A stretch of DNA of 64,000 nt from Halomarina rubra (GTDB lineage: Archaea > Halobacteriota > Halobacteria > Halobacteriales > Haloarculaceae), in assembly GCF_023699475.1 (NCBI RefSeq), contig NZ_JALXFV010000002.1, positions 1 to 64,000 of the forward strand. Reading direction: 5' to 3'. Below the pieces are notes generated by a model that worked only from the letters and a program-made list of their open reading frames with translations, searched no databases and was not told where the DNA came from. Shown here piece after piece: positions 1 to 64,000 of this stretch. The translations under genes and the position numbers were made by a program. How positions within the stretch are numbered: the stretch's first letter is position 1; each line of letters opens with the position of its first letter.

Positions 1-150
1 ACGCCGATAGATGAAATGCACTCAATCTGGCAGGAACTCCGGTGCTACATACGCGGCACGTGTCTACCAGCCGAATCAGCGTCCACCGGTGAGATACGAA
101 GTCGAATACTGGCCGCCACTATTGATTCACAGAGAACGGGAGATCATGAT

Positions 151-396
151 TCATTCGTCGCTTCGGCTGGCGAATGCCCCCAGATTCTCCGTTGCCGAAA
201 TCTGCCACGACGACCACCCAGAATCCGTGATGGCGCTTTCGAGGACGTTTCCGTAGTCCCTGTCGGGCGGTGTTGGATGGTACGCCGTCCGTCCGTTTTT
301 CGTTGAGCCATCGAACGAGAACTCGACATCGTACCACACCGGCTCGGTGAAGATGGTCTCGAAGGGTCTCGTTTCACCGGGGCTGACAGTCGTCAT
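151..396 (-). CDS. Small acidic protein, possibly a truncated remnant
   Basis: An 81-residue reading frame with acidic haloarchaeal composition, rich in aromatic residues and in Thr/Ser. It resembles the C-terminal beta-sandwich end of a larger secreted haloarchaeal protein, but I cannot name the family. The reading frame stays open upstream of the ATG and runs into the end of the next gene in another frame, so this may be the surviving 3' part of a broken gene. No signal peptide, membrane segment or catalytic motif is visible. Coding status rests on composition only. Confidence 0.35.
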   Translation of the reverse strand: MTTVSPGETRPFETIFTEPVWYDVEFSFDGSTKNGRTAYHPTPPDRDYGNVLESAITDSGWSSWQISATENLGAFASRSDE

Positions 397-407
397 TGTC
401 GTGGCGT

Positions 408-1046
408 CTACTGAGTGTGATCGTACTCAATCTCTCCGGTCGGCCTATAGCGCAGCATAACGACTCCAGTGGTCGATGTTTCGACGTTCATCAGTTTGAG
501 GGCCGTGGGAATCGTCCCGTTGCTGAACAACTGCTTGCCGTCCCCGAGGACCAGCGGGAAGACCCAGAGTCGGAACTCATCAATCAGCTCGTGGGTGAGA
601 AGTGTCTGAATCAAATCGGCGCTTCCTTGCACCAAAATCATCCCTCCACTCTCGTCTTTGAGGTCTCTCACAGCTTTGACGATATCGCCTTCGAGAAGCG
701 TTGAATTGCTCCAGTCTACCGTCTCGAGCGTTCTGGAGGCGACGTACTTGGGCATGCCATTCAATTTCATCGCCAGTGGGTCATCGACTGGTTCGAAGTG
801 GGGCCAATAGGAGGCGAAGATCTCGTAGGTCTTCCGGCCGAGCAACAGCGCCTCGGCCTCGGTCAACTGGTCGGTCACGACCTCTCGCATCCGCTCGTCG
901 CTGTAGGAGTCCATCCACCCACCGTGTTCAAATCCCCCGTCGCGGTCCTCCTCAGGACTCCCCGGTGCCTGCATCACCCCATCGAGCGTAAGGAACGCTC
1001 CGACGACGAGCTTTCCACGTGATTGGTCCTGGCGGCCGTCAATCAT
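408..1046 (-). CDS. Dihydrofolate reductase family protein (RibD C-terminal-like)
   Basis: A 212-residue protein of the DHFR/RibD-C fold. Visible hallmarks are the N-terminal beta strand KLVVGAFLTLDGVMQAPG, the LLGRKTYEIFASYW segment typical of this family, a YVASRTL strand and a late VQGSADLIQTLL glycine-containing segment that binds NADPH in relatives. The family includes many small reductases of unknown substrate, so a role in folate or riboflavin synthesis should not be assumed. It is a single gene on the minus strand with no clear operon partner. Length is normal for the family. The ATG at 1046 is the only start that includes the first strand with a short lead. Confidence 0.85.
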   Translation of the reverse strand: MIDGRQDQSRGKLVVGAFLTLDGVMQAPGSPEEDRDGGFEHGGWMDSYSDERMREVVTDQLTEAEALLLGRKTYEIFASYWPHFEPVDDPLAMKLNGMPKYVASRTLETVDWSNSTLLEGDIVKAVRDLKDESGGMILVQGSADLIQTLLTHELIDEFRLWVFPLVLGDGKQLFSNGTIPTALKLMNVETSTTGVVMLRYRPTGEIEYDHTQ

Positions 1047-1481
1047 ATACTACTCTAACACACGGACAGGCGTTAACTATCTCTCCTTTGACACCCTCCG
1101 CTGTTTCTAGAGTCCCTTCCGCTCAGAACCACGGGAACTGTGATTGACAGTCCGTCCTCTCGGGCGTGTTCTCTCCGCTCTTGCTGCGACCACTACCCGG
1201 TATATTTTCCATCGCGAACCTATCTTCTCCTCACAGGACCCTCCCCTCGTTCCGAGTGAAAAGGCGTTGATAACTGCACTTGAGAGGACTCTACCACCTG
1301 TCTAACGATTCGATAATGGCGCCACCATACAGGGACATCCACACCCCTCGTGACGAGTGAAAACGCCCTGACCTCAAGCAACACCCCTCCTGTCAGTACT
1401 CTTCTTGGTGAAGTATGGAATCTCTCCCGACGATATGTGACTCAAGGCACATTTATGCGGCCGAGCCTCCTCGATTATCAC
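1047..1481. other. Intergenic region, no gene seen
   Basis: About 430 bases between the DHFR-like gene and the zinc-ribbon gene. I see no convincing coding frame; the only frame that crosses it is an in-frame upstream extension of the small zinc-ribbon gene that lacks protein-like composition. Its last 35 bases hold the promoter of that gene. Confidence 0.5.
1451..1457 (+). promoter_or_regulatory. TATA-like box for the zinc-ribbon gene
   Basis: An AT-rich box (ATTTATG) centred about 28 bases before the ATG at 1482, the usual spacing for a leaderless haloarchaeal transcript. It supports the internal ATG over the upstream in-frame start at 1350. Confidence 0.45.
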
Positions 1482-1601
1482 ATGTCTGACAATACTACTA
1501 TGGGGAGTTCGCGCTGTCCAGTCTGTGGGCATTCGCCGTTACAAGCACTGTTGACCAGCAACCAATTTGAGTGTCTCAACTGCGGTGCTAATCTTTCGTA
1601 G
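1482..1601 (+). CDS. Tiny double-CxxC zinc-ribbon protein
   Basis: A 39-residue protein with two zinc-binding knuckles, CPVCG and CLNCG, separated by about 18 residues. This is the layout of a one-domain zinc ribbon, of which haloarchaea make many. The segment SRCPVCGHSPLQ is matched closely by a second tiny protein at 43,292-43,420 (SRCPECSHSPLQ), so the two are paralogues sharing one short fold. Role unknown; such proteins may bind nucleic acid or a protein partner. The start at 1482 is chosen because a TATA-like box lies about 28 bases upstream and because similarity to the paralogue begins just after it. Confidence 0.7.
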   Translation: MSDNTTMGSSRCPVCGHSPLQALLTSNQFECLNCGANLS

Positions 1602-1806
1602 TTCTAAACCTGATTCGGTCACTGGCCCGGCTGCTGGACTCGACCCTCGAAAAGCCGTCTCGGGGGCAAGCCCACATCTGCGGGCAATCAAATAATTTAC
1701 ATGAAGAAGGCTCTATATCCCTTTCTTACATTTCTAGTAAGATAAATGTTCGCTCCATTGTCGAGTGGTGCATGAACCCTCATCGTCTACAAAACGCCCG
1801 CTGCGT

Positions 1807-3747
1807 TCAGATCTCCGTGATCCGTGTATATTGGTCGTTGAGTGCTGCGGCGTCTTCTGGGAGCAGGGCAACGACCAGATGGTCAGAATACTCTGCGAAG
1901 TAATCGATGAGCGTCGCGATACGGTTCGAATCGATCGCCTCCAGTGAGTCCAATAAGACGAACGGCAGTTGCTCGTGGACGTCGTGGACGAGATAGCCAG
2001 CGAGTGCAAAGACTAGGCCAGTCACCTCTCGCTCGGATTCACTCAGGTGGTCGATTGTATCTTCGTAGGCAGTCTCCTCATCGCTGGTACGGACGACATG
2101 AAGCTCGAACACGGTTTGTGAGACCTTCCGACGACCCTGGCGCCGGTCTTCTTCGCGCCGCTCGAGCCAGATCCGGTCGAGATTCTGGTAGTCAAGTACG
2201 TCGAGAACCGTCGCCATATGGTCATTGAACTGCTCGACAGCCTGGTGTTCGAGACGCTCAATCCGAGTTCGAAGGTCGGAGAGTTCTTCACCGAGTTGCT
2301 CGCGTTCGGCTCGAAGCTCCTCGCGGCCCGAATGGCGGTCTTCGAGTGTCGACAGTTCCTCTGTGACGCTTTCGTACTCGCTCTCCAATCGCTCAAGTTC
2401 GAACTCGAGTTCGTTGGCACGACGATGGCGCTCCAGTAAGGTGTCGTCTCCACCCTGTTCGAGCGATTCGGCCGTCTCCTCCATCTCCTCGATGGTCTCG
2501 GTCAGCTCTGTTCGGCGTTCTCGAAGGCTCTCGAGAGTCGCTTCCCGGTCATCGCGCTCTTGGGTGAATCGTTCGATACGGTCGGCGAGCGACTCCTGCT
2601 TGTCTCGGTGCTCATTCACCGCCTTCAGTTGTGTCTGTGTCTCCTCGATTTCCTCATCAAGCGCTGATGCCTCGGAGAACTTCTCCTGGCGAAGTGACCG
2701 GAGTCGGTCGAGGGTTTCATCGATTGCCTCCTCATCGACCGCAGAGCCACAGGTCCAGCAGACAACGGTATCATCATCAAGTAGTTGGTCGGTCACCGAA
2801 GCTGCCGTGTCATCTCGAAGCGCCGCAGCTATCTCGGCGTCGATACCATCGAGCATCTCCTCGTTGAACTGGATGACGCTGAGGAGTTTGCTCATCTCCG
2901 CGTCGAGTTCCTGCTTGCGCTCTCGGAGCTGTTCGATGCGCTGTTCGAGCTGCTCGATATCGACATCGGGAGCGTCTATGTCGGCTTGCTCTGCCTCCAG
3001 TGTGTCGAGTTCCTCTTCGAGCGACGCGATACTATCCTGTTCCGTCTCGATGCGATACCGGACGGATTCGGCCTCGTTACGTACCTCACGAAGCTCCTCG
3101 AGATGTGTCTCAAGTTCCGATTGCTCTTCGCGCTCGGCTTCGACCTCACGGTCGATGTCGTCTATTGTCGCCTCCACCTCTTCGAGTGTCGCCTTCTTTT
3201 CGGCGATCTGCTCATCGAGGTCTCCACGTCGTCCTTTAAGCGTCTCGATGCGCTCGGACATTCCCTCGAGTTCTTCAAGTTCCTCTGTCAGCGAGCGTCG
3301 TCGTCGTTCTAACTGATCGATCTCGGCGTCGATACTGGCCGTGTCGATTGGCCGCATGATGATGTCATGGAGGTCCTCACTACGAGCAACGGCTTGCCGC
3401 GCCTCGTTGGACTCCAAGAGGAACGCGAACAGGTCAGCGACTGTTGAATCATCCAGGTACGGGTCGCCACCGTAGACGACCTCACCACCCTCTCTGGAGA
3501 GCGTCCGGGTGTAAGTCGCATCACCAACAGACAGTTCAACCTCGCCGTCACTCGCATCACCTTTCAACGAGGCCTGGTTGCTTCCTAAGACGGCCATGAT
3601 CGCCTGAAGGAAGGAGGTCCGGTTCGTCGCATTCCGACCAGTAAGGACAGTCACACCAGGGGGCAACTCGAGTTCGGTCTCATCGATCCCACCGATGTTC
3701 TCCGCGTGAACCCGGACGGTCTCTCGGGTCCGCTGTTCCGTACTCAT
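1807..3747 (-). CDS. sph: Archaea-specific SMC-related protein (Sph family)
   Basis: A 646-residue SMC/Rad50-like protein. The N-terminal ATPase half (about residues 1-110) contains the P-loop region as GRNATNRTS, which lacks the usual Walker A lysine; this altered loop is characteristic of the haloarchaeal Sph group. Residues about 135-520 are long heptad-rich coiled coil, interrupted near residue 330 by a CWTCG knuckle resembling a hinge or zinc-hook site. The C-terminal half carries an LSESEREVTGLVFALAGY signature region and a PFVLLDSLEAID Walker B-like strand. In Haloferax volcanii, Sph3 is encoded next to RdfA and affects cell shape. Here the rdfA homologue lies directly upstream on the same strand, so the two are probably co-transcribed. 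Confidence 0.85.
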   Translation of the reverse strand: MSTEQRTRETVRVHAENIGGIDETELELPPGVTVLTGRNATNRTSFLQAIMAVLGSNQASLKGDASDGEVELSVGDATYTRTLSREGGEVVYGGDPYLDDSTVADLFAFLLESNEARQAVARSEDLHDIIMRPIDTASIDAEIDQLERRRRSLTEELEELEGMSERIETLKGRRGDLDEQIAEKKATLEEVEATIDDIDREVEAEREEQSELETHLEELREVRNEAESVRYRIETEQDSIASLEEELDTLEAEQADIDAPDVDIEQLEQRIEQLRERKQELDAEMSKLLSVIQFNEEMLDGIDAEIAAALRDDTAASVTDQLLDDDTVVCWTCGSAVDEEAIDETLDRLRSLRQEKFSEASALDEEIEETQTQLKAVNEHRDKQESLADRIERFTQERDDREATLESLRERRTELTETIEEMEETAESLEQGGDDTLLERHRRANELEFELERLESEYESVTEELSTLEDRHSGREELRAEREQLGEELSDLRTRIERLEHQAVEQFNDHMATVLDVLDYQNLDRIWLERREEDRRQGRRKVSQTVFELHVVRTSDEETAYEDTIDHLSESEREVTGLVFALAGYLVHDVHEQLPFVLLDSLEAIDSNRIATLIDYFAEYSDHLVVALLPEDAAALNDQYTRITEI

Positions 3748-3874
3748 AGGTATTACTCAGGGGCGAGTACCAAAACCGTTCGGGGATTTGGTTGGGCAGA
3801 TTGAGGCCGTCTCTTCACCAGACGGCCGTTGCAGTAGTCGTTGGACATTCGGGTCCATAACACACGTACCGCTG

Positions 3875-4513
3875 TTAGGGCGATGCCTCACAGTCACACG
3901 CGCCGTCTTCAAGCAGGGTGTCAACATCGAGTGTCGACCCGCATGCCGAACAGACCGCCTTGAGGTCGATGAACACGTCTAGCTCGCCCGATGCGAGTTC
4001 ATCGCTGTCACGCAGCTGAGCGAGTTTGCTCTCGGTTACTGTCAACGTTCGATTTTTCAGCCGACGAATCGTCTCTCGGTCTCGTTGGAGTTTATTCGTC
4101 GTCTCCCGTTCATAGCTCGCCCCACGGACGTTCCGAAGGTACGTCCTGATGGCCTGATAGGATGCGAACTCGGTCATGAGCTGGTCGACGTCTACACCCG
4201 CCCGTTCGAGTCGCCGCCGTGTTTGAGTGCGCATTCCCTCACTGACCTCATCATCGGTGAGGAGGCGGTAGGTGTTCTCGACCTCCCCATCAAGTGTCTC
4301 GACGGTCGTCTGGTGCATCACCGTCTGGAGAAGTTCGTGGTTGAACGCTTCGGCGAGCTCACGGAGACTTCGACGCTCTGACCCACTTGCCGTCCACTCA
4401 TCCTCCAGACGATGGCCTGTCTCATGGAGGTCGTACTTCTCGATGAGCCGCGCGACCTTCCCTCGGGACCCGCCAGAGCGAGGTGTTGCCTCCACTCCGT
4501 CAGAATCTGTCAT
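3875..4513 (-). CDS. rdfA: Rod-determining factor RdfA family protein
   Basis: A 212-residue protein matching the haloarchaeal RdfA family by overall pattern: an N-terminal RGKVARLIEKYDL segment, a central stretch with VENTYRLLTDDEVSEGMRTQ, a YQAIRTYLRNVRGASYE helix and a C-terminal CSACGS...CDCE cysteine cluster that could hold one zinc. RdfA is needed for rod formation in Haloferax volcanii and is encoded beside sph3; the same pair is seen here. The start at 4513 (MTDSDG) is preferred over an upstream in-frame start that would add 13 hydrophobic residues unlike the family. Haloarchaea often carry several paralogues, so this copy may not be the principal shape gene. Confidence 0.8.
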   Translation of the reverse strand: MTDSDGVEATPRSGGSRGKVARLIEKYDLHETGHRLEDEWTASGSERRSLRELAEAFNHELLQTVMHQTTVETLDGEVENTYRLLTDDEVSEGMRTQTRRRLERAGVDVDQLMTEFASYQAIRTYLRNVRGASYERETTNKLQRDRETIRRLKNRTLTVTESKLAQLRDSDELASGELDVFIDLKAVCSACGSTLDVDTLLEDGACDCEASP

Positions 4514-4722
4514 TATCTTGAAAACGGAATAAGCAGGTAAAAAGTTTCGCACGTTCCGCTAGCGGGTGGTTTGTGATTAGTAAACGGAGCGATGGACTCC
4601 CCCGTTGCTCAGAGAGTCTTTCTGCGTGAATATGAAGCAACAAGTACGAACAACGGCGCTGGTGGCGTTCATGATGGGGATACAGCGGGCGGAGCGTGTG
4701 GCTATCTACTCGCTGGAAACGA

Positions 4723-5454
4723 TTAGGCAGACAGCAGATGGGCTTCGATGGTCTTCGCTTCGCTGAAGACGAGGCCGGTCACGTCTTCCTCGAATCGTTT
4801 CCCGGAGAGTGACCCAGAGGTTCCAATGACACACAGCGCAGCGACCGCACGGTCCTCAAGGTCGACAATTGGGGCCGCGATACAGCGGCTCGAAACACCG
4901 AGTGATGGTTCAGTTCCAAGCGCGTATCCCTGATCACGAATCTGGCGGAGGGCGCTCTTTTGCTCGGAGGTGATGTCGTCTGATTGGAGATCAGGGCGGT
5001 GAGCGAGTATCGCGCGCCCCGGAACGCTCGTCTGGAGTGGCAGCCGTTTACCCTCGGTGCCGCCTGCGTCGTAGCTTCCCTCATCGACACTGTAGAGGAC
5101 GACTGCTTCCTCTGCTTCTGCGACGACGAGGAACGCTCGCTCACCGGCATTCCCAGCAAGTGTTTCGACAGAAGAGCGTGCGACCGAGTACAGGTCAGAA
5201 CGACGGCGAGCGTCGAGTCCCAGATTGAGGAACCGAAGCCCGACATGATACGCATCGTCGCGGCGAACGAGATAGCCCAGCTGTTCCAGTGTCTTGAGGT
5301 GCTTGTGAACCGCCCCTTTCGAAAGGTCCAGCTGATCTGCTAACTCCGTCGTCCCCGCCCCATCCAGGTTGTGAACGGCCTCGACAACTCTAAAGGCTGT
5401 TACGACCCCCTGCACAGTGTATTGTCCGTCGTTGGCGTATCGTTCATCCCCCAT
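4723..5454 (-). CDS. IclR family transcriptional regulator
   Basis: A 243-residue IclR-type regulator. Residues about 13-70 form the winged helix-turn-helix (TTELADQLDLSKGAVHKHLKTLEQLGYLVR) written here only in part as a recognisable motif: SKGAVHKHLKTLEQ. Residues about 80-240 are the GAF-like effector domain. In Haloferax, the IclR protein XacR controls pentose breakdown, and IclR-type proteins commonly sit beside the sugar genes they control. This gene is the first of the glycan locus and lies about 230 bases from the GH127 gene on the same strand, so it is the best candidate for the locus regulator. Its ligand, and whether it activates or represses, cannot be read from the sequence. Confidence 0.9.
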   Translation of the reverse strand: MGDERYANDGQYTVQGVVTAFRVVEAVHNLDGAGTTELADQLDLSKGAVHKHLKTLEQLGYLVRRDDAYHVGLRFLNLGLDARRRSDLYSVARSSVETLAGNAGERAFLVVAEAEEAVVLYSVDEGSYDAGGTEGKRLPLQTSVPGRAILAHRPDLQSDDITSEQKSALRQIRDQGYALGTEPSLGVSSRCIAAPIVDLEDRAVAALCVIGTSGSLSGKRFEEDVTGLVFSEAKTIEAHLLSA

Positions 5455-5610
5455 GGTTTACCAGTAGCAAACGCCTCGTATGTAATAAATATTGTTCACC
5501 TATTGTGTGGTCGATAGTTCTTTTTCCCACATTCGAGTGTCATCGTGTCCTTACCTACGACCTAGTCGGTGGTGAGTCAGTCGTCCACGGCCAACACCGT
5601 GGGCGTTCAC

Positions 5611-5657
5611 ACAATTCACAGAATTGTAAGGGGGAAGCTCACGACTTCTGTCGTGGG
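5611..5657. repeat. Two adjacent hairpins, like an IS200/IS605 end
   Basis: Two inverted repeats lie in tandem between the IclR and GH127 genes. The first (5611-5627) has 7-bp arms ACAATTC/GAATTGT around 3 bases. The second (5638-5657) has 8-bp arms around TTCT, with one G-T pair, and closes with GTCGTGGG. The second hairpin is nearly the same as one at 52,146-52,165. Such hairpins mark ends of IS200/IS605 (TnpB-type) elements in haloarchaea, but no transposase or TnpB gene is present here. It may be a solo end or miniature derivative. Confidence 0.5.
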
Positions 5658-5688
5658 GTACTGCCCTCGATTTCATGTGCCATTGATT

Positions 5689-7656
5689 CTATGGGTCGAA
5701 TCGTGACGATGTAGCTTCGTGAAGCCACACCACCATCTCGCAGAATTCCCGGTTCGCCCACGAGTAGTACGGGATGGCCGTGACATCGACCGTCTCCTCG
5801 TGTGTCCCAGCGACCGGTTGGTATGGGTCGTCACTTTCGTTAGCAACCCGGACCGCTGCTGATCCCGTGAGGGCGATGACGCCACCGAGTAGGTCGGGTC
5901 GTTCGACAGCCTCAAACGTCGACTCCGTATCAACGCGAAGCTGTGAGGGTGGATACGGGTTGTCCACCGCTTCAATACAGTAGACGATTGGCCCCCGAGC
6001 GAGAGCGACACGCGCCGTATCAGCACGAATCGCTGGGTGAGCACCCAAAGTCCGGATGCCCATCGGTAGGTGCAGGTCGACGGTGTCGCCGTCGTGCCAC
6101 TGACGATCGATGTGTATGAACGCCTCGTCAGATGTGACGGGAACCGATTCAGCATCGACTGTGACGCGTGGATTTTCGCACCACCTGGGAATACGGAGAC
6201 AGAGCTCAAACATGGTCGGAGTATCCAGTGTGACCGTGAGGGAAACCGTACCGCCCCATGGATAGTCAGTCTCGACCGTGATATCGACGGGCTCACCATC
6301 GATTTCAGTTTTGAGCTGGCTTTCTGCGTACTGTGTCACGTACACCGTCCGCTCGGCCTGAGAGAAGAGATAACGAGGGAATTCCCCGAGGAGTCGAGCG
6401 ACATTTGGCGGACAGCACGCGATTCCTGGCCACGCCTCTCGGCGATACGACGGTGGCGAGTACGAGTGCCAGGCGTCCTCCGGGACCCGGGCGTGGGGAT
6501 GGTCGCCACCAGTACACGCGAGGTGATTGGGGTAGAAAAAGCGGTCACCAGAAAGCGAGAGAGATGCGAGAAAAGCGTTGTACAGAACCCGCTCGACAAC
6601 GTCCAAATACGTCGCCTCACGGGTGAGACGGAACATCGCCTGGCCCCAGCGGACCATGCCAACAGCGGCACACGACTCACAATATGACGTCTCGTTCGGC
6701 AGGTCGAAATCAGTCGTGAACCCCTCGTTATGATATGACGACCCGACACCACCGGTGAGGTACATCCGACGAGTCGTTGTGTTCGTCCAGAGGCGTTCGA
6801 GCGCCGCTGTGAGCGACTCATCGTTCGTTTCGCGGGCGACAGCGGCCGCCCCAGCAAACAGGTACATCGCCCGGACAGCGTGGCCTTCGGGCGTTGTCTG
6901 CTCGCGAAGCGGGCGGTGGTCCTGTCTGTGGCGACCGTCGTACGGCCCATCCGGGTGGACGTCCAGTTCGACCCCGATATCCTCGTGAGTCTCGACTTCC
7001 CAGGCCAGATACGATTTCTCGCGACCGCGCTCGTCGATGAAATACGACGCGAGGTCGAGGTACTCTGAGTCACCAGTCAGCTCGTACAGCCGCATGAGCG
7101 CGAGCTCGACCTCTGGATGACCTGGGTAGCCCTGGATACCATCTGGTCCGAACGTCTCGACGAGTAAATCTGCAAACTGGCAGGCGACATTCAGCAACCT
7201 CTCCTCGCCGGTTGCTGTGGCGTGTGCAACGGCCGCTTCGATGAGGTGACCGGCAACGTACAGTTCGTGGTCCTGCGTGAGGTTCGTCCACGGCTCGTCA
7301 TCGCCCAGGAGAATATCGGTGACGAGGTAGCCGCTATCGGACTGGGCGGCGACGAGCTGCGAGACGACCGTTTCTACTCGCGATTGTGGGGTTGTGTCCT
7401 CCATGCTGTTCAGCAGGTAACTCGAGGCTTCGAGCCACTTGTGGACCTTCGCGTCACCGCCCCCGTCGACGATTCCTACATCGGGATTACCCCCAAGGCG
7501 GCGGAAGGCATCGAACCGACCTGACGTCTCCAAGTGGTCTGCGACGTGGTCAAGAGTCGTCTCCCCCAATCGTCGTCGCCAGTCCATCCAGAACCCATCC
7601 CGGAGTTCGACGCTTGAGAGAGCAACTGGGGCCGGCGTCGACACACGGTCTCGCAT
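5689..7656 (-). CDS. GH127 glycoside hydrolase (beta-L-arabinofuranosidase-like)
   Basis: A 655-residue cytoplasmic protein of the GH127/DUF1680 family, which includes the zinc-dependent beta-L-arabinofuranosidase HypBA1. Visible family hallmarks are a CESCAAVG motif near residue 325, matching the Glu-x-Cys zinc ligands, and an ACCPPNVARLLG motif near residue 413, where the cysteine pair provides the nucleophile and a ligand in HypBA1. N-terminal alpha/alpha-barrel repeats (WLEASSYLL, YVAGHLIEAAVAH) are intact and length is normal. No signal peptide, so it should act on imported oligosaccharides. It lies 123 bases downstream of a GH51 gene on the same strand; a TATA-like AT box about 35 bases before the start suggests its own promoter. 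Substrate is inferred from family and neighbours. Confidence 0.88.
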   Translation of the reverse strand: MRDRVSTPAPVALSSVELRDGFWMDWRRRLGETTLDHVADHLETSGRFDAFRRLGGNPDVGIVDGGGDAKVHKWLEASSYLLNSMEDTTPQSRVETVVSQLVAAQSDSGYLVTDILLGDDEPWTNLTQDHELYVAGHLIEAAVAHATATGEERLLNVACQFADLLVETFGPDGIQGYPGHPEVELALMRLYELTGDSEYLDLASYFIDERGREKSYLAWEVETHEDIGVELDVHPDGPYDGRHRQDHRPLREQTTPEGHAVRAMYLFAGAAAVARETNDESLTAALERLWTNTTTRRMYLTGGVGSSYHNEGFTTDFDLPNETSYCESCAAVGMVRWGQAMFRLTREATYLDVVERVLYNAFLASLSLSGDRFFYPNHLACTGGDHPHARVPEDAWHSYSPPSYRREAWPGIACCPPNVARLLGEFPRYLFSQAERTVYVTQYAESQLKTEIDGEPVDITVETDYPWGGTVSLTVTLDTPTMFELCLRIPRWCENPRVTVDAESVPVTSDEAFIHIDRQWHDGDTVDLHLPMGIRTLGAHPAIRADTARVALARGPIVYCIEAVDNPYPPSQLRVDTESTFEAVERPDLLGGVIALTGSAAVRVANESDDPYQPVAGTHEETVDVTAIPYYSWANREFCEMVVWLHEATSSRFDP

Positions 7657-7779
7657 TATCCAGCGAGTCGCGTATGCGTCACGAAAAGTATTCGGGCGCT
7701 GGCGCTGGCGTCAGGATTCCCCTGACACGACTATCTTTTTTTCGAGTCGAGAACCCCGCCGTTTACGGCGAGGAGGAGG

Positions 7780-9945
7780 TCACTCGAGTTCGACGGTCAC
7801 GCGGGCCATCGAGTACGGTTCTAACTCAAGCGCCACCTCGCCGTCTGTGACCTCGATAGTGTGCGATTCGGGGGTGATTCGCGTTGGCTCCGCACGCGTG
7901 TTCGCATCGTGCATCGAGTCACCGGTGAGCGTCGTCACGCTCGCTTTGTTCGCCGTCTCGTGGCCGTCGACAGCGAGCGTGAGATCCATCGCTTCCGACC
8001 CACTCGTCCGGTTGACGAGCATCACGATGAGTTCAGATTCATCGGGGGTGAGCGTCGCCATGGCGTCGATGGCCGGCACGTCGACCGGTTCGATCTCTCG
8101 GAACGTCGTCTCGGTGGAGATGCTGTCGGATTCAACAGTGACTGCGACTGGTGTTCCCTCGGCCTGTGCGGTCCCTATCTGCCGACCGTAATGACACGGG
8201 TTCGCCCAGACACGCTCGCCTTGTTTCCACAGGCCGCCACCGTGGTTGACCGTCGCCGAGTGAGTGAGCATCTCGACGAACTCGCCGGTCCGAATGCACT
8301 CGTGGCGGACACAGGCGTTGTACAGCGCCTCGCTGATGGTCACGGGGGTTGGCATCGTCTCCGGAGTGAGCGTCGCATCTTCATCGCCGTAGTCGGCGGC
8401 GTCGTGGCGACCCTCTCGGCCCGCTTCTTCTGCCCCGCTCTGAAAGTGTGCGAACAGTTGGAGCTCTGTGATGTCGAGTTTCGGGTCAGACACCCCTGCC
8501 TCTTCCATCCGCCCGCGCAGGTCGCGGAACTCCTCGCCCAACTGGTCAGAGAAGCCCATGAACGCGTGATACAGTTCATCTGGGTCGGTCGTCGCATCAA
8601 CCTGCCCCCCTCCGAGGATGTGCTCGGAGATCGCCCGAACGTCGCTTCCCGCGCGTTCCAACAGCACGTCGTTCCAGTGGCCATCGCTGTTCGTCTCAAG
8701 CCCACATGCGGTCACCTCGATGGAGGGGTCAGTTTCCAACATCACTTCCCGGAATCGGAGGTACCGGTCGGCGTTTCCTGCGGGTGTTGTCCAGTTGACT
8801 TGCCACGGGCCATACAGCTCGTTCCCGATCTCCCAGTAGGTGATGTCGTACGGTTCGGGGTGGCCATGTTCAGCCCGTAGTGCGCCCATCTCGGTGTCGG
8901 TCGAGCCGTTACAGTACTCGACCCAGGCAGCCGCCTCCTCAGGCGTTCCGTCACCGGCGTTGACACAGATCGACGGTTCACAGCCAACGTGCTCACAGAA
9001 CTCGATGAACTCATCTGTCCCGAATAGGTTCGGTTCCAGTCCGCTCCATGCAGGGTTGATGCGTTCTGGCCGTTCATCAACCGGGCCAACGCCATCACGC
9101 CAGTCGTACCCAGAGACGAAGTTCCCACCCGGCCAACGAAGCAGTGGGAGGTCGGACTCGCTGAGCAACGAGACGACATCCGGGTCAGCATGGCCAACGT
9201 GGTCATCCGGATACAACAAGACACGTTCGACGACGAGATTCGTCGCCTCCTCTGTTAGGAGTGAGACCTCATACACACCGTCGGGGTCGATGTCTTCCCC
9301 CGAGAGGTCGAACGTCCCCTCGTGGGTTTTCCACTCTTGGCCAACGGAGAGCGTGGTCTCACCGAGGGCGTCGTCACCGGTCGGCCCGAGCGTGAGACGG
9401 ACCTGGGTCTCATCGGTCGCCCGAAGCTGGATTCGGAATTCATAGCCTCCAGTGCGATGGAGTGGGAGTCGCGTCTCCTGTCGAATCCCTGCCTCGCCAT
9501 CACCATCGAGTTCGATTCGCTGAGCGCGGTTTCCAGCCGGCCCCGTATCGGGGCTGAACGTGAGCCCCTCGCCTACGGGAAGCCAACCGAACGCCAGCGC
9601 GTTCTGGTAGGCGTCAAGCAGTGCCTCCGAGTCGGTCTCTTCGGGATACGCATACGGGCGGCCGTGATTCTCGACTTCCTCTCGAATCCGCTCGAAGTCG
9701 TTCTCACTAACGAACCCACCACTTTGACGGCGGTCACCGGCCCGGAAATGCCACTCACCGAGCGTCGGATTGAACAGGATTTCCGCGTCCATGCCCTGAT
9801 AGATGTTGTTCCCAAGATGCTCAGAGAACTTCCCGAACAGCATCGGTTCGACAGTGTGCGATGCACGGGATTCCGTATCGATGGAGACCCTCGCGGCCGA
9901 GGAGTCACCCGTCGGGGTGTGTGTGAAGAGGTCGCTATCGACCAT
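7780..9945 (-). CDS. GH51-type alpha-L-arabinofuranosidase, cytoplasmic
   Basis: A 721-residue GH51-type enzyme without a signal peptide. The N-terminal third holds a jelly-roll carbohydrate-binding-like insert; the TIM barrel follows with WPGGNFVSGYDWRDGVGP and the acid/base motif IGNELYG (Glu376). The likely nucleophile is Glu494 in LDITELQLF. A C-terminal beta domain ends the protein (EVALELEPYSMARVTVELE). The product should release terminal alpha-L-arabinofuranose from imported oligosaccharides. The segment CNGSTDTEMGALRAEHG is almost shared with the two other GH51 genes in this window, but the nucleophile context (TEL rather than GEWN) marks this as the most divergent of the three. The divergent GH2 gene lies about 240 bases away. 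Confidence 0.88.
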   Translation of the reverse strand: MVDSDLFTHTPTGDSSAARVSIDTESRASHTVEPMLFGKFSEHLGNNIYQGMDAEILFNPTLGEWHFRAGDRRQSGGFVSENDFERIREEVENHGRPYAYPEETDSEALLDAYQNALAFGWLPVGEGLTFSPDTGPAGNRAQRIELDGDGEAGIRQETRLPLHRTGGYEFRIQLRATDETQVRLTLGPTGDDALGETTLSVGQEWKTHEGTFDLSGEDIDPDGVYEVSLLTEEATNLVVERVLLYPDDHVGHADPDVVSLLSESDLPLLRWPGGNFVSGYDWRDGVGPVDERPERINPAWSGLEPNLFGTDEFIEFCEHVGCEPSICVNAGDGTPEEAAAWVEYCNGSTDTEMGALRAEHGHPEPYDITYWEIGNELYGPWQVNWTTPAGNADRYLRFREVMLETDPSIEVTACGLETNSDGHWNDVLLERAGSDVRAISEHILGGGQVDATTDPDELYHAFMGFSDQLGEEFRDLRGRMEEAGVSDPKLDITELQLFAHFQSGAEEAGREGRHDAADYGDEDATLTPETMPTPVTISEALYNACVRHECIRTGEFVEMLTHSATVNHGGGLWKQGERVWANPCHYGRQIGTAQAEGTPVAVTVESDSISTETTFREIEPVDVPAIDAMATLTPDESELIVMLVNRTSGSEAMDLTLAVDGHETANKASVTTLTGDSMHDANTRAEPTRITPESHTIEVTDGEVALELEPYSMARVTVELE

Positions 9946-10097
9946 ATTCCAGCCGTTATGTGGCCGTCATCATGAGTGTTCTTGTATCGCAGACCTATCG
10001 CAAGCAACCATCGCCAAGGCTGGCTGTCAGTGTATCACCAAACCACACCGGAGACTGCTAAACTACTCACACCGCGACTACCAGATGCAAAATACAC

Positions 10098-10112
10098 TAT
10101 GGGATTCCCATA
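10098..10112. promoter_or_regulatory. Perfect 15-bp palindrome upstream of the GH2 gene
   Basis: TATGGGATTCCCATA: 7-bp arms around a single base, lying about 30 bases upstream of the TATA-like box of the GH2 gene, in the gap shared with the divergent GH51 gene. Position and symmetry fit an operator or activator site. I did not find a second exact copy by eye in the window. Confidence 0.4.
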
Positions 10113-10137
10113 CGTCGTAACGTGAGTTAGAGTCACC

Positions 10138-10152
10138 ATTAAAATTATTAAC
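10138..10152 (+). promoter_or_regulatory. AT-rich TATA region of the GH2 gene
   Basis: ATTAAAATTATTAAC, centred about 43 bases before the ATG at 10,189. It predicts a transcript start near 10,173, just before a GGAG that could serve as ribosome-binding site for that ATG, and so favours 10,189 over the in-frame GTG at 10,168. Confidence 0.45.
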
Positions 10153-10188
10153 CATCACTGTGGCAGTGTGCATGGAGTAGTTAGAGAG

Positions 10189-13100
10189 ATGACGGAAGAC
10201 CCAGCGGAGAAGACAGCTGAGAGTGTATCGAACGGGACGTCTGCAACGGCTGAATCAGATGATGAGCACGATGTCACTGAAACCACGCCTGTGCGACGCC
10301 GAACGGTATTGAAAGGACTCGCCGCCTCGGGTGGTGTGGGAGCGTTCGGTGCCGGTGCGCTCAGCGGTGAGGCGACGGCAGCCTCGACCACCCAGGAGTC
10401 CGATGGATGGTCGATGAAAGAACCCCAGATGTACACTCCCTGGACCGGGGACGTCGGGCCGGAGAACGCCCACCCCGAGTATCCACGGCCACAGATGGAG
10501 CGCAAACAGTGGCAAAATCTCAATGGCGTCTGGCAGTTCTCGGGCGCCTCAGAAGGGGAGGAACCTCCAATCGGCGAAGACCTCGATGAGTCGATCCTCG
10601 TTCCCTACCCGGTCGAGTCGGGGCTCTCGGGTGTCAAGCGCCACGAAACGTGGATGTGGTATCGCCGGGCCTTCTCGGTCCCGGATGAGTGGATAGTTCC
10701 AACGGCTCACTCGGACGAGGACGTGGAGAACAACCCCAACTCCCAGCGACTCCTGTTGCACTTCGAGCGAGTCGACTGGGAGGCGACCGTCTATGTTAAC
10801 GGTCAAAAGGTGACTTCCCACAAGGGTGGGTACGACCATTTCGTCGCAGACGTGACGGATGCGCTCACCTCGGAAGGCGACCAGGAACTCGTCGTCGGTG
10901 TCTTCGACCCGACGAGCGTCAATTCGAAACCTATCGGTACCCAACCGAAGGGTCGACAGGGTGAGGGAACCGGCTACAAAGGCGAGGGCACACTCGAGAT
11001 GACTCCCTCGTCGGGTATCTGGGATACCGTGTGGCTCGAACCCGTTCCCGATTCACACGTCACGAACCTGGATATGACGCCAGACCTGAGCGAAGACGTG
11101 CTTCGCCTCACGGTCGACGCGACCAACGAAGACGTGACGGCGGTGGCCACCGCCTATATCGACGACGAGAAGGTGGGTCGTGTCACCGGAGGGGTCGGCG
11201 AGGAACTCGAACTCCCCGTTCCCGACCCCCATCTCTGGTCGCCTGATGATCCCTTCCTGTATGACCTCAGAGTAGATCTCAGACGAGAGCAGGATGGAGA
11301 AGACGGTGGGAAGCTCCTCGACCGTGTCGAGAGCTACTTCGGAATGCGGTCGATTGGGAAGGAGTCCTATGGGAACACGGCACGGCCAACACTCAACGGC
11401 GAGACGCTCTGGCACCTCGGGACGCTCGAAAGCGGGCAGTGGCCAGACGGACTGTACACCGCGCCAACTGACGAGGCGCTTCGCTACAACCTCGAGGCGC
11501 AGAAAGAACTCGGGTACAATATGGTCCGGAAACACGTCAAGGTAGAACCGAGACGGTGGTTCTACCATGCCGACCAGTTGGGGCTACTCGTCTGGCAGGA
11601 CATGCCCAACATGCACGAGGGCTTCGACACGCCTCCCCGCGACGAGGCGACCCTCGAGCACTTCAAAAAAGAGCTAATCGAGATGGTCACCGAGCACGAT
11701 AACCACCCATCGATGGCGGTCTGGATACCGATCAACGAGGGGTGGGGGATTAACAACGACAACCTCGACTACCAGCGTGAGCTAACTGCGCTGGTTTCTG
11801 AACTTGACCCCGAACGCCTTGTTGACCCCCACAGTGGGTACGACGTCGGGTCGAACCACGACCCAGGTGTGGGCGACATCAAGGACGTCCATCAGTACGG
11901 AACCCCGTGGTACCAGATTCCCGAACCCGAACCCGACCGTATCTCTGCACTCGGTGAGTACACGTCGACGTCGCTGGTCGTCGAAGACCACCACTGGGGT
12001 GAGTGCGACAGTCCCTCCAGTGCCGAAGAGTTCGTCGCCCAGTACGTCGAACGGGTCGAGGCACTCGAGAAGTTCATGGTGAGCCGAAGCATGAGCGCAT
12101 CAGTGTATACGGCCACGACAGGCCTTGAAAACGTCTGCAACGGCATCATCACGTACGACCGCGAGGTGGTGAAACCAACACTCGCTGATGATGGCCTTCG
12201 TCGAGTCCGCGATGCCCACGCAAGTATCATCAAGGCGTCGCGTGACCTGATGGGTAATGTTCAATTCGACTTCGACGTTCCTTCGACATATGACGTCTCT
12301 GATGGCGCAGAGCCGTTTGAGGTGACCGCGACGCTGATGAACCCCGAAAGCGGGAGTGACGTTGCTGTTGAGGACGTCGACATGCGTTTGGGTGGCCTGC
12401 CAGACAGTTGGACGATTACCCCAACGACCGAGACGTCATTCGAGTCGGTCGGTGATGGCGAGTCCGTCTCCGCGACGTGGGAAATCACGCCAGATTCGAC
12501 TGCTGCTGGCGACATCGAACTCGACGGGACCATCGACTACGTCGTCAATGGTGAGCAATACCAGTACACCAATACGTGGGTGCTAAGCGCGGCTCGGCTC
12601 GTCTACTATCGCTATGAGAACTCGAATGCGGACAGTTCGAGCTACGACAACCCGTTCACGAATCACGGCGCGACATTCGACGACACAACGGCCGCTGAAG
12701 GCGACTACTCGCTGCAGTTCGATGGAACGGACGACTACATCCAACTCAACGACTTCGGGGAAGGCATCCTCCACGACGCGTTCACCGAGCGGACGTTCGA
12801 GACGTGGCTTGCCCCTGAGTCGACAAGTGGACTACAGGCGATCTACAGCGAAGGTGGCATCTACAACGGCATGGGCGTTCGCCTCAACGATGGCACGCTC
12901 CAAGCGAGCGTCGCCACCAATGGGCAGACAGTGACTGTCGACAGCGCGTTTGATGTGAGTGGTTGGACACACGTCGCTGCTGTCTTCGATAACGGCGCAC
13001 TCCGCCTGTTCATCGACGGCGAACAGGTTGCTGAGAATCCCGATGTGGGGTACTCGCGAGTCCCCGGTCACGTCGCAGCAACCGCCATCGGCGGCTCGGT

Positions 13101-13221
13101 GACATCGAACCCATGGGGTGACGGTCGCGAGAACTTCTTCGGTGGAAATCTCGATGCGACGTCCATCTACACTGTCGCACTCTCGGCCGCAGACATCGCC
13201 GAGAACGCGACGCAGAACTGA
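10189..13221 (+). CDS. Tat-exported GH2 glycoside hydrolase with LamG domain
   Basis: A 1010-residue exported enzyme. Residues 36-43 are a twin-arginine motif (RRRTVLKG) followed by a hydrophobic stretch. Then come a GH2 sugar-binding domain (about 80-265), an Ig-like GH2 domain, and a TIM barrel with the acid/base motif PINEGWG (Glu517) and probable nucleophile in LGEYTS (Glu590). Residues about 690-800 resemble a NEW3-like beta domain, and the last 200 residues form a LamG/concanavalin-like domain (LQFDGTDDYIQLNDF, WTHVAAVFDNGALRLFIDG). GH2 covers beta-galactosidases, beta-glucuronidases and others; here beta-galactosidase or an arabinan-related activity is inferred from context. It probably works at the cell surface on polymer. 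A GTG at 10,168 is an alternative start. Confidence 0.88.
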   Translation: MTEDPAEKTAESVSNGTSATAESDDEHDVTETTPVRRRTVLKGLAASGGVGAFGAGALSGEATAASTTQESDGWSMKEPQMYTPWTGDVGPENAHPEYPRPQMERKQWQNLNGVWQFSGASEGEEPPIGEDLDESILVPYPVESGLSGVKRHETWMWYRRAFSVPDEWIVPTAHSDEDVENNPNSQRLLLHFERVDWEATVYVNGQKVTSHKGGYDHFVADVTDALTSEGDQELVVGVFDPTSVNSKPIGTQPKGRQGEGTGYKGEGTLEMTPSSGIWDTVWLEPVPDSHVTNLDMTPDLSEDVLRLTVDATNEDVTAVATAYIDDEKVGRVTGGVGEELELPVPDPHLWSPDDPFLYDLRVDLRREQDGEDGGKLLDRVESYFGMRSIGKESYGNTARPTLNGETLWHLGTLESGQWPDGLYTAPTDEALRYNLEAQKELGYNMVRKHVKVEPRRWFYHADQLGLLVWQDMPNMHEGFDTPPRDEATLEHFKKELIEMVTEHDNHPSMAVWIPINEGWGINNDNLDYQRELTALVSELDPERLVDPHSGYDVGSNHDPGVGDIKDVHQYGTPWYQIPEPEPDRISALGEYTSTSLVVEDHHWGECDSPSSAEEFVAQYVERVEALEKFMVSRSMSASVYTATTGLENVCNGIITYDREVVKPTLADDGLRRVRDAHASIIKASRDLMGNVQFDFDVPSTYDVSDGAEPFEVTATLMNPESGSDVAVEDVDMRLGGLPDSWTITPTTETSFESVGDGESVSATWEITPDSTAAGDIELDGTIDYVVNGEQYQYTNTWVLSAARLVYYRYENSNADSSSYDNPFTNHGATFDDTTAAEGDYSLQFDGTDDYIQLNDFGEGILHDAFTERTFETWLAPESTSGLQAIYSEGGIYNGMGVRLNDGTLQASVATNGQTVTVDSAFDVSGWTHVAAVFDNGALRLFIDGEQVAENPDVGYSRVPGHVAATAIGGSVTSNPWGDGRENFFGGNLDATSIYTVALSAADIAENATQN

Positions 13222-13335
13222 ACCCGATCAACTCGCTTTCTTTTCACGTGGCGATTTGAGCGTGCCGAGCCGGCCAAACGCACTCAAGCGGCCCCGACTC
13301 AGAGCGATTCATTCGGAGTTCGTCGCTTGCTCGCG

Positions 13336-14919
13336 TCAGTGTTCGAGGTGCTCGCTGGTCTCTTCCATTCGCTCGTGGTGAGTTCGACCATCAAGTGGAT
13401 ACGCACCGATTCGTTCAGCAAATGCCTCCCATTGCTCGCCGAGGTCCTCGACGATATCCGGGAACTCCGCCGAGCGGTCGTCGAGTTCGGTCCGGTCAGC
13501 ATCCATGTCATAGAGTTCCCAGCGACCGTTCTCGCCTTTCGAGACGAGTTTCCAGCGGTCGGTTCGAACAGCTCGGTTCGCCTCATGCTCCCAGAACAGT
13601 GGCTTACGGTCGAGTCCCTCACCGTCGAAGGCGGGCCAGAGGCTCGTCCCATCGAGTGGGCGGATGTCTGTTCCATTTCGGTGGTCAGGGTATGTTGCCT
13701 CCGCGACGTCGAGGCAGGTCGCCATCACGTCGACGACGTGCCCAACATCGGTGATGAGGTCACTATCCGAGACGATGCCATTCGGCCAGTGGGCAATGAG
13801 CGGCGTTGCGATGCCACCTTCGTGCACCCAATGTTTGTAGCGTCGGAACGGTGTGTTGCTGAGATTCGCCCAGTACCGCCCGTAACTGGAGATGGGCGTC
13901 ATATCGTGGCCCGCCTCGGCTTCCGCCCCCATCGGCCCGTCCCACCCATATGGTCCGCCCTCGGCACACCCACCGTTATCAGACAAAAACAGAAACAGCG
14001 TATCGTCGAGTTGGCCCGTTTCAGAGAGGGTATCGACGAGTCGACCGATGCCCTGGTCCATTGCATCGACCTGTGCTGCATAAATCGCCATCTTCCGGGC
14101 CATCTGCTCTTTGGTTTCTGTGTCGAGGTCGGCCCAGTCTTTGCTGTCACCGAGAGAGAGCGGCCACGCCGAGTCGATGATGCCCTCTTCGATGAGGCGC
14201 TCATACCGCGCTTGCCGGAGATCGTCCCAACCAGCCAGATACTGTGCTTCGTAGCGCTCGATATCCTCAGCCTTCGCGTTGAGTGGCCAGTGTGGTGCCG
14301 TATACGCGACATAAAGGAAAAACGGGTCATCCGCTTGATCGGCGTCGTGGTCGCGAACGAACTGTGCGGCCTCATCGCTGATGGCGTCGGTGTAGTAATA
14401 GCCCTCCTCGGGTGGGTCGAGACGGTCGTTACCACGCGTGAGGTCGCTCGGTGAGAAGTAGTTGTTCGCACCGCTGATCGTGCCGTAAAAGCGGTCGAAA
14501 CCACGTTGCAGTGGCCAGTTGTGTTTCGAAGCATCTGCAGCGACGTACTCTGAGCGCGTCAGGTGCCACTTGCCGCTCATATATGTCGCATAGCCCTGCT
14601 CGCTCAGCACCTCGGGTATCGTCACACATTGATCGTTCAGGTCACCTGCGTACTCCTGTGTCCCAAGATCCTTCGCCGTCATCCACCCCATCCCAGCCTT
14701 GTGGGGGTACTGACCGGTCAACAGGCTCGCGCGTGTGGGACAGCAACGTGCGCAGTTGTAGAACTGGGTGAATCGCTGCCCATCTGCCGCCAATCCATCG
14801 AGAGTCGGCGTCTGAATCTCACTACCGTAACAGCCGATATCGGAATACCCCATGTCGTCGGCCATCACGAGAACGATGTTCGGTGCCGTCTCTCTCCCGT
14901 TACCGTGGTCGCTCGCCAT
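13336..14919 (-). CDS. Type I sulfatase (arylsulfatase family), Cys-type
   Basis: A 527-residue alkaline-phosphatase-fold sulfatase. The N-terminal metal-binding strand APNIVLVMADDMGYSD supplies the first aspartates, and CCPTR at Cys59-Arg63 fits the CxPxR signature whose cysteine becomes formylglycine. HWPLNAKAEDIERYE and FLFLSDNGGCAEGG add the other metal and substrate residues, and WKLVSKGENGRWELYDMDAD is the usual C-terminal region. The protein has no signal peptide and is predicted to be cytoplasmic, unlike most bacterial polysaccharide sulfatases. The start at 14,919 (MASDHG) is chosen; an upstream start would add 16 residues without family support. It needs the FGE encoded at 40,115. 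The next sulfatase is divergent from it, with a gap of about 140 bases. Confidence 0.9.
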   Translation of the reverse strand: MASDHGNGRETAPNIVLVMADDMGYSDIGCYGSEIQTPTLDGLAADGQRFTQFYNCARCCPTRASLLTGQYPHKAGMGWMTAKDLGTQEYAGDLNDQCVTIPEVLSEQGYATYMSGKWHLTRSEYVAADASKHNWPLQRGFDRFYGTISGANNYFSPSDLTRGNDRLDPPEEGYYYTDAISDEAAQFVRDHDADQADDPFFLYVAYTAPHWPLNAKAEDIERYEAQYLAGWDDLRQARYERLIEEGIIDSAWPLSLGDSKDWADLDTETKEQMARKMAIYAAQVDAMDQGIGRLVDTLSETGQLDDTLFLFLSDNGGCAEGGPYGWDGPMGAEAEAGHDMTPISSYGRYWANLSNTPFRRYKHWVHEGGIATPLIAHWPNGIVSDSDLITDVGHVVDVMATCLDVAEATYPDHRNGTDIRPLDGTSLWPAFDGEGLDRKPLFWEHEANRAVRTDRWKLVSKGENGRWELYDMDADRTELDDRSAEFPDIVEDLGEQWEAFAERIGAYPLDGRTHHERMEETSEHLEH

Positions 14920-15056
14920 ACAAGCGCGATTCCCCCCGGTACCAAGAAGTTTGTTGGTGGATAGCACGATTTGAGCACTTCGTGTGCCCTCGATAGTCGG
15001 TGACGCTGCTCGGCGGTACGTTCTTTGTGCTACTCACGGTGGCTTTCGTATCGCTC

Positions 15057-16487
15057 ATGCCAGCCGATTCGCCGAACATCGTCTTCGTACTGACTGACCA
15101 GCAGCGACTCGACAGTATCGCAGCACTGAGCGACGTCGATGTCGACACACCGAACCTCGACCGCCTCGCGACCGAGGGGGCGGCGTTCACGAACTGCCAC
15201 GTCACCGCACCATCGTGTGCGCCATCGCGGGCGAGTCTGTTCACCGGACTGTACCCGCATACGACGGGCATCCACCGTAACGGCGACGAATGGCGCCACG
15301 GCTGGGTCGAGCAGCTCTCGGAGGCGGGCTACCACTGCGTCAACGTCGGGAAGATGCACACACAGCCCTACGAGACGCCGATGGGCTTCGACGAGCGCTA
15401 CGTCGTCGAGAACAAAGACCGCTATCTCTCCGACCGCTATTACTTCGATGAGTGGGATAAGGGGCTCCGGGCACGTGGCCTAGTCAAACAACAGCGCGAA
15501 CAGTACCGTGAGCGCGAGGATTACGACGAACGCCTCGGTGCATTCCGGTGGGAGCTTCCAGCAGAGACACAGTCGGACAACTTCGTCGGCGAGTTCGCCC
15601 GCTGGTGGGTCGATACGAAGCCCGAACCTGACGGCCCGTTGTTCTTGCAGGTGGGCTTTCCCGGACCACATCCACCATATGACCCAACGCCAGCGTACGC
15701 CGCCGAGTATCTCGACCGGTCGTTTACTATCCCACCAGTAACCGACGACGACCTGGATGGTCAGCCACCACCGCTTCACGACCTTCGTGAACACCACGCT
15801 GACGTCGACCACGACTCGGTGGTCCATCGACTCGACCCGACCGACGAGCAGCGCCACCGCCAGCGAGCGTTCTACTACGCCAACGTCGCGATGATCGACC
15901 AGCAGGTGGGTCACCTATTCGACGCGCTGGAGGAGAACGGCTACCTGGAAGACTGTATCATCGTGTTCGCCTCTGATCACGGTGACATGCTGGGCGACCA
16001 CGGTCACAGCCAGAAGTGGACGATGTACGATGAGTCCGTCCGCGTCCCGGCGATTGTCTGGGCATCAGATGACAGCGTTGTCCCCGGTGAGCGCGAAGGC
16101 CTCTGTCAGCTGTTCGACCTTGGGCCAACAGTACTCGAACTGGCTGGACTCGAGCCACCGGAGTGGATGCAGGCGACCTCACTCGTCCCAGCACTTACCG
16201 ATGCCTCCTGGACGGGTCGTGATGTTGTGTTCGCCGAACAGGCTGGCGATGGCATCCTTGAGACGCCATACATGACGATGGTGTTCGACGGCCAGTGGAA
16301 ACTGGTCCACTTCCTCGATGAACCGTTCGGCCAACTGTTCGATACGGTGGCCGACCCAGACGAAACGACCAATCGCTGGGACGACCCAGACGCGATGGCA
16401 GCAAAACGCCGACTGCTCGGGGAATTTCGTGACTGGCGGATTCGCAGTCAACTCCAAGCCGAAGAGTGGGCGACAGCGCACCGGTGA
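15057..16487 (+). CDS. Type I sulfatase, Cys-type
   Basis: A 476-residue sulfatase starting directly with the first metal strand (PNIVFVLTDQQRLDSI), so it has no signal peptide. The formylglycine signature is CAPSR with Cys54, followed by SLFTGLYPHTTG. IIVFASDHGDMLGDHG is the second metal site, and WKLVHFLDEPFGQLFDTVAD the C-terminal part. The TDQQR start and DHGDMLGDHG motif are typical of the iduronate-2-sulfatase/choline-sulfatase-like branch, but the substrate is not defined by sequence. The chosen ATG removes a 19-residue hydrophobic-looking extension that begins in the shared promoter region; if that longer form were used it could act as a signal anchor, which I consider unlikely. Confidence 0.9.
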   Translation: MPADSPNIVFVLTDQQRLDSIAALSDVDVDTPNLDRLATEGAAFTNCHVTAPSCAPSRASLFTGLYPHTTGIHRNGDEWRHGWVEQLSEAGYHCVNVGKMHTQPYETPMGFDERYVVENKDRYLSDRYYFDEWDKGLRARGLVKQQREQYREREDYDERLGAFRWELPAETQSDNFVGEFARWWVDTKPEPDGPLFLQVGFPGPHPPYDPTPAYAAEYLDRSFTIPPVTDDDLDGQPPPLHDLREHHADVDHDSVVHRLDPTDEQRHRQRAFYYANVAMIDQQVGHLFDALEENGYLEDCIIVFASDHGDMLGDHGHSQKWTMYDESVRVPAIVWASDDSVVPGEREGLCQLFDLGPTVLELAGLEPPEWMQATSLVPALTDASWTGRDVVFAEQAGDGILETPYMTMVFDGQWKLVHFLDEPFGQLFDTVADPDETTNRWDDPDAMAAKRRLLGEFRDWRIRSQLQAEEWATAHR

Positions 16488-16612
16488 ACTGCCCCTGCCT
16501 TCTCGCCGCCTTCGGCGGCTGGTCGTGAACGGGTCGACTACTGACAATTCATCGCGACCGCCCTACGTTGAATAGCAATTTTGGGAAAGTTCTACAGCGA
16601 TACCAGGGGGAA

Positions 16613-16620
16613 CAATTAAG
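16613..16620 (+). promoter_or_regulatory. TATA-like box for the GH51-lectin pair
   Basis: CAATTAAG centred 30 bases before the ATG at 16,647, consistent with a leaderless transcript covering the exported GH51 gene and the overlapping lectin-like gene. Confidence 0.45.
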
Positions 16621-16646
16621 CACTCTGTGTCTGACTGACAACCCGC

Positions 16647-19181
16647 ATGGCAGAGCCAACGGGTTCGCCCTCAATAGGGGCGGGTACGGACAGACGAACG
16701 TTTATGAAGGGTATCGGCCTCCTCGGAGCGGCCAGTGTGGCCGGACGCGTCGGGCAGGCAGCGGTCTCCCCCGGCGACGGAGGACGGGTCTCGGTCAGTG
16801 TCGACGCGAGTCGGGGGTCGATGAGCGAGTGGACCATCGACGAGCGCATCTTCGGGAAGTTCATCGAGCACAACGGCCGGGATGCGTATCCCGGTATTTA
16901 CTCCGATCACCTCTCGAACGGCTCGTTCGAAGTGTGGAACACGAGCGGGGGGCGTGACTCGGTCATCTTCCGCGATACACAGGAATACGACGGCATCGCA
17001 TACCCCTGGGAGCCACTCGATGACGATGCGGTCGGCTTCGAGAGCGACTTCACGCAGGTTGAAGGCGGCGTTCATGGACGGACGGCTGAACCTGACATCG
17101 CCTCTGGTGAGGAGATTGGCAGCGGCAACATGCCCCAGCCACAGGGCGTCGAAACCCCCCGCTATCAGCGAGTCGAGGTCGACGATCACAATGGCATCAC
17201 TCAGCGAACGGCGTTGCCCGACCACCGGACGCTTGAGTACGTCGCGAAGTTCACCGTTCGTGGTGAGTGTCCTGACGACGGATTCACAGTCCGACTTGAT
17301 GACCCCGATGGGACGGTACTCGCCGAAGAGACCGTCTCCGTGACGACGGAATGGGAGCGCCACGAGGTTCGACTCGAACTCGACCGGGCGTCGAGCGAAC
17401 GGTATGACTCCTGTCCGCTCTGTACTGGCGGTGAGGGTACCGTCGACACCCCGTTCGGCGAATACAGTCTCACCTTCGTCGCCGAGGGGGCGAACTACAT
17501 CGACCTCGACTTCGTGATGCTCCAGTCGGGGGATGCCGTCGCCGGGAAGTTCAACCCGACAACGATCGACCTGCTCAAAGAATTCAACGTCACGACCATC
17601 CGATGGCCGGGCGGGAACTTCGCCAGCCAGTATCACTGGCGTGATGGCATCGGCCCGCTCGAAGACCGGCCTGTCGTCCCGAACCTCAACTGGGGTGGGC
17701 TCGAACGCAACTACCTCGGGACGAACGAGTTCTTGGAGTTCTGTGAGCTGGCGGAAATCGAGCCGCTGTTCACCGTGGGGTCGTGGGTCCATATCGGCGC
17801 AGAGGAAGCCGCCGAGTGGGTCGAGTACGTCAACGGGTCGACTGACACCGAGATGGGCGCACTCCGGGCAGAACACGGCTATGAAGAGCCCTGGGACGTC
17901 ACTGCCTGGCAGGTCGGCAACGAGTCATATGGCCCATACCAGATCGGCTATCAGGGGTCGGCCGCGGCGTTCGCCGACCGCTACGTCGAGTACTACGACG
18001 CGATGACGGCTGTCGACCCATCGATCGAGGTTGATGCAGCGGGCATAGACCCCTACTACACGGACTTCGACGATGGTGACCACGGCTCGGTCCTTAGTCG
18101 CCGGTTTTGCGAACCGCCTCGGTGGAACACCATCCTGATGGACCGAGCGGGTGACGCACTCGAAGGGCTGGATATCCACCGCTACACTCGGGGTATCGTC
18201 AATGACGGCGCTCGAGAGAGCTGGCTCGAAGAGAACGGCGAGGACCCGGTCGGCTACAACGAGATACTCGTCAACTACCCAACCGAGTACCAGCACTTGC
18301 TAGCCGGTGGCGGGCCGCCAGATGACCCACCGGTCAACTGTGGTGGCTATGAGTACACCTCGGACAACGAGTTCGAAGACCTCTCCGAACGGTCGCTTCT
18401 CGACCAGGCCCGCGAATTAGGAATCGAGGACCTGCGTGTCAACGTCGGGGAGTGGAACCTCCAGCCGAACGTCGCCAGCGGGTGGCCACGGGCAGACTAC
18501 CCAACGATGGCCCATGCGGCGTACATGGCGAGTACACACTTCCGGTTCATGGACTTCGGGAACCTCGTGCAGTTGTCCTATATGCGGGACAACACGCTGT
18601 TCTGGCGGCCCTACCCAATCGACTTCCGGCCGGTGAATCCGGGGAACTACGCCCAGCGGACCTACGCTGAACCGCTCGTCGAGTCCAACCGGGAATGGCA
18701 TCGCCTGCCGACCAACGTCGATAGCCAGACGCTCATCATCCCGGAGACCGGTATCCGAATCTACGAACTCGCAGGCGTTCCGTACGTCGACGCAGTCGCG
18801 ATGCGAGCGGGCGACGTCGACGGGGAGCAGGCAAATCGCGGCGCCGGTGGCTATGGGAAGAACTCGGTCGTCGTCAACGCGACCAATCGAAACCTCACCG
18901 AGACGTACACCGTCTCGTTCGACGTCTCCGGGTGGGTGGGCGAGAAAGGCAACGGGCAGGGGCCAAAGGTCCCTGTCACGTTGCAGGTCGGAACCGATAG
19001 CGACCCGTTCGCTCGACAGTCTAACTGGTCGTACGTCCTCGACGAACCACAAGACGGCTTCGAGACCCGTGAGTTCGAGGTCGAACCGACCGAAGACGGG
19101 ACAGTCGAAGTCGAGATGCCACCGGCATCCATCGCGACGTTACAGTTCCAGGTATCGAAGAGCGGAGGTGAGAACCGATGA
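16647..19181 (+). CDS. Tat-exported GH51-type alpha-L-arabinofuranosidase
   Basis: An 844-residue GH51-type enzyme with a Tat signal (DRRTFMKG, arginines 16-17, then a small-residue hydrophobic run). A jelly-roll carbohydrate-binding-like insert (about residues 165-300) precedes the TIM barrel. Acid/base Glu426 lies in VGNESYG and the nucleophile Glu602 in VGEWNLQ. It is longer than cytoplasmic GH51 enzymes because of the signal region and extra loops. It probably removes arabinofuranosyl side chains outside the cell. Its stop overlaps the start of the lectin-like gene by four bases, so the two are translationally coupled. Long stretches of DNA around the active site are nearly identical to the gene at 20,588, pointing to a recent tandem duplication. 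Confidence 0.9.
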   Translation: MAEPTGSPSIGAGTDRRTFMKGIGLLGAASVAGRVGQAAVSPGDGGRVSVSVDASRGSMSEWTIDERIFGKFIEHNGRDAYPGIYSDHLSNGSFEVWNTSGGRDSVIFRDTQEYDGIAYPWEPLDDDAVGFESDFTQVEGGVHGRTAEPDIASGEEIGSGNMPQPQGVETPRYQRVEVDDHNGITQRTALPDHRTLEYVAKFTVRGECPDDGFTVRLDDPDGTVLAEETVSVTTEWERHEVRLELDRASSERYDSCPLCTGGEGTVDTPFGEYSLTFVAEGANYIDLDFVMLQSGDAVAGKFNPTTIDLLKEFNVTTIRWPGGNFASQYHWRDGIGPLEDRPVVPNLNWGGLERNYLGTNEFLEFCELAEIEPLFTVGSWVHIGAEEAAEWVEYVNGSTDTEMGALRAEHGYEEPWDVTAWQVGNESYGPYQIGYQGSAAAFADRYVEYYDAMTAVDPSIEVDAAGIDPYYTDFDDGDHGSVLSRRFCEPPRWNTILMDRAGDALEGLDIHRYTRGIVNDGARESWLEENGEDPVGYNEILVNYPTEYQHLLAGGGPPDDPPVNCGGYEYTSDNEFEDLSERSLLDQARELGIEDLRVNVGEWNLQPNVASGWPRADYPTMAHAAYMASTHFRFMDFGNLVQLSYMRDNTLFWRPYPIDFRPVNPGNYAQRTYAEPLVESNREWHRLPTNVDSQTLIIPETGIRIYELAGVPYVDAVAMRAGDVDGEQANRGAGGYGKNSVVVNATNRNLTETYTVSFDVSGWVGEKGNGQGPKVPVTLQVGTDSDPFARQSNWSYVLDEPQDGFETREFEVEPTEDGTVEVEMPPASIATLQFQVSKSGGENR

Positions 19182-20500
19182 GCGACGAGGACCATGAGAG
19201 CGCGATAAACCGACCCTCTCGGCGGTCGGTGCTGCTCGGTGGTGCACTCGGAGTCGGTGCACTCACCGCGGGCGGTGCGTCCGGAATCGTCGGCGACGCG
19301 CTCGGCGAGACGCGGACGCAGTCGGTGCCCACCGCCCCAGTCGGTGAGGTCGGAATCACCACAGTCACCTCGGAGTGGTCGACGGTCTCGTTCGACCGCG
19401 AGTACGACTCGCCAGTCGTCATCGCCCGCCCACTGTCGTATCGTGGTACGGACTTCAACACGTTCGGTGATGACGCCCCCGCACACACGCGAGTGCGGAA
19501 CGTGAGCGCCCAGAGCGCAGAACTTCGTGTCGAGGAGTGGGAGTACCAAGACGGCACCCACGGCGAGAACGAGGTCTCGTATCTCGTCATCGAACAGGGG
19601 AGACACGAACTCCCCGATGGGACGAGCATCCAGGTAGGGACGACCGTCCCCGATCCGGCGTCGCCGTTCTACAAGGCGACCCACGGAACGACGGTTTCGT
19701 TCGGCTCGACGTTCTCAGAGCGCCCGGTCGTCCTGAGCGGCGTCCAGACGGCGAACGACGAGACTGCGGTCGTCACCCGACAACGTAACGCGACGGCCAG
19801 CAGTGTCGACCTCGCCTTGCAGGTCGAACGTGGGGTCGGCGGTGCCCGACCGGCCGGCGAGCACGGCCAGGAGACGATTGGGTGGGTCGCCATCGCTTCG
19901 GGGTCGGGGACGAATGGCGACGCGCCATACGAGGTTGCGAGCGTCGGCGGCGTCTCCCAGCAATGGTCGACTGTGGGCTTCGAGACGACCTTCGACGCAC
20001 CACCAGCGTTCATCGCCAGCATGGCGACGACAAACGGCGATCAACCGGCCAACCTCCGCTATGCAGACCGCACCGCCGAAAGCGTCCGCGTCTTCTCACA
20101 CGAAGAGCAATCGGGCGGGTTCGCGGAACTCATCCACGCGGGCGAGCGGGTCGACTACCTGGCGATGCCTCAGGAAGCGTCGCTTATCGCCCTGAACGTC
20201 TTCGACGTTGGCGAACCCACCTTGCGTGAGACGACCATCGATGAAGGCGATGAGGCGGTCGTCACCGTCGACGTGACGAACAACGCCGAGAGTGAGGAGA
20301 CGTTCGTCGCAGTGGTACGCGTCGAGGGGGCGAACATCGACGGCACGTACGAGACATCGACGAGCGTCGACATCGCGGGCGGCGTGACCCAGTCGGTGTC
20401 GTTGCCGGTCGAATTCGCAGTAAGCGGGACGTTCGACGTTTCGCTGAACGACATTCCCGTAGGGACCCTCACCGTCGACGAAGTCACTCCCGACTGCTAG
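19178..20500 (+). CDS. Tat-exported repeat protein, H-type-lectin-like
   Basis: A 440-residue protein with a Tat signal (SRRSVLLGG, arginines 15-16). The mature part holds two to three repeats built around W-S-T-V-x-F...F-x-x-P-x-V: EWSTVSFDREYDSPVVIARP near residue 65, a second weaker copy near 165 (TVSFGSTFSERPVVLSGV) and a third near 265 (QWSTVGFETTFDAPPAFIAS). This pattern is like the H-type lectin fold, which binds N-acetylgalactosamine or galactose in known members. The C-terminal 100 residues form a CARDB-like beta domain. No catalytic motif is seen. Coupled to an exported GH51 enzyme, it is best read as a glycan-capture protein of the surface. The lectin assignment is an inference. 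Confidence 0.6.
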   Translation: MSDEDHESAINRPSRRSVLLGGALGVGALTAGGASGIVGDALGETRTQSVPTAPVGEVGITTVTSEWSTVSFDREYDSPVVIARPLSYRGTDFNTFGDDAPAHTRVRNVSAQSAELRVEEWEYQDGTHGENEVSYLVIEQGRHELPDGTSIQVGTTVPDPASPFYKATHGTTVSFGSTFSERPVVLSGVQTANDETAVVTRQRNATASSVDLALQVERGVGGARPAGEHGQETIGWVAIASGSGTNGDAPYEVASVGGVSQQWSTVGFETTFDAPPAFIASMATTNGDQPANLRYADRTAESVRVFSHEEQSGGFAELIHAGERVDYLAMPQEASLIALNVFDVGEPTLRETTIDEGDEAVVTVDVTNNAESEETFVAVVRVEGANIDGTYETSTSVDIAGGVTQSVSLPVEFAVSGTFDVSLNDIPVGTLTVDEVTPDC

Positions 20501-20516
20501 GCGTCTCACCACCTGC

Positions 20517-20527
20517 GGCGGTTTTTC
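20517..20527 (+). terminator. Possible transcription terminator
   Basis: A GC-rich run ending in five T residues about 20 bases after the lectin-like gene. Archaeal termination commonly uses T-runs. Weak evidence; the next gene has its own TATA-like box. Confidence 0.25.
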
Positions 20528-20556
20528 TCGGGGCGTTCCAGTGTCTCCGCGACAAC

Positions 20557-20564
20557 GCTTATGA
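20557..20564 (+). promoter_or_regulatory. TATA-like box for the GH51-sulfatase pair
   Basis: GCTTATGA centred about 27 bases before the ATG at 20,588, fitting a leaderless start. It suggests that the cytoplasmic GH51 and its overlapping sulfatase form a unit separate from the exported GH51-lectin unit. Confidence 0.4.
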
Positions 20565-20587
20565 ATCCATCCGTGTGAGTACGGGAC

Positions 20588-22798
20588 ATGCCTGACCGGA
20601 GCAGACGCCATGACCGGCCAAGCGGTGCGAACCGTCGCGTAGCCACCGACGGGGGGACGACCGACGACGAGACTGTCATCACATTCGCCGACGATGGTGG
20701 AGGGTCACCCACTGTCTCGCCCGGTTTGCTCGGGAAGTTCACCGAGATGAACGGCCGGGAGGGCTACCCGGGGCTGTACTCCGAACATCTGGCCAACGGG
20801 TCGTTCGAGGAGTGGTACACGTGGCCGAAACGGACGCCAGACGACGACCCACGGTGGTGGCGACGAAGCGAGATTGTCGATCGCGAGGCTGACTCTGTCG
20901 CGGGCGTCGCCTACCCATGGCAACCTATCCGGAGCGACGACACACGCGTCACCTTCGAACACGAGGTCGGTGGCGTCCACGGACGTCACGACGACTGCCA
21001 TCGCGAGGACGTCCACGGACGGCAGTATCGCGAGCCGCCAGGGCGTTATCAACGAGTCACTCTCTGGTCGGGGGCTGCGGGCGTCCGCCAGCGGCTTGCA
21101 CTCCCGGACCGCCGGACCCCAGAGTATGACCTTTCAGTGAGCGTCCGCGGCACAGGACTGGACGGGACGGTCACTGTCGCACTCACCGGTGCTGACGGCG
21201 ACGTGAGGAGCGAGACGACGCTCACGTTCGACTCGACGCCAGCGGGTGGGGCAGACGGCAACGGCGAGTGGGAGCGCCATGAGACGACGCTTGAGCTTCC
21301 TGAGGCGGGTTCGGCACGGTACGGCGATGATTCCTCTGCGTTCGGAGCATACGACCTTTTGTTCACCGTTGAGGGAAGTGGTCATCTCGACGTTGATTGG
21401 GCACGACTCATCGCGAGTGACGCCGTCGATGGCGCATTCAACCCGACGACCGTCGACACCGTCCGGGACCTCTCGATACCCTGTATTCGGTGGCCGGGCG
21501 GGAACTTCGTCAGCCAGTATCACTGGCGTGATGGTATCGGCCCGCTCGAAGACCGGCCCGTTCGGGCAGAGCTGCACTGGGGTGGGCTTGAACCGAACTA
21601 CCTCGGTGTCGCCGAGTTCCTCACGTTCTGTGAGCACGCCGAGACTGAGCCGTATCTCAACGTCGGGTTCAGCCCCGAAATCACACCCGAAGAAGCAGCG
21701 GACATGGTCGAGTACGTCAACGGGTCGACTGACACCGAGATGGGCGCACTGCGTGCCGAACACGGCTATGAAGAGCCCTGGGGGGTCGAGACTTGGCAAG
21801 TTGGCAACGAGGTCTGGGGAACGTTCCAGATTGGTCATACCGGACCGAGGGAGTACGCCGAACGCTACGTCGAGTACTATGAGGCAATGAAACGCGTCGA
21901 CCCATCCATTACAGTCTTTGCGGTCGGTGGCGACCCCGGAAACGGCCACTGGGAGGGCACACAGTGGAACGAGACGCTATTCGACATCGCTGGAGACGCC
22001 GTTGAGGGCATCGACGTCCATCGCTACGTCCACGGCGAGCACACTGGACAGGAGCCCGTCGAGTTCAACCAGCAGCTTGTCGCATATCCATCTCAGTTCG
22101 AGCGACGACTCGCCCAATGTGTCGAGCAAGCCGAGGCAGTGGGCATCGATGACCTCCAACTCACTGTTGGCGAGTGGAACATGGGTGCGGGTGGGCTTTC
22201 AGAAGGCCGCCGCGCACGCTATGGAACACAAGCACACGCTGCGTTCTGTGCGGGGATGTACAACGCCTTCCTCAGACAGGGCGTTAAGTACGCCCACATG
22301 CGAGATAACGCGTTCAAACACCGGCCGTTCCCGGATGACTTCAGGCCGCCTCACGCTGCGAACAACGCCACCCACCGCCTGTATGCAGAGGTGTTTGATG
22401 ACGACCGGGCGTGGTCGGTCGTCCCAGTCGACGTAACGGGCCCGACGACCACACTTGACCAGCATCGCCGTGGCGACCCACCAGCCGAGACGATTGCACC
22501 GGAGACGGTCCCGCTCGTCGACAGTGCAGCCGTACGGAGCGCCCATGAGGCGGTCATCTTCCTGGTCAATCGCGACCTCAGCGAGTCACGGACGGTCACT
22601 GTCGCGCTTGGGGCTCCTGATGAGTCGGTCGATATCACCGTCCAGTCCGCGACTGACCCGCTCGATGACCACACCGATTGGGACGGAACTCACTCGTATG
22701 ATCTCGAGGACCGGACGACCTCCACTGGCGAGGACGGAACCGTTACCGTGACGCTCGGGCCGGCCGCGGTCGGTCGACTCCGGATACAGGACCGATGA
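20588..22798 (+). CDS. GH51-type alpha-L-arabinofuranosidase, cytoplasmic
   Basis: A 736-residue GH51-type enzyme lacking a signal peptide. Layout is a short N-terminal strand region, a jelly-roll carbohydrate-binding-like insert, and a TIM barrel with WPGGNFVSQYHWRDGIGP, acid/base Glu408 (VGNEVWG) and nucleophile Glu529 (VGEWNMG), then a C-terminal beta domain. It is the cytoplasmic twin of the exported enzyme at 16,647, with DNA identity high enough around the active site to suggest duplication followed by loss or gain of the signal peptide. Its stop overlaps the start of a sulfatase gene by four bases, so arabinose release and desulfation are likely made in fixed proportion. Confidence 0.9.
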   Translation: MPDRSRRHDRPSGANRRVATDGGTTDDETVITFADDGGGSPTVSPGLLGKFTEMNGREGYPGLYSEHLANGSFEEWYTWPKRTPDDDPRWWRRSEIVDREADSVAGVAYPWQPIRSDDTRVTFEHEVGGVHGRHDDCHREDVHGRQYREPPGRYQRVTLWSGAAGVRQRLALPDRRTPEYDLSVSVRGTGLDGTVTVALTGADGDVRSETTLTFDSTPAGGADGNGEWERHETTLELPEAGSARYGDDSSAFGAYDLLFTVEGSGHLDVDWARLIASDAVDGAFNPTTVDTVRDLSIPCIRWPGGNFVSQYHWRDGIGPLEDRPVRAELHWGGLEPNYLGVAEFLTFCEHAETEPYLNVGFSPEITPEEAADMVEYVNGSTDTEMGALRAEHGYEEPWGVETWQVGNEVWGTFQIGHTGPREYAERYVEYYEAMKRVDPSITVFAVGGDPGNGHWEGTQWNETLFDIAGDAVEGIDVHRYVHGEHTGQEPVEFNQQLVAYPSQFERRLAQCVEQAEAVGIDDLQLTVGEWNMGAGGLSEGRRARYGTQAHAAFCAGMYNAFLRQGVKYAHMRDNAFKHRPFPDDFRPPHAANNATHRLYAEVFDDDRAWSVVPVDVTGPTTTLDQHRRGDPPAETIAPETVPLVDSAAVRSAHEAVIFLVNRDLSESRTVTVALGAPDESVDITVQSATDPLDDHTDWDGTHSYDLEDRTTSTGEDGTVTVTLGPAAVGRLRIQDR

Positions 22799-24264
22799 CA
22801 ACGCCGGCTCGCCCCAACGTCGTCCTCGTCACGACCGACCAGCAACGGGCCGATGCGACGGCCCGCGAGGGGTTCGCCCTCGACACGACGCCGTTTCTCG
22901 ACTCGCTGGCCGCAGACGGCGTCTGGTTCGACCGGGCGTACACAGCAACGCCCGTCTGTGCACCCGCCAGAGTAAGCCTCCTCACCGGCCGGTATCCAAG
23001 CGCCACTCGCGTCCGCCGAAACGACGAGACGGGGGCCGCGGTGTTCACCGACGACCTATTCGATGTGTTCCGATCGGCGGGGTACGCGACTGCGATGGTC
23101 GGGAAGAATCACTCACATCTCACGCCTGATGCGGTCGACCATTGGTTTGAACTGAGCCACTGGGGGGCAAAAGGCCCTGAGGCACACGCCACTCGGAGCG
23201 AGGAGGCGGCCGCATTCGACGAGTGGATCGACGAGTTGGGCTGGAGTCCGAGTCTGGAACCAACGCCGTTCCCAATCGAGTGTCAGGCAGCCGCCCGAGC
23301 GGTCGACCACGCCGCGGAGTGGGTTGCGGACGTGAGCGAGCCGTTCTTTTGTTGGCTGTCGATACCCGAGCCACACAACCCCTATCAGGTTCCCGAACCG
23401 TACTTCTCACTGTTCGATCCGGCCGACCTGCCGCCAGCGATGTCTCGTGATGTCATTGATGACCGAGGGTTCGAGTGGTCATGGTCACGCCGACTTCTCG
23501 AACAGCGCATCGCTGACCGGCATCCATCGCTTGCGCCCGCCGATGCCATCTCACGAATGCGAGCCAACTACTACGGGATGTGCCGGCTCATCGATGATCA
23601 ACTGCGGGCGTTCGTCGATGGCCTTGAGGAGTCGGGTCATCGCGACGAAACGCTCCTCGTCGTGACCAGCGACCACGGCGACTTCGTCGGCGACGCAGGA
23701 CTGATGCGAAAGGGTCCCGGGTTGCCCGAGAGCACGACGCGGGTGCCGCTTGTCGTCGCTGGTTCAGACATCAACCGGTCTAAGGGACCCCACCCAGATC
23801 ACGTCTCTCTTGTAGATGTCTTGCCGACGCTGTGTGAGGCACTCGGTGTCGACAGTCCCCCTGGTGTGCAGGGGCGGTCGTTCTGGCAGTTGGTGACGGG
23901 CGACCGAGCGGACAGTTCAGCCAAACCGCCTGAGGAGTTCACGAGCGTCTACGCCGAGGCCGGCGATGGGTCACCCATCGTCGGCTCGGACGGGGTTCCG
24001 GACCCCGAGGAGGCGACTCCGAACGAACTCAATCCGGTGACGCTGAGCGGCACGACCCGAATGGTCCGGCAGGGTGACTGGAAGCTCGTCGTCTCGGCCC
24101 GCGGTGAGCGACGACTCCTCAACCTCAAAGATGACTCAGCCGAACGCATCAACCACTGGGATGACCCAGCGACCCAACAACACCGGCAAGTACTGACCGA
24201 CGAACTCCTTGAGTGGCTGCTCGAAGTCTCTGATTCGTGTTCCGGTGTGAATCAGCAGCTTTGA
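22795..24264 (+). CDS. Type I sulfatase, Cys-type
   Basis: A 489-residue sulfatase starting RPNVVLVTTDQQRAD, so without a signal peptide. The formylglycine signature is CAPAR with Cys55, followed by SLLTGRYPS. The second metal region is LLVVTSDHGDFVGDAG, where the usual GDH(G) histidine position after the glycine-aspartate is replaced by DAG; active-site details may therefore differ from the sister enzymes. The C-terminal region ends with WKLVVSARGERRLLNLKDD. Overlap with the GH51 gene gives translational coupling. The substrate is unknown, but linkage suggests a sulfate on an arabinose- or galactose-containing oligosaccharide. Confidence 0.9.
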   Translation: MTTPARPNVVLVTTDQQRADATAREGFALDTTPFLDSLAADGVWFDRAYTATPVCAPARVSLLTGRYPSATRVRRNDETGAAVFTDDLFDVFRSAGYATAMVGKNHSHLTPDAVDHWFELSHWGAKGPEAHATRSEEAAAFDEWIDELGWSPSLEPTPFPIECQAAARAVDHAAEWVADVSEPFFCWLSIPEPHNPYQVPEPYFSLFDPADLPPAMSRDVIDDRGFEWSWSRRLLEQRIADRHPSLAPADAISRMRANYYGMCRLIDDQLRAFVDGLEESGHRDETLLVVTSDHGDFVGDAGLMRKGPGLPESTTRVPLVVAGSDINRSKGPHPDHVSLVDVLPTLCEALGVDSPPGVQGRSFWQLVTGDRADSSAKPPEEFTSVYAEAGDGSPIVGSDGVPDPEEATPNELNPVTLSGTTRMVRQGDWKLVVSARGERRLLNLKDDSAERINHWDDPATQQHRQVLTDELLEWLLEVSDSCSGVNQQL

Positions 24265-24431
24265 GCGCAGGGACGACTGGAACATAGAGCCACGTCGCCG
24301 AGGGGGGCCCGCATGTCATGCGAGATGTCGACACTCCCCGAAAGGACTAAACGAAAACGCGTCCCATCTGTGCTAACATCGCGACAGTTCGCCATTATGA
24401 AAGCTAGTACATATCATGGATGGGTGGGACG

Positions 24432-25460
24432 ATGACGGACGACGTCATCCTCAAGGTCCGGGACGCCAGCGTCACGTTCGACATGGAGCGTGGTGAGTCG
24501 AAGGTGCTCAACGACGTCTCAGTCGACATCTACCGCGACGAGATTCTCGGCGTCGTCGGCGAGTCAGGGAGCGGGAAATCGATGTTCGCCGAGGCGCTGC
24601 TCGATGCCGTCGTCGAGCCGGGGCAGTTGACAGGCGAGGTGACGTACTACCCACGTGATGGTGACCCCATCGACGTGCTCTCACAGACTCCAGAAGAACT
24701 CCGAGCATTCCGGTGGGAGGAAATCTCGATGGTGTTCCAGGGGGCGATGAGTTCGTTCAACCCGACGAAGTCGATTCGTGGACACTTCGTCGAGACGATT
24801 CGCGCCCACGGCGAAGACAAACAATCCGGGATGGAGCGAGCGCGTGAGCTCCTTTCTGATTTGTATCTCAATGCCGACCGTGTCCTCGATTCCTACCCGC
24901 ACGAACTCTCTGGGGGGATGAAACAACGGACGCTCATCGCGCTGTCGCTCGTCCTCGACCCCGAAGTGCTCGTGATGGACGAACCGACCGCAGCACTTGA
25001 CCTCCTCATGCAGCGGTCGATTCTCCGCCTGCTCAACGAGATCCAATCGAAGTACGACCTCACCATCGTCTTCATCACTCACGACCTGCCGCTGGTGGCC
25101 GAACTCGCCGACCGACTCGCCGTGATGTACGCCTTCGAGTTCGCCGAAATCGGGACGACAAGTGAAATCCTCAATGGGGCAGCTCACCCTTACACCAGAG
25201 CGTTGCTGAACGTGACGCCGAACATCGAAGCACCGGTCGAAGAGATGCAGGTCATCGAAGGGTCCTCACCCGACCCGGTGAACGTCCCTGCGGGCTGTTC
25301 GTATCACCCTCGCTGCCCGCTCGCAACGTCGAAATGCCAGCAGTCCGACCCCGAATACTACGACGTCGGCGAGGACCACCAAGCACGCTGTCACCATTGG
25401 AAGAAGGCCAGACGGGAGATCGAACTGAGCCAGCGTGAACAAGCGGGGCGGTCGCGATGA
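24432..25460 (+). CDS. Opp/Dpp-type ABC transporter ATP-binding protein (DppD-like)
   Basis: A 342-residue ATPase subunit. Walker A is GESGSGKS, the signature motif LSGGMKQR, and Walker B LVMDEPTAALD. The C-terminal oligopeptide-transporter extension contains the cysteine cluster CSYHPRCPLATSKC typical of the family, which can hold an iron-sulfur cluster in some relatives. It overlaps the next ATPase gene by four bases. Members of this transporter class import oligosaccharides in Pyrococcus and Sulfolobus, and the setting here supports a glycan role instead of peptide uptake. The ATG at 24,432 follows a GGTGGGA sequence; an in-frame ATG at 24,420 is an alternative start. Confidence 0.9.
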   Translation: MTDDVILKVRDASVTFDMERGESKVLNDVSVDIYRDEILGVVGESGSGKSMFAEALLDAVVEPGQLTGEVTYYPRDGDPIDVLSQTPEELRAFRWEEISMVFQGAMSSFNPTKSIRGHFVETIRAHGEDKQSGMERARELLSDLYLNADRVLDSYPHELSGGMKQRTLIALSLVLDPEVLVMDEPTAALDLLMQRSILRLLNEIQSKYDLTIVFITHDLPLVAELADRLAVMYAFEFAEIGTTSEILNGAAHPYTRALLNVTPNIEAPVEEMQVIEGSSPDPVNVPAGCSYHPRCPLATSKCQQSDPEYYDVGEDHQARCHHWKKARREIELSQREQAGRSR

Positions 25461-26569
25461 GTGGTCGCTCGTCTCCAGTTGTCTCGATGGAGGACACTGA
25501 AGTCCACTTCGAGAGCGACTCCGGGATTCTGGACTTCTTTAGCGAAGACGAGACAGTGCAGGCCGTCGACGGCGTCTCGCTCGACATCCACGAAAACGAG
25601 GTCATCGCACTCGTCGGTGAGTCCGGCTGTGGAAAAACGACGCTTGGGAAGACCGCCATCGCTGTCCAAGAACCGACCGGTGGCTCGGTTCGCTACCGAG
25701 GTCACGACGTCTGGGAGGCGAAGGCGGGCAACGGCGAGATGCCGTGGAAGCGAATCCGCCGGGCGCTCCAAATCATCCACCAAGATCCTGGGTCGTCGCT
25801 GAACCCCAACCGGACCGTCATCAACAGCCTCGACTTGCCGCTTCGAAACTATGACTCGTCGCTCTCGTATGAGGACCGCCGTGCCCGCATCCTCGGCATG
25901 ATCGAGCGGGTCGGGATGACACCCCCACAGGACTACGCCGAGCGCTATCCCCACCAGCTCTCTGGGGGCGAGAAACAGCGCGTCGCACTCATCCGTGCGT
26001 TATTGATGGAACCAGATCTCATCCTCGCTGATGAGGCCATCAGCGCACTCGACGTGTCGTTGCGTGTCGAAATGATGGACCTCATGCTCGAGCTCCAAAA
26101 GCAGTTCAACACCGCCTTCCTGTTCGTCAGCCACGACCTCTCGAACGCGCGGTACATCACGGAGAAGGCAGGCGGACGAATCGGTGTGATGTATCTCGGT
26201 CGCCTGGTCGAAATCGGTACGCCTGAGCAGATCATCACCGACCCACAACACCCCTACACCAAGGCGTTGCGGTGGGCGACGCCCAAACTGTATGAGGATA
26301 AGGACAGCGAGGAGATGCCCATCCGTTCTATCGACATCCCCGACCCCGTCAATCCGCCGTCGGGCTGTCGTTACCACACGCGGTGTCCGAACGCCCGAGA
26401 GGTATGTACACAGGTTGATCCCGATACGATGTCTGTCGACGGCTACAGCGGACAGCGTGCGGCATGCTTCCGTGTCGACGACCACCACGAGTACTGGGAT
26501 AGCCCATCGATCGTTGAGGATGACTCCCTCATCAGCGACGAAGACGACAATCCAGAACTCCAGAACTGA
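25457..26569 (+). CDS. Opp/Dpp-type ABC transporter ATP-binding protein (DppF-like)
   Basis: A 370-residue ATPase subunit, partner of the preceding gene. It has Walker A GESGCGKTT, signature LSGGEKQRV, Walker B-like LILADEAISALD and a C-terminal cysteine cluster CRYHTRCPNAREVC. In the Walker B region the common DEP is DEA, a frequent variant in this subfamily. Its genes are convergent with the permease/binding-protein genes of the same transporter, which is unusual because Opp/Dpp systems are normally one operon. An acidic 25-residue tail ends the protein. Confidence 0.9.
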   Translation: MSGRSSPVVSMEDTEVHFESDSGILDFFSEDETVQAVDGVSLDIHENEVIALVGESGCGKTTLGKTAIAVQEPTGGSVRYRGHDVWEAKAGNGEMPWKRIRRALQIIHQDPGSSLNPNRTVINSLDLPLRNYDSSLSYEDRRARILGMIERVGMTPPQDYAERYPHQLSGGEKQRVALIRALLMEPDLILADEAISALDVSLRVEMMDLMLELQKQFNTAFLFVSHDLSNARYITEKAGGRIGVMYLGRLVEIGTPEQIITDPQHPYTKALRWATPKLYEDKDSEEMPIRSIDIPDPVNPPSGCRYHTRCPNAREVCTQVDPDTMSVDGYSGQRAACFRVDDHHEYWDSPSIVEDDSLISDEDDNPELQN

Positions 26570-26728
26570 CCGCAGTTCCGGTAGTACTTTTCTCTCGCTC
26601 ACCGACCGACGTGAGTAGATGCGCTACACCACACTTCCCACAATCACACTCGCCCGGAGGACAGCTCCTTGGCCACCGGAGTTGTCTGGAGCTGTGGTGG
26701 AAGACAGATTCCACCAGGGGAGCCGCCG

Positions 26729-26944
26729 ATGAACGAGGAGTTCTGGGACACCGTTTGTGGGCTGGCAGACATCTGGCGTCCGCTCGCAATCCTTGCATTC
26801 GTCATCGGGCTTCTTTCACTGGCGACACTACCATTTCTCGACCGCTCAAGCGGTACGTTCGTCGCCGCGATCCTCACTATCGTCATGGCTGTGGTGACGC
26901 TGGCACTGTTCGGCATGATTCGATACCAGTGCCAGCGCCGATAG
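26729..26944 (+). CDS. Small two-helix membrane protein, function unknown
   Basis: A 71-residue protein with two predicted membrane segments (about residues 16-36 and 43-62) and a short basic C-terminus. I do not recognise the family. It lies between the two convergent halves of the ABC transporter, 160 bases after the second ATPase gene. A GGGGAG sequence about 7 bases before the ATG at 26,729 supports this start; longer in-frame versions add 20 residues of unlikely composition. It could be an accessory subunit of the transporter, but nothing proves this. Confidence 0.55.
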   Translation: MNEEFWDTVCGLADIWRPLAILAFVIGLLSLATLPFLDRSSGTFVAAILTIVMAVVTLALFGMIRYQCQRR

Positions 26945-27021
26945 CGAACGTACCGGTGTAGCCCGACAGAAACGCTATCGAAAGAACGACCGTCGAGAGA
27001 AAACCAGTTTCGTCGACCTGC

Positions 27022-28002
27022 TCAGTCGTTGACTTCGTCGGGCTGTGCGTGACGCGCCCGCAGTCGTGGGTTGAAGATGCGGTCGGCGGCCTGCCCAAGC
27101 ATGATGAGGCCGAACGACAGCCAAATGATGGCAATCATCGGGAAGATGAGCCAGTGGGCAGTCTCCCACGTGTAGAGCGCGCCGGTTGAACTGTACGCTC
27201 GGTTCATCATGACCCCCCAATTCAGGAAATCAGGCTCGGGGAGGATGAACAGGAAGTACAGCGCCACGGAGCCGAAGATGACCCCACGTGACGCGTTGAC
27301 GAAGTTGATGGTGATGAACGGCATCAGGTTTGGAACCAGCTCACGGCGGATGACAGTGGGCGTTGAGAGGCCGTTGATACGCGAGGCTTCGACGAACGAC
27401 TGCTCACGTAGGCTCAGCACCTCCGAGCGAATCGCACGGGCGAGCCCTGCCCACCGCGGAATGCTGATTAGGATACCAACGACAAACGGATTGGTCGGTT
27501 GGACGATGACCCCGAGAACGATGATGAGCGGCAGCCCAGGAATGGCGATGACGGAGTCTGTAATCAACATCAACAGCCCGTCAGTGCGGCCACCCTTGTA
27601 CCCTGACAGCGTTCCGACAGCGGTGGCGATAATGATGGTGAACACCGCACCGCCAGCGATCATCTTCAACATCGCGGGCGTGGCATGAACGATGAGGCCG
27701 AACAGGTCCGCACCGTAGCGGTTCGTCCCGAGGATGTGTTCGGTGCTCTCGAACGCACCCATGAGGATAGTCGAACTGTTCTCCGGGTAAGGGATGAGCC
27801 AGACGCCAATGGTCCCCGCGAGGACGTAGGTGAGCAACGTTGCCAGCCCGAAGGCACCGCGTGGGTCCGTGATGAGGATACGCAATGGAGCGACGACGTT
27901 CGATTTAAACAGTCGTCGATATCGGTCTGAACGCGTCGCCTCGATGTCGGCGACCGTGTTGAACGGTGACGTCGAGTTGACGTCACGCTCTGGTGAACTC
28001 AT
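27022..28002 (-). CDS. Opp/Dpp-type ABC transporter permease (DppC-like)
   Basis: A 326-residue inner permease with a cytoplasmic N-terminal tail of about 45 residues, then a first membrane helix, and a five-helix core. The EAA-loop region (EASRINGLSTPTVIRRELVPN) that contacts the ATPase is intact. It overlaps the DppB-like gene by four bases (upstream on the minus strand). The product pairs with that permease to form the channel. Length and topology are normal for the family. Confidence 0.88.
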   Translation of the reverse strand: MSSPERDVNSTSPFNTVADIEATRSDRYRRLFKSNVVAPLRILITDPRGAFGLATLLTYVLAGTIGVWLIPYPENSSTILMGAFESTEHILGTNRYGADLFGLIVHATPAMLKMIAGGAVFTIIIATAVGTLSGYKGGRTDGLLMLITDSVIAIPGLPLIIVLGVIVQPTNPFVVGILISIPRWAGLARAIRSEVLSLREQSFVEASRINGLSTPTVIRRELVPNLMPFITINFVNASRGVIFGSVALYFLFILPEPDFLNWGVMMNRAYSSTGALYTWETAHWLIFPMIAIIWLSFGLIMLGQAADRIFNPRLRARHAQPDEVND

Positions 28003-29009
28003 CGTGCACCTCCAGCCGAGATACGCGGGTCAAGCTTCCCGTAGGTGAGGTCAGCGATGAGAATCGCCAACACAACAGCGATCGTGATGACGAGGAACGA
28101 CCCCATCATCAGCGGGTAATCGCGCGTCCCGATAGATTCGAAGAGAAGCAATCCAACTCCTCGGTAGGCAAATATCTGTTCGAGAATGACCGCTCCACCG
28201 AACAGGAAGCCAATGGCGATCATGAAGTTGGTGTACATCGGGAGGATAGCGTTACGGCCGACGTAGTGCAGGGCGATTCGTCGCGAGGAGAGTCCCCGAA
28301 GCTCGGCGACACGGATGTAGTCTTCACCCATGACGCGGACGCTGTTTCCACGCATGCCCAGTGCCCGGCCACCGGCTCCGGTGACGACGATTGATAACAC
28401 CGGCAACGCCGCGTGGTAGAAGATGTCGACGATGAAGTCGATGTTGAACCCCGGAGTCACTGAATAACTGTGGTGGCCACTGGTCGGGAACCAGCCGTAC
28501 TGGTAGGCCAGGATGTACACCGCCAGGATGCCCACGATGTAGTACGGGATGGAGTTGAAGAGACTCAACGTCGTACTGAGCCCCATGTCGAACCGCGAAC
28601 CTTCCGTGTAGGCCATCAGAGCGCCGAAGGTAATCCCCAACGAGAACGACAGCAAGATCGCCGTCATCATGACGAACAGCGTCCAGGGCAGTGCCTCTGC
28701 GATGAGGTCGATTACGGGTTCGTTATGCCACACAGACTGGCCGAGGTCGGCCTGCAGGGTTGAGGCCATATACTCGATGTACTGCTCGTGAAGTGGCTTG
28801 TCCGGGTTGATGTTGACGTACGTCTGGACGAGTGAATCGAGTCGTTCGCGCTCTTGGGCCGAAAGCGTGCCCGACCCGATGAGTTGTGCACGGATGTAAT
28901 CCGCCGGGCCGCCCGGCAACTGCCGAATGAGGACGAACGTGAAGCTGATGACGAGATAGATGGTGAAGAGAGCCTGCAACACTCGCTTCGTAACCCATTG
29001 CCAGTTCAT
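27999..29009 (-). CDS. Opp/Dpp-type ABC transporter permease (DppB-like)
   Basis: A 336-residue permease starting MNWQWVTKRVLQ, with a first helix followed by a long extracellular loop and five more helices. The EAA-like loop is DYIRVAELRGLSSRRIALHY. It forms the second half of the transport channel with the DppC-like protein. The chosen ATG at 29,009 places the first helix close to the N-terminus, as in relatives; an upstream start adds 12 residues. It lies about 200 bases downstream of the binding-protein gene. Confidence 0.88.
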   Translation of the reverse strand: MNWQWVTKRVLQALFTIYLVISFTFVLIRQLPGGPADYIRAQLIGSGTLSAQERERLDSLVQTYVNINPDKPLHEQYIEYMASTLQADLGQSVWHNEPVIDLIAEALPWTLFVMMTAILLSFSLGITFGALMAYTEGSRFDMGLSTTLSLFNSIPYYIVGILAVYILAYQYGWFPTSGHHSYSVTPGFNIDFIVDIFYHAALPVLSIVVTGAGGRALGMRGNSVRVMGEDYIRVAELRGLSSRRIALHYVGRNAILPMYTNFMIAIGFLFGGAVILEQIFAYRGVGLLLFESIGTRDYPLMMGSFLVITIAVVLAILIADLTYGKLDPRISAGGAR

Positions 29010-29215
29010 CGACGCCCCCCAGTCGGCGTTCGTGCTGTGTCCCAATGAGGGATACCGGTCCGACCGCTCTCCGGCTGGACCGGGGTGTGAGCACCTACCA
29101 TAGAACGTCGGTTTGTCTCAATGGTATATACATCTTGCCGTGACGTCTGCGTGTCGTGGTTTTCTCGTCGGACAGCAGCCACTCAGGATGGTGAAAAACG
29201 GAGTTCGAGTGGCGG

Positions 29216-31084
29216 TTATTTCGGCTTGCCCTGAATCAATGCTTGGTCGGAATCGCCGTCAGTCTCGCGCAGGAGTTGCTGGTACGGCGACCGGATGAAC
29301 ATGATGTCGTCGTCGACAGACGGTATCTGCCACGCGTCGGTCGAGACGTACGTCGGGTATGCCGACTCAGTCAGCGGGTTGTCCGGAAGCTCCTGGTTGA
29401 AGTACCAACTGTACTTCTTGGCCGCCTCCGAAAGCGCCTGCTCGTCAGTCGCCGTCGTGATATCCTGGACGATTTGCGTGAGGTCCATCTCCTGAGGCTG
29501 GCCGTCGGGTTTGCCAACGGGCGGAAGTTCGACCGTTTCACGGGGTGGGTTGCCGAATGCGCTTCGCGTCGACTGAAGCGTCGTGTTCGCGAAGAAATAC
29601 GGGTGGGGGCCGCCACCGAGGTTGTTGAACGTGAGGTCGAAGTTACCCTTCTGACGGCGACTAATCCACTGTGGCGCGGCCAGAATGACCTTCTCGAACT
29701 CGATGCCGAAGTCGGGAAGCACCTGCCCCAGCGTCTCGGCAAAGCCAATCGAACCGGGGAACGACGGACCCATCCACTGCAGCTTGACCTTGTTGCCGTC
29801 TTCGGTCATCCACTGCCCGCCGTCTTTCGAGAAGCCTGCCTCTCGGAACTTCTCGGCTGCCTTCTCGGGTTTCGACTCGACGCCGTAGTTCGTCAGCTTG
29901 CCCAGGAAGCCATCATCAAGCACCTGGTCGGCGATGCTCTTCGTATAGCCCGTAACCCGGTCGAGCGTTTCGTGTCGTGGGTTGATGTTCTGGTCAACCA
30001 GCTTCCGGTCGATGAGGAACGCGAAGGCCTGGCGCGCCTCCCGCTTGCCCCAAATCGGGCTATCGTACTGCCACATCGGCGAGTAGATGCTGAACGCCGG
30101 GAGCGTCAGCTGCTTGAGGTGACTTGGGAATTCGTTTTGGATGTCCGATGGAGCGGCGAAGATACCAGCACCGTCGAGTTTATCCGAGGTCGCCAGCTGC
30201 CAGATTTGCTGGTCTGAGGTGGTGTGGCGAAGCTCGTAGTTCGGGATGTTGGTCTTATACGGGAAGTTCTCGTTTCGCTCGAGCATGAACCGTCCCGAAC
30301 CGGCCTGTCCGACCTTATACGGGCCGTTCGACACCGGATCGTTCGAGTCTTTCGCGTACGTCCACGTCTGGAAATCCTTCTTGACCTGTTCTCGCCCGCT
30401 CTTACCGCCTGCGTCCTCGAACTTGGTGAGCCAGTTGTCGTACTCACTCCCACGCTTGACAACGATGAACCGATTGACGATCTCGTGAAGGACGCCGATG
30501 TCGTAGCTGTCTTTCAGCGTGAGTTCGATGGTCTGGTCGTCAGGTGCGTTGACCTCGTCGATGAACGACCAAATCGGATAGTCAATATACTGCTCAAGGG
30601 TGAGCTGTTTCTCAATGTCCGTCGCCGTGACGGACTTCCCATCTCTCCACTTGTAATCGGAGTTGACCGTGAACGACGCCGATTTGCCGTCACTCGAGAG
30701 CTCTTGTCCGATACGGTCGTGCCATTCACCCGTCTTCCCGTTGTAGCGCCACAGCTGATTGTGGATGAGGTTGTTGAGTGCCCCAGCGTACTTCGCCGGG
30801 TTGTAGAAGTTGTAGTGGGAGTTACCGGGGTCTGCATTACTGAACGTAGTGAACGCCTCGTCTACGATTGGACCGCTGGTCCCACCCCCGCCGCCACCGC
30901 CGCCACCGCCGTTTCCATCGCCGTTTCCAGTGCCATCACCGTTGGATTCGTTGGAATCACCGGGGTTGGAATCTTCTGAACACCCAGCGAGCCCGACGGC
31001 AACGGTCGTTGCACCACTAGCTAAGAGTCTCCGACGTGAGATGATATCACGACGCGCAGACTCCCCAGTCTCCTTACGGGGCAT
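29216..31084 (-). CDS. Extracellular solute-binding protein, family 5 (oligosaccharide-type)
   Basis: A 622-residue lipoprotein of the SBP_bac_5 family. The start at 31,084 gives a Tat-type signal (SRRRLLAS) ending in a lipobox LAGC with Cys35, then a flexible Asp/Asn/Gly-rich linker with a run of glycines, typical of haloarchaeal binding proteins anchored in the membrane. The mature domain runs from about residue 75 to the end and contains the expected dipeptide-binding-fold segments. A TATA-like box lies 26 bases before this ATG, which fits a leaderless transcript; an ATG 15 bases further up is too close to it. It heads the binding-protein-DppB-DppC operon. Ligand is inferred to be oligosaccharide. 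Confidence 0.88.
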   Translation of the reverse strand: MPRKETGESARRDIISRRRLLASGATTVAVGLAGCSEDSNPGDSNESNGDGTGNGDGNGGGGGGGGGGTSGPIVDEAFTTFSNADPGNSHYNFYNPAKYAGALNNLIHNQLWRYNGKTGEWHDRIGQELSSDGKSASFTVNSDYKWRDGKSVTATDIEKQLTLEQYIDYPIWSFIDEVNAPDDQTIELTLKDSYDIGVLHEIVNRFIVVKRGSEYDNWLTKFEDAGGKSGREQVKKDFQTWTYAKDSNDPVSNGPYKVGQAGSGRFMLERNENFPYKTNIPNYELRHTTSDQQIWQLATSDKLDGAGIFAAPSDIQNEFPSHLKQLTLPAFSIYSPMWQYDSPIWGKREARQAFAFLIDRKLVDQNINPRHETLDRVTGYTKSIADQVLDDGFLGKLTNYGVESKPEKAAEKFREAGFSKDGGQWMTEDGNKVKLQWMGPSFPGSIGFAETLGQVLPDFGIEFEKVILAAPQWISRRQKGNFDLTFNNLGGGPHPYFFANTTLQSTRSAFGNPPRETVELPPVGKPDGQPQEMDLTQIVQDITTATDEQALSEAAKKYSWYFNQELPDNPLTESAYPTYVSTDAWQIPSVDDDIMFIRSPYQQLLRETDGDSDQALIQGKPK

Positions 31085-31105
31085 GACCACACATGCCATG
31101 TTGAG

Positions 31106-31114
31106 AATAATTAA
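31106..31114 (-). promoter_or_regulatory. TATA-like box of the binding-protein operon
   Basis: TTAATTATT on the minus strand, centred 26 bases before the ATG at 31,084. It predicts a leaderless transcript for the binding-protein and permease genes. Confidence 0.5.
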
Positions 31115-31199
31115 GCTTACGATGATTACGATTGGTTTGGTACCATCACCCAGCGGGTCCAAGACGTCACTTATCACCTTCCACTCGCAATCGATGGTC

Positions 31200-32441
31200 A
31201 TGACCGGGTCACCCGATGGTGATGATGTAATCTCACGCCTTCGCGACAACCCAGGAGACGCCGACGCATCGGCAGTCGAGCTCGGCATCGACGCTCTGGA
31301 CGGGGGAGCGATGAAGAAACAACGGGAGGCCGCAACCGGGGTGGCCGCCGTCGCGGAGGTCAACCCTGACCACGTCGTCCCATTCGTAGATCGCCTGCAG
31401 CAGACTGCGAGTGAGGACGCCGTCGTCGAGTCGATGGTAACGAGCGCGCTTGCCGATGTTGCAGCGGCCCACCCCGATCAGGTGCGTACGGCTGTTCCAT
31501 ACCTCATCGGTCGAGTCGAGGGGGGTGACCCGATGGTTCGACGCAATGCTCTTCGAGCGCTCGCCCGCGTCGCTTCGCACGCCCCTACTAGCGTGACGCC
31601 AGCACGGCAGGCCACGCTCGATGCGCTGTGTGATGCTGCCGAACACGACGATGAGACCCGTGCCCATGCAGCGGTCGTCCTCCGCCAGCTCTCGGAGGTG
31701 GTGCCAGAACAGCTTGTCGAGGACACAGACCGCCTGCTTGGCGTTCTACGCGCGACGAGCGCCACCGAGCAGCCACACCTCTCCAATGGCCCAGATGCCG
31801 ATGAGGAACTCGAACGCGAACGCCAGGACGTCCTCGTTCACCACGCCTCGACTGGGACCGCGCTTGCGTCGACGCTCGTCATCCTCGCCACCGAAGTGCC
31901 AGCACGACTCACCACCTCCAGTGATACCATCGCCGCTGCGCTCAGCAACGCAGACGCCGGGGTCGGTGCCCACATCGCCGAGTCGCTCGCCATCCTCGGA
32001 GCAGAGGACCCTACTGCCCTCTGCGGGCAAGCAGAGACGCTTGCGGCTGTGCTCGATGACGAGCGGACCCGACCACACGCTGCGACTGCCCTGGCGTATC
32101 TCGCCGAGGACAACCCTGAGGCTGTCGCGGATGCCGTTGTGCCACATATCGACTCGCTGCTCGCGGCAGTGCCAAGAGCGGACTCCGAGGAGCGACGGGC
32201 GATGGTTGGATTGCTCGCGTACGTTGCTGAAGAACGGCCATCAGCGGTTCGACCCGGCCGTGATACTGTTGTTGACCTACTGGGAGATGACGACGCAGGG
32301 GTTCGCGGACAGGCGCTGTGGACGCTACGGTTCATCGGTGTCGACTCCCTGGAGCCACTTCGGACGATTGAGTCCGAGGACCCCGTTTCCGAACTCCGGA
32401 TACTCGCCGGTGATGTCCGTGATTCGCTCGCCGACGGGTAA
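31200..32441 (+). CDS. HEAT-repeat protein, function unknown
   Basis: A 413-residue all-helical protein made of about ten HEAT-like repeats of roughly 38 residues (for example AATGVAAVAEVNPDHVVPFV, ALADVAAAHPDQVRTAVPYL, ALAYLAEDNPEAVADAV). There is no signal peptide or catalytic motif. HEAT proteins act as scaffolds or bind DNA or proteins. It is divergent from the transporter operon, with only about 115 bases between the two starts, so the two may share control. The ATG at 31,200 is preferred; the same frame is open for another 350 bases upstream, but that part overlaps the glycine-rich region of the binding-protein gene and is its shadow. Confidence 0.75.
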   Translation: MTGSPDGDDVISRLRDNPGDADASAVELGIDALDGGAMKKQREAATGVAAVAEVNPDHVVPFVDRLQQTASEDAVVESMVTSALADVAAAHPDQVRTAVPYLIGRVEGGDPMVRRNALRALARVASHAPTSVTPARQATLDALCDAAEHDDETRAHAAVVLRQLSEVVPEQLVEDTDRLLGVLRATSATEQPHLSNGPDADEELERERQDVLVHHASTGTALASTLVILATEVPARLTTSSDTIAAALSNADAGVGAHIAESLAILGAEDPTALCGQAETLAAVLDDERTRPHAATALAYLAEDNPEAVADAVVPHIDSLLAAVPRADSEERRAMVGLLAYVAEERPSAVRPGRDTVVDLLGDDDAGVRGQALWTLRFIGVDSLEPLRTIESEDPVSELRILAGDVRDSLADG

Positions 32442-32464
32442 TCACCCCATCGTATCCGGCCGGG

Positions 32465-34027
32465 TCAGTTCGACTCGTCGCGTAGGTAGGTGTCGAGTGA
32501 CCATTCGAGTCGGCTAACCTGTGGGTCCGGCCGGTCGAGTCGTTCATAGAGGCCGACCAGCGCGTCCGGGTCGACGTAGAGATACGGTCCCTCACCCGCC
32601 ATCTGGACAAGCGGGTCGCGACCCCGAGATGCCTGGGGGGTGTCGGTCCAGTCGTCACCCATTCGGTCGGCGAGCCATCGGTCGAGCATCGCACGCATTT
32701 CTGTGGCTCGGTCGGTGTCCTCGGCGATACGATTGGTCGTGAGGTGCGGGTCCGCCTGCATGTCGTGGAGAAGTTCCAATCCGTCATTCGGGAGGTCGGG
32801 GTCGTTGTACTCGCCGGGCAGCGAGAACACACCGGGGTGGTACAGTCGGATGTAGACGTCATCGTCGTGATACAGCGCTCGCCCGAACGTGTAGATGCCA
32901 TGGCCGCTGACGAGGAACTCCCGGCCATCGAACTCTGCCTCGGTCAGTGCGGGCTGGAACGAGTCAGCGTCCCAGCCGGCGGGAACTTCGATATCGAACA
33001 GGTCACAGAGTGTCGCCATCAGGTCGAACTGATAGACGTAGCCGTCAGTCGACTCGCCCGCGCGGGCATCGGTGACGCCCGGCCACGAAACGATGAGCGG
33101 CACGCGCTGACACGGCGGGTGTGGCATCGCGTGTTCGGCGTAGATGCCGTGTTCACCCAGCGCCTCGCCGTGATCACCGGTCACGATGATCGCCGTCTCC
33201 TCGCGAACCCCGGTTGTCTCCAGCGCGTCGAGGAGTCGTTGCACCTCGGCGTCGACTTTCCGGATGGCTGCGTCGTAACCGTCGATGACGTGCTCGGCGT
33301 CAGCTCGCTCCTCAAACCGTTCGGGCATCGGCCACTCGCTGTATTTCTCCTCGTACCACTCGGCGTCGTACTCCGCTGGATTTGGCCAGAGGTCGGCCGT
33401 TCTGGTGCCCGTGACGCCACGCTGAGATGCGATCGCGTCATCGTCTGGCCACTGTGCGGCCTCCCCTGACTCACGGACAGGTTCGACGTACTCCTCGATC
33501 CCCTGGTAGGGGTGGTGGACGTCCCAGAAGTTGACGTGCAGGAGCCAATCGTCATCTGTGGCGTGGCTATCAAGCCACGTTAGCGCGGCGTCAGTCACGT
33601 CCGCGCCATCCTCGACGGCGAGCAACCCCGTCTCTGCGGTTGGCTGAATCGCCTCCTGAAAGCCCGCACTGAAGTGATACGCCATATGGCGCTGGGTGAA
33701 ACTGCTGACAGACGCCGTTCGAACGCCGTTTTGGGCGAGGTGCTGGAAGCTCAGGGGACGCTCGGGATCTGGATCGTGGCCACTTCCGGGATTGTCGTAC
33801 CACTGGCCCTCGCCAAAGTGTGTCACGACGCCAGTTTCGATACCATGCCGGCATGTCGCGAGTGCCGTTCGCGAAGGGAGACACGGCGAGTCCGAGACGA
33901 AACAGCGATCGAACCGGACGCCGTCGTCGGCGATGGCGTCGACAGTCGGAGCGGTGTCCCGGTCATAGCCATAACAGCCGAGATGATCGGGACGGAGCGA
34001 GTCGATGTCCACAACTAACACGCGCAT
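32465..34027 (-). CDS. Type I sulfatase, Cys-type
   Basis: A 520-residue sulfatase starting with the metal strand MRVLVVDIDSLRPDHLGCYGY, so predicted cytoplasmic. The formylglycine signature is CLPSR with Cys49. IIVTGDHGEALGEHGIYAEH is the second metal site. DIDSLRPDHLG at the start, instead of the usual TDQQ, marks a separate subfamily from the three TDQQR-type enzymes. On the minus strand a TATA-like box (GTTTATGA) lies about 28 bases before the start at 34,027. It is divergent from the SDR gene at 34,137. Confidence 0.88.
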   Translation of the reverse strand: MRVLVVDIDSLRPDHLGCYGYDRDTAPTVDAIADDGVRFDRCFVSDSPCLPSRTALATCRHGIETGVVTHFGEGQWYDNPGSGHDPDPERPLSFQHLAQNGVRTASVSSFTQRHMAYHFSAGFQEAIQPTAETGLLAVEDGADVTDAALTWLDSHATDDDWLLHVNFWDVHHPYQGIEEYVEPVRESGEAAQWPDDDAIASQRGVTGTRTADLWPNPAEYDAEWYEEKYSEWPMPERFEERADAEHVIDGYDAAIRKVDAEVQRLLDALETTGVREETAIIVTGDHGEALGEHGIYAEHAMPHPPCQRVPLIVSWPGVTDARAGESTDGYVYQFDLMATLCDLFDIEVPAGWDADSFQPALTEAEFDGREFLVSGHGIYTFGRALYHDDDVYIRLYHPGVFSLPGEYNDPDLPNDGLELLHDMQADPHLTTNRIAEDTDRATEMRAMLDRWLADRMGDDWTDTPQASRGRDPLVQMAGEGPYLYVDPDALVGLYERLDRPDPQVSRLEWSLDTYLRDESN

Positions 34028-34136
34028 ACCTCCTCGCTCTCGGCGACATCTCATAAACGCCGCGGCGGAGTGTTGGTCGACGGAGACACCTTCCCCAACC
34101 TAAAGTTGCTTGTCGGTTCGCCCAAACTATCCCAGC

Positions 34137-34916
34137 ATGCGGACTGACCTATCAGGACGGACGGCGCTCGTGACGGGTGCCGGCCGTGGAAACGGTCGCG
34201 AAATCGCTCAGATGCTCGCCGAGAACGGAGCCAGCGTCGTCGTCAACGACCTCGATGAGGGGCCAGCCGAGGAGACTGTCGATGAGATTATGTCAGCAGG
34301 TGGCGACGCCGTCGCCGTTTCCGCGGACATCTCCGATGAGGCGGCTGTCCAGGCGATGGTCGAGACGGGGACCGACGCGCTCGGAACTATCGACCTCCTC
34401 GTGAACAACGCCGGTATCGGCCGGGGTGACCGATTCAAGAACAAGCCGGACGACACCTTCTGGAACCTCCAACTCGGCGTTCACCTCTGGGGGTCGATCT
34501 ACTGCACCAAACACGTCCTCGACGGGATGCTCGACCAAGGGTATGGAAAGGTTGTCAACGTCACCTCGATTCATACGAAAAACGGCGTCGGCATGTCCCC
34601 GCAATACGACGTGACGAAGTACTCGCTTGTCGGGCTGACGAAGACGCTCGCGCTCGAACTCGGACGTGACGGGATTCGCGTCAATGCCGTTGCCCCTGGG
34701 TGGACCGAGACACGAATGACTGCAGATTTCGACGCAGAGACACGCGAACAGATTCTGAATCTCAACCCGTTGGATCGGTTCGCGAGCTCAGAAGAGATTG
34801 CAGAGGCGGTCCACTTCCTTTGTGCGCCAGCGAGCGACTACGTCAACGGCCACGAGCTTCGAGTCGACGGCGGTCAACAGCCCATCGACAGCTGGAAACA
34901 CCGTTACGACGACTGA
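34137..34916 (+). CDS. SDR family oxidoreductase (sugar dehydrogenase candidate)
   Basis: A 259-residue classical short-chain dehydrogenase. The cofactor motif is TGAGRGNG near residue 13, NNAG near 90, and the catalytic Tyr157-x3-Lys161 is YDVTK. After the glycine motif, VVVNDLDEG with an aspartate at the end of the second strand favours NAD over NADP. Haloferax volcanii oxidises L-arabinose with an SDR enzyme, so this protein may oxidise arabinose or galactose to the lactone. A TATA-like box about 33 bases before the ATG at 34,137 supports that start. Confidence 0.85.
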   Translation: MRTDLSGRTALVTGAGRGNGREIAQMLAENGASVVVNDLDEGPAEETVDEIMSAGGDAVAVSADISDEAAVQAMVETGTDALGTIDLLVNNAGIGRGDRFKNKPDDTFWNLQLGVHLWGSIYCTKHVLDGMLDQGYGKVVNVTSIHTKNGVGMSPQYDVTKYSLVGLTKTLALELGRDGIRVNAVAPGWTETRMTADFDAETREQILNLNPLDRFASSEEIAEAVHFLCAPASDYVNGHELRVDGGQQPIDSWKHRYDD

Positions 34917-34978
34917 GATTCGATATCGAATTGGGTACGTCGACACCCCCAGTAGTGCCCTGGCGTAGTGTGTACTCG

Positions 34979-35446
34979 CTAACAGTCATCGGCCATTGCA
35001 ACCGTGGTCCGGCCGTCAAAGTTGAGGATGACGGATTGGGTCGTATCGCCAAAGACGGCTTTTCCTGTCGGTGATCGTCTGACCCCGGCGATGAACACGT
35101 GATCACAGTCTGCAGTCTCTGCCTCCTCGACGACGACCGTCCCCCGCCCCCGACCGTCGAGGACGACGCCGCGTGTCTCGTAGTCGACGTCGATATCGGT
35201 GAGTTCCTCGGTAGCGACGTTCCGGGCGATGGTCTGGGCGTGATCCTTGATAGAGTCGGCCTGGTAAGTCGTCCGTTCGCTCGACGCGATGGTGTCGAGA
35301 ATCTCTTGGTCGCGTTCGTATCCGTCTTTGCTGAGTGTCGCCAGCACGAGTAGGCTGGCATCGACCCCTGCGGCCAGTTCTCCAGCCTCTCGGACGAGGT
35401 CGTGACTTGCCTCTGATGAGTCGGCGACGACGAGTGCTCGCTGCAT
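34979..35446 (-). CDS. Universal stress protein (UspA) family
   Basis: A 155-residue single Usp domain. It shows the N-terminal strand MQRALVVADSSEAS, a central acidic helix region and the C-terminal GVRRSPTGKAVFGDTTQSVI, which fits the ATP-binding G-x2-G-x(9)-GS/T pattern of nucleotide-binding Usp proteins. Haloarchaea carry dozens of such proteins. It stands alone between two carbohydrate genes and its role in the locus is not evident. Confidence 0.88.
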   Translation of the reverse strand: MQRALVVADSSEASHDLVREAGELAAGVDASLLVLATLSKDGYERDQEILDTIASSERTTYQADSIKDHAQTIARNVATEELTDIDVDYETRGVVLDGRGRGTVVVEEAETADCDHVFIAGVRRSPTGKAVFGDTTQSVILNFDGRTTVAMADDC

Positions 35447-35546
35447 GGACTGGTCCCGACTGAATTGGGCGATGGTGATAAGCGTGTCTGTGATTGCCTC
35501 ACGAACGAATCGTATCAGCGTTTGATGCGATGGTTCGACCGACAGC

Positions 35547-37001
35547 TCACCACGGAGCTACTCGTTCGGGGTGTGGGTCGACCGTCTCGGCCATCCGGTC
35601 GCTGAGGGTTGTGAGGAGGTCCGTCTGCACGTCATTGTACGCGGGGTCGTTCCAGTGGTTGACCGTCTCATCGATGTCCGATGAGAGGTCGTACAGTTCG
35701 CCAGCCCGATTCGGGCCGTGGTGGCGGACTAGCTTGTACTGGTCTGTCCGGACCATCGTCGCCCGAACGTCGGAGGCCCAGTGGGTGAGGTCGTACGCTT
35801 CGGCGTAGACGGACTCCCGGTGGTCCTCAAATGACTCCTCACCGACGAGCGCCCCGTGGAGCGACCGCCCCTGCATTCGGTTCGGTGGGTCGATGCCAGC
35901 CGCCTCACAGAGCGTCGGCGCGAGGTCGACGAGTTCGACCAGTGTGTCGGTCTCAGCACTGACATACGTGTCGGGCCACGAGATGACGAGCGGGACGCGC
36001 AGCGCCTCCTCATAGAAGAACGGGCCCTTGAGGTAGATACCGTGGTCACCAAGTTGCTCACCGTGGTCGCTGGTGAACACAACGATGGTATCCTCACGCT
36101 GGCCGGTCCGCTCAAGTGCTGACAGCACCCGCTCAACCGCGTCATCGAGTAAATCACACATCGCCCAGTAGGCCGCACGCAGGAGGCGGTGGTCGTCGTC
36201 GTCCATCTCGCTTGCCGGCCACATCTCCTCGTTGGCGTACGCCCCCTCGTGACAGACGGCCTGGATTGCGGGTTTCTCGGTGAGTTCGCCCGGCTCGTAG
36301 TTCGGGAGCGGGATATCGTCCAGCCGGTCGAGATACCGGTCGAGGTACGCCGCTGGCGGGTCGAACGGGTGATGGGGGTCATACGGGTTGAGCGAGAACA
36401 GCCAGGGGTCGTCACCCTCCGCTGTCGCCTCGATGAAGTCGACTGCTTGGTCGGCACACCACATCGTCTGTGAGTGCTCGGGCGCGACAGAGGTTGTGAC
36501 GTACGCCGAGCTGTCGACTGGCGTTGGGTCGTACTCGACTCCCTCCGCTCGCAGCCACCGCCGGTACTCGTTCGTGAGGTGGACGTAACGACTCCCGTGC
36601 GCCCAGTTGAACTCCGCGTACCCGTCATCGATGCGTCGTTCAGGCATCGACCCCTCGGGACGGGTCGGACTACACGGCGAAAGGTGAAGTTTCCCTGCCA
36701 GTCCGCACGTGTACCCCGCGTCAGCGAACGACCGCGTGACTGGGGTTTCACGGTCGGGAATCGGGTGACCGTTCCCACGGACCCCCGTCGTTCGCGGATA
36801 CCGGCCCGTGAGGAAGCTCGCCCGACTCGGTGAGCAAACGGGTGACTGTGCGAACGCGCGGGTGAACTGCATCCCCGACTCGGCGAGTGAGTCAAGCGTT
36901 GGCGTCTCGACGAACTCGTTGCCATAACAGCCCAGCGTGTCCCATCGTTGTTGGTCAGTACACACCCAGAGGATGTTCGGTCGGTCTGTCACTGTCGACA
37001 C
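35547..37001 (-). CDS. Type I sulfatase, Cys-type
   Basis: A 484-residue sulfatase with the metal strand RPNILWVCTDQQRWDTLG and formylglycine signature CSPSR (Cys56), then SFLTGRYPRTTG. The second metal site is IVVFTSDHGEQLGDHG. No signal peptide. The start is a GTG; a second GTG nine bases further in lies about 8 bases after a GGAGG sequence and could be the true start (481 residues). The SDR and DgoD genes lie immediately upstream on the same strand, so dgoD, SDR and sulfatase probably form one operon that links desulfation with sugar oxidation. Confidence 0.9.
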   Translation of the reverse strand: MSTVTDRPNILWVCTDQQRWDTLGCYGNEFVETPTLDSLAESGMQFTRAFAQSPVCSPSRASFLTGRYPRTTGVRGNGHPIPDRETPVTRSFADAGYTCGLAGKLHLSPCSPTRPEGSMPERRIDDGYAEFNWAHGSRYVHLTNEYRRWLRAEGVEYDPTPVDSSAYVTTSVAPEHSQTMWCADQAVDFIEATAEGDDPWLFSLNPYDPHHPFDPPAAYLDRYLDRLDDIPLPNYEPGELTEKPAIQAVCHEGAYANEEMWPASEMDDDDHRLLRAAYWAMCDLLDDAVERVLSALERTGQREDTIVVFTSDHGEQLGDHGIYLKGPFFYEEALRVPLVISWPDTYVSAETDTLVELVDLAPTLCEAAGIDPPNRMQGRSLHGALVGEESFEDHRESVYAEAYDLTHWASDVRATMVRTDQYKLVRHHGPNRAGELYDLSSDIDETVNHWNDPAYNDVQTDLLTTLSDRMAETVDPHPERVAPW

Positions 37002-37037
37002 CTCCAGAGAGGCGGTGTGACGACGTCTGGTGGCTTA

Positions 37038-37892
37038 CTACTGCTCACGGTATGCAAGGTAGTCCTCGTCTTGCATCACGACACTTCGCCCGCCGTCGAC
37101 GACGAGATTTGCTCCCGTGATGAAAGCGGCATCGTCGCTGGCGAGAAATGCTGCTACGCCGGCAACGTCTGCAGGCGTGCCAATTCTCCCCGTTGGGTGC
37201 ATCGCCTCGATACGGTCACGGTCGACATCGGCCAACTCCTCGCGAGTGCGAGCAATCTCAACCCAGCCGGGGTTGATGGTGTTGACACGAATTCCGTGTG
37301 GGCTGAAGTCGAGCGCCATCGCCCGCGTCATGCCGTTGATGCCTGCCTTGACCGCATTGTACGGGAAGATACCGGGCATCGTCAGTAGGGCGTGATTCGA
37401 AGACATGTTGAGCACGCTTGCACCCTCCTGCATGTGTTCGACGGCGTGTTTCGCACAGAGCCAGAACGAGCGGAAATCTGTCTCGAGGACGAACGCCCAG
37501 TCATCCATCGTCGCGTCCTGTGCGGTGGTCTCGGTCTGGACACCAGCATTGTTTACCAGCACGTCGAGGCTTCCGTACTCCTCGACGGTGGCCGTGACAA
37601 GCGCCTCGATGTCATCGGGGTCGCGCATGTCCGCTCGGACGAACCGAGCGACCCCCCCTGCCTCTCGGATGTCGTCAACCACGGCCGCGCCTGGTTCCTC
37701 TGAGCGGCCCGTGACGACGACGTTTGCACCTTCGGCGGCGAATCGCTTTGCGACGCCTGCCCCGATTCCTCTCGTGCTCCCAGTGACAAGCACAGTCTTC
37801 TGGTCAAACCGGCCAGTGACGGCGTTTGCTGTCGGATCGGTCGTCCGCGGGGTCATGAGTCGGTCGGCATCGGTGGGTGTGTTATCCGGCAT
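37038..37892 (-). CDS. SDR family oxidoreductase
   Basis: A 284-residue classical SDR with an N-terminal extension of about 30 residues before the glycine motif TGSTRGIG. NNAG and the catalytic Tyr178-x3-Lys182 (YNAVK) are present. VVVTGRSEE after the glycine motif has no acidic residue at the strand end, which suggests NADP preference, unlike the SDR at 34,137. It begins two bases after the stop of the DgoD gene and probably shares its transcript. It is the likelier partner for the dehydratase, for example as the aldose 1-dehydrogenase, but a role in reducing or oxidising another intermediate is possible. Confidence 0.85.
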   Translation of the reverse strand: MPDNTPTDADRLMTPRTTDPTANAVTGRFDQKTVLVTGSTRGIGAGVAKRFAAEGANVVVTGRSEEPGAAVVDDIREAGGVARFVRADMRDPDDIEALVTATVEEYGSLDVLVNNAGVQTETTAQDATMDDWAFVLETDFRSFWLCAKHAVEHMQEGASVLNMSSNHALLTMPGIFPYNAVKAGINGMTRAMALDFSPHGIRVNTINPGWVEIARTREELADVDRDRIEAMHPTGRIGTPADVAGVAAFLASDDAAFITGANLVVDGGRSVVMQDEDYLAYREQ

Positions 37893-37894
37893 CC

Positions 37895-39049
37895 TCACCA
37901 CTCCGCGACGCTACCGTCATCGTGACGCCAGACGGGGTTGTGCCAGTCGACTTCGCGCTCTGCCTGCTCACGGATGTAATCGACGTTCATCTCGATACCT
38001 AGGCCGGGGTCGGTCGGGAGGTCGACGTATCCCTCCTCGTACGTGAACACGTTCGGGTCGGCGAGATAATCGAGCACGTCACCACCCTTGTTGTAGTGGA
38101 TGTTGAGGCTCTGTTCCTGGATAAGCGCGTTGTGCGAGCAGGCGTCGACCTGAACGCAAGCCGCCAGTGCAATGGGCCCAAGCGGACAGTGCGGGGCGAG
38201 TGCGACGTCGTACGCTTCGGCCATGCTGGCGATTTTTTTCACCTCCGTGATGCCGCCGGCGTGTGAGAGGTCCGGCTGGATGATGTCGACCGCACCATCG
38301 TTGAAGATCTGCTTGAAGTCCCAGCGGGAGAACATCCGCTCACCGGTCGCGATGGGAATCGAGGTGTGTGCGGCGATATCTGGCAGTGACTCGTTTTGCT
38401 CGGGTAACACTGGTTCTTCGATGAAGAATGGGTCGTACGGTTCGAGTGCACTCGCCAGGCGTTTGGCCATCGGTTTGGCGACCCGGCCGTGGAAGTCGAC
38501 GCCGATGTCGATTTCTGGTCCAACGGCCTTCCGGACCGACGCGATGCGGTCGGCCGCATCTGTGACACTCTGTGGTGTATCGACCGAGCGCATCTCGGAG
38601 GTCGCATTCATCTTCAGCGCGGTGAACCCCTCATCAACCTTTTCGCGGGCAGCCTCGCCGACCTCAGCGGGCCGGTCGCCCCCAATCCACTGATAGACAC
38701 GGACACGGTCTCGTGCTCGCCCGCCAAGCAGGTCGTACACCGGAGTTTCGAAGTGCTTGCCCTTCAGGTCCCACAGCGCCTGATCGATGCCGGCAATAGC
38801 ACTCATGAGAATCGGCCCACCGCGATAGAACCCGCCGCGGTACATCCGCTGCCAGTGGTCCTCGATATGGTGTGGGTCCTCGCCCAGCAGGTAGTTGTTC
38901 ATTAGCTCCTCGACGGCCGTCCGGACCGTCTTCGAGCGACCCTCGATGACTGGTTCACCCCAACCAACGAGACCATCGCTCGTCTCGACCCGGAGGAACA
39001 ACCAGCGTGGGGGGACCTCGAACAGTTCGTAGTCAACGATTTTCGACAT
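37895..39049 (-). CDS. dgoD: D-galactonate dehydratase family protein
   Basis: A 384-residue enolase-superfamily enzyme that follows Escherichia coli DgoD over its whole length, with shared blocks such as FYRGGPILMSAIAGIDQALW, GVDFHGRV, FIEEPVLPEQ, ATGERMFSRWDFK, QPDLSHAGGI, LAPHCPLGPIALAAC and NPVWRHDDGSVAEW. These supply the metal ligands (Asp and two Glu) and the catalytic histidines. DgoD converts D-galactonate to 2-keto-3-deoxy-galactonate. L-arabinonate has the same configuration at C2-C4, so arabinonate is also a possible substrate in this arabinose-rich setting. It leads a probable operon with an SDR and a sulfatase; a TTAATA box precedes it by about 35 bases. Confidence 0.9.
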   Translation of the reverse strand: MSKIVDYELFEVPPRWLFLRVETSDGLVGWGEPVIEGRSKTVRTAVEELMNNYLLGEDPHHIEDHWQRMYRGGFYRGGPILMSAIAGIDQALWDLKGKHFETPVYDLLGGRARDRVRVYQWIGGDRPAEVGEAAREKVDEGFTALKMNATSEMRSVDTPQSVTDAADRIASVRKAVGPEIDIGVDFHGRVAKPMAKRLASALEPYDPFFIEEPVLPEQNESLPDIAAHTSIPIATGERMFSRWDFKQIFNDGAVDIIQPDLSHAGGITEVKKIASMAEAYDVALAPHCPLGPIALAACVQVDACSHNALIQEQSLNIHYNKGGDVLDYLADPNVFTYEEGYVDLPTDPGLGIEMNVDYIREQAEREVDWHNPVWRHDDGSVAEW

Positions 39050-39166
39050 ATGCTACGAAGCACCAATCGACGGTGTGCTATTAACGCTTTGTGTCCAGCG
39101 TCAGTCGCTCGAACTGAACTGGCTTCTTGGGAACGGCTTATCACCCTCGCAGACGCGAGGCACGCT

Positions 39167-40087
39167 ATGACGACGGATCAGCCCGTTCCAACCCGCGTCG
39201 CAGATACACGCTGTGCGACCGGCGAAGGTCCACTGTGGCATCCCGATGAGGAATGTCTCTACTGGGTCGACATTCCTGCCGGTGACCTCTTTCGGTACGA
39301 CCCAGAGACAGACACCCATCGGCTCGTCGACCAGCGAGCGCCTATCGGAGGCGTCACCGTCGAGCAAGATGGCGCACTCGTGTTGTTCGGGGCCAAAGGG
39401 CGGGTCACCCGCTGGGTCGGCGGCGAGACGACGACGCTGATCGAATCGCTCCCTGAGGAGGGCGATAGCCGGTTCAACGATGTTTTTCCCGACCCACAGG
39501 GTCGAGTGTTCGCTGGGACGATGCCGACCAAAGCCCGCCTTGGTAGTCTGTACCGACTCAACGCGTCGACCACCTCTGCTCATACACCTGAGGTTCACCG
39601 GGTGGAGACTGGGTTGGCGATTCCGAATGGGATGGATCTCACCCCCGAGGGCACGGCGATGTACCTCACCGTCTCGGACGAACGGACGATCTACCGCTAC
39701 GCATACGATATATCGACAGGAGAACTGTCCGACTGCGAGACGTTCGTCGAGGTCCCCGAGGGGGAGGGCGTCCCTGACGGGTTGGCGGTGGATGTCGAGG
39801 GTGGGGTCTGGTCGGCGCGATGGAATGGCGGCTGTTTGATTCGGTATACCCCTGTGGGTCGGGAAGACCAACGAGTCGAACTTCCTGCCCAGAAGGTCTC
39901 CAGCGTCACGTTCGGCGGGCCATCGTACACGGACCTCTATATCACCACTGCCGGAGGCGATAATCGAGCAACCGAAGGCGACGGCGCAGGGGCCCTATTT
40001 CGGCTTGACGCACCGGTCGCGGGCCGGCCACCGTTTCGGTCTGCCTTGTCTCCGGGGGAGTCAGCAACCGGGTCGCCACAGAGTTAA
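39167..40087 (+). CDS. SMP-30/gluconolactonase family lactonase
   Basis: A 306-residue six-bladed beta-propeller. Family motifs include GEGPLWHPDEECLYWVDIP (first metal ligand Glu), a DSRFNDVFPDPQGRVFAGTM-like blade (Asn/Asp ligands) and IPNGMDLTPEGTAMYLTVSD. These enzymes hydrolyse sugar lactones such as glucono-, galactono- or arabinolactone. It is divergent from dgoD, which is expected to use its product, the aldonate. The ATG at 39,167 is chosen because similarity begins there and a TTAT box lies about 27 bases upstream; an upstream in-frame start would overlap the divergent promoter. Confidence 0.87.
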   Translation: MTTDQPVPTRVADTRCATGEGPLWHPDEECLYWVDIPAGDLFRYDPETDTHRLVDQRAPIGGVTVEQDGALVLFGAKGRVTRWVGGETTTLIESLPEEGDSRFNDVFPDPQGRVFAGTMPTKARLGSLYRLNASTTSAHTPEVHRVETGLAIPNGMDLTPEGTAMYLTVSDERTIYRYAYDISTGELSDCETFVEVPEGEGVPDGLAVDVEGGVWSARWNGGCLIRYTPVGREDQRVELPAQKVSSVTFGGPSYTDLYITTAGGDNRATEGDGAGALFRLDAPVAGRPPFRSALSPGESATGSPQS

Positions 40088-40114
40088 CTCGACTCGGCCA
40101 TAGCATCAGGCGAG

Positions 40115-41092
40115 ATGGCATCCGACCGTGAGGCCTGTTGTACCCCCGGACGTGACTGCGATGCCGAGTTACCACCCGATGACTCCTGCAGTACTGAGAC
40201 GGGCGAAGTGACAACCTCGACTGGGATGGTCAGACTATCCGGGGGGACGTTCACGATGGGCAGTGACGGAAATGAGGCCCATCCGGAGGACGGTGAGGGA
40301 CCACTCCGTGAGGTGACGGTCGCCCCGTTCCTTATCGACCGCTGTGCCGTGACGAACGCGGAGTTCTTCCGCTTCGTCGATGAAACAGGGTATACGACTG
40401 ACGCAGAGCGATACGGATGGTCGTTCGTCTTCAGGGGATTCGTCGACAACACCGAACCGGATTACGTCCTCGACACGGTCACTGAGACACCTTGGTGGGT
40501 GGCCGTTAAGGGAGCGACATGGCTTGCCCCCGAGGGGCCGGGATCGAATGTCCTCAGAGACCGACTTGACCACCCCGTCGTCCATGTCTCGCACAACGAC
40601 GCACGGGCGTATTGCTCATGGGCCGGGAAACGACTGCTCACAGAAGCGGAATGGGAGTATGCCGCTCGTGGTGGTCTCGTGGGAGCGCGTTTCCCTTGGG
40701 GTGAAGACCTCAAACCTGAGGGGGAACACCGCTGTAACATTTGGCAGGGGACGTTTCCAGAGGAGAACACGGCTGCAGACGGCTATCGCGGTACCGCTCC
40801 TGTCGACGCGTACTCACCGAATGGCTACGGACTCTCGAACACAATAGGGAACGTCTGGGAGTGGTGTGCGGACTGGTTCAGCCCGACTTACCATAGGACA
40901 CCTGCGGCAGACCAGATGAACCCAACCGGGCCACCGGATGGGACGGCTCGTGTGATGCGTGGTGGGTCGTATCTCTGTCACGACTCGTACTGTAATCGCT
41001 ATCGAGTCGCAGCCCGCTCGCAGAACACGGCCGACAGCTCGACGGGCAATCTCGGCTTTCGCTGTGCGCGTGACGTCAACTCGGCCGACTGA
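40115..41092 (+). CDS. Formylglycine-generating enzyme (sulfatase activator)
   Basis: A 325-residue FGE-sulfatase-fold protein that looks fully active. The C-terminal block GGSYLCHDSYCNRYRVAARS contains both copper-binding catalytic cysteines, Cys288 and Cys293, spaced as in human SUMF1 (Cys336/Cys341). The family core begins near residue 38 (MVRLSGGTFTMGSD) and includes NVWEWCADW. It oxidises the CxPxR cysteine of sulfatases to formylglycine using oxygen. It has no signal peptide, matching the five cytoplasmic Cys-type sulfatases of this locus. The N-terminal 36 residues hold four cysteines, including CTPGR at Cys9-Arg13, which itself fits CxPxR. It starts 27 bases after the lactonase gene and is probably co-transcribed. 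Confidence 0.93.
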   Translation: MASDREACCTPGRDCDAELPPDDSCSTETGEVTTSTGMVRLSGGTFTMGSDGNEAHPEDGEGPLREVTVAPFLIDRCAVTNAEFFRFVDETGYTTDAERYGWSFVFRGFVDNTEPDYVLDTVTETPWWVAVKGATWLAPEGPGSNVLRDRLDHPVVHVSHNDARAYCSWAGKRLLTEAEWEYAARGGLVGARFPWGEDLKPEGEHRCNIWQGTFPEENTAADGYRGTAPVDAYSPNGYGLSNTIGNVWEWCADWFSPTYHRTPAADQMNPTGPPDGTARVMRGGSYLCHDSYCNRYRVAARSQNTADSSTGNLGFRCARDVNSAD

Positions 41093-41219
41093 CGGCACTA
41101 CTGACGACAACGTGGCTGTTGGAGTGTCGGAGCAACCTCACGTCGCGCTCACGATCTTGGATGACTCTCGCTTGGATGACCCCCGATAGCTACAGTGGCG
41201 CAGGTCATTCGGTCGAACC

Positions 41220-42299
41220 ATGCATCGACATGACCGTCTCGACGCGTATCTCGACGCGAATGACCTTGCCGCAGTCTGGTTCGGCCAGCCGAACAACTTC
41301 ACTTGGCTAACCGGCGGGAGCAACGTTGTCAGCCGGGCAAACTCGGTCGGCATCGGCGCAGCTGGATATGATGGTGATTCCGTCACGGTCGTGACCAACA
41401 ACATCGAGGCCCAGCGACTCCGCGATGAGGAAATAGACGACGACGTCACCATTGAGACGTTCGACTGGCATGCCTCATCGCTATCAGCCGCTGTCGCGGG
41501 GGTCTCTCCACAGCCTGCGGCAGCTGACTTCGATGTGCAGGGATTCGAGTCGGTCGACGCCTCCCCACTTCGACAGCCCCTCACACCGAATGATATCGAG
41601 ACCTATCGATCGCTCGGAAAGGACACAGCGGCTGCTGTGGAGTCTGTCGTTCGAGAACTCACACCGTCGACGACAGAACACGAAGCGGCCACTGAGCTTC
41701 GATATGTCCTTGAGCAACAGGGTTGTCGCGTGCCAGTCGCGCTCGTTGGCGGTGAGGACCGCGCTCAAGCGTATCGCCACTTTACACCATCGACGACGCC
41801 TGTCGATGGATACGCTATTGCATCGGTGACGGCGGTGCGTGATGGTATGGCTATAAGCATGACTCGGACCGTGGCGTTTGACCCTCCGTCGTGGCTTGGC
41901 GAACGCCACGCTGCGGCAGCTCAGGTTGAGGTGAGTGCGTTGGCGGCGACGCAATCGAACGGACGTGCAGGAGGGGCGGCAGGTGACGTGTTTGAGGCGA
42001 TTCAGGACGCCTATGCTGCCGTCGGTTTCGAGGAGGAGTGGCGACATCATCACCAAGGTGGTGCCGCAGGGTTCGCGGGTCGCGAATGGATTGCCTCACC
42101 ACACCACGTCGCACCAGTCACTCTCCCGATGGGATACGCGTACAACCCGACAGTCCAAGGAGCGAAAAGCGAGGGGACCGCGCTTGTCACAGCAGACACA
42201 GTCGAACCACTCACCCCTTCTCAGGAATGGCCGATTCAGTCGGTGACGAGCGTCAACGATGCGTTGACGCTTGAACGGCCAGCAATTCTCTACCAATAA
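41220..42299 (+). CDS. M24-like (aminopeptidase P/creatinase fold) protein
   Basis: A 359-residue two-domain protein of the M24 fold. The N-terminal creatinase-like domain runs to about residue 125 and the pita-bread domain follows (NDIETYRSLGKDTAAAVESV). Of the five metal ligands in true M24 peptidases, the histidine (in HHHQGGAAGFAGREW) and one glutamate (AKSEGTALVT) can be placed, but the two aspartates are absent: the regions read AIASVTAVRDG and ISMTRTV. It is therefore probably not a metallopeptidase and may be a metal-free enzyme, as creatinase is, or a binding protein. It ends the plus-strand run of the glycan locus. Its substrate is unknown. Confidence 0.7.
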   Translation: MHRHDRLDAYLDANDLAAVWFGQPNNFTWLTGGSNVVSRANSVGIGAAGYDGDSVTVVTNNIEAQRLRDEEIDDDVTIETFDWHASSLSAAVAGVSPQPAAADFDVQGFESVDASPLRQPLTPNDIETYRSLGKDTAAAVESVVRELTPSTTEHEAATELRYVLEQQGCRVPVALVGGEDRAQAYRHFTPSTTPVDGYAIASVTAVRDGMAISMTRTVAFDPPSWLGERHAAAAQVEVSALAATQSNGRAGGAAGDVFEAIQDAYAAVGFEEEWRHHHQGGAAGFAGREWIASPHHVAPVTLPMGYAYNPTVQGAKSEGTALVTADTVEPLTPSQEWPIQSVTSVNDALTLERPAILYQ

Positions 42300-42676
42300 G
42301 GGCTCACTCCCTGAATGAAAACAAGGGGTTGGCAGGAGACTCTGGAGAACAGTGGCCACCTGATCTTCGGCGTGGTTTTCCTACTGTGGGAATTCCGGCA
42401 ACCGGCCGAGTGCGGCCTTCTCTCCGAGAATCAAATGACATTCGAATAACCGCTTTAGTTGCGTGCGTTCACGTATGAGAAACGGATACAGCGTGTCTAG
42501 GTCGAAATAGCGAGGACCACCGCCTAACACGCGTACTTTTGTTATAGGCCGTTCACTGTCAGGAACATCACAGCGAGAATAGACGCGTACGTTTCCTCAT
42601 TGTGAATGGGTGTCCCGAGGGCGGCGAGCCTGTGGCAAAGAAATGGTGTGGCGAAACGCGAAGAGTACACTCTGCA

Positions 42677-42706
42677 ATTGTGACATTTGACACAATCTAT
42701 TTATAA
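42677..42706 (+). promoter_or_regulatory. Dyad operator plus TATA box for the candidate RNA
   Basis: A dyad ATTGTG-N8-CACAAT (42,677-42,696) runs directly into an AT-rich box CTATTTATAA. The predicted transcript start is near 42,728. A very similar arrangement, sharing 14 of 15 bases in GACACAATsTATTTA, lies before the membrane protein gene at 46,722. Confidence 0.5.
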
Positions 42707-42726
42707 TGTCGCCCGTTTGATTGGTT

Positions 42727-42798
42727 GTATACGAGGTCAACCTCCCCACCAGCTGTGAACTCCCTTGTGTGAATTAGCGTCAGCGTGACCTCGTATAC
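42727..42798 (+). ncRNA. Candidate small RNA bounded by a 13-bp inverted repeat
   Basis: GTATACGAGGTCA at 42,727-42,739 is the perfect reverse complement of 42,786-42,798, with 46 bases between. The predicted transcript start from the upstream TATA box falls on the first base of the left arm, so the RNA would begin with a 13-bp stem closing a 46-base loop. No coding frame crosses it convincingly. Alternatives are a miniature transposable element or a protein-binding dyad. Strand is assigned from the promoter. Confidence 0.35.
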
Positions 42799-43291
42799 CG
42801 CTGTCTGGAGCATTTTCCTCGAGCAGTGGCCCTTTCGTCAGTGAAACAGGAATTTGAAGCCCTCCCTGCTATCAACAGATTTCTTGAGAGTGGGCCGTCA
42901 CATACATCACTCTCTTGCAGCGTTATTTTCACTTCCAAATCTCCGAATACACTTTTCTCAAAAGCGGCATTATATTATAAATATGAGCAAATAGGTACAG
43001 AAATCTCTTTTAAACTCCCTCAATGGCGGCAGATGTGCGATGACCCTTACAAATAGCCAGATTTTGTTATAATTTTGTAGTTTTACTTCGTAGCGTGTTT
43101 ATGGGCCTAAAGGCTTCTCTAATTGAAGATTCACTTATTTCTCCGGAGTAAGAAACGTCTCACGAACCTGGCTTCCCACCTGGCTATCTTACAGTTCCAT
43201 TCAATTAGACGAATTGATTTCTAATCAGTTATTATATGAAAATTGTACTTGTCGCCAAGTATAACAATGGCTAGTTGTGAAACACCCGTAT

Positions 43292-43420
43292 ATGTGTACT
43301 CATATGGAAGAAAACCCCTCCCGGTGCCCTGAGTGTAGTCACTCTCCGCTTCAGGTCTTTGCTCACGTTGATCGTCTCGAATGCCTCGATTGCGGGTCGA
43401 CAATCTCTAGACACAGATAG
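43292..43420 (+). CDS. Tiny double-CxxC zinc-ribbon protein (paralogue of 1482 gene)
   Basis: A 42-residue protein with two zinc knuckles, CPECS and CLDCG, and a basic tail. SRCPECSHSPLQ and RLECLDCGSTIS align with the protein at 1,482-1,601 without gaps around the cysteines. The frame opens with an ATG at 43,292; a second ATG at 43,304 is also possible. A TATA-like box (AGTATAAC, about 43,257-43,264) lies about 30 bases before the first ATG. It is short and lies in AT-rich DNA, but the paralogue and the paired cysteine motifs make it very likely to be real. Function unknown. Confidence 0.7.
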   Translation: MCTHMEENPSRCPECSHSPLQVFAHVDRLECLDCGSTISRHR

Positions 43421-43508
43421 GGAAACCGACGAACTCTCGCACTGAGGGATAGGGCTTACTCCTTGCACTTCCGCAACCTGATTTACTCGTGGACTGATTC
43501 GGCGTATG

Positions 43509-45944
43509 TTAGTTTCCGGTCACGCTATCGCCGGAATCGCTCGGCTCACAATGGACTTCGAAGCGGGCTCCCCCATTGGTTGCCGTCATTGCTTCGACCG
43601 ACCAACCATGAGCGGCGACGATGTCATTGACGATGGTCAATCCGAATCCGATGCCACCGTTCGAAGAGAGATGGCCTCGCTTGAAGAGTCCCTCTGGGGG
43701 CGATTTACCGAAGCCACGCCCATCGTCACTGACCGCGAATCCCCCATCGGCTAATCGCTCGACAGTAATCGTCTCTGCACGACCGTGTTCGAGTGCATTT
43801 CGGAACAGGTTCTCGAACACACGTCGAAGTTGACTTCGGTCACACGTTATCGTCCCGAGTGAGTCGGCATCGAGTGTTTCACCACCTGTCGAGAGTCCTG
43901 TCCACGCATCTTCGATGAGGGTATCGAGTGAGACCGTCTCCTGATCGATTGTTCGGTCTGTGTTTCGAGCAAGCGTTAGGAGGTCTTCAATCAGCGTTGA
44001 CATCCGGGAGTGTGCAGCTTCGATCTCCTCGAAGTGCTTGTCGGCGCCTGTCTCGTGAGCGATATCGGTATAGGCGACCGCTGCGGTCAGTGGCGTTCGT
44101 AAGTCATGGGCAACGACGCTCGCGAATTCATCAAGGCGCTCGTTAGTCTCACGGAGGTGCTGTTCGCGGTCGGCACGGATGAGCGCAGCTTCGGTTGCCG
44201 ACGTGAGTATCTGGACGAGTTCAAGATCTTGCTCATCGTACTCACTGGCTACTGGCGTCCCGGTGCCGAGAACGCCATACTCTCCAACGGCGACGGCAAG
44301 CCCCGACCGAATACCCTCATAGCGGTCGTCGACGGTGCTCAGATCCTCATAGAGTATGTAACCGCTCTCAGCGAACACGTCCCACAACCTGCCATCTCCG
44401 GGTTCAAACGTCGGAAGTCTCGGAACTTGTTGTTGTGCAGCCACGCTACTGACTGTCGGCTGCAGTTTGTCTGCCGACTTCTCGTATTGCCAAAACGCCG
44501 TCAACGGGTGGCCGAGAACATCTGTCGCGGCATTAACGGTCAGTTGGATGATCTCCTCTGCATCTGCAGCCAGACTCAGCCGCCGGGTCGTCATCTGGAG
44601 GGCTTTGAGCTTCTCTTCGAATCGCCAGCGCTCGGTGACGTCATCCATGATGGCGTACACCTCATCGATAGACCCATCCGCTTCGCGAATCGGGATGGTC
44701 GAAAGGCGTATATTGCGTATCTCGCCGTCTTTCGTCTCCCGAGCGATCGTGACTCCACTGAGACACTCTCCGTCGAGTGAGCGTTCGAGTATTCGCTCTG
44801 AACGATCCAGCTTCTCATCAGGAACAAGCGGGTATCGCTCCCCGATGACTTCCGAAGCAAGATAGCCGAACATCTCTTCTGCCCCAGTGTTCCACTCGGT
44901 GACCACTCGCTGCCTGTCGACTGCGATAATCGCGAGAGGTGTTGCGTCGATAAGCGAACTGATACGGTTTGTCATCGTCTTCAACTCCCGCTGCCGTTGT
45001 TTCCTGAGCAGTTCATTGCCGACCCAGTCGGCAACGAGATTCACCAACGTGAGCTCAGGACCACTGGGGGGTTTTTCGCGGCCGGTATCACTTACCAGAC
45101 AGAGCGTCCCATAGAGATCGCTCCCAACCCAGACTGGAATGCCTAGAAATGACTCCTGGGTGAGTTCCCGATAGGTCGCATGATCTGGTGCTGTTTCAGA
45201 GGCGTCTAAGAACCACTCGACACTCGCGGACTCAACGACGCGCTTACAATAGGTTTCCTCGAGATCGAAGACATCGCCCACAGCGATGTGCTCTCCGAGG
45301 GCATGGCTCGCGCGAATCTCGTAGTCATTGTCGCTGACTCGCGAGAGGAGCCCTGAATCAAACCCGAGCACCTCACAACACAACTCGAGTAGTGACGATA
45401 CTTGCTCATCGAACGTTGCTTCTGGTGCTAGTATTATATCGTGAAATGAGTACAGAAACTCCCGGTCTCGTTTCAGTTCTGAGGCCGTATCGGCCAGCAA
45501 CTCAGAGATGTTTTCGGGATGCGAACGACTGGTACCGTTCGTTGCGCTTCGTTGGCCTTCCGATTGAGCATGCTGGTGAGCGGTGGCATACGTCTCCAGA
45601 CGTCGGGCAACCATCGACCCGTGTTCTTCGAAGTGTGCTGTTGGAATGATGTCGGTGACTCCCGCGTTAACGAGCTTTGTCTCGTCAACGGTCCCATCGG
45701 TGAGCGCCACGACTGGCGGTACCTCCTCAGAGCCCGTGAGACTCGAAATTCGGTCACTATCTACGTGAGAAGCAACGTCGACAATGACGCAGCCGACGTC
45801 GGTTGTGATTCGCTCATCGGCTCTAATCTCGACGCGTTTTCCCTTTCCCCCTTGCTCAAAGGCCGCACGCACCGTGTTGGCCGTGTCGTGTTCACTTGTA
45901 ACCACCCCCAGGCGAAGCCGCCCTTTCCCTCCCTCAATTGCCAT
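43509..45944 (-). CDS. Multi-sensor histidine kinase (GAF-PAS-GAF-HisKA-HATPase)
   Basis: An 811-residue soluble sensor kinase. The N-terminal 115 residues resemble a receiver fold without a clear phosphorylation site. A GAF domain (about 165-310), a PAS domain (about 325-440; TPLAIIAVDRQRVVTEWNTG) and a second GAF domain (about 445-580) follow. The phosphoacceptor is His613 in VVAHDLRTPLTAA. The ATPase domain has FENLFRNALEHG (N box), VSDDGRGFG (G1) and GFGLTIV (G2). No membrane segments, so it senses an internal signal. The start at 45,944 is preferred over one adding 16 residues. It is divergent from a single-domain response regulator, its probable partner. Confidence 0.88.
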   Translation of the reverse strand: MAIEGGKGRLRLGVVTSEHDTANTVRAAFEQGGKGKRVEIRADERITTDVGCVIVDVASHVDSDRISSLTGSEEVPPVVALTDGTVDETKLVNAGVTDIIPTAHFEEHGSMVARRLETYATAHQHAQSEGQRSATNGTSRSHPENISELLADTASELKRDREFLYSFHDIILAPEATFDEQVSSLLELCCEVLGFDSGLLSRVSDNDYEIRASHALGEHIAVGDVFDLEETYCKRVVESASVEWFLDASETAPDHATYRELTQESFLGIPVWVGSDLYGTLCLVSDTGREKPPSGPELTLVNLVADWVGNELLRKQRQRELKTMTNRISSLIDATPLAIIAVDRQRVVTEWNTGAEEMFGYLASEVIGERYPLVPDEKLDRSERILERSLDGECLSGVTIARETKDGEIRNIRLSTIPIREADGSIDEVYAIMDDVTERWRFEEKLKALQMTTRRLSLAADAEEIIQLTVNAATDVLGHPLTAFWQYEKSADKLQPTVSSVAAQQQVPRLPTFEPGDGRLWDVFAESGYILYEDLSTVDDRYEGIRSGLAVAVGEYGVLGTGTPVASEYDEQDLELVQILTSATEAALIRADREQHLRETNERLDEFASVVAHDLRTPLTAAVAYTDIAHETGADKHFEEIEAAHSRMSTLIEDLLTLARNTDRTIDQETVSLDTLIEDAWTGLSTGGETLDADSLGTITCDRSQLRRVFENLFRNALEHGRAETITVERLADGGFAVSDDGRGFGKSPPEGLFKRGHLSSNGGIGFGLTIVNDIVAAHGWSVEAMTATNGGARFEVHCEPSDSGDSVTGN

Positions 45945-46095
45945 TGTCACCTGAGCCTTACAGAGCATCAAGATAAGCCTGTCACTTGGCAATCAACCAA
46001 CACAGAATTCTATTCAATTATGAAACCTGATTGCCACACTACAAGCGAAGATTATTGGTCTGAACACCGATGAGTACTCCCTAGGAGAGTATCCG

Positions 46096-46473
46096 ATGGT
46101 AGGCACTGTACTCATTGTGGACGATGACGAACAGATTCATCAGATCGTTCGGCATAAACTCGAACCAGAAACGACCGTTCACGCGGCTTTTGATGGATTG
46201 GAGGGGTGGGAGTTCCTCAACGACCACCCTGACGAGCAACCAGATCTCGTTCTGTTGGATCTGATGATGCCGCAGATGAACGGTGATGAGGTACTCAATC
46301 GCATTCGTGATGACGACCGATTCGATGACCTTCCAGTGATTATGCTTACATCCATGGGACGTGGTGAGGAGCCACTCGAAGAACGTCACCCCGGTGCGAC
46401 CGTCTACATGGACAAACCGTTCTCACCAACCGAACTCGTCTCGCGCATTCGAGAGGCTGCTCGCCGAACCTGA
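46096..46473 (+). CDS. Single-domain response regulator
   Basis: A 125-residue CheY-like receiver with no output domain. The acidic pocket is VDDDEQ near residue 8, the phosphoacceptor is Asp55 in LLDLMMPQMNG, the switch threonine is in MLTSM and the conserved lysine is Lys107 in DKPFS. It is divergent from the hybrid-type sensor kinase with about 150 bases between the starts, so they likely form a two-component pair. With no DNA-binding domain it should act by protein contact or pass phosphate onward. Confidence 0.9.
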   Translation: MVGTVLIVDDDEQIHQIVRHKLEPETTVHAAFDGLEGWEFLNDHPDEQPDLVLLDLMMPQMNGDEVLNRIRDDDRFDDLPVIMLTSMGRGEEPLEERHPGATVYMDKPFSPTELVSRIREAARRT

Positions 46474-46672
46474 ATCGCCATGTTCCGCTAACCTCTAACG
46501 AATACGACTTGTCTTACCATCTGTACGATTGATGGAGAAAAGTCAGACTAATGTATTGGAGTAATGAATGGATTGTTTGCCGTTATGTCAGAGAATATAT
46601 GACTCTGCGGTCGTACCTCAAAGCCCTCGGTCCTCGCTGTGGAAAATTTCCTCGGTGAAACCACGAACAAAA

Positions 46673-46700
46673 ATTGTCGCTGAGACACAATGTATTTAAT
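46673..46700 (+). promoter_or_regulatory. Dyad operator plus TATA box for the membrane protein
   Basis: ATTGT-N9-ACAAT (46,673-46,691) runs into a TATTTAATTA box centred about 26 bases before the ATG at 46,722. It is closely similar to the promoter of the candidate RNA at 42,677-42,706, suggesting one regulator acts at both. Confidence 0.5.
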
Positions 46701-46721
46701 TAACTACTGTAATGCAGTGGC

Positions 46722-47084
46722 ATGGGCCCCCTCGCGCTTCAGGCGATTACTATCGGTGCATTAGGCGGCGCCATTGGGTCAACCTTCTTTCTCTATCAAA
46801 CGACCCGAACAACGACGCTAGACGCTCGCTGGACTAACTGGTCCCTCTTACCGATCTTCATCGCGACAGCCCTACTGAGCGCCGGCGCACTCACAACGCA
46901 ACCCACTCACGACTCACCGTATTTCATCGCTGGAGTTGATATCCCATCATCGACAACTCACCTCCTCGGTACTGGAAGTATTATCCTTGCGTTGAGTCTC
47001 AGCACTGTCTCTTTCTGTTGGGTACTCGGAACGGTGCTGTTTCTGAGAGCAAAGACTGTCAAAGACCAGACGTGGTGGTGGTAA
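46722..47084 (+). CDS. Three-helix membrane protein, function unknown
   Basis: A 120-residue protein with three predicted membrane segments (about residues 5-25, 42-60 and 84-108) and a short C-terminus ending WWW. I do not recognise the family; haloarchaea have many small membrane proteins of this layout. The start is supported by the TATA box about 26 bases upstream. It may be controlled together with the candidate small RNA at 42.7 kb. Confidence 0.7.
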   Translation: MGPLALQAITIGALGGAIGSTFFLYQTTRTTTLDARWTNWSLLPIFIATALLSAGALTTQPTHDSPYFIAGVDIPSSTTHLLGTGSIILALSLSTVSFCWVLGTVLFLRAKTVKDQTWWW

Positions 47085-47652
47085 TCCATGTTGCCCCGCG
47101 AACCGCCTCAGGCGACGCCCCGAGGCACCCAGCCTGTTTCTCGAGACCCCGACTTGGTAGCCCAACAGCCGTTGGCAGTACGATAATAGAATCCCACCCG
47201 GTACGAGCGAACGCCGGCACACTGTCAGAGGCACGCGATCGGTTCTCTCGACGAGGACCCTCAGGACGGCCACCAGCCGGGCACCGCTTTCTCCTCTCGG
47301 GGGTCCTCGACGAGCGACACACGGACTGGCACCACTCTCCCTCGCGCGACTGCCCGACTCGACACGCCGAGTCGGTCTGCACTCCATTTCGGCGATAAAT
47401 CGTCTGTTACACCGCTCTGTGTTCGTTTCCGGCCACTATGGAGTGCAGACTGGGTACGCACCCCGCGTCGACACCGAACGCCGCTGTCCGGGCCACAGGA
47501 CTCTCACAACTGCAGATGAGGGTATCCACGCATCCGCTCTTGGCCCCTCGCCGACTAACTAATAGATTCTGGGTTGACAGGTGCTGTGCCCAACGTGGGC
47601 AGCAACTATGACGACGAACGAGCACCACCAGGCGTCCACGGAGGAGCGTACG
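47085..47652. other. Intergenic junction between accessory and core DNA
   Basis: About 570 bases with no credible gene. GC content rises here towards the chromosomal level. It contains a perfect 13-bp inverted repeat (GTCTGCACTCCAT at 47,375-47,387 and its complement at 47,438-47,450, 50 bases apart). I see no tRNA gene, integrase or obvious attachment repeat. Confidence 0.45.
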
Positions 47653-47997
47653 ATGAACAGACGGCGCGTGCTGCGAGGAATCGGTGCGGGGACGATGGTC
47701 GTCGCGGGGACCGCCGGTATCGCGAGCGCAGGACAGAGCAAACTCAGATACAACTTCTACGGCTGCAGCCAGGTCTGTGTGAACAAGAGAGGAGTGAAGG
47801 CCGTCGTCTGGACCGGCCGAGAGACGAAGAAGGTGCGTATCACGGCGTCCTCGAACCGGAACGATCCCGCCGTCAGGGAGTGGAAATCCGTCTACTGCTA
47901 CGAGGTCGACGACCCGAAGAAGATAATCGGTCTCTACTACGACGGACGGTACATCGAGAACGAGAACCGCTGTGCGATGAACGTGAAGGCCAAGTAA
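47653..47997 (+). CDS. Tat-exported small protein, function unknown
   Basis: A 114-residue protein with a Tat signal at its very N-terminus (MNRRRVLRGIGAG) and a predicted cleavage after IASAG. The mature part of about 85 residues is unusually basic for a haloarchaeon and holds four cysteines (CSQVC, YCYE, RCAM) that could form two disulfides. GGAGG about 9 bases before the ATG at 47,653 supports this start; an ATG at 47,608 adds 15 residues and is an alternative. I do not recognise the family. It marks the beginning of the GC-rich region. Confidence 0.65.
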   Translation: MNRRRVLRGIGAGTMVVAGTAGIASAGQSKLRYNFYGCSQVCVNKRGVKAVVWTGRETKKVRITASSNRNDPAVREWKSVYCYEVDDPKKIIGLYYDGRYIENENRCAMNVKAK

Positions 47998-48147
47998 TCG
48001 GCACTCTGTGACGGAGACGTCACGGCACGTCTCCGGTGGGTCGAATCGTCGCGAGTAGGCAGACCCCCCACGCGGGTCTCACTCGCGCTCTCTCTCTCTC
48101 GTCTTCGACACCGTCCTCGCCAGCACGCCGACCTGCGACGTTCGGCG

Positions 48148-48468
48148 TCAGTCGTCGGCGGCCGCGGCGGCGTCGCCTTCGATGCTCGGGGGGTACTTCC
48201 CGCGGTCGAGTTTCAGGTCCGAGGCCGGCCGCGCCATGCACGTCAGCGCGAACCGCTCGCCCTCCTCTTCGGTGAGGCCGCGGGCGGTCGCGACCTGCTG
48301 TTCGACCTCTCCCTCGACGATCTCGGCCGAACACGCCAGACACATCCCGACGCGACAGGAGTACTCCTGAGCGATACCCTCCTCGATGCAGCGACTCAGG
48401 ATGGTCTGTTTGTCCGAACAGGAGATGGTCTCGCCGGTGCCGACGAACTCCACGGTGTACTCGGTCAT
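48148..48468 (-). CDS. Plant-type 2Fe-2S ferredoxin
   Basis: A 106-residue ferredoxin with the cluster motif SCRVGMCLAC (Cys-x4-Cys-x2-Cys) and the fourth cysteine in ALTCMARP, binding one [2Fe-2S] cluster. It carries electrons for oxidoreductases in the cytoplasm. The start at 48,468 (MTEYTVEF) fits the family; an upstream start adds nine residues. The tail is an Ala/Asp run. It is divergent from the geranylgeranyl reductase gene with about 107 bases between, and could supply electrons for that reduction, though this is only inferred. Confidence 0.9.
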   Translation of the reverse strand: MTEYTVEFVGTGETISCSDKQTILSRCIEEGIAQEYSCRVGMCLACSAEIVEGEVEQQVATARGLTEEEGERFALTCMARPASDLKLDRGKYPPSIEGDAAAAADD

Positions 48469-48575
48469 GCCCTTCGCTTGGACGAAGCCCGTCAAAACTC
48501 TTGTTGGACTCCGGTGACCGTTCTCCCGGCGCGGATATCAGTAACCGTTTTGCCGCGGGACGGTCAGTGAGGGAC

Positions 48576-49946
48576 ATGACCACCCACGAGTACGACGTTA
48601 CCGTCGTCGGCGCGGGGACCGCGGGCTGTTACGCCGCCGCGACGATCGCCAACGCTGGCCACAGCGTCGTCATCGTCGAACGAAAGACGGCCGAGGAGGC
48701 GGGTCACATCGCCTGCGGGGACGCGCTGAAGGGCGCGGCGAACTTCCCGAGCGCCATCCCCAAATCCCAGATCGAACCGGCGTTCACCAACACGGACGTC
48801 GACCACGGCCAGTTCGAGATTCCGGCCGAGGACGTCGTCCTCGACATCCCCATCCCCGGTGAACTCGCCGTCATCGACCGCTGGGAGTACGGCCGCCTGC
48901 TCATCGAAGGGGCCGACGACGCCGGCGTCGAGTTCCACTACGACACCGTCGTCCGCGACGTCACCCAGGCCGACGACGGCCGCGTCACCGGCGTCGAGGG
49001 CATCCGCAAGGGCGACCACGTCACCTACGACTCCGAGGTCGTCATCGACGGTGCGGGGTCGCTCTCCATCCTCCAGGACAAGGCCGACCTCTCGAACAGC
49101 ACGTTCGACAAGAACGTCCGGTACTCGCAGTTCGCCTCGGCGTACCGCGAGATCGTCGAAGTCGACGAGCCCGTCGAGTGGTCCGACGCGCTCGTGTTCA
49201 AACCCACCAAGCGCTCGGCGGGCTACCTCTGGTACTTCCCGCGGACGCCCACCGAGATCAACGTCGGTCTCGGCTTCCAGATGAACGAAGAGCCGATGAA
49301 GCTCGTCGGCGACCTCCGCGAGGACCTCCAACAGCGCCCGGAGTTCGAGAACGCCACCGTCACGGACAAACTCGGCGCTGCCCTGCCGACACGCCGGACC
49401 TACGACTCGGCGACCGCGCCGGGGTTCATCGCCGCCGGCGACGCCGCCGCCCACGTCAACCCCATCTCGGGTGGCGGCATCGCCGGTGCGGCCTACGCCG
49501 GTCAGTACGCCGCCGAGCAGGCCCTCGAAGCAATCGAGCACGACGACCACAGCGAGGAGCGCCTCTGGCGGTACAACGAGCGCGTGATGGACCACTTCGG
49601 CGGGCGCTACGCCGCACTCGACATCTACAACATCTTCGCGACGGCCTACGACCTCGACGACCTGATGAGCCTCATCGCTGCCCTCCCCGGACAGCAGCTC
49701 TCGGAAGCGCTCTACTCGGGGAGTTCCAGCATCAACCCCGCGCTCGCGGTCAAGACGCTCTGGAAGTCCCGCGGCCACTGGGGGACGATGTTCGACTTCT
49801 ACAAGACGAAACGCCTCGCCGACCGCCTGCTCGCCCACTACGAGAACTACCCCGACAGCCCCCACGAGTTCCGCGGCTGGCAGATTCGCCGCGACCGCAT
49901 CATGGACGACATCTACGCGACGACGGGCGCGGAAGCGAAGTACTAG
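48576..49946 (+). CDS. Geranylgeranyl reductase family protein
   Basis: A 456-residue FAD-dependent reductase. The dinucleotide motif VGAGTAGCYAA starts at residue 10, the second FAD motif region GDAAAHVNPISGGGIAGAAYAG lies near 285 and the family's PxxYxWxFP-like block is GYLWYFPRTPTEINVG near 215. Such enzymes saturate the isoprenoid chains of archaeal lipids, menaquinone or dolichol. Haloarchaea have several paralogues, and which substrate this one uses is not fixed by sequence. The chosen ATG begins two residues before a typical N-terminal strand. Confidence 0.88.
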   Translation: MTTHEYDVTVVGAGTAGCYAAATIANAGHSVVIVERKTAEEAGHIACGDALKGAANFPSAIPKSQIEPAFTNTDVDHGQFEIPAEDVVLDIPIPGELAVIDRWEYGRLLIEGADDAGVEFHYDTVVRDVTQADDGRVTGVEGIRKGDHVTYDSEVVIDGAGSLSILQDKADLSNSTFDKNVRYSQFASAYREIVEVDEPVEWSDALVFKPTKRSAGYLWYFPRTPTEINVGLGFQMNEEPMKLVGDLREDLQQRPEFENATVTDKLGAALPTRRTYDSATAPGFIAAGDAAAHVNPISGGGIAGAAYAGQYAAEQALEAIEHDDHSEERLWRYNERVMDHFGGRYAALDIYNIFATAYDLDDLMSLIAALPGQQLSEALYSGSSSINPALAVKTLWKSRGHWGTMFDFYKTKRLADRLLAHYENYPDSPHEFRGWQIRRDRIMDDIYATTGAEAKY

Positions 49947-50081
49947 GTATTCCCTACCGTTCGCCCCCATCTGCCGCTGCAGCGCAACACATGGCACACG
50001 TCGCCACCCGATTCTGACCGTCGGCGACCGACGCCGAAAAAGTCGCAACGACGATGTACCACCTGTCCGTAACCCCGCCCA

Positions 50082-50561
50082 GTGAGCCTTTCCGACGACG
50101 CCCAAGACCGCCTGCGTGACATCGTCGAACTCCAGCCCACGAAGAACAAGGAGTTACAGGAGCGCTGGGAGATGGACAGCGGCAGTGAGGTCCACCAGTA
50201 CCTCGAATCGGAGCTGAAACAGTACTACTTCCGCGACGAGAACAGCCTCATCCGTGCGACTCAGGAGGCCGCCGCGCTGCTCGGCATCGAGACCGACGCC
50301 GAGGCCATCCGGGTTCCCGACCTCCAGGTCCGCATCACCGAGGTGCTCGCGGGCCCCGACGAGGAACCACAGAGCGTCGTCGGCGTGTTCCACGACGTCG
50401 AGGCGACGGGCATCGAGACGGACGTCGACGCGGTCCGGTCCGGACTCCGGAGCCTCCAGGACAAGGGCATCGTCGAGGTCGTCCAGGAGACCGTGCCGAC
50501 GTTCCGCCTCACCAACGACCGGGAGGAACTGGCCATCGAACCACTCGACGCCGACGACTGA
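50082..50561 (+). CDS. DUF5797 family protein (HTH-like)
   Basis: A 159-residue acidic protein beginning with GTG. It opens SLSDDAQDRLRDIVELQPTKNKELQERWEM and appears to consist of two winged-helix-like parts (residues 1-70 and 85-150), so it may bind DNA. It matches my memory of the haloarchaeal DUF5797 family. It stands alone, about 135 bases after the reductase. Function unknown. Confidence 0.75.
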   Translation: MSLSDDAQDRLRDIVELQPTKNKELQERWEMDSGSEVHQYLESELKQYYFRDENSLIRATQEAAALLGIETDAEAIRVPDLQVRITEVLAGPDEEPQSVVGVFHDVEATGIETDVDAVRSGLRSLQDKGIVEVVQETVPTFRLTNDREELAIEPLDADD

Positions 50562-50900
50562 CCGGCGAGTCGTTTCCCGGACACCGGCCAGCAGCGCGAG
50601 CCGTCATACCTCCAGTCACAGCGAGTCGAGCCGTTGGCTCGTCGGTCGTCGTTGACCGCCGATCGGTGCGCGAAGGTTTCGGAGCGTGTGTGCTCAGGGA
50701 CGGCGACGGCGTCCGACTGTGGAGGCCCTAGAACGCCGACCGAACGTCCAGTGACTCCCGAAGCTGAAGTTCGCCGCAATCCTTCGTAACAGCAGTATGT
50801 CACGATGCTCGTCGAACATAACTATTGCTCTCGGCATCGAAGGGGGTAGTGACCAGCCCGACGACAACGCGTGACCGCCTCGTAGCTCGTCCGTCCGCCA
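50562..50900. other. Intergenic region with one hairpin
   Basis: About 340 bases without a gene. One perfect hairpin (CGAGCC-GTT-GGCTCG, 50,627-50,641) lies 65 bases after the DUF5797 gene and could be a termination or processing structure. Nothing else recognised. Confidence 0.35.
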
Positions 50901-51566
50901 ATGGTGGTTATTACCGACATCACGATTCCCGCCGACCAGTTCGCTCTCGGCGAACTCTTCGAGGAGTACCCCGACATCGACATCGAACTCGAACGACTCG
51001 TTCCGCTCCGGGAGGGGGTGATTCCGCTGTTCTGGGTCGAAGTAGCCTCACCCGAGGCCGTCGAGACGACCTTGCTGGCCGACCCGATGACCCTCGAAGT
51101 GACCCTCCTCACCGACATGGACGGTCGACACCTGTTCAACGTCGTTTGGGACGCCGCCATCGACTCACTCGTCCAACCACTCATCGAGAGCAACGCCGAG
51201 GTGCTACGCGCCGAAGGAGGGGCCGACTACTGGGAGTTCCGCCTCCAGTTCGAGAGCCGCGACCAGTTGGCGGACTTCCGACGGCGCTGTCAGGAGAACG
51301 ACGTCCAGATACAGTTGGACGCGCTGTACAACCCTGCACTTCCCGATCAAGACACCGACGGGTCCGGACTCACCGACGAACAGTACGACCTCATCGCCAC
51401 GGCGTACGACAACGGCTACTTCGAGGTTCCCCGAGGTATCGAACTCGGCGAGGTGGCCACCCTCATCGGCATCAGTTCGAACGCGGCCTCCCAACGGATG
51501 CGTCGGGGACTCAGTACCATCGTCGAATGGGCACTCGAGGCCCAGAAGTATCCCGACAGGAAATAG
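50901..51566 (+). CDS. Bat-type helix-turn-helix transcriptional regulator
   Basis: A 221-residue regulator. Residues 1-155 match the alpha/beta domain commonly found before the Bat HTH in haloarchaea; residues about 158-215 are the HTH_10 (bacterio-opsin activator) domain, with LTDEQYDLIATAYDNGYFEV and the recognition region ISSNAASQRMRRGLSTI. Such proteins number in the tens per haloarchaeal genome and control varied genes. It lies just before another HTH-like gene on the same strand, 94 bases apart. Target genes are unknown. Confidence 0.88.
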   Translation: MVVITDITIPADQFALGELFEEYPDIDIELERLVPLREGVIPLFWVEVASPEAVETTLLADPMTLEVTLLTDMDGRHLFNVVWDAAIDSLVQPLIESNAEVLRAEGGADYWEFRLQFESRDQLADFRRRCQENDVQIQLDALYNPALPDQDTDGSGLTDEQYDLIATAYDNGYFEVPRGIELGEVATLIGISSNAASQRMRRGLSTIVEWALEAQKYPDRK

Positions 51567-51660
51567 TCGCCGCGTGACGAGGCCGTCGGTCGACGCCAAG
51601 AGTTTAACGCCCGTTGGTAGTGAGAGTGACAACTACCCCACTGCCGGCGAATCCGTGTGT

Positions 51661-52068
51661 ATGGTGTCGACCGATACACGAGTCCTGAACGACAGTCGAT
51701 CAAACGACCCCGAGACGACACTTACCGCCGTCCACCACGTGTTGACCCATCCGACGCGGCGAGCCGTCCTCCGGGACCTCACCGCTCACTATCACCCGAT
51801 GACGGTCCACGACCTTGCCGGTCGACTGACGCGAGACCCGGCGTACCAGTGGATCAGCGACGACGCCTTCGACGAGTGTCGTATCGGACTCGTCCATCAC
51901 CACCTCCCGAAGTTGGCCGCAGCGGGGCTGATTCGGAACCCGTCGACCGACGCCGTCGAACTCACCGAGGCGGGCTTCCGAGTCGAAGGACTCAGGCGGG
52001 CCGGGGTGACGTACCTCGACGCGACCGATGAGGAACTCTTCCCCGCCCGCTCGGTTCGGAGCGATTGA
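51661..52068 (+). CDS. Winged-helix DNA-binding protein (DUF7344-like)
   Basis: A 135-residue protein with a winged helix (HHVLTHPTRRAVLRDLTAHY, then MTVHDLAGRL and GLVHHHLPKLAAAGLI). The HPTRRAVL and HHHLPKLAAAGL patterns are those of small haloarchaeal HTH proteins of the DUF7344 type. The ATG at 51,661 is preferred; earlier in-frame starts overlap the 3' region of the preceding gene. Possibly a regulator working with the Bat-type protein upstream. Confidence 0.75.
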   Translation: MVSTDTRVLNDSRSNDPETTLTAVHHVLTHPTRRAVLRDLTAHYHPMTVHDLAGRLTRDPAYQWISDDAFDECRIGLVHHHLPKLAAAGLIRNPSTDAVELTEAGFRVEGLRRAGVTYLDATDEELFPARSVRSD

Positions 52069-52145
52069 AACGGACGGTCCGCCGTTCATAGCTGGGTGCC
52101 GCGGTCCCGGTGTCGAACGGCGATTACACGAAAGCAAGGAGAGAG

Positions 52146-52165
52146 CCCACGACTTCAGTCGTGGG
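52146..52165. repeat. Solitary hairpin like an IS200/IS605 (TnpB-type) end
   Basis: CCCACGAC-TTCA-GTCGTGGG, an 8-bp perfect stem with a tetraloop, flanked by AGAG and AGGATGTC. The same hairpin with small changes lies at 5,638-5,657. This sequence resembles the end structure of haloarchaeal TnpB-type elements and their guide RNAs. No tnpA or tnpB is present nearby, so it is a remnant, a solo end or a captured RNA. Confidence 0.5.
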
Positions 52166-52275
52166 AGGATGTCGAACGGCCTGCTGGACGGAGTTGACGG
52201 TGCGCGGTTGTTCGCTGGAGGGAAAGTCGTTCGAGCGACCGCCCGCTCGACCCCGACGCTCTGGGCCCGGGTTCG

Positions 52276-53331
52276 CTACGGGTCACGTCGCCGAGCTCGC
52301 TGTCGTTCGAGCAGTCGCTTGAGCCCCTTCCCCGGCCCGCCTTCGATGGGCCACCCGTGAGTCCGCCACCGAGGCGGCTCGGGGCCGAACTCCGGACAAG
52401 CCCCCGAGCACTCGCGGGCGGTCGGACTGTGGCCCTTCGCGGCACACCACGGGAGCGTGTCGCCGTCGTCGCGCAACTCGAAGGACCGACAGTCCGGACG
52501 CATCGTGTCGACGTACGACCGCCAGCCGCGCTCGTAGGCGCGCTCGGCGATTTCGAGGCGCTTGGCGTGTTTCCACTCGGGGTCGGCGTACTCGAAGCGC
52601 GCGGCCGACTCGTCGTGGTCGCCGCCGTCGGGCCGTTCGAGGATGCGCGTGCCGGGGTCGTCGACGGCGAGCGAACTCGGGTGCCACGCCACCTCGGCAC
52701 TGGTCGGCCCGTCGTCGGTCCGCACGGCGAGGATGCCCGTCTCGACGGGCAGGCGTTCGAGCAGCGCGGGTTCGACCCCGCCCGACTCCTCGCCGACGGC
52801 GCGCGTCGCGACCCACACCTCGTCGGCGAGCGCGAGCGCGACGTCCCGTTCGAGTTGGTCGCCGAGCACGCGGGCCGCGCTCGCGTCGAGGTCGGGTTTG
52901 TTCTCGATGGCGACGATGCGTCGCAGCCAGTCGGGGTAGTGCCACTTGCGACGGATCTCGATGCGGTTGCCCGCGCGACGCTGGTCGAGGATACCGCGGT
53001 CGGTCGCCTCGTGGATGGACTCCCGGACGTAGCGCCACGGGTAGCCGGGGTCGGGCAGCGCGTCGCGGTAGTACGTCCACTCGCGGGGGGCGTTGCGGAC
53101 GACGTGCAGGAGGTCAGAGTCGAGACGCTCGGTGCCGAAGACGCTCCGGGCGGCCAGCCCCTCGGGGTCACACTCGAAGACGAGGGTGTCCCAGCGTCGC
53201 CCGCGCGTGCCGAGCTGGCGGGCGACGAAGACGGCGCTGTCGCTCTCGGCCGTCGCGGTGGTCGCGGGCGACCACTCGCGCTCGGCCCACTGACAGACGC
53301 GGAGTTCGAAGGTGAACTCCGGGCGTGTCAT
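52276..53331 (-). CDS. DUF5787 family protein
   Basis: A 351-residue haloarchaeal protein that I match to DUF5787. It has an N-terminal region FTFELRVCQWAEREWSP, then a segment ENKPDLDASAARVLGDQLERDVALALADEVWVAT that resembles the acidic-lysine core of PD-(D/E)xK nucleases (E-x-K, preceded by IV), and a Cys-rich C-terminus (DCRSF, CAAKG, CSGACPEF). A nuclease function is only a suggestion. The start overlaps the stop of the NUDIX gene by one base, giving tight coupling. Confidence 0.8.
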   Translation of the reverse strand: MTRPEFTFELRVCQWAEREWSPATTATAESDSAVFVARQLGTRGRRWDTLVFECDPEGLAARSVFGTERLDSDLLHVVRNAPREWTYYRDALPDPGYPWRYVRESIHEATDRGILDQRRAGNRIEIRRKWHYPDWLRRIVAIENKPDLDASAARVLGDQLERDVALALADEVWVATRAVGEESGGVEPALLERLPVETGILAVRTDDGPTSAEVAWHPSSLAVDDPGTRILERPDGGDHDESAARFEYADPEWKHAKRLEIAERAYERGWRSYVDTMRPDCRSFELRDDGDTLPWCAAKGHSPTARECSGACPEFGPEPPRWRTHGWPIEGGPGKGLKRLLERQRARRRDP

Positions 53332-53768
53332 CAGCCGCCGTGGTTCTCGAGGCCGCCGTTCTCGAGGAACTCGTCGGCCTGTTCCAGTATCTCGCGCGGG
53401 CCGTCCTGCGTGATGGTGTTGACGGCCTGTTCGTAGTCACGCCACTGCAGGTCGCGGTGTTCGCGCGACAGTTCGGCGCTCGCCTCGAACGACTCCGCGA
53501 TGAACAGGTGGACCGTCTTGTGGATGGTGTTCCCGTTCGCCTCGAAGATGTAGTCGTAATCCTCGCGGAACCCGTCGATGAGTCTGAGTTCCTCGATTCC
53601 CGCTTCCTCCGCGACCTCACGTATCGCCGTCTGCTGTAGCTCCTCCTCCCCTTCGACGCCACCCTTGGGGAACTCCCAGTCCCCCGTGCGGGACTTGAGC
53701 AGGAGGTACTCGCGACGGCCACGCGTATCGCGGAACAGGATTGCTCCGGAGCTCGTGGCCTCTATCAT
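53331..53768 (-). CDS. NUDIX hydrolase (bis(5'-nucleosyl)-tetraphosphatase type)
   Basis: A 145-residue NUDIX protein. The Nudix box G-x5-E-x7-REVAEEAGI is complete, preceded by WEFPKGGVEGEEE. The layout ATSSGAILFRDTRGRREYLLLK with GDWEFPKG is typical of diadenosine tetraphosphate hydrolases. It would cleave a nucleoside diphosphate linked to another group and so clear toxic dinucleotides. The ATG at 53,768 has a CTTAAG box about 25 bases upstream, fitting a leaderless transcript that also covers the DUF5787 gene. Confidence 0.9.
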   Translation of the reverse strand: MIEATSSGAILFRDTRGRREYLLLKSRTGDWEFPKGGVEGEEELQQTAIREVAEEAGIEELRLIDGFREDYDYIFEANGNTIHKTVHLFIAESFEASAELSREHRDLQWRDYEQAVNTITQDGPREILEQADEFLENGGLENHGG

Positions 53769-53790
53769 GGCTCTGGATACTGTATCACCA

Positions 53791-53796
53791 CTTAAG
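53791..53796 (-). promoter_or_regulatory. TATA-like box of the NUDIX-DUF5787 operon
   Basis: CTTAAG on the minus strand, 25 bases before the NUDIX start at 53,768, with a purine-rich flank upstream. Fits a leaderless haloarchaeal promoter. Confidence 0.4.
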
Positions 53797-53927
53797 AGAA
53801 TATCGCCATGGGCTCGTCGCCGTCCGGTCTGGCGTTCCGAGCGGTCTGTGTGCCGCTCGTTCGCATCTCGCGACTTCAGCGACCCGGGATGAATGCGCTT
53901 TTGGCCGTCGCCGCAGACCGTTGGGGT

Positions 53928-54257
53928 ATGCCGTTCGTCACGACGCTCTCTCTCTCCAGCGGGGACCGCCCCGCCCTGGAGGACGTGGTCACAGACATCA
54001 AGGAGTCGGCGGAACGCAAGGGAGTCGAGATAAAAGGTCCACAGACACCGCCACCCGAGCGCTACGTCGCCCCCCAGCCCAAACGCCTCGGTCCGGAGGG
54101 ACGACGCTTCGCCGACTGGTCGTTCTCGGTGTACACCCGCCGGATGCGCATCGTCGGACACGACGAGTTCGCCCGCGCGGCAGCCGGGCGGGACTTCCCC
54201 GAGGGCGTCCACATCGAAGTCGACGTCGAGCAGGTCTCGGGCGCGGGCCGCGCCTGA
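53928..54257 (+). CDS. uS10/mL48 family ribosomal-protein-like protein
   Basis: A 109-residue protein resembling ribosomal protein uS10: MPFVTTLSLSSGDRPALEDV as first strand and helix, a GPQTPPPERYVAPQPKRLGP loop like the extended S10 hairpin, then FSVYTRRMRIVGHDEF. It is a paralogue kept by haloarchaea in addition to canonical uS10; its role is not known. The ATG at 53,928 has a TTTTGG box about 27 bases upstream. An upstream start would add 40 residues that lack family similarity. Confidence 0.8.
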   Translation: MPFVTTLSLSSGDRPALEDVVTDIKESAERKGVEIKGPQTPPPERYVAPQPKRLGPEGRRFADWSFSVYTRRMRIVGHDEFARAAAGRDFPEGVHIEVDVEQVSGAGRA

Positions 54258-54426
54258 CGCTCGCCGTCACGCTCTCGTCGCCACACACCACCCCTCGCCG
54301 TATCGCCCTCTCACTACACCGACGGGCCGACTCGCGGTCGGCCCGCACGAGTCGTCGTGGCTCCACTGTTACTCCACGCGGGGTAACAGACGTTCATATC
54401 CTCCGTCGACCTTCGTCCCCCTACGA

Positions 54427-54828
54427 GTGTCCTCCGAGACCGAACCTCGAATCGCGTCGTGGTCGTACGCCCCGGTCGGCGAGCACGGTGTCGACGCCAC
54501 CCCGCCCGCCGACGTCCCCGTCTGGACGACGTACGACCCCGTGGCCCGAACGGTCGTCGTCACCGGCGAGCAGTTCACGAACGGTGCGGGCCAGCGCACG
54601 ATGCCGACCGACGTCACCGTCGAGGACGACGTGTTGCACCTTCGGTTCGAACGACTGCCTCGCGACGAGTCGTCGGCCCACCACCTCGACGAGCGTGACC
54701 GACGGTTCGCCCTCCACGTCCGATTCGACGCACGGCTCCCGAAACACACGGCCGTCGTCGTCGTGGCCGACGAAGCGGAGACGACGACCGGCTGGCAGAA
54801 CCCGGCGGGCTGTCCCGCCGACGACTGA
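54427..54828 (+). CDS. Conserved hypothetical protein
   Basis: A 133-residue acidic protein that begins with GTG. Predicted to be mostly beta strands (VWTTYDPVARTVVVTGEQF, DDVLHLRFERLP, HTAVVVVADEAE). It has no signal peptide, membrane helix or catalytic motif that I recognise. Composition and third-position GC are those of a real haloarchaeal gene. It lies 170 bases after the uS10-like gene. Confidence 0.6.
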   Translation: MSSETEPRIASWSYAPVGEHGVDATPPADVPVWTTYDPVARTVVVTGEQFTNGAGQRTMPTDVTVEDDVLHLRFERLPRDESSAHHLDERDRRFALHVRFDARLPKHTAVVVVADEAETTTGWQNPAGCPADD

Positions 54829-54924
54829 GGGGCCTCGAAATCCTGCAGCCGATTGACGGTTGTGTCGGCCGTGACACCCAAAACGTCCGCGCAAACTAAG
54901 CCCGGGGGGTGTGAGTCGTTGGGT

Positions 54925-56193
54925 ATGAGTGTCGACCGTGACCGTCTCGTGTCGCTTCGCCGTGAGTTCCACCGCTTCCCCGAACCCGCTTGGCGGGAGT
55001 TCCGGACGACCGCTCGCATCGTCGAGGAACTGGAGCGCATCGGCGTCGACGACCTGTACGTCGGGTCGGACATCCTCGCCGGCGAACGCATGAGTCTGCC
55101 CGAAGAGGCCGACCTCCAGCGCTGGCTCGACGACGCCCGCGCCGCCGGCGTCGACGACGACCTTCTCGACCGTCTCGCCGGCGGCTACACCGGTGCGCTC
55201 GCCGTCCTGGAGATGGGCGAGGGACCCACGGTCGGCCTCCGCGTTGACATCGACGGCCTCCCGCGCGCCGAGTCCGAGGACGCTGACCACACCCCTACCG
55301 CCGAGGGGTTCCGCGCCGAGACCGACGCGATGCACGCCTGTGGCCACGACGCCCACGTCACGTTCGGTCTCGGGGTGATTGAGGCCATCAAAGCGAGCGA
55401 CTTCTCGGGGACGCTGAAGGTCGTCTTCCAGCCAGCCGAGGAGGTCGTCGGTGGTGGCAAACCCGTCGCAGAGTCCGGGCTACTCGACGACTGTGACTAC
55501 CTGCTGGCCGCTCACGTCGGTCTCGACCACCCGACGGGCGAGGTGGTCGCGGGCATCAACGGTTTCCTGGCGGTCCACCACTTCGAGGCGACGTTCACGG
55601 GCGAACCGGCCCACGCGGGGGCGAACCCCGGCGACGGTCGCAACGCGAACCAGGCGCTCGCGGCGGCGGTCACCAACCTCTACGCCATCCCGCGCCACCA
55701 GGACGGCCGCACGACGGTCAACGCGGGCGTCATCCGCGGCGGGTCGGCGACCAACATCATCCCCGAGGAGGCTTACGTCGAGGGCGAGGTCCGCGGCGAG
55801 ACGACCGAACTGATGGAGTACATGCGTGACCGTGCCGAGCGCGTCCTCGAAGCGGCGGCGGACATGCACGCCTGTGACGTCGACGTCGACACCGTGGGCG
55901 GCGCGCCGAGTGCGGTCAGCGACGACGCCATCGTCGACGTCGTCGAGTCGGTCGCGGGCGGCGTCGAGGGCGTCGACTCCGTATTGCGGACCGACGCGCT
56001 CGGCGGCAGCGAGGACGCCACCTACCTGATGCAGCGCGTCCAGGACAACGGTGGGAAGGCGTGTTACGTCGGCATCGGCACCGACCACCCCGGCGGCCAC
56101 CACACCGCGACGTTCGACGTCGACGAGGACTCCCTGCCCATCGGCGTCTCCGTGCTCTCGGAGTCCATCCTGCGACTCGCGGCCGAGCACTGA
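54925..56193 (+). CDS. M20 family amidohydrolase
   Basis: A 422-residue metal-dependent amidohydrolase. MHACGHDAHVTFG supplies metal ligands (His and Asp), and FQPAEEVVGGG contains the catalytic glutamate and ligand. FLAVHHFEATFTGEPAHAGANPGDGRNA opens the dimerisation domain. Related enzymes hydrolyse N-acyl amino acids or aminobenzoyl-glutamate; the substrate here is unknown. The ATG at 54,925 has an AACTAAG box about 28 bases upstream, supporting a leaderless start. Confidence 0.9.
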   Translation: MSVDRDRLVSLRREFHRFPEPAWREFRTTARIVEELERIGVDDLYVGSDILAGERMSLPEEADLQRWLDDARAAGVDDDLLDRLAGGYTGALAVLEMGEGPTVGLRVDIDGLPRAESEDADHTPTAEGFRAETDAMHACGHDAHVTFGLGVIEAIKASDFSGTLKVVFQPAEEVVGGGKPVAESGLLDDCDYLLAAHVGLDHPTGEVVAGINGFLAVHHFEATFTGEPAHAGANPGDGRNANQALAAAVTNLYAIPRHQDGRTTVNAGVIRGGSATNIIPEEAYVEGEVRGETTELMEYMRDRAERVLEAAADMHACDVDVDTVGGAPSAVSDDAIVDVVESVAGGVEGVDSVLRTDALGGSEDATYLMQRVQDNGGKACYVGIGTDHPGGHHTATFDVDEDSLPIGVSVLSESILRLAAEH

Positions 56194-56427
56194 GCGGTCC
56201 GCTCCACAGCCCCCGTTCTCACACTCTCGACTGTAGGTCGGCCCCGCACCGCCCCCCGCTCGAACAGGGTGGTGTCCAATCGGACGGGTCCGTGAGTAGA
56301 CTCGATATTCCGATGAACTCAGCGTTCTGTGGCGGTTGTACAGAAGGGAGATAACGACACACTCCCTACCGATGCTACTCCGGGCGGACCGGTCAAACGA
56401 CCGAGGCGGTCGGAGCGGTGAGTGGTG

Positions 56428-57468
56428 ATGGACGGGGAGCGGATCATCGAAGACGTCGGCGTCGCCGAACAACGTATCGTCGAGTTAGAGACCGAACTGG
56501 TGGACGTCGACCCGGCTCGAATCGGTGCTGAGGCCCAGCGGCTCGACCGGGCCCAGACACCGACCGAACGGATGCGTCTCCCGCGTTCGACGGTTCGACG
56601 ACTGGGATACCTCGGTGCCGTCTACCTCGCTGGTCTCGCGTCGATGACCCTCCTGTTGGGCCCGAGTACCGAAGCCGTCCTGTTACCGCTGGTCCCCACC
56701 GTCATCGCCCTGGCGTTCACCTTCGAACTGATGGACTCCGCGGCGGGGATGGGCTTCGGGACGGCGCTCGCACCCGTCTTGTTCCTGTTGGGGTACGACC
56801 CGCTGCAGGTGACGCCGGTGTTGCTCGTCTCAGAGGCGGTGACGGGTCTCATCTCCGGTGGCGTCCACCACGAACTGAAGAACACCTCGTTCTCGTTCCG
56901 ACCGCTGAACGATGCCACGCGGATGATGCTGTTACTCGGCGGGGTGGGGTCGGTCGCGAGCATCGTCTCCATCGTGTTGACGTACTTTGCACTCACGCTC
57001 CCCGACGTCTACATCGAGACGTACGTCGCCGTCCTCGTCCTCGTCATGGGGGCTATCGGACTGCTCCGAGCCCGGCGTGTGACGACTATCGAGTACCGGC
57101 CACGGCGCATCGTCGGGTTCGCGGTCATCGCTGGCCTCAACAAAGGCATCGGTGGTGGCGGGTACGGTCCCGTCGTCACCCTCGGACAGATTCTCTCGGG
57201 CGTCTACGAGAAGAGTGCGACCGCCATCGCATCGCTCGCCGAGAGCATCGTCTCGGTGGTCGGCGTCCTCACGTTCGTCGCGCTCTCGACACAGGGTGTC
57301 GCAGTCGACCTCGTGTTGCTCCCGTCGGTGTTCACGGCCGGCTTCCTCGCCGCAGTGGCGGCCCCATACCTCGTCCGCGTCGTGCCGAACCGCGTCTGGC
57401 GCTACGTCATCCCACTGTACGCGTTCGTCATCGGCCTGCTCGGTCTGACGTTCGGTCTGCGCGTCTGA
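56428..57468 (+). CDS. TauE/SafE family permease
   Basis: A 346-residue membrane protein with about eight membrane segments after a soluble N-terminal part of about 60 residues. The family repeats are visible as DSAAGMGFGTALAPVLFLLGYDP and GLNKGIGGGGYGPVVTLGQIL, the glycine-rich loops at the start of each half. Relatives export sulfite or sulfonates. In this organism it could help remove sulfur oxyanions, but it sits 14 kb from the sulfatase locus and there is no direct link. Two GTG codons precede the ATG at 56,428. Confidence 0.85.
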   Translation: MDGERIIEDVGVAEQRIVELETELVDVDPARIGAEAQRLDRAQTPTERMRLPRSTVRRLGYLGAVYLAGLASMTLLLGPSTEAVLLPLVPTVIALAFTFELMDSAAGMGFGTALAPVLFLLGYDPLQVTPVLLVSEAVTGLISGGVHHELKNTSFSFRPLNDATRMMLLLGGVGSVASIVSIVLTYFALTLPDVYIETYVAVLVLVMGAIGLLRARRVTTIEYRPRRIVGFAVIAGLNKGIGGGGYGPVVTLGQILSGVYEKSATAIASLAESIVSVVGVLTFVALSTQGVAVDLVLLPSVFTAGFLAAVAAPYLVRVVPNRVWRYVIPLYAFVIGLLGLTFGLRV

Positions 57469-57679
57469 GTGCCGTGATGTTTGGTCTCGATGCGACGTCG
57501 GTCCCGCTCCGGTGTCGTCCGATGTGGAGCACGCAGGAGCACTACGTCGACCCGCGACCGCAGTCGCTACTGGTCGTCGATTCGGCCCGGAGAACCACGC
57601 CTACAGCAGCCACTGTCGGGTCGGTCGTCGAGTCGGAAACGCAAGAACGCAGAACGGGTAAAGTGACCCTGCTAGGTCT

Positions 57680-58570
57680 TCAGAGCAGCCCCGACTTCTG
57701 GAGCTTCATGAGGTCCTCGGTGTCGAGGGTCTCGCCTTCCTTGAACTTCTGGTAGATCTCCTCGGCCTCCTCCTTGGCCTCCTCGCGCTTGGCGGCGCGC
57801 TCGTCCTTGCGCTCCTCCTCCTCGGCCTTGTCCATCTCGCGCAGGCGCTTCTGGACGCGGACGAAGTCCTCGTGGTGGCGGTCGGCGGCTTCCTGGGCGT
57901 CGACGAACTTCTCGTGCCACTCGTCGGCCTCGTCACGGATGTCGTCGGCCTCGCGGTAGGCCTCGATCATCTGGTTGTGGTGCTCCTGGGCCTCGTCGGC
58001 GAGCTCCGTCACCTTCTGGTGGTGCTTGGACGCTTCGGCGCGGACCTCCTGGGCCTCGGCCTTGACCTCGTCGATGCCGTCGGTGTCGTCGAGCTTCGAC
58101 TTGCGCTCCTGGTACTGGTCGCGCTTGTTCTCGATCTTCTCGATGAGCTCGCGCTCGTCTTCCGTCGAGAGGACCTCGGTCTGCTGGCGGAATTCGAGCT
58201 GCTCGATCTCCTCTTTGAGCTGCTCCATGCTCTTGCCGTCGTCGAGGTCGAGGTCTGACTTCGCGTCGTCGACCTCCGAGAACAGTTCGTTGGCCTGCGC
58301 GTTCAGCTCGTTGCGCTGTTCTTTGTGCTCCTGAACCTGCTCGTTGAGCTCGTCGCGCTTCTCGCGGTGTTGCTGGGCCTCGTCGACCTTCTCGCGGGTC
58401 TTCGCGTTGAGCTCGTCACGTTTCGACGCGCGCTCCGACGCCATCTGATTGAGCTCGTTGCGTCGGTCTCGAAGCATCCCGGCCATCTTGATGAGGCCGC
58501 CTTTGGATTTGTTTTCGAGGTCGTCGTCTGTGAGTTCTACGTTCTTGGATTCGTCAATAGTCTCTGCCAT
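57680..58570 (-). CDS. Long coiled-coil protein (DUF7121/COG1340-like)
   Basis: A 296-residue, extremely charged protein that is almost entirely coiled coil from about residue 25 to 275, with short heptad stretches such as RRNELNQMASERASKRDELN. No ATPase motifs, so it is not an SMC protein. It resembles archaeal COG1340-type proteins of unknown role, sometimes mislabelled as phosphoserine phosphatase. It stands alone on the minus strand with a strong promoter-like sequence about 150 bases upstream. Confidence 0.82.
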   Translation of the reverse strand: MAETIDESKNVELTDDDLENKSKGGLIKMAGMLRDRRNELNQMASERASKRDELNAKTREKVDEAQQHREKRDELNEQVQEHKEQRNELNAQANELFSEVDDAKSDLDLDDGKSMEQLKEEIEQLEFRQQTEVLSTEDERELIEKIENKRDQYQERKSKLDDTDGIDEVKAEAQEVRAEASKHHQKVTELADEAQEHHNQMIEAYREADDIRDEADEWHEKFVDAQEAADRHHEDFVRVQKRLREMDKAEEEERKDERAAKREEAKEEAEEIYQKFKEGETLDTEDLMKLQKSGLL

Positions 58571-58716
58571 GGTTATTCACTATCCATTACCGCTCCAGCG
58601 AGGTGGCTCACGGGAGTACTAGCCGGCCGATAAGCAGGGTCTCCTGTCATTCTGTTCGCCGTGCAATCCACCATGACGCCGGAGGCGTTCTGGTAGTAAT
58701 CCATACCGGAAGCTCG

Positions 58717-58730
58717 TACTTAAACCTTTT
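58717..58730 (-). promoter_or_regulatory. Strong BRE/TATA promoter for the coiled-coil gene
   Basis: On the minus strand, AAAAGG is followed by TTTAAGTA, close to the haloarchaeal consensus. It predicts a transcript start near 58,693 and a leader of about 120 bases before the coiled-coil gene, which is long for this group. Confidence 0.5.
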
Positions 58731-58814
58731 CCAATTTTCACCCCACCAATCCGCTCGAAACCCCTGCCAGCGCCCTCGTCAAGCCTTGTCACGATTGGCT
58801 ATCACACACGGGAG

Positions 58815-58822
58815 TATTTAAG
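58815..58822 (+). promoter_or_regulatory. TATA box for the DUF371 gene
   Basis: TATTTAAG, close to consensus, predicting a start near 58,845 and a leader of about 40 bases before the ATG at 58,884. A GTG at 58,860 could also be used. Confidence 0.45.
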
Positions 58823-58883
58823 TAACGGTCGCTCGGCGACTCCGGAGCGACTCGCTCAAGTGTCCGGGGCGGCCAGTCGGCGT

Positions 58884-59300
58884 ATGCACGAGGTGACCGT
58901 CCACGCGACCGGCCACGAGCACGTGCGTGCGACGCACGAGAGTACCCTCGAACTGACGACCGACGACTGGCTCACGCCCGCCGGCGACTGCATCGTCGGC
59001 GTCGAGGCCGACACCACGCCCGCCGACCTCCCCGGTGCGTTCGTCGAAGCGTGCCAGGACGAGGCCGCACTCCTCACCGCGGAGTTCCGGGCCGACGACA
59101 CCACGGCGACCGTCAACGGCCGCGGCGACCCGGACCTCACCTTCGAGGGCGAGCGCTCGATGGTGTTCCGAACGAGCGCATACGTCGACGACCGAACCGT
59201 CATGGTGGGCGCGGACGGCGCTGCCGACGACCTCGACCGCGACCTCGTCGCGGCGCTCGAAGCCGGTGCGGACCTCACGGTCACGCTCCGCGTCGAGTGA
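58884..59300 (+). CDS. DUF371 domain-containing protein
   Basis: A 138-residue archaeal DUF371 protein. The family start HEVTVHATGHEHVRATHEST and the block PDLTFEGERSMVFRTSAYVDDRTVMVGADGAA are recognisable. The fold is predicted to be beta-rich and the role is unknown. The start at 58,884 places the family N-terminus at the methionine. Confidence 0.88.
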   Translation: MHEVTVHATGHEHVRATHESTLELTTDDWLTPAGDCIVGVEADTTPADLPGAFVEACQDEAALLTAEFRADDTTATVNGRGDPDLTFEGERSMVFRTSAYVDDRTVMVGADGAADDLDRDLVAALEAGADLTVTLRVE

Positions 59301-59653
59301 CCGGGTCGCGACCCCGAACGGCGACCGATTATTACAGTAAGGATAATGTCAGGAAATATCGTCGGGCGGAGAGGAATCACCGCCCCGTCGGCAGTGTGGG
59401 GTGACGAGGAAGTTCGGCTATCGCTGTTCGTTTCTCCTCTGATTCGCCGTGATATCACCTCTAGAATCGAATGTGATGGGGGTGAGAGTGTTCGTCATTG
59501 AACCTATGGGTGTTCGTTTCTACGGCAACTCTCATGGTCTCATAAGCTACTGACTTGTCACTTCTCATCGCATCCAAATGAGATGTCAGATAAAATATCG
59601 GCGAGAGTTGCAGACGAATCGACGCGAACGAGTGATTCGACGTGGCGGGCACC
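59301..59653. other. Intergenic region before the Thr-rich protein
   Basis: About 350 bases, more AT-rich than its neighbours, with no convincing gene. An AT box (GATAAAATATC, about 59,584-59,594) may serve as the promoter of the surface protein and would give a leader of about 35 bases. Confidence 0.4.
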
Positions 59654-61027
59654 ATGATAACGAAACGAGCAGCGTTGAGCATCGTCCTCGCGGCGATTAT
59701 GGTGGGGTCGGTGACGGCGGTCGCTGCACCGTCGATTCTGGCCCAAGACAACGGCAACGGCGGCCAGTCCGCCGAAGCAATCTGTTCAGAACAGGGTCTT
59801 CCACCACTCGGCAAAATCGAAGGTACTGACGACATCGACGAGAGCGGTGAGACGGTGACGTTCGACGGGACGACCATCGAGTTCACCGACCAGCAGTTCA
59901 AGGAGGGTGGCTCAGAGATGTACGGCTTCGACTTCCAGGTGACGTCGGGGTCGAACGTCGGGTTCGTCCGTATCAAGGGAGGTGGCGGCAACGACGGTCC
60001 GGAGTCCGTCAACACCTACGATTACACCCCCGACGGAGTGACGTCCGGCGACGACCTTTCCACGACGATAAACGACAACAACGACCAGCCGTACGAAATT
60101 AGCAACGTCGTCTTCTGTGGCGTCAACGAGCAGACGACCCAAGAGCCGACCACGCAGGAACCCACGACGCAAGAACCGACCACACAGGAACCGACGACAA
60201 CAGAGCCAACGACGACGCAGCCAACCACGCAGGAACCCACGACGACACAACCGACGACACAGCAGCCAACAACGACGAAGCCCACGACGACCAAGCCCAC
60301 GACGACCAAGCCAACCACGCAGGAACCCACGACGACCAAGCCAACAACGACCAAGCCAACCACGCAAGAACCCACGACGACCAAGCCAACCACGCAAGAA
60401 CCCACGACGACCAAGCCAACCACGCAGGAACCCACGACACAGCAGCCGAAGACCGAACAGCCCACGGAGGCTCCGCCCACCGAGGCACCGACCGAACAGC
60501 CAACGGAGCAACCGGAGACCGAAGCGCCACCTTCGGTCGCGTTCTACCAGGTGGACTTCGTCGTCGGTGAGCCGAAACCCGAACTCGGTCCGGAGGCCGG
60601 GTTCTACAGCGACGAGAACCGGCTCATCACGTTCGCCCACGGCAACTCCGAGGACGGACTGACCCGCACCGAGTCGTCCACGCCGAGTTCGGACGTCGGT
60701 TCGTGTCTGGACGTCGCTCACGTCGGCCAGGTCGAAGACGGCCAGGCGACGGTCACGTTCACCGTCGAGGAGGACTGTGAACTGACGCTCAGCCTCGCCA
60801 GCTACGAGAAGGCCGACGGCTCGTTCGACCGCGACGAGGTCCAGCGACTGTTCGACGGGACGACCGATACGTACGGCCCCGGTACGTACACCGTCACGGT
60901 CGACCTGCCACCCGAGGAGACCAGTGACGCCAGCGCGCTCGGCGCGACGTTCGACGGACTCCAACCCGTCCTCGCGCTGTTCGTCAGTGCGGGCCTCGGC
61001 TTCGCGCTCGTCGCTCGTCGCGACTGA
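59654..61027 (+). CDS. Thr/Pro/Glu-rich exported surface protein
   Basis: A 457-residue protein with a Sec-type signal (MITKRAALSIVLAAIMVGSV...) cleaved near residue 34. A folded N-terminal domain to about residue 155 is followed by about 125 residues of TTQEPTT/TTKPTT repeats, a likely O-glycosylated stalk. A second folded beta domain with two cysteines follows (about 295-420), and a C-terminal hydrophobic segment ends in ARRD. The end looks like a membrane anchor but lacks the PGF motif used by archaeosortase A. The N-terminal domain (about 40-155) has a calcium- or sugar-binding appearance but is not recognised. Confidence 0.8.
   Translation: MITKRAALSIVLAAIMVGSVTAVAAPSILAQDNGNGGQSAEAICSEQGLPPLGKIEGTDDIDESGETVTFDGTTIEFTDQQFKEGGSEMYGFDFQVTSGSNVGFVRIKGGGGNDGPESVNTYDYTPDGVTSGDDLSTTINDNNDQPYEISNVVFCGVNEQTTQEPTTQEPTTQEPTTQEPTTTEPTTTQPTTQEPTTTQPTTQQPTTTKPTTTKPTTTKPTTQEPTTTKPTTTKPTTQEPTTTKPTTQEPTTTKPTTQEPTTQQPKTEQPTEAPPTEAPTEQPTEQPETEAPPSVAFYQVDFVVGEPKPELGPEAGFYSDENRLITFAHGNSEDGLTRTESSTPSSDVGSCLDVAHVGQVEDGQATVTFTVEEDCELTLSLASYEKADGSFDRDEVQRLFDGTTDTYGPGTYTVTVDLPPEETSDASALGATFDGLQPVLALFVSAGLGFALVARRD
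60127..60447 (+). repeat. In-frame tandem repeat encoding TTQEPTT/TTKPTT
   Basis: Degenerate 12-21-base units rich in ACGAC and CCAAC, in frame within the surface protein gene. Several copies are identical over about 18-30 bases, so the array can change length by slippage or recombination without a frameshift. Confidence 0.75.
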
Positions 61028-61111
61028 CCGTCCCCGTCTTGGGGACACCCCTCGGACCGACGCGCGACCGGTGCCGGAACCACTTTCTTGGAACGACGAG
61101 TCGACCACCCA

Positions 61112-61828
61112 GTGACCTCCACGACGCCGACCGTCGACTACGCCGCCGACTGGTTCGACCGGTTCGCCCACCCCATCGACGACGAGCGGACGGCCCGCGA
61201 GGCCGCGTTCGTCGACTCGGTCGTCCCCGCCGAGTGCCGCCTCCTCGACTGCTGTTGTGGCACGGGGCGACACGCACACGCCCTCGCCGAGCGCTGTCAC
61301 ACCGTCGTCGGGTTCGACCGCAGTCCGGTGGCGCTCACGACCGCCCGAGCGGGAGCCAGCGACGCACGGTTCGTCCGTGGCGACGTGCGTGCGCTCCCCT
61401 TTCCAGAGCGGTCGTTCGACGCCGCCGTCTGCCTCTGGCAGAGCTTCGGGTACTTCGACGCGCCGACCAACCGGGCCGTCCTGGCCGCGCTCGCACGACG
61501 GCTCCGTCCCGCCGGTCGTCTCGTCCTCGACGTCTACCACCGCGAGTTCTTCGAGGCGCACACGGGGACGCGGACGTTCCAGATCGACGGCGTCGGCGTC
61601 ACCGAGACCAAGACGATGGCCGGTGACCGACTGTCGGTCCGTCTCGAATACGACGACGACGCGCCCGACGACCGCTTCGAGTGGCAGCTGTTCGCCCCGG
61701 ACGACCTCCGTACGCTGGCCGACGACGTGGGCCTCCGGACGGTCGATGCGTGTTCGGACTTCGACGAGGCCGAGTCGCCGACGCCGGAGACTCCCCGGAT
61801 GCAGTTCGTCTTCGAGCGCGAGTGCTGA
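61112..61828 (+). CDS. Class I SAM-dependent methyltransferase
   Basis: A 238-residue Rossmann-fold methyltransferase. Motif I is LLDCCCGTGRHAHAL, the acidic residue after the second strand is in VVGFDRS, and motif IV is AAVCLWQSFGYF. Substrate is unknown; the type is common among small-molecule methyltransferases. The start is taken as the GTG at 61,112 (VTSTTPTVDY); a TTG eight codons earlier is unlikely. Confidence 0.87.
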   Translation: MTSTTPTVDYAADWFDRFAHPIDDERTAREAAFVDSVVPAECRLLDCCCGTGRHAHALAERCHTVVGFDRSPVALTTARAGASDARFVRGDVRALPFPERSFDAAVCLWQSFGYFDAPTNRAVLAALARRLRPAGRLVLDVYHREFFEAHTGTRTFQIDGVGVTETKTMAGDRLSVRLEYDDDAPDDRFEWQLFAPDDLRTLADDVGLRTVDACSDFDEAESPTPETPRMQFVFEREC

Positions 61829-61944
61829 ACGCCGTCGTACCGAGCGCGGTCACGTCGAGCGACGCCGCGTCGTGGCCCGTCGGCGACACCGGCAATCGAC
61901 ACGGTGACGCGACGGGTTTTCCGCGCGCCGCCCGTCTCTCGGGT

Positions 61945-62775
61945 ATGGCCGAGGACGAACCCGCCGAGAACATCAGCGGCGGAACGGCGGGCGGTGGGCG
62001 CTTCTCCGAGTTCGACCCGGGCGACGGCACCTCCCGTGCGGAAGCCGTCGTCGACCGTCTCGGCGACCTCTACTGGCAAAAGACCTACGGCGGACAGGAC
62101 GCCTTCGAGTGTCTCGTCCGGACCATCCTCTCACAGAACACGAGCGACAAGGCCTCACAGCCGGCGCACGACGAGTTGATGGGTCGGTACGGCTCGGGTG
62201 GGGACGCCCACCGGGACGCCGACCTCGCGGTCTCGCTGGCCGAGGCCGACCGAGATGAGTTGGCCGAGACCATCTCCTCGGCGGGGCTGTACAACCAGAA
62301 GTCCGAGACCATCGTCCGCATCGCATCGCGCATCGTCGAGGAGTACGGTTCGGCGGACGCCTTCGACGCGTTCGTCCGCGAACAACCGTACGACGAGGTC
62401 CGCGACGCGCTGCTCGACATGAAGGGCGTCGGGCCGAAGACCGCCGACTGCGTCCTCCTGTTCGCAGGCGGTCGCGGCGGCGTCTTCCCCGTCGACACCC
62501 ACGTCCACCGCATCTACCGGCGCATGGGCATCGCGCCCGCCGACGCCGACCACGAGCGCGTTCGACAGGTGCTCGAAGCCGAACTCCCGGCCGAGAAGTG
62601 CGGGTTCGGTCACACCGCGAGCATCCAGTTCGGCCGCGAGTACTGCTCGGCCCGGAGCCCCGCCTGTCTCGACGACCCCGAGGCGTGTCCGATGGCCGAC
62701 CTCTGTGACCAGGTCGGCGTCTACCCGGCGACCGACGAGGTCGTCGACCCCGCCGACGCGCCGAGCGACGACTGA
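61945..62775 (+). CDS. nth: Endonuclease III (DNA glycosylase/AP lyase)
   Basis: A 276-residue base-excision repair enzyme. The helix-hairpin-helix is MKGVGPKTADCVLLF with catalytic Lys165, and the catalytic aspartate is Asp184 in FPVDTHVHRIYR. Four cysteines at the C-terminus form the [4Fe-4S] site, but the spacing is Cys-x6-Cys-x6-Cys-x5-Cys instead of Cys-x6-Cys-x2-Cys-x5-Cys, an insertion of four residues. It removes oxidised pyrimidines and cuts the strand. Start at 61,945 is the only ATG before the family region. Confidence 0.9.
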   Translation: MAEDEPAENISGGTAGGGRFSEFDPGDGTSRAEAVVDRLGDLYWQKTYGGQDAFECLVRTILSQNTSDKASQPAHDELMGRYGSGGDAHRDADLAVSLAEADRDELAETISSAGLYNQKSETIVRIASRIVEEYGSADAFDAFVREQPYDEVRDALLDMKGVGPKTADCVLLFAGGRGGVFPVDTHVHRIYRRMGIAPADADHERVRQVLEAELPAEKCGFGHTASIQFGREYCSARSPACLDDPEACPMADLCDQVGVYPATDEVVDPADAPSDD

Positions 62776-62890
62776 GAACGGAGCGCAGCGGGGTCGCCGG
62801 CGGGTGCGACGGGACGGTTCCGGCAGACGGACGATCGCGGCTGTGTGACGGTGTAGCAGTGTTTATCTCCTCCGTCGGACGACGTCGGAT

Positions 62891-63259
62891 ATGGCACCAG
62901 TGTTACACCTCTGCTTGAACGTCGCGGACGTCGACGCCAGCGAGTCGTTCTACGAGCAGTTCGGGTTCGAACGGTCGCGGTCGCTGGACCTCGGCGGCGT
63001 CGAGAACCGCTTCGTCGCCGACGACAACGGCATCGAACTCCAACTCAGAGAGCACCCCGAAATCGAGACACTCGACACGGGTAACGCCTGGGACCACCTC
63101 TCGCTGGGTGTCGACTCGGTGGACGACGAACTCGACCGCATCGAACACGGTGGACTCGTGAACGGACCGATGGACGTCGACGTCGCGGGTGCGCGAGTCG
63201 CGTTCGTGGAGGACCCCGACGGCCACGTCGTCGAACTGCTCGAAGAACTGGCGGGTTGA
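62891..63259 (+). CDS. VOC family protein (glyoxalase/dioxygenase fold)
   Basis: A 122-residue vicinal-oxygen-chelate protein: LHLCLNVADVDASESFYEQFGF at the N-terminus and VAFVEDPDGHVVELLEEL at the end, each contributing metal ligands (His and Glu). Activity is unknown: candidates are a lactoylglutathione-lyase-like isomerase, a dioxygenase or a drug-binding protein. A GTTTATC box about 28 bases before the ATG fits a leaderless transcript. Confidence 0.9.
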   Translation: MAPVLHLCLNVADVDASESFYEQFGFERSRSLDLGGVENRFVADDNGIELQLREHPEIETLDTGNAWDHLSLGVDSVDDELDRIEHGGLVNGPMDVDVAGARVAFVEDPDGHVVELLEELAG

Positions 63260-63287
63260 GTCGTCCGACGGCGACCCGCCCCCGTGA

Positions 63288-63752
63288 CTACCCGGAGACC
63301 GTCGTCGTTCTCGTGCTCGCCGTCGACAGCCGCAGCGCGCCGACGAGGCTCCCGAGGATCAGGAGGAAGGCGAGCAACGAGAGGTTCGGAATCGACAGGC
63401 CGAGACCCGGCAACTGCCACTGGATGGCCGTACAGCCGCCGCCGAAGCCACAGACGTCGCTCCCGGTCCGCTGGATGACCGAGTGGTAGCCGGCGACGAC
63501 GGTGCCGCCGAGCGCGAGCGGGAGGACGGTCCGGTAGACGCCGGGGCGGTCCTCGTAGGCCGCGACGCCGAGCACGACCACCAGCGGGTACATCAGGATG
63601 CGCTGGTACCAACAGAGGTCACACGGGATGTAGCCGTAGCCGAGACTGAACGTCAGGCTCCCTGCGGTGGCGACGAGCGCGACGAGCGCCCCCACGGCGA
63701 GCCACGCGCGGGCGGTGAGGCTGCCCGCGACACCCCCCGACCGCGTGCTCAT
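63288..63752 (-). CDS. dsbB: Disulfide bond formation protein B (DsbB)
   Basis: A 154-residue four-helix membrane protein. The first redox pair is CDLCWYQR near residue 44, and the second pair is in SDVCGFGGGC near residues 100-105. DsbB passes electrons from DsbA to quinone and so drives disulfide formation outside the membrane. Its start overlaps the stop of the upstream thioredoxin-fold gene by four bases, forming a DsbA-DsbB operon. Confidence 0.92.
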   Translation of the reverse strand: MSTRSGGVAGSLTARAWLAVGALVALVATAGSLTFSLGYGYIPCDLCWYQRILMYPLVVVLGVAAYEDRPGVYRTVLPLALGGTVVAGYHSVIQRTGSDVCGFGGGCTAIQWQLPGLGLSIPNLSLLAFLLILGSLVGALRLSTASTRTTTVSG

Positions 63753-64000
63753 CGGGAGGCGAACTGGTCGAGGGCGTTCCGGGTCGCCTGCGGGAGGCTA
63801 TCGCCCTCGTACGCTTTGACCACCTGGCCGTCGACGACGAGTGTGGGCGTCCCCCGGTAGCCGGCGTTCGTCGCGTCGGTCGCGGTACGGCTCATGAGCC
63901 GTGTGTACTCGTCGTCCTCTATCTGCGAGCGGACGGCGTCGACGTCGCTGACGCCGACCTTCTCGGCGGCCGTCGTCAGCCAGTCGGTCGTCGCCCACTC
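63749..64000 (-). CDS. DsbA-family thioredoxin-fold protein (partial)
   Basis: Only the last 83 residues are in the window; the N-terminus, including the CxxC active site, lies beyond it. The visible part has the cis-proline loop GTPTLVVDGQVV and a C-terminal helix ending NALDQFASR. It overlaps dsbB by four bases, as expected for a DsbA/DsbB pair. The protein is expected to oxidise cysteines of exported proteins. Confidence 0.85.
   Translation of the reverse strand, partial: EWATTDWLTTAAEKVGVSDVDAVRSQIEDDEYTRLMSRTATDATNAGYRGTPTLVVDGQVVKAYEGDSLPQATRNALDQFASR

Follow-up and report, generated by a model that had tools for sequence, protein, structure and literature searches.

The presence, side by side, of glycosidase and sulfatase genes in the haloarchaeon Halomarina rubra raises the question of which glycan, if it is a single one, they serve to degrade. 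Within the window (the whole stretch of 64,000 nucleotides that was analysed), positions 4723-42299 (~38 kb) encode a GH127, three GH51, a secreted GH2, five Cys-type S1 sulfatases and an FGE, together with a complete Opp-type transporter, an IclR regulator, two SDRs, an SMP-30 lactonase and a DgoD. The original prediction had named these genes, and each of the catalytic ones is confirmed by Pfam and NCBIfam profiles. It had also taken the region to be a polysaccharide utilization locus (PUL) for a sulfated arabinose/galactose glycan. We find that the outline of this proposal holds, as the module recurs in other haloarchaea, and that the region is probably a haloarchaeal PUL for a heavily sulfated glycan with furanosidic cleavable units, working as proposed below.

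Composition of the locus

Five of the 12 sulfatase matches in the whole genome fall within 24 kb of 4.07 Mb (binomial probability 5e-9; ~9e-7 with a crude correction for any position), and this clustering is thus not due to chance. Clustered CAZymes, an importer and a regulator are found together, which makes the region a PUL in the functional sense; they are presumed to share a single target glycan. Among the locus genes scanned there is no SusC/SusD pair, as in a PUL in the Bacteroidota sense, and an Opp-type ABC importer is present instead.

The IclR-family regulator (4723..5454, minus strand; IclR_C 3e-12, HTH_IclR 2e-9) has counterparts in or beside related loci of other haloarchaea. A common IclR operator was considered and rejected: the only candidate was the 8-mer TTATCACC, which occurs in three places and is absent from the corresponding upstream regions of the relatives. 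Three further genes in the span had not been listed by the original prediction. A HEAT-repeat-like acidic protein (31194..32441, plus strand) and a UspA-like, probably unrelated protein (34979..35446, minus strand) were recognized by eye from their translations, and an M24-fold protein (41220..42299, plus strand) by Pfam. The last has apparently lost its peptidase metal ligands, four of the five (D, D, H, E, E) being replaced, as judged by eye, in this protein and its relatives, which are located in arabinan-type loci of other haloarchaea. Two ORFs of the mechanical list, 31621-32517 (plus strand) and 34843-35502 (minus strand), were discarded as spurious, the coding there lying in other frames.

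Glycosidases

GH51a (7780..9945, minus strand) and GH51c (20588..22798, plus strand; assigned by profile and PDB comparison) are predicted to be cytoplasmic, and GH51b (16647..19181, plus strand) to be Tat-secreted (RRTFMKG). The three match Pfam ASD1_dom weakly (28-34 bits) and NCBIfam ArfA strongly (8e-67 to 3e-48), and one of them aligns to PDB GH51 structures at 1e-43. Both the acid/base Glu in the NE motif and the nucleophile Glu are present in all three copies (E376 and E494 in GH51a; the catalytic NE at 425-426 and E602 in GH51b), and GH51a has TELQ where EWN surroundings are usual. The active-site residues of GH51a do not separate sulfated-locus from arabinan-type enzymes. A Streptomyces GH51 is known to hydrolyse both Araf and Galf, in a ratio of 1.8:1 (PMC4560423). 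The GH127 (5689..7656, minus strand; Pfam 3.9e-90) is beta-L-arabinofuranosidase-like and has no signal peptide; its best PDB match is 4qjy (2.6e-149), and the Glu/Cys site (E-x-C and CC) is kept, as E-T-S-Y-C-E-S-C at 322 and A-C-C at 413-415.

The GH2 (10168..13221, plus strand) has a Tat motif (RRRTVLKG) and extra NPCBM-associated and LamG domains. Its best PDB match is 9j6n, a beta-D-galactofuranosidase from Streptomyces (1.1e-134, 454 bits; the following structures score 381, 220 and then 90), its catalytic residues are acid/base E524 and nucleophile E597, and a furanosidase-type Thr (VYT) replaces the stacking Trp, the alignment column having been chosen by eye. As judged from its sequence, which is nearer to 9J6M/7XYR than to GH2 of groups I/II, the enzyme belongs to group III (GH2_18/19, and is GH2_18-like), with the furanosidases and not the ordinary beta-galactosidases. 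Only alpha-L-Araf-ase and beta-D-Galf-ase activities are known in group III, in which the Trp-to-Thr change is conserved (PMC12243196); since the group holds both, Galf and Araf specificity are not separable by sequence here. With a GH2 of furanosidase type, all glycosidases of the locus would be furanosidases, and the galactose of the original prediction is therefore best read as galactofuranose; it is more likely that the galactose units of the substrate are furanosidic. The locus encodes neither a pyranosidase nor an endo-acting backbone enzyme. For want of a pyranosidase, and with the GH2 being of furanosidase type, a type-II arabinogalactan, with its galactopyranose backbone, is poorly matched and was rejected as the substrate.

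Sulfatases and FGE

All five sulfatases carry the C-x-P-x-R motif for FGly modification of type I (S1), and none has a signal peptide, as judged by eye. Sulfatase A (CCPTR; 13336..14967, minus strand, with a likely start at ~14919) is S1_4-like, its best PDB matches being 7ALL, at 6e-126 across the full length, and 1hdh; 7ALL is BT4683, an S1_4 endo 3S-Gal enzyme (galactose-3-sulfatase). The others, assigned by Pfam, have PDB matches too distant to point to a substrate: sulfatases B (CAPSR; 15000..16487, plus strand, likely start ~15057), C (CAPAR; 22795..24264, plus strand), D (CLPSR, without the usual LTG after the motif; 32465..34054, minus strand, likely start ~34027) and E (CSPSR; 35547..37001, minus strand). 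Orthologs of B (58-71%) are found in G381, G161, YIM A00010, Saliphagus and Halobonum, and those of E (59-66%) in the first four of these; C has a 51% ortholog in the G161 locus, and D is 71% in G381 and G159. The FGE (40115..41092, plus strand; PF03781, 4e-82) is of the canonical aerobic type, with the catalytic Cys pair (C-x-x-x-x-C) in LCHDSYC at 287, and 24 of a further 393 haloarchaeal genomes carry orthologs at 61-70%.

Transport and sugar oxidation

The Opp/Dpp-type transporter comprises ABC ATPases 1 (24420..25460, plus strand; 69-72% in other sulfated loci) and 2 (25457..26569, plus strand; 67-71%), permeases C (27022..28002, minus strand; Pfam/NCBIfam) and B (27999..29045, minus strand; profile match), and a solute-binding lipoprotein of the SBP_bac_5 family (29216..31084, minus strand, the ORF being open upstream to 31363) with a Tat motif and lipobox (RRRLLASG...LAGC). 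The binding protein shares 38-43% identity with those of sulfated loci and 22-24% with those of arabinan-type loci. A Tat-secreted protein (19178..20500, plus strand), whose gene overlaps the GH51b stop, has three H-lectin-like repeats; its match to H_lectin (PF09458; 7.6e-5, 23.2 bits) falls below the 24-bit cut-off, so that the lectin-like protein claimed earlier is a borderline case, and its single-sequence AlphaFold model (pLDDT 31.6) was unusable.

What had been predicted as an aldose-oxidation set consists of a dehydratase of the galactonate (De Ley-Doudoroff) type and the SDR paired with it. DgoD (37895..39049, minus strand) scores 670 bits in NCBIfam against a cut-off of 311, as a true galactonate dehydratase, and is 73-76% in G381, G161 and G159. 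SDR2 (37038..37901, minus strand), the start of which overlaps the DgoD stop, is a candidate aldose 1-dehydrogenase; a 68% paralog adjoins a second DgoD on another contig (C14), and the pair is thus present twice in the genome. SDR1 (34110..34916, plus strand; profile match) is found specifically in sulfated loci, at 64-76% in G381, G161, G159 and YIM A00010, and shares just 33% with the other SDR of this genome that is linked to a DgoD. PDB matches of both SDRs are too distant for substrate assignment. An SMP-30/gluconolactonase-type aldonolactonase (39050..40087, plus strand, starting probably downstream of 39050; 9.7e-68) follows. L-arabinose and D-galactose have the same configuration at C2-C4, and L-arabinonate could be a substrate of DgoD. 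No genes for the steps after DgoD lie in the locus; one KDPG-type aldolase is encoded on contig C14.

Recurrence in other haloarchaea

At least five other haloarchaea, drawn from several families, have related sulfatase loci (G381, G161, YIM A00010, Saliphagus and Ca. Halobonum). In several haloarchaea the genes for GH51a, Opp, GH2, sulfatases B/D/E, SDR1, DgoD and FGE remain grouped, in varying order. GH51a is the best-conserved marker of sulfated loci (62-69%), and GH51c has an ortholog (58-60%) in the G381 locus. The GH127 and lectin-like genes fall outside the shared core of the other sulfated loci compared, and so does the lactonase gene, which those loci do not conserve. The original prediction had built its argument around two of these genes, those for the GH127 and the lactonase.

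Haloarchaeal arabinan-type loci were compared in full in G145 and G181 and in part in Haloarcula mannanilytica, Halosimplex and Natrialba. Neither of the loci covered completely contains a sulfatase, and their dehydratase is of another kind; the dehydratases of three arabinan-type loci score 195-285 bits, under the DgoD cut-off. The GH51a of sulfated loci form a single supported clade (SH-aLRT 99). Of the sampled genomes, the four that have this clade all encode an FGE, as against one of the 13 that have the alternative GH51a clade. FGE also occurs with sulfatases B or D, and no GH51 nearby, in G370, G358 and G185.

Proposed pathway and alternative explanations

From the gene content, catalytic residues, export signals and recurrence of the module, all evident from sequence, we infer the substrate, the galactofuranose reading and the order of steps. 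The cleavable units would be alpha-L-arabinofuranose and probably beta-D-galactofuranose, with beta-L-arabinofuranose released through the accessory GH127. Outside the cell, the Tat-exported GH2 and GH51b would trim the glycan with the lectin-like protein, and still-sulfated oligosaccharides would be imported by the Tat lipoprotein and Opp-type permease. Desulfation by the five FGE-activated sulfatases may then take place in the cytoplasm, a location suggested by the signal peptides that they appear to lack, after which GH51a, GH51c and GH127 would release the sugars. Oxidation of galactose or arabinose to an aldonate would fall to SDR2, alone or together with SDR1 and the lactonase, and DgoD would dehydrate the aldonate to a 2-keto-3-deoxy acid, from which the route continues to pyruvate.

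Green-algal glycans are the likeliest natural sources. The sulfated arabinan of Cladophora bears beta-D-Galf side chains (PMC5694217), Chlamydomonas has Hyp-linked beta-L-Araf with Galf, and Dunaliella salina has a mutase gene (PMC7773692); such algal glycans are compatible with the locus, although depolymerization of the arabinopyranose backbone of Cladophora is unexplained by a locus that has no endo-acting backbone enzyme or pyranosidase. We give a little less than even credence to a narrower proposal, that of an archaeal system dedicated to a sulfated Galf glycan, in which the group III GH2 and GH51 act on Galf, five cytoplasmic sulfatases act after import, and galactose is oxidized by SDR and DgoD. 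If true, it would connect the sulfated glycans of green algae (Cladophora or Dunaliella) with haloarchaea.

The substrate might instead be a sulfated arabinan or arabinogalactan in which only arabinose is furanosidic, with the GH2 an alpha-L-arabinofuranosidase and DgoD acting on L-arabinonate or on Galp-derived galactose. GH51 and GH127 are families chiefly of arabinofuranosidases, alpha-L-Araf-ases occur within GH2 group III, the Opp, GH51, GH127, IclR and M24 genes are common to haloarchaeal arabinan-type loci, and the shared C2-C4 configuration is in keeping with it. However, the nearest relative of the GH2 is a Galf-specific enzyme, sulfatase A is nearest to a galactose sulfatase, a true DgoD is found in sulfated loci and another dehydratase in arabinan-type loci, and there is no galactopyranosidase by which Galp could be released; this reading, a narrowed form of the original prediction, is the less likely one.

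It is improbable that the substrate is a sulfated surface glycan or glycolipid of haloarchaea (an S-layer N-glycan, exopolysaccharide or sulfoglycolipid) scavenged from neighbours. Haloarchaea are plentiful biomass in brines, and archaeal lipids contain sulfated galactose and galactofuranose (PMC11767167), but a UDP-galactopyranose mutase (GLF) domain was found in none of 294 haloarchaeal genomes, control bacteria being positive, and on this ground scavenging of own glycans was rejected. GH51 and GH127 in the locus also argue against it; to our knowledge arabinose is not a usual sugar of haloarchaeal glycans. Slighter still is the chance that two separate systems share position alone, one for arabinan (IclR, GH127 and GH51a-c) at the left and another, unrelated to it, with the sulfatase and aldonate genes at the right. 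The mixed gene orientations, the location of GH127 and M24 elsewhere in arabinan-type loci, and the three genomes with FGE and sulfatases away from GH51 would fit such an arrangement, but the core genes, GH51a among them, are kept together, reordered, in several haloarchaea, and the GH51a of sulfated loci are a clade of their own.

A PUL for a sulfated, furanose-rich glycan remains our preferred reading. Haloarchaea have only lately been recognized as polysaccharide degraders, and the sole published sulfated-glycan system that we found for them is that of a 2026 report on glycosaminoglycans (GAG); the locus suggests a further large class of substrates across several haloarchaeal families. For salt-active assays it offers five sulfatases, a predicted galactofuranosidase and a divergent clade of GH51, and it makes haloarchaeal consumption from algal blooms in brines a testable question.

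Comparison with known systems

The original prediction knew of no described locus with this full composition, and we likewise found no published description of a comparable haloarchaeal locus in the open-access literature. The haloarchaeal GAG loci (Natronoarchaeum, Haloarcula H-hyl strains; PMC13260240) are likewise PUL-like islands with a sulfatase, an ABC oligosaccharide importer and glycosidases, with desulfation proposed on disaccharides. They act on uronic acid glycans by means of PL8 lyase, GH88 and GH154, families absent from the Pfam matches of our locus, whereas here there are five sulfatases, an FGE and furanosidases only. The arabinan-type loci resemble the present one in the five shared kinds of gene given above, and differ in the absence of sulfatases (in G145 and G181, which were covered completely), another dehydratase, a binding protein of 22-24% identity and GH51a on other branches. 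In Bacteroides plebeius PUL13/PUL5, which target sulfated arabinogalactan proteins (PMC8406133), a sulfatase is likewise required to open a sulfated arabinogalactan and desulfation follows uptake, but these loci take up their substrate by SusC/D and direct GH43_24, GH145 and GH105 at a galactopyranose backbone, with GH51/GH127 unmentioned.

For single steps there are closer counterparts. The beta-D-galactofuranosidase of Streptomyces sp. JHA19 (GH2_18, 9J6M/9J6N) is the nearest solved relative of the GH2, with identical NE, E and Thr, yet it is a lone secreted enzyme with an AbfB domain, whereas the GH2 of the window has NPCBM-associated and LamG domains and lies within a sulfatase locus. The haloarchaeal De Ley-Doudoroff galactose pathway (PMC3102087) uses the same DgoD family, the free sugar being oxidized and then dehydrated; in the window, by contrast, DgoD is paired with an SDR in a sulfatase/furanosidase locus, and neither a kinase nor an aldolase lies beside it.

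Gene content and active sites

The window forms the initial 64 kb of contig C9 in a haloarchaeal genome of 4.07 Mb. Its main ORFs were translated and then scanned with Pfam and NCBIfam, and the gene set originally predicted at 4723-42299 was borne out, the lectin-like gene (19178-20500, forward) being the weak item: its product has three similar repeats, lacks a usable structure model and scores 23.2 bits, below the cut-off of 24. C-x-P-x-R is retained in all five sulfatases (A, 13336-14967, reverse; B, 15000-16487, forward; C, 22795-24264, forward; D, 32465-34054, reverse; E, 35547-37001, reverse), the LCHDSYC active-site motif in FGE (40115-41092, forward), the Glu/Cys site in GH127 (5689-7656, reverse), and both catalytic glutamates in GH51a (7780-9945, reverse), GH51b (16647-19181, forward), GH51c (20588-22798, forward) and GH2 (10168-13221, forward). 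Five of the 12 Sulfatase matches in the genome fall within one 24-kb stretch of the locus, a clustering for which chance does not account. Two genes were absent from the original prediction: one for a HEAT-repeat-like acidic protein (about 31194-32441, forward), between the solute-binding protein (SBP) and sulfatase D genes, and one for a UspA-like stress protein (34979-35446, reverse), between SDR1 (34110-34916, forward) and sulfatase E.

The final gene of the locus (41220-42299, forward) encodes an M24-fold protein in which four of five peptidase metal ligands appear to be lost. Relatives occur at G381 C2:62255-63373, G145 C4:16081-17151 and G181 C3:85832-86896 (three other haloarchaeal genomes) and in stretches L135 (12353-13450) and L168 (17642-18706), and in haloarchaea genes for this protein turn up repeatedly next to those for GH51, GH127 or DgoD. 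It may have a creatinase-like or a non-peptidase function in the metabolism of arabinose or aldonates. Upstream of the locus, an Archaea-specific SMC-related protein (ASRP; 1807-4552, reverse) adjoins RdfA; a similar pair flanks the arabinan-type locus in G145, and an ASRP homolog lies within the G161 region. Downstream (43509-48600) are a GAF/PAS histidine kinase, then response-regulator-like and 2Fe-2S ferredoxin-like ORFs.

Related loci in haloarchaea

We searched 394 haloarchaeal genomes, and named genomes besides, for FGE, GH51a, GH51c and GH127. G381 (C2:102-139 kb) carries GH51c, two GH2 (59 and 63%), sulfatases E, D and B, Opp, GH51a, DgoD (76%), SDR2, SDR1 and FGE; G161 (C1:2.894-2.950 Mb) carries three GH51a, GH2, Opp, DgoD (76%), SDR1, FGE and homologs of sulfatases A-E. 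A Gfo6-type D-xylose 1-dehydrogenase (402 bits, cut-off 350) near the G161 GH51a and GH2 genes (C1:2900996-2902105) suggests pentose oxidation in that version. Parts of the module were found in stretches of 12-22 kb read from Halobacteriales YIM A00010, Saliphagus infecundisoli and Ca. Halobonum tyrrellensis G22. In G159, which belongs to the window's genus, only FGE, DgoD, SDR1, sulfatase D and an SDR2 homolog split across two frames (C3:22446-23196) are left, a set that may be what survives of the locus as it decays.

The eight GH51a sequences of sulfated loci form a single clade (SH-aLRT 99). A close FGE is present in four of four sampled genomes with this clade, versus one of the 13 that carry the other GH51a clade (P = 0.002, or 0.007 excluding the window genome, by Fisher's test, statistics that ignore genome kinship).

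GH51, GH127, Opp, IclR and M24 are present in the arabinan-type loci of G145 (55 kb) and G181 (60 kb), neither of which gave a Sulfatase match. Their dehydratases, and that of Halosimplex L140, score 195-285 bits, under the DgoD cut-off. SBP identity to the window protein is 22-24% for arabinan-type loci versus 38-43% among sulfated loci; ATPases and permeases, unlike SBPs, are similar between arabinan-type and window loci. Given these contrasts, the window locus looks like a sulfated core shared with its relatives, comprising GH51a, GH2, sulfatases, FGE, SDR1, SDR2, DgoD and Opp, onto which the arabinan-type genes GH127, GH51b, M24 and SMP-30 would have been added.

Predicted galactose catabolism and the GH2 enzyme

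L-Arabinonate and D-galactonate have the same C2-C4 configuration, so one enzyme set could serve both arabinose and galactose. DgoD (37895-39049, reverse) scores 670 bits against a cut-off of 311 for the galactonate dehydratase equivalog, and the same genome encodes another DgoD (78%), together with an SDR2 paralog (68%), at C14:144.7-146.7 kb. That pair is found near a frame-interrupted M24 paralog and glyoxalase-family and FAH-family genes (C14:141293-146700). As the genome encodes one aldolase of KDPG type and two DHDPS-family proteins elsewhere, the steps after DgoD probably come from the core genome. Published work places haloarchaeal members of the DgoD family in the De Ley-Doudoroff pathway (PMC3102087).

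Sulfatase A has its closest full-length match in 7ALL, which is BT4683, an S1_4 endo-sulfatase acting on 3-sulfated galactose (PMC10154612, PMC10154620); for sulfatases B-E, characterised enzymes are too distant for assignment. The best solved relative of GH2 is the beta-D-galactofuranosidase 9j6n (454 bits, 1e-134), followed by 7sf2 (381 bits) and 7xyr (220 bits), with ordinary glucuronidases at 90 bits or below. In group III of GH2, whose known activities are limited to alpha-L-Araf-ase and beta-D-Galf-ase, a stacking Trp is replaced by Thr (PMC12243196). Thr (VYTATT) occupies the equivalent position, in a column assigned by eye, in the window GH2, both G381 copies and the YIM A00010 homolog. 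GH2 is thus of furanosidase type, which places all glycosidases of the locus in furanosidase groups. Sequence alone does not separate Galf from Araf preference in this GH2; a Streptomyces GH51 cleaves Araf and Galf at 1.8:1, while the same strain's GH2 is specific for Galf (PMC4560423).

The gene set is real, and its module recurs in related haloarchaeal loci, differs from arabinan-type loci and points to galactose in furanosidic form. For these reasons this sequence-based prediction is more interesting than ordinary annotation would suggest; every protein family in it is already known.

Candidate substrates

Two known green-algal glycans match the locus in part. In Cladophora falklandica, a sulfated xylogalactoarabinan combines 3-sulfated arabinose with beta-D-galactofuranose side chains, but its arabinose is pyranose (PMC5694217), for which the locus has no enzyme. 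Chlamydomonas Hyp-linked glycans carry a beta-L-Araf disaccharide with Galf, and a galactopyranose mutase is predicted in the brine alga Dunaliella salina; GH127 and GH2 fit glycans of this type, although that paper documents no sulfation of them (PMC7773692). A haloarchaeal origin of the glycan is less probable, as 294 haloarchaeal genomes yielded no GLF (UDP-galactopyranose mutase) domain, with bacterial controls positive, although a non-homologous mutase would be missed by this search. Galactofuranose is reported in archaeal lipids (PMC11767167), and given the GLF result such a mutase may lie behind it.

Export signals and comparison with known systems

Read directly from the sequences, Tat-type signals are present on GH2 (RRRTVLKG), GH51b (RRTFMKG), the lectin-like protein (RRSVLLGG) and the SBP (RRRLLASG...LAGC); GH2_18 members are mostly secreted (PMC12243196). 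GH51a, GH51c, GH127 and sulfatases A-E begin at the catalytic domain (A, B and D after their starts, called too far upstream, are trimmed), and no signal was seen on FGE. This distribution of signals points to uptake of sulfated oligosaccharides, which would be imported and then desulfated in the cytoplasm. This order matches that proposed for haloarchaeal chondroitin use (PMC13260240), and in Bacteroides plebeius sulfate removal has likewise been shown to come after transport (PMC8406133).

Follow-up and report, generated by a model that had tools for sequence, protein, structure and literature searches.

Two old GH51-type lineages, predicted to be exported and cytoplasmic, lie side by side in a haloarchaeal glycan-use cluster and carry short patches of likely gene conversion

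Introduction

Haloarchaeal growth on arabinan and arabinoxylan, as well as haloarchaeal GH51 genes, have already been described (PMC9726719, PMC3102087), and so has a sulfatase in haloarchaeal glycosaminoglycan clusters (PMC13260240). Gene conversion tracts have been reported to span kilobases in Haloferax (PMC11276520), and a median tract of 101 bp has been reported for conversion between paralogues in Mycobacterium (PMC13061034).

Here, we analyze a window of 64,000 nucleotides, located on a 747-kb contig of a 4.07 Mb haloarchaeal genome (Halomarina rubra). The whole genome encodes three GH51-type genes of this kind, termed here A, B, and C, and all of them lie inside the window. With a probability of roughly 78%, we read the locus as a glycan-use cluster in which an old exported and an old cytoplasmic GH51 lineage stand side by side, share short patches of gene conversion, and divide the breakdown of a polymer between the outside and the inside of the cell.

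Results

GH51-type enzymes and their overlapping partners

Gene A (16647..19181, + strand) encodes, based on sequence and structure model, a GH51-type enzyme of 844 aa; it carries a Tat-type signal and is predicted to be exported. Gene B (20588..22798, + strand) encodes a GH51-type enzyme of 736 aa without a signal, predicted from its sequence to be cytoplasmic. The structure model of A (pLDDT 80.4) displays a GH-A type barrel and a C-terminal beta domain, like solved GH51 enzymes. Its best match to solved GH51 arabinofuranosidases had an E-value of 2e-30 (Foldseek), and the first 46 structural matches listed were all GH51-kind alpha-L-arabinofuranosidases. For B, a comparison with PDB sequences recovered a GH51 match (E 1e-43). 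Reading the motifs and alignments, we assigned the catalytic acid/base to Glu426 (GNE) and the nucleophile to Glu602 (VGEWN) in A, and to Glu408 and Glu529, respectively, in B. Both catalytic Glu columns (NE and GEW-type motifs) were invariant across 26 relatives. A and B are GH51-type enzymes by fold (A), sequence (B), and catalytic motifs, with the release of alpha-L-arabinofuranose as a predicted activity; their scores of 165-183 bits lie far under the ArfA equivalog cut-off of 625 bits.

As the first-pass annotation had recorded, each of the two genes is overlapped by a different partner, in both cases by four bases with the sequence ATGA. At 19,178-19,181, the stop of A overlaps the start of a predicted Tat-exported protein with three H-type-lectin-like repeats (19178..20500, + strand), and at 22,795-22,798, the stop of B overlaps the start of a type I sulfatase without a signal that carries a CAPAR motif (22795..24264, + strand). 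The lectin-like protein scored 23.2 bits against PF09458, for which the curated cut-off is 24, and its homologue L138 scored 29.5 bits. In the structure model, single modules matched the H-type lectin fold with probabilities of 0.66-0.98 but with E-values above 0.1, and a fold search with the whole chain returned no match at E below 0.001. The triple H-type-lectin-like module (L136-L154) is widespread in haloarchaea, being present in 26 of 294 genomes, and frequently comes with a Tat signal; a protein search revealed two more lectin-like copies on contig C10 (one at G000:C10:161273-162871). Elsewhere, the module is found in proteins that also match the GH26, GINT1_N, subtilase or beta-helix families. 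The triple module appears to be a binding module of haloarchaea that has yet to be described.

A sulfatase-rich glycan-use cluster

The genes preceding A include an IclR-type regulator (4723..5454, - strand), a GH127-type enzyme without a signal (5689..7656, -), gene C, which encodes a third, more distant GH51-type enzyme of 721 aa without a signal (7780..9945, -), and a GH2 enzyme with a Tat-type signal and a laminin-G-like C-terminus (10168..13221, +). These are followed by two type I sulfatases, one with the motif CCPTR (13336..14967, -) and one with CAPSR (15000..16487, +). The start codon of the latter is uncertain: a GTG start yields a hydrophobic N-terminus, and an internal ATG (MPADSPNIVF) would make the protein cytoplasmic. 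Beyond the sulfatase that overlaps B, an Opp/Dpp-type ABC transporter comprising two ATPases (+) and two permeases (-) occupies 24420..29045, next to a family 5 solute-binding protein whose true start is probably inside the frame (29216..31363, -). Two further type I sulfatases (32465..34054, - and 35547..37001, -) are accompanied by an SDR (34110..34916, +), by another SDR (-), a mandelate-racemase-type dehydratase (-) and an SMP-30/gluconolactonase (+) within 37038..40087, and by a formylglycine-generating enzyme, the expected sulfatase activator (40115..41092, +; PF03781, E 4e-82).

All five type I sulfatases keep the C-x-P-x-R motif, and the gene for the formylglycine-generating enzyme belongs to the same cluster. 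At least four of the five sulfatases have no signal, suggesting that desulfation takes place inside the cell. Related gene sets occur elsewhere (for example, at L129, with GH2, a C-type GH51, sulfatases, and a transporter), and the setting is an ordinary, though sulfatase-rich, haloarchaeal glycan-use cluster. We infer that its substrate is an arabinose-bearing, probably sulfated glycan. Beside the cluster, positions 1810-4552 hold a gene for RdfA (rod-determining factor A) and an adjoining gene for an SMC-like ATPase. At 42000-48000, the GC content falls to 51-56%, compared with 61% and 67% in the stretches on either side, and this region includes a GAF/PAS histidine kinase (43509-45992).

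Two near-identical patches

The near-identical DNA blocks that the first-pass annotation had reported between A and B do exist, although its first block (17,620-17,700) overshoots the core by about 30 nt into ordinary sequence. The first core, patch 1, covers 63 nt, from 17607 to 17669 in A (+ strand; codons 321-341, PGGNF...LEDR) and from 21494 to 21556 in B (+ strand). Its copies are 97% identical, with one silent mismatch and one that changes an amino acid, and its 60-nt flanks are 55% and 67% identical. Patch 2 covers 72 nt, 17820..17891 in A (+ strand; codons 392-415, VEYVNGSTDTEMGALRAEHGYEEP) and 21707..21778 in B (+ strand), and lies directly before the acid/base Glu. Its copies are 96% identical, with three mismatches that are all silent, and its flanks are 58% and 65% identical. 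Within a block of 107 residues (A 318-424), 56 of 76 codons were identical between A and B, compared with 35 expected (z 5.1). Over the same block, codon sharing was not raised between genomes, as measured with the relatives L091 and L097 (A-L097 z 0.2, B-L091 z 0.4, L091-L097 z 0.7).

To quantify the patches, we used a codon-rarity-weighted score, which was devised after the patches had already been seen. Among 1,200 family pairs with less than 60% identity, A-B ranked first with a score of 10.2, followed by a pair at 8.2; the second A-B patch, at 9.2, also exceeded the best patch of all 1,199 other pairs. Paralogues within the window served as controls and scored at most 4.1, compared with 9.9 and 9.7 for the A-B patches. 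No patches were found among the five sulfatases, ABC ATPases, permeases, and SDRs of the window, and conversion as a genome-wide habit was rejected, as none of these control pairs rose above 4.1. When synonymous codons were drawn independently from the usage of each gene, the observed scores were reached in 0 of 4,000 simulated runs. When the residual identity was spread uniformly instead, 0.3% of the runs attained the best score and none of the 4,000 attained the second. An unweighted runs test gave modest values for A-B (p 0.035 for run length and 0.007 for score), which we take as no more than suggestive, given that the conserved core gives high scores in control pairs as well (11 of 1,210 pairs at p of about 0.003).

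The patches sit in the most conserved protein motifs, and they may not have been copied at all: the conserved motifs could have converged on the same codons by chance, or selection on synonymous sites (through rare-codon placement, RNA structure or an overlapping signal) could produce a similar picture. Coding sequences in general are reported to conserve rare codons at particular positions (PMC5438181), and the unweighted runs tests on other pairs favor the same region too. However, the synonymous codons at the patch positions differ in relatives from other genomes, and the absence of raised sharing in cross-genome pairs (z 0.2-0.7) led us to reject a general synonymous constraint in the block. 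Moreover, the codons common to the A and B patches include uncommon ones, and independent draws never attained their score. We consider this explanation unlikely.

Alternatively, a third gene, either a paralogue that has since been lost or a homologue that came in from elsewhere, could have given the patches to both A and B. The clues to the donor oppose each other, with both patches leaning slightly toward A in codon usage and patch 1 leaning slightly toward B in its residues, and this conflict would suit an outside source. Such a course would nevertheless demand that each patch was transferred twice, where a single exchange between A and B would suffice, and the genome holds no third gene with such codons, gene C included, making this origin very unlikely. 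Gene C has no significant patch with either A or B; conversion with C was rejected, as no patch exceeded the background (3.9).

Age and phylogeny of the pair

Along their full length, the A and B proteins are 40% identical by BLASTP and 49% by pairwise MAFFT; their pairwise codon alignment of 694 positions gave 48.6% amino-acid identity and a dS of 1.43. Outside A residues 318-424, 106 of the 225 codons at conserved residues were identical, compared with 101 expected from codon usage (z 0.7). Synonymous sites outside the patches thus have a dS of about 1.4 or are saturated, with codon sharing at chance level. In a protein tree with 52 relatives, B grouped with the cytoplasmic L097 of Halosolutus gelatinilyticus (support 100/100), and A grouped with the exported L091, from another genus of the same family (99/92; weaker, 73/90, in the DNA tree). 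Forcing A and B to be sisters cost 109 log-likelihood units and was rejected (AU p 7.5e-10). Their adjacency on the same strand, the 4-nt overlap of each with the next gene, and the near identity of the patches would fit two young copies whose fast divergence masks their age and whose patches are a remnant, but this is highly improbable, and the recent tandem duplication put forward by the first-pass annotation was rejected, because the two observations it had named beforehand as speaking against it, saturated synonymous sites outside the patches and the placement of A and B in different lineages (here, with different genera), are what we found, and a blastn comparison detected no significant match running across the gene ends.

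Together, the sequence comparisons show A and B to be old lineages of one GH51-type family that separated before A parted from L091 and B from L097, the relatives in other genera. Whether the pair arose by duplication or by separate acquisition, these comparisons date the event as old. Our genome searches recovered no second genome with both A and B. The closest relative of B, L097 (NZ_CP095492; 57.5%), likewise has no signal and adjoins an IclR gene and two GH2 genes; unlike B, it has neither an A-type neighbor nor the shared patch codons. Separately, cytoplasmic A/B-type GH51 proteins of G095 (L093/L094; Halosimplex genus group) and Saliphagus (L033) are about 77% identical outside the block, which suggests transfer between haloarchaeal families. 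These copies lie near C-type GH51, GH2, and dehydratase genes.

The trees differ between the patches and the rest of the genes. The DNA tree of the patches joined A and B (98/97) with end branches of 0.02, whereas the DNA tree of the rest of the gene, outside the block, rejected A+B and had end branches of 0.46 and 0.49, which is the pattern that conversion predicts. On the patches alone, the pairings A+L091 and B+L097 were both compatible with the AU test (p 0.36 and 0.17, respectively), because 135 columns are too few to exclude alternative pairings. The first-pass annotation had also raised gene conversion between the two genes. This part of its proposal stands for the two patches, in light of their scores, the simulations, and the patch tree, but does not extend beyond them, where codon sharing is at chance. 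Local conversion between A and B in the two patches is, on this evidence, likely.

Export signals follow the lineages

By motif reading, a twin-arginine motif followed by a hydrophobic stretch is present in A, where the signal is DRRTFMKGIGLLGAASVAG, in the lectin-like protein, and in the GH2 enzyme. RR pairs are also present in B, without a hydrophobic stretch behind them, in agreement with the earlier observation that one gene has a Tat signal and the other has none. Among the relatives, the same reading revealed a Tat signal in L091, as in A, and none in L097, L093, L033, L034, and L035, as in B. Tat status changed twice on the whole GH51 tree, a tally in which the automatic Tat call for L105, false because of an over-extended frame, is corrected. 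Since Tat status tracks the lineages, the difference between exported and cytoplasmic enzymes is not a product of recent copying at this locus. Judged from the motifs, it is at least as old as the lineage splits of A from L091 and of B from L097. The suggestion that the copies were divided between surface and cytoplasm after a duplication is accordingly abandoned.

Discussion

The pattern described above would be explained if gene conversion, a non-reciprocal recombination, had recently occurred at least once between A and B and copied two short coding stretches, 63 nt around PGGNF and 72 nt just before the catalytic acid/base. At these places, the conserved active-site motifs would have offered the two genes their longest match on which to pair. 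In the simplest scenario, the PGGNF and NGSTDTEMGALRAEHG motifs would have seeded a short exchange once or twice. Against conversion, an exchange over just 63-72 nt is unusual for genes whose sequence around the patches is about 60% identical, and the tracts reported for Haloferax are kilobases long. Regarding function, A, the Tat-exported lectin-like protein, and the GH2 enzyme would work on the polymer outside the cell, and the Opp-type transporter would import the fragments. Inside, B, C, and the GH127-type enzyme, together with the sulfatases activated by the formylglycine-generating enzyme, would finish them.

It is conceivable, if quite unlikely, that conversion seeded by the motifs recurs and prevents the sugar-contacting segments of the exported and the cytoplasmic enzyme from drifting apart as the rest of both proteins does. 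If so, the outer and inner steps of the pathway would stay matched to one sugar. More generally, conversion at about 60% DNA identity, with silent sites saturated, would show that haloarchaeal genes need no more than conserved active-site motifs for exchange to be seeded. The identity of A and B is local and the genes are old, and the pair cautions against dating a duplication by motif blocks that are nearly identical.

As enzymes, A and B resemble the solved GH51 alpha-L-arabinofuranosidases of Thermotoga (3ug3/3s2c) and Geobacillus (AbfA, 1pz3) in their catalytic fold (Foldseek with the model of A, E 2e-30 and TM by target 0.72) and in the NE acid/base and GEW nucleophile motifs (sequence E 1e-37 to 1e-43). 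They are longer (736-844 aa, compared with about 500 aa) and have an added beta-rich N-terminal region. The longest structural alignment of A, with 863 columns and a TM by query of 0.55, was to MgGH51 (6zps), a longer solved GH51 enzyme with a similar extended architecture, though the identity is just 14%. As recombination events, the patches share with the conversion described in Haloferax volcanii (PMC11276520) and Mycobacterium (PMC13061034) a local near-identity inside diverged genes, and their length is like that of the tracts between Mycobacterium paralogues. They differ from the equalization of polyploid genome copies in Haloferax volcanii, whose tracts span kilobases, and the A-B pair is far more diverged than usual conversion partners. 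The A-B patches add a neat, small example to a process that is already known.
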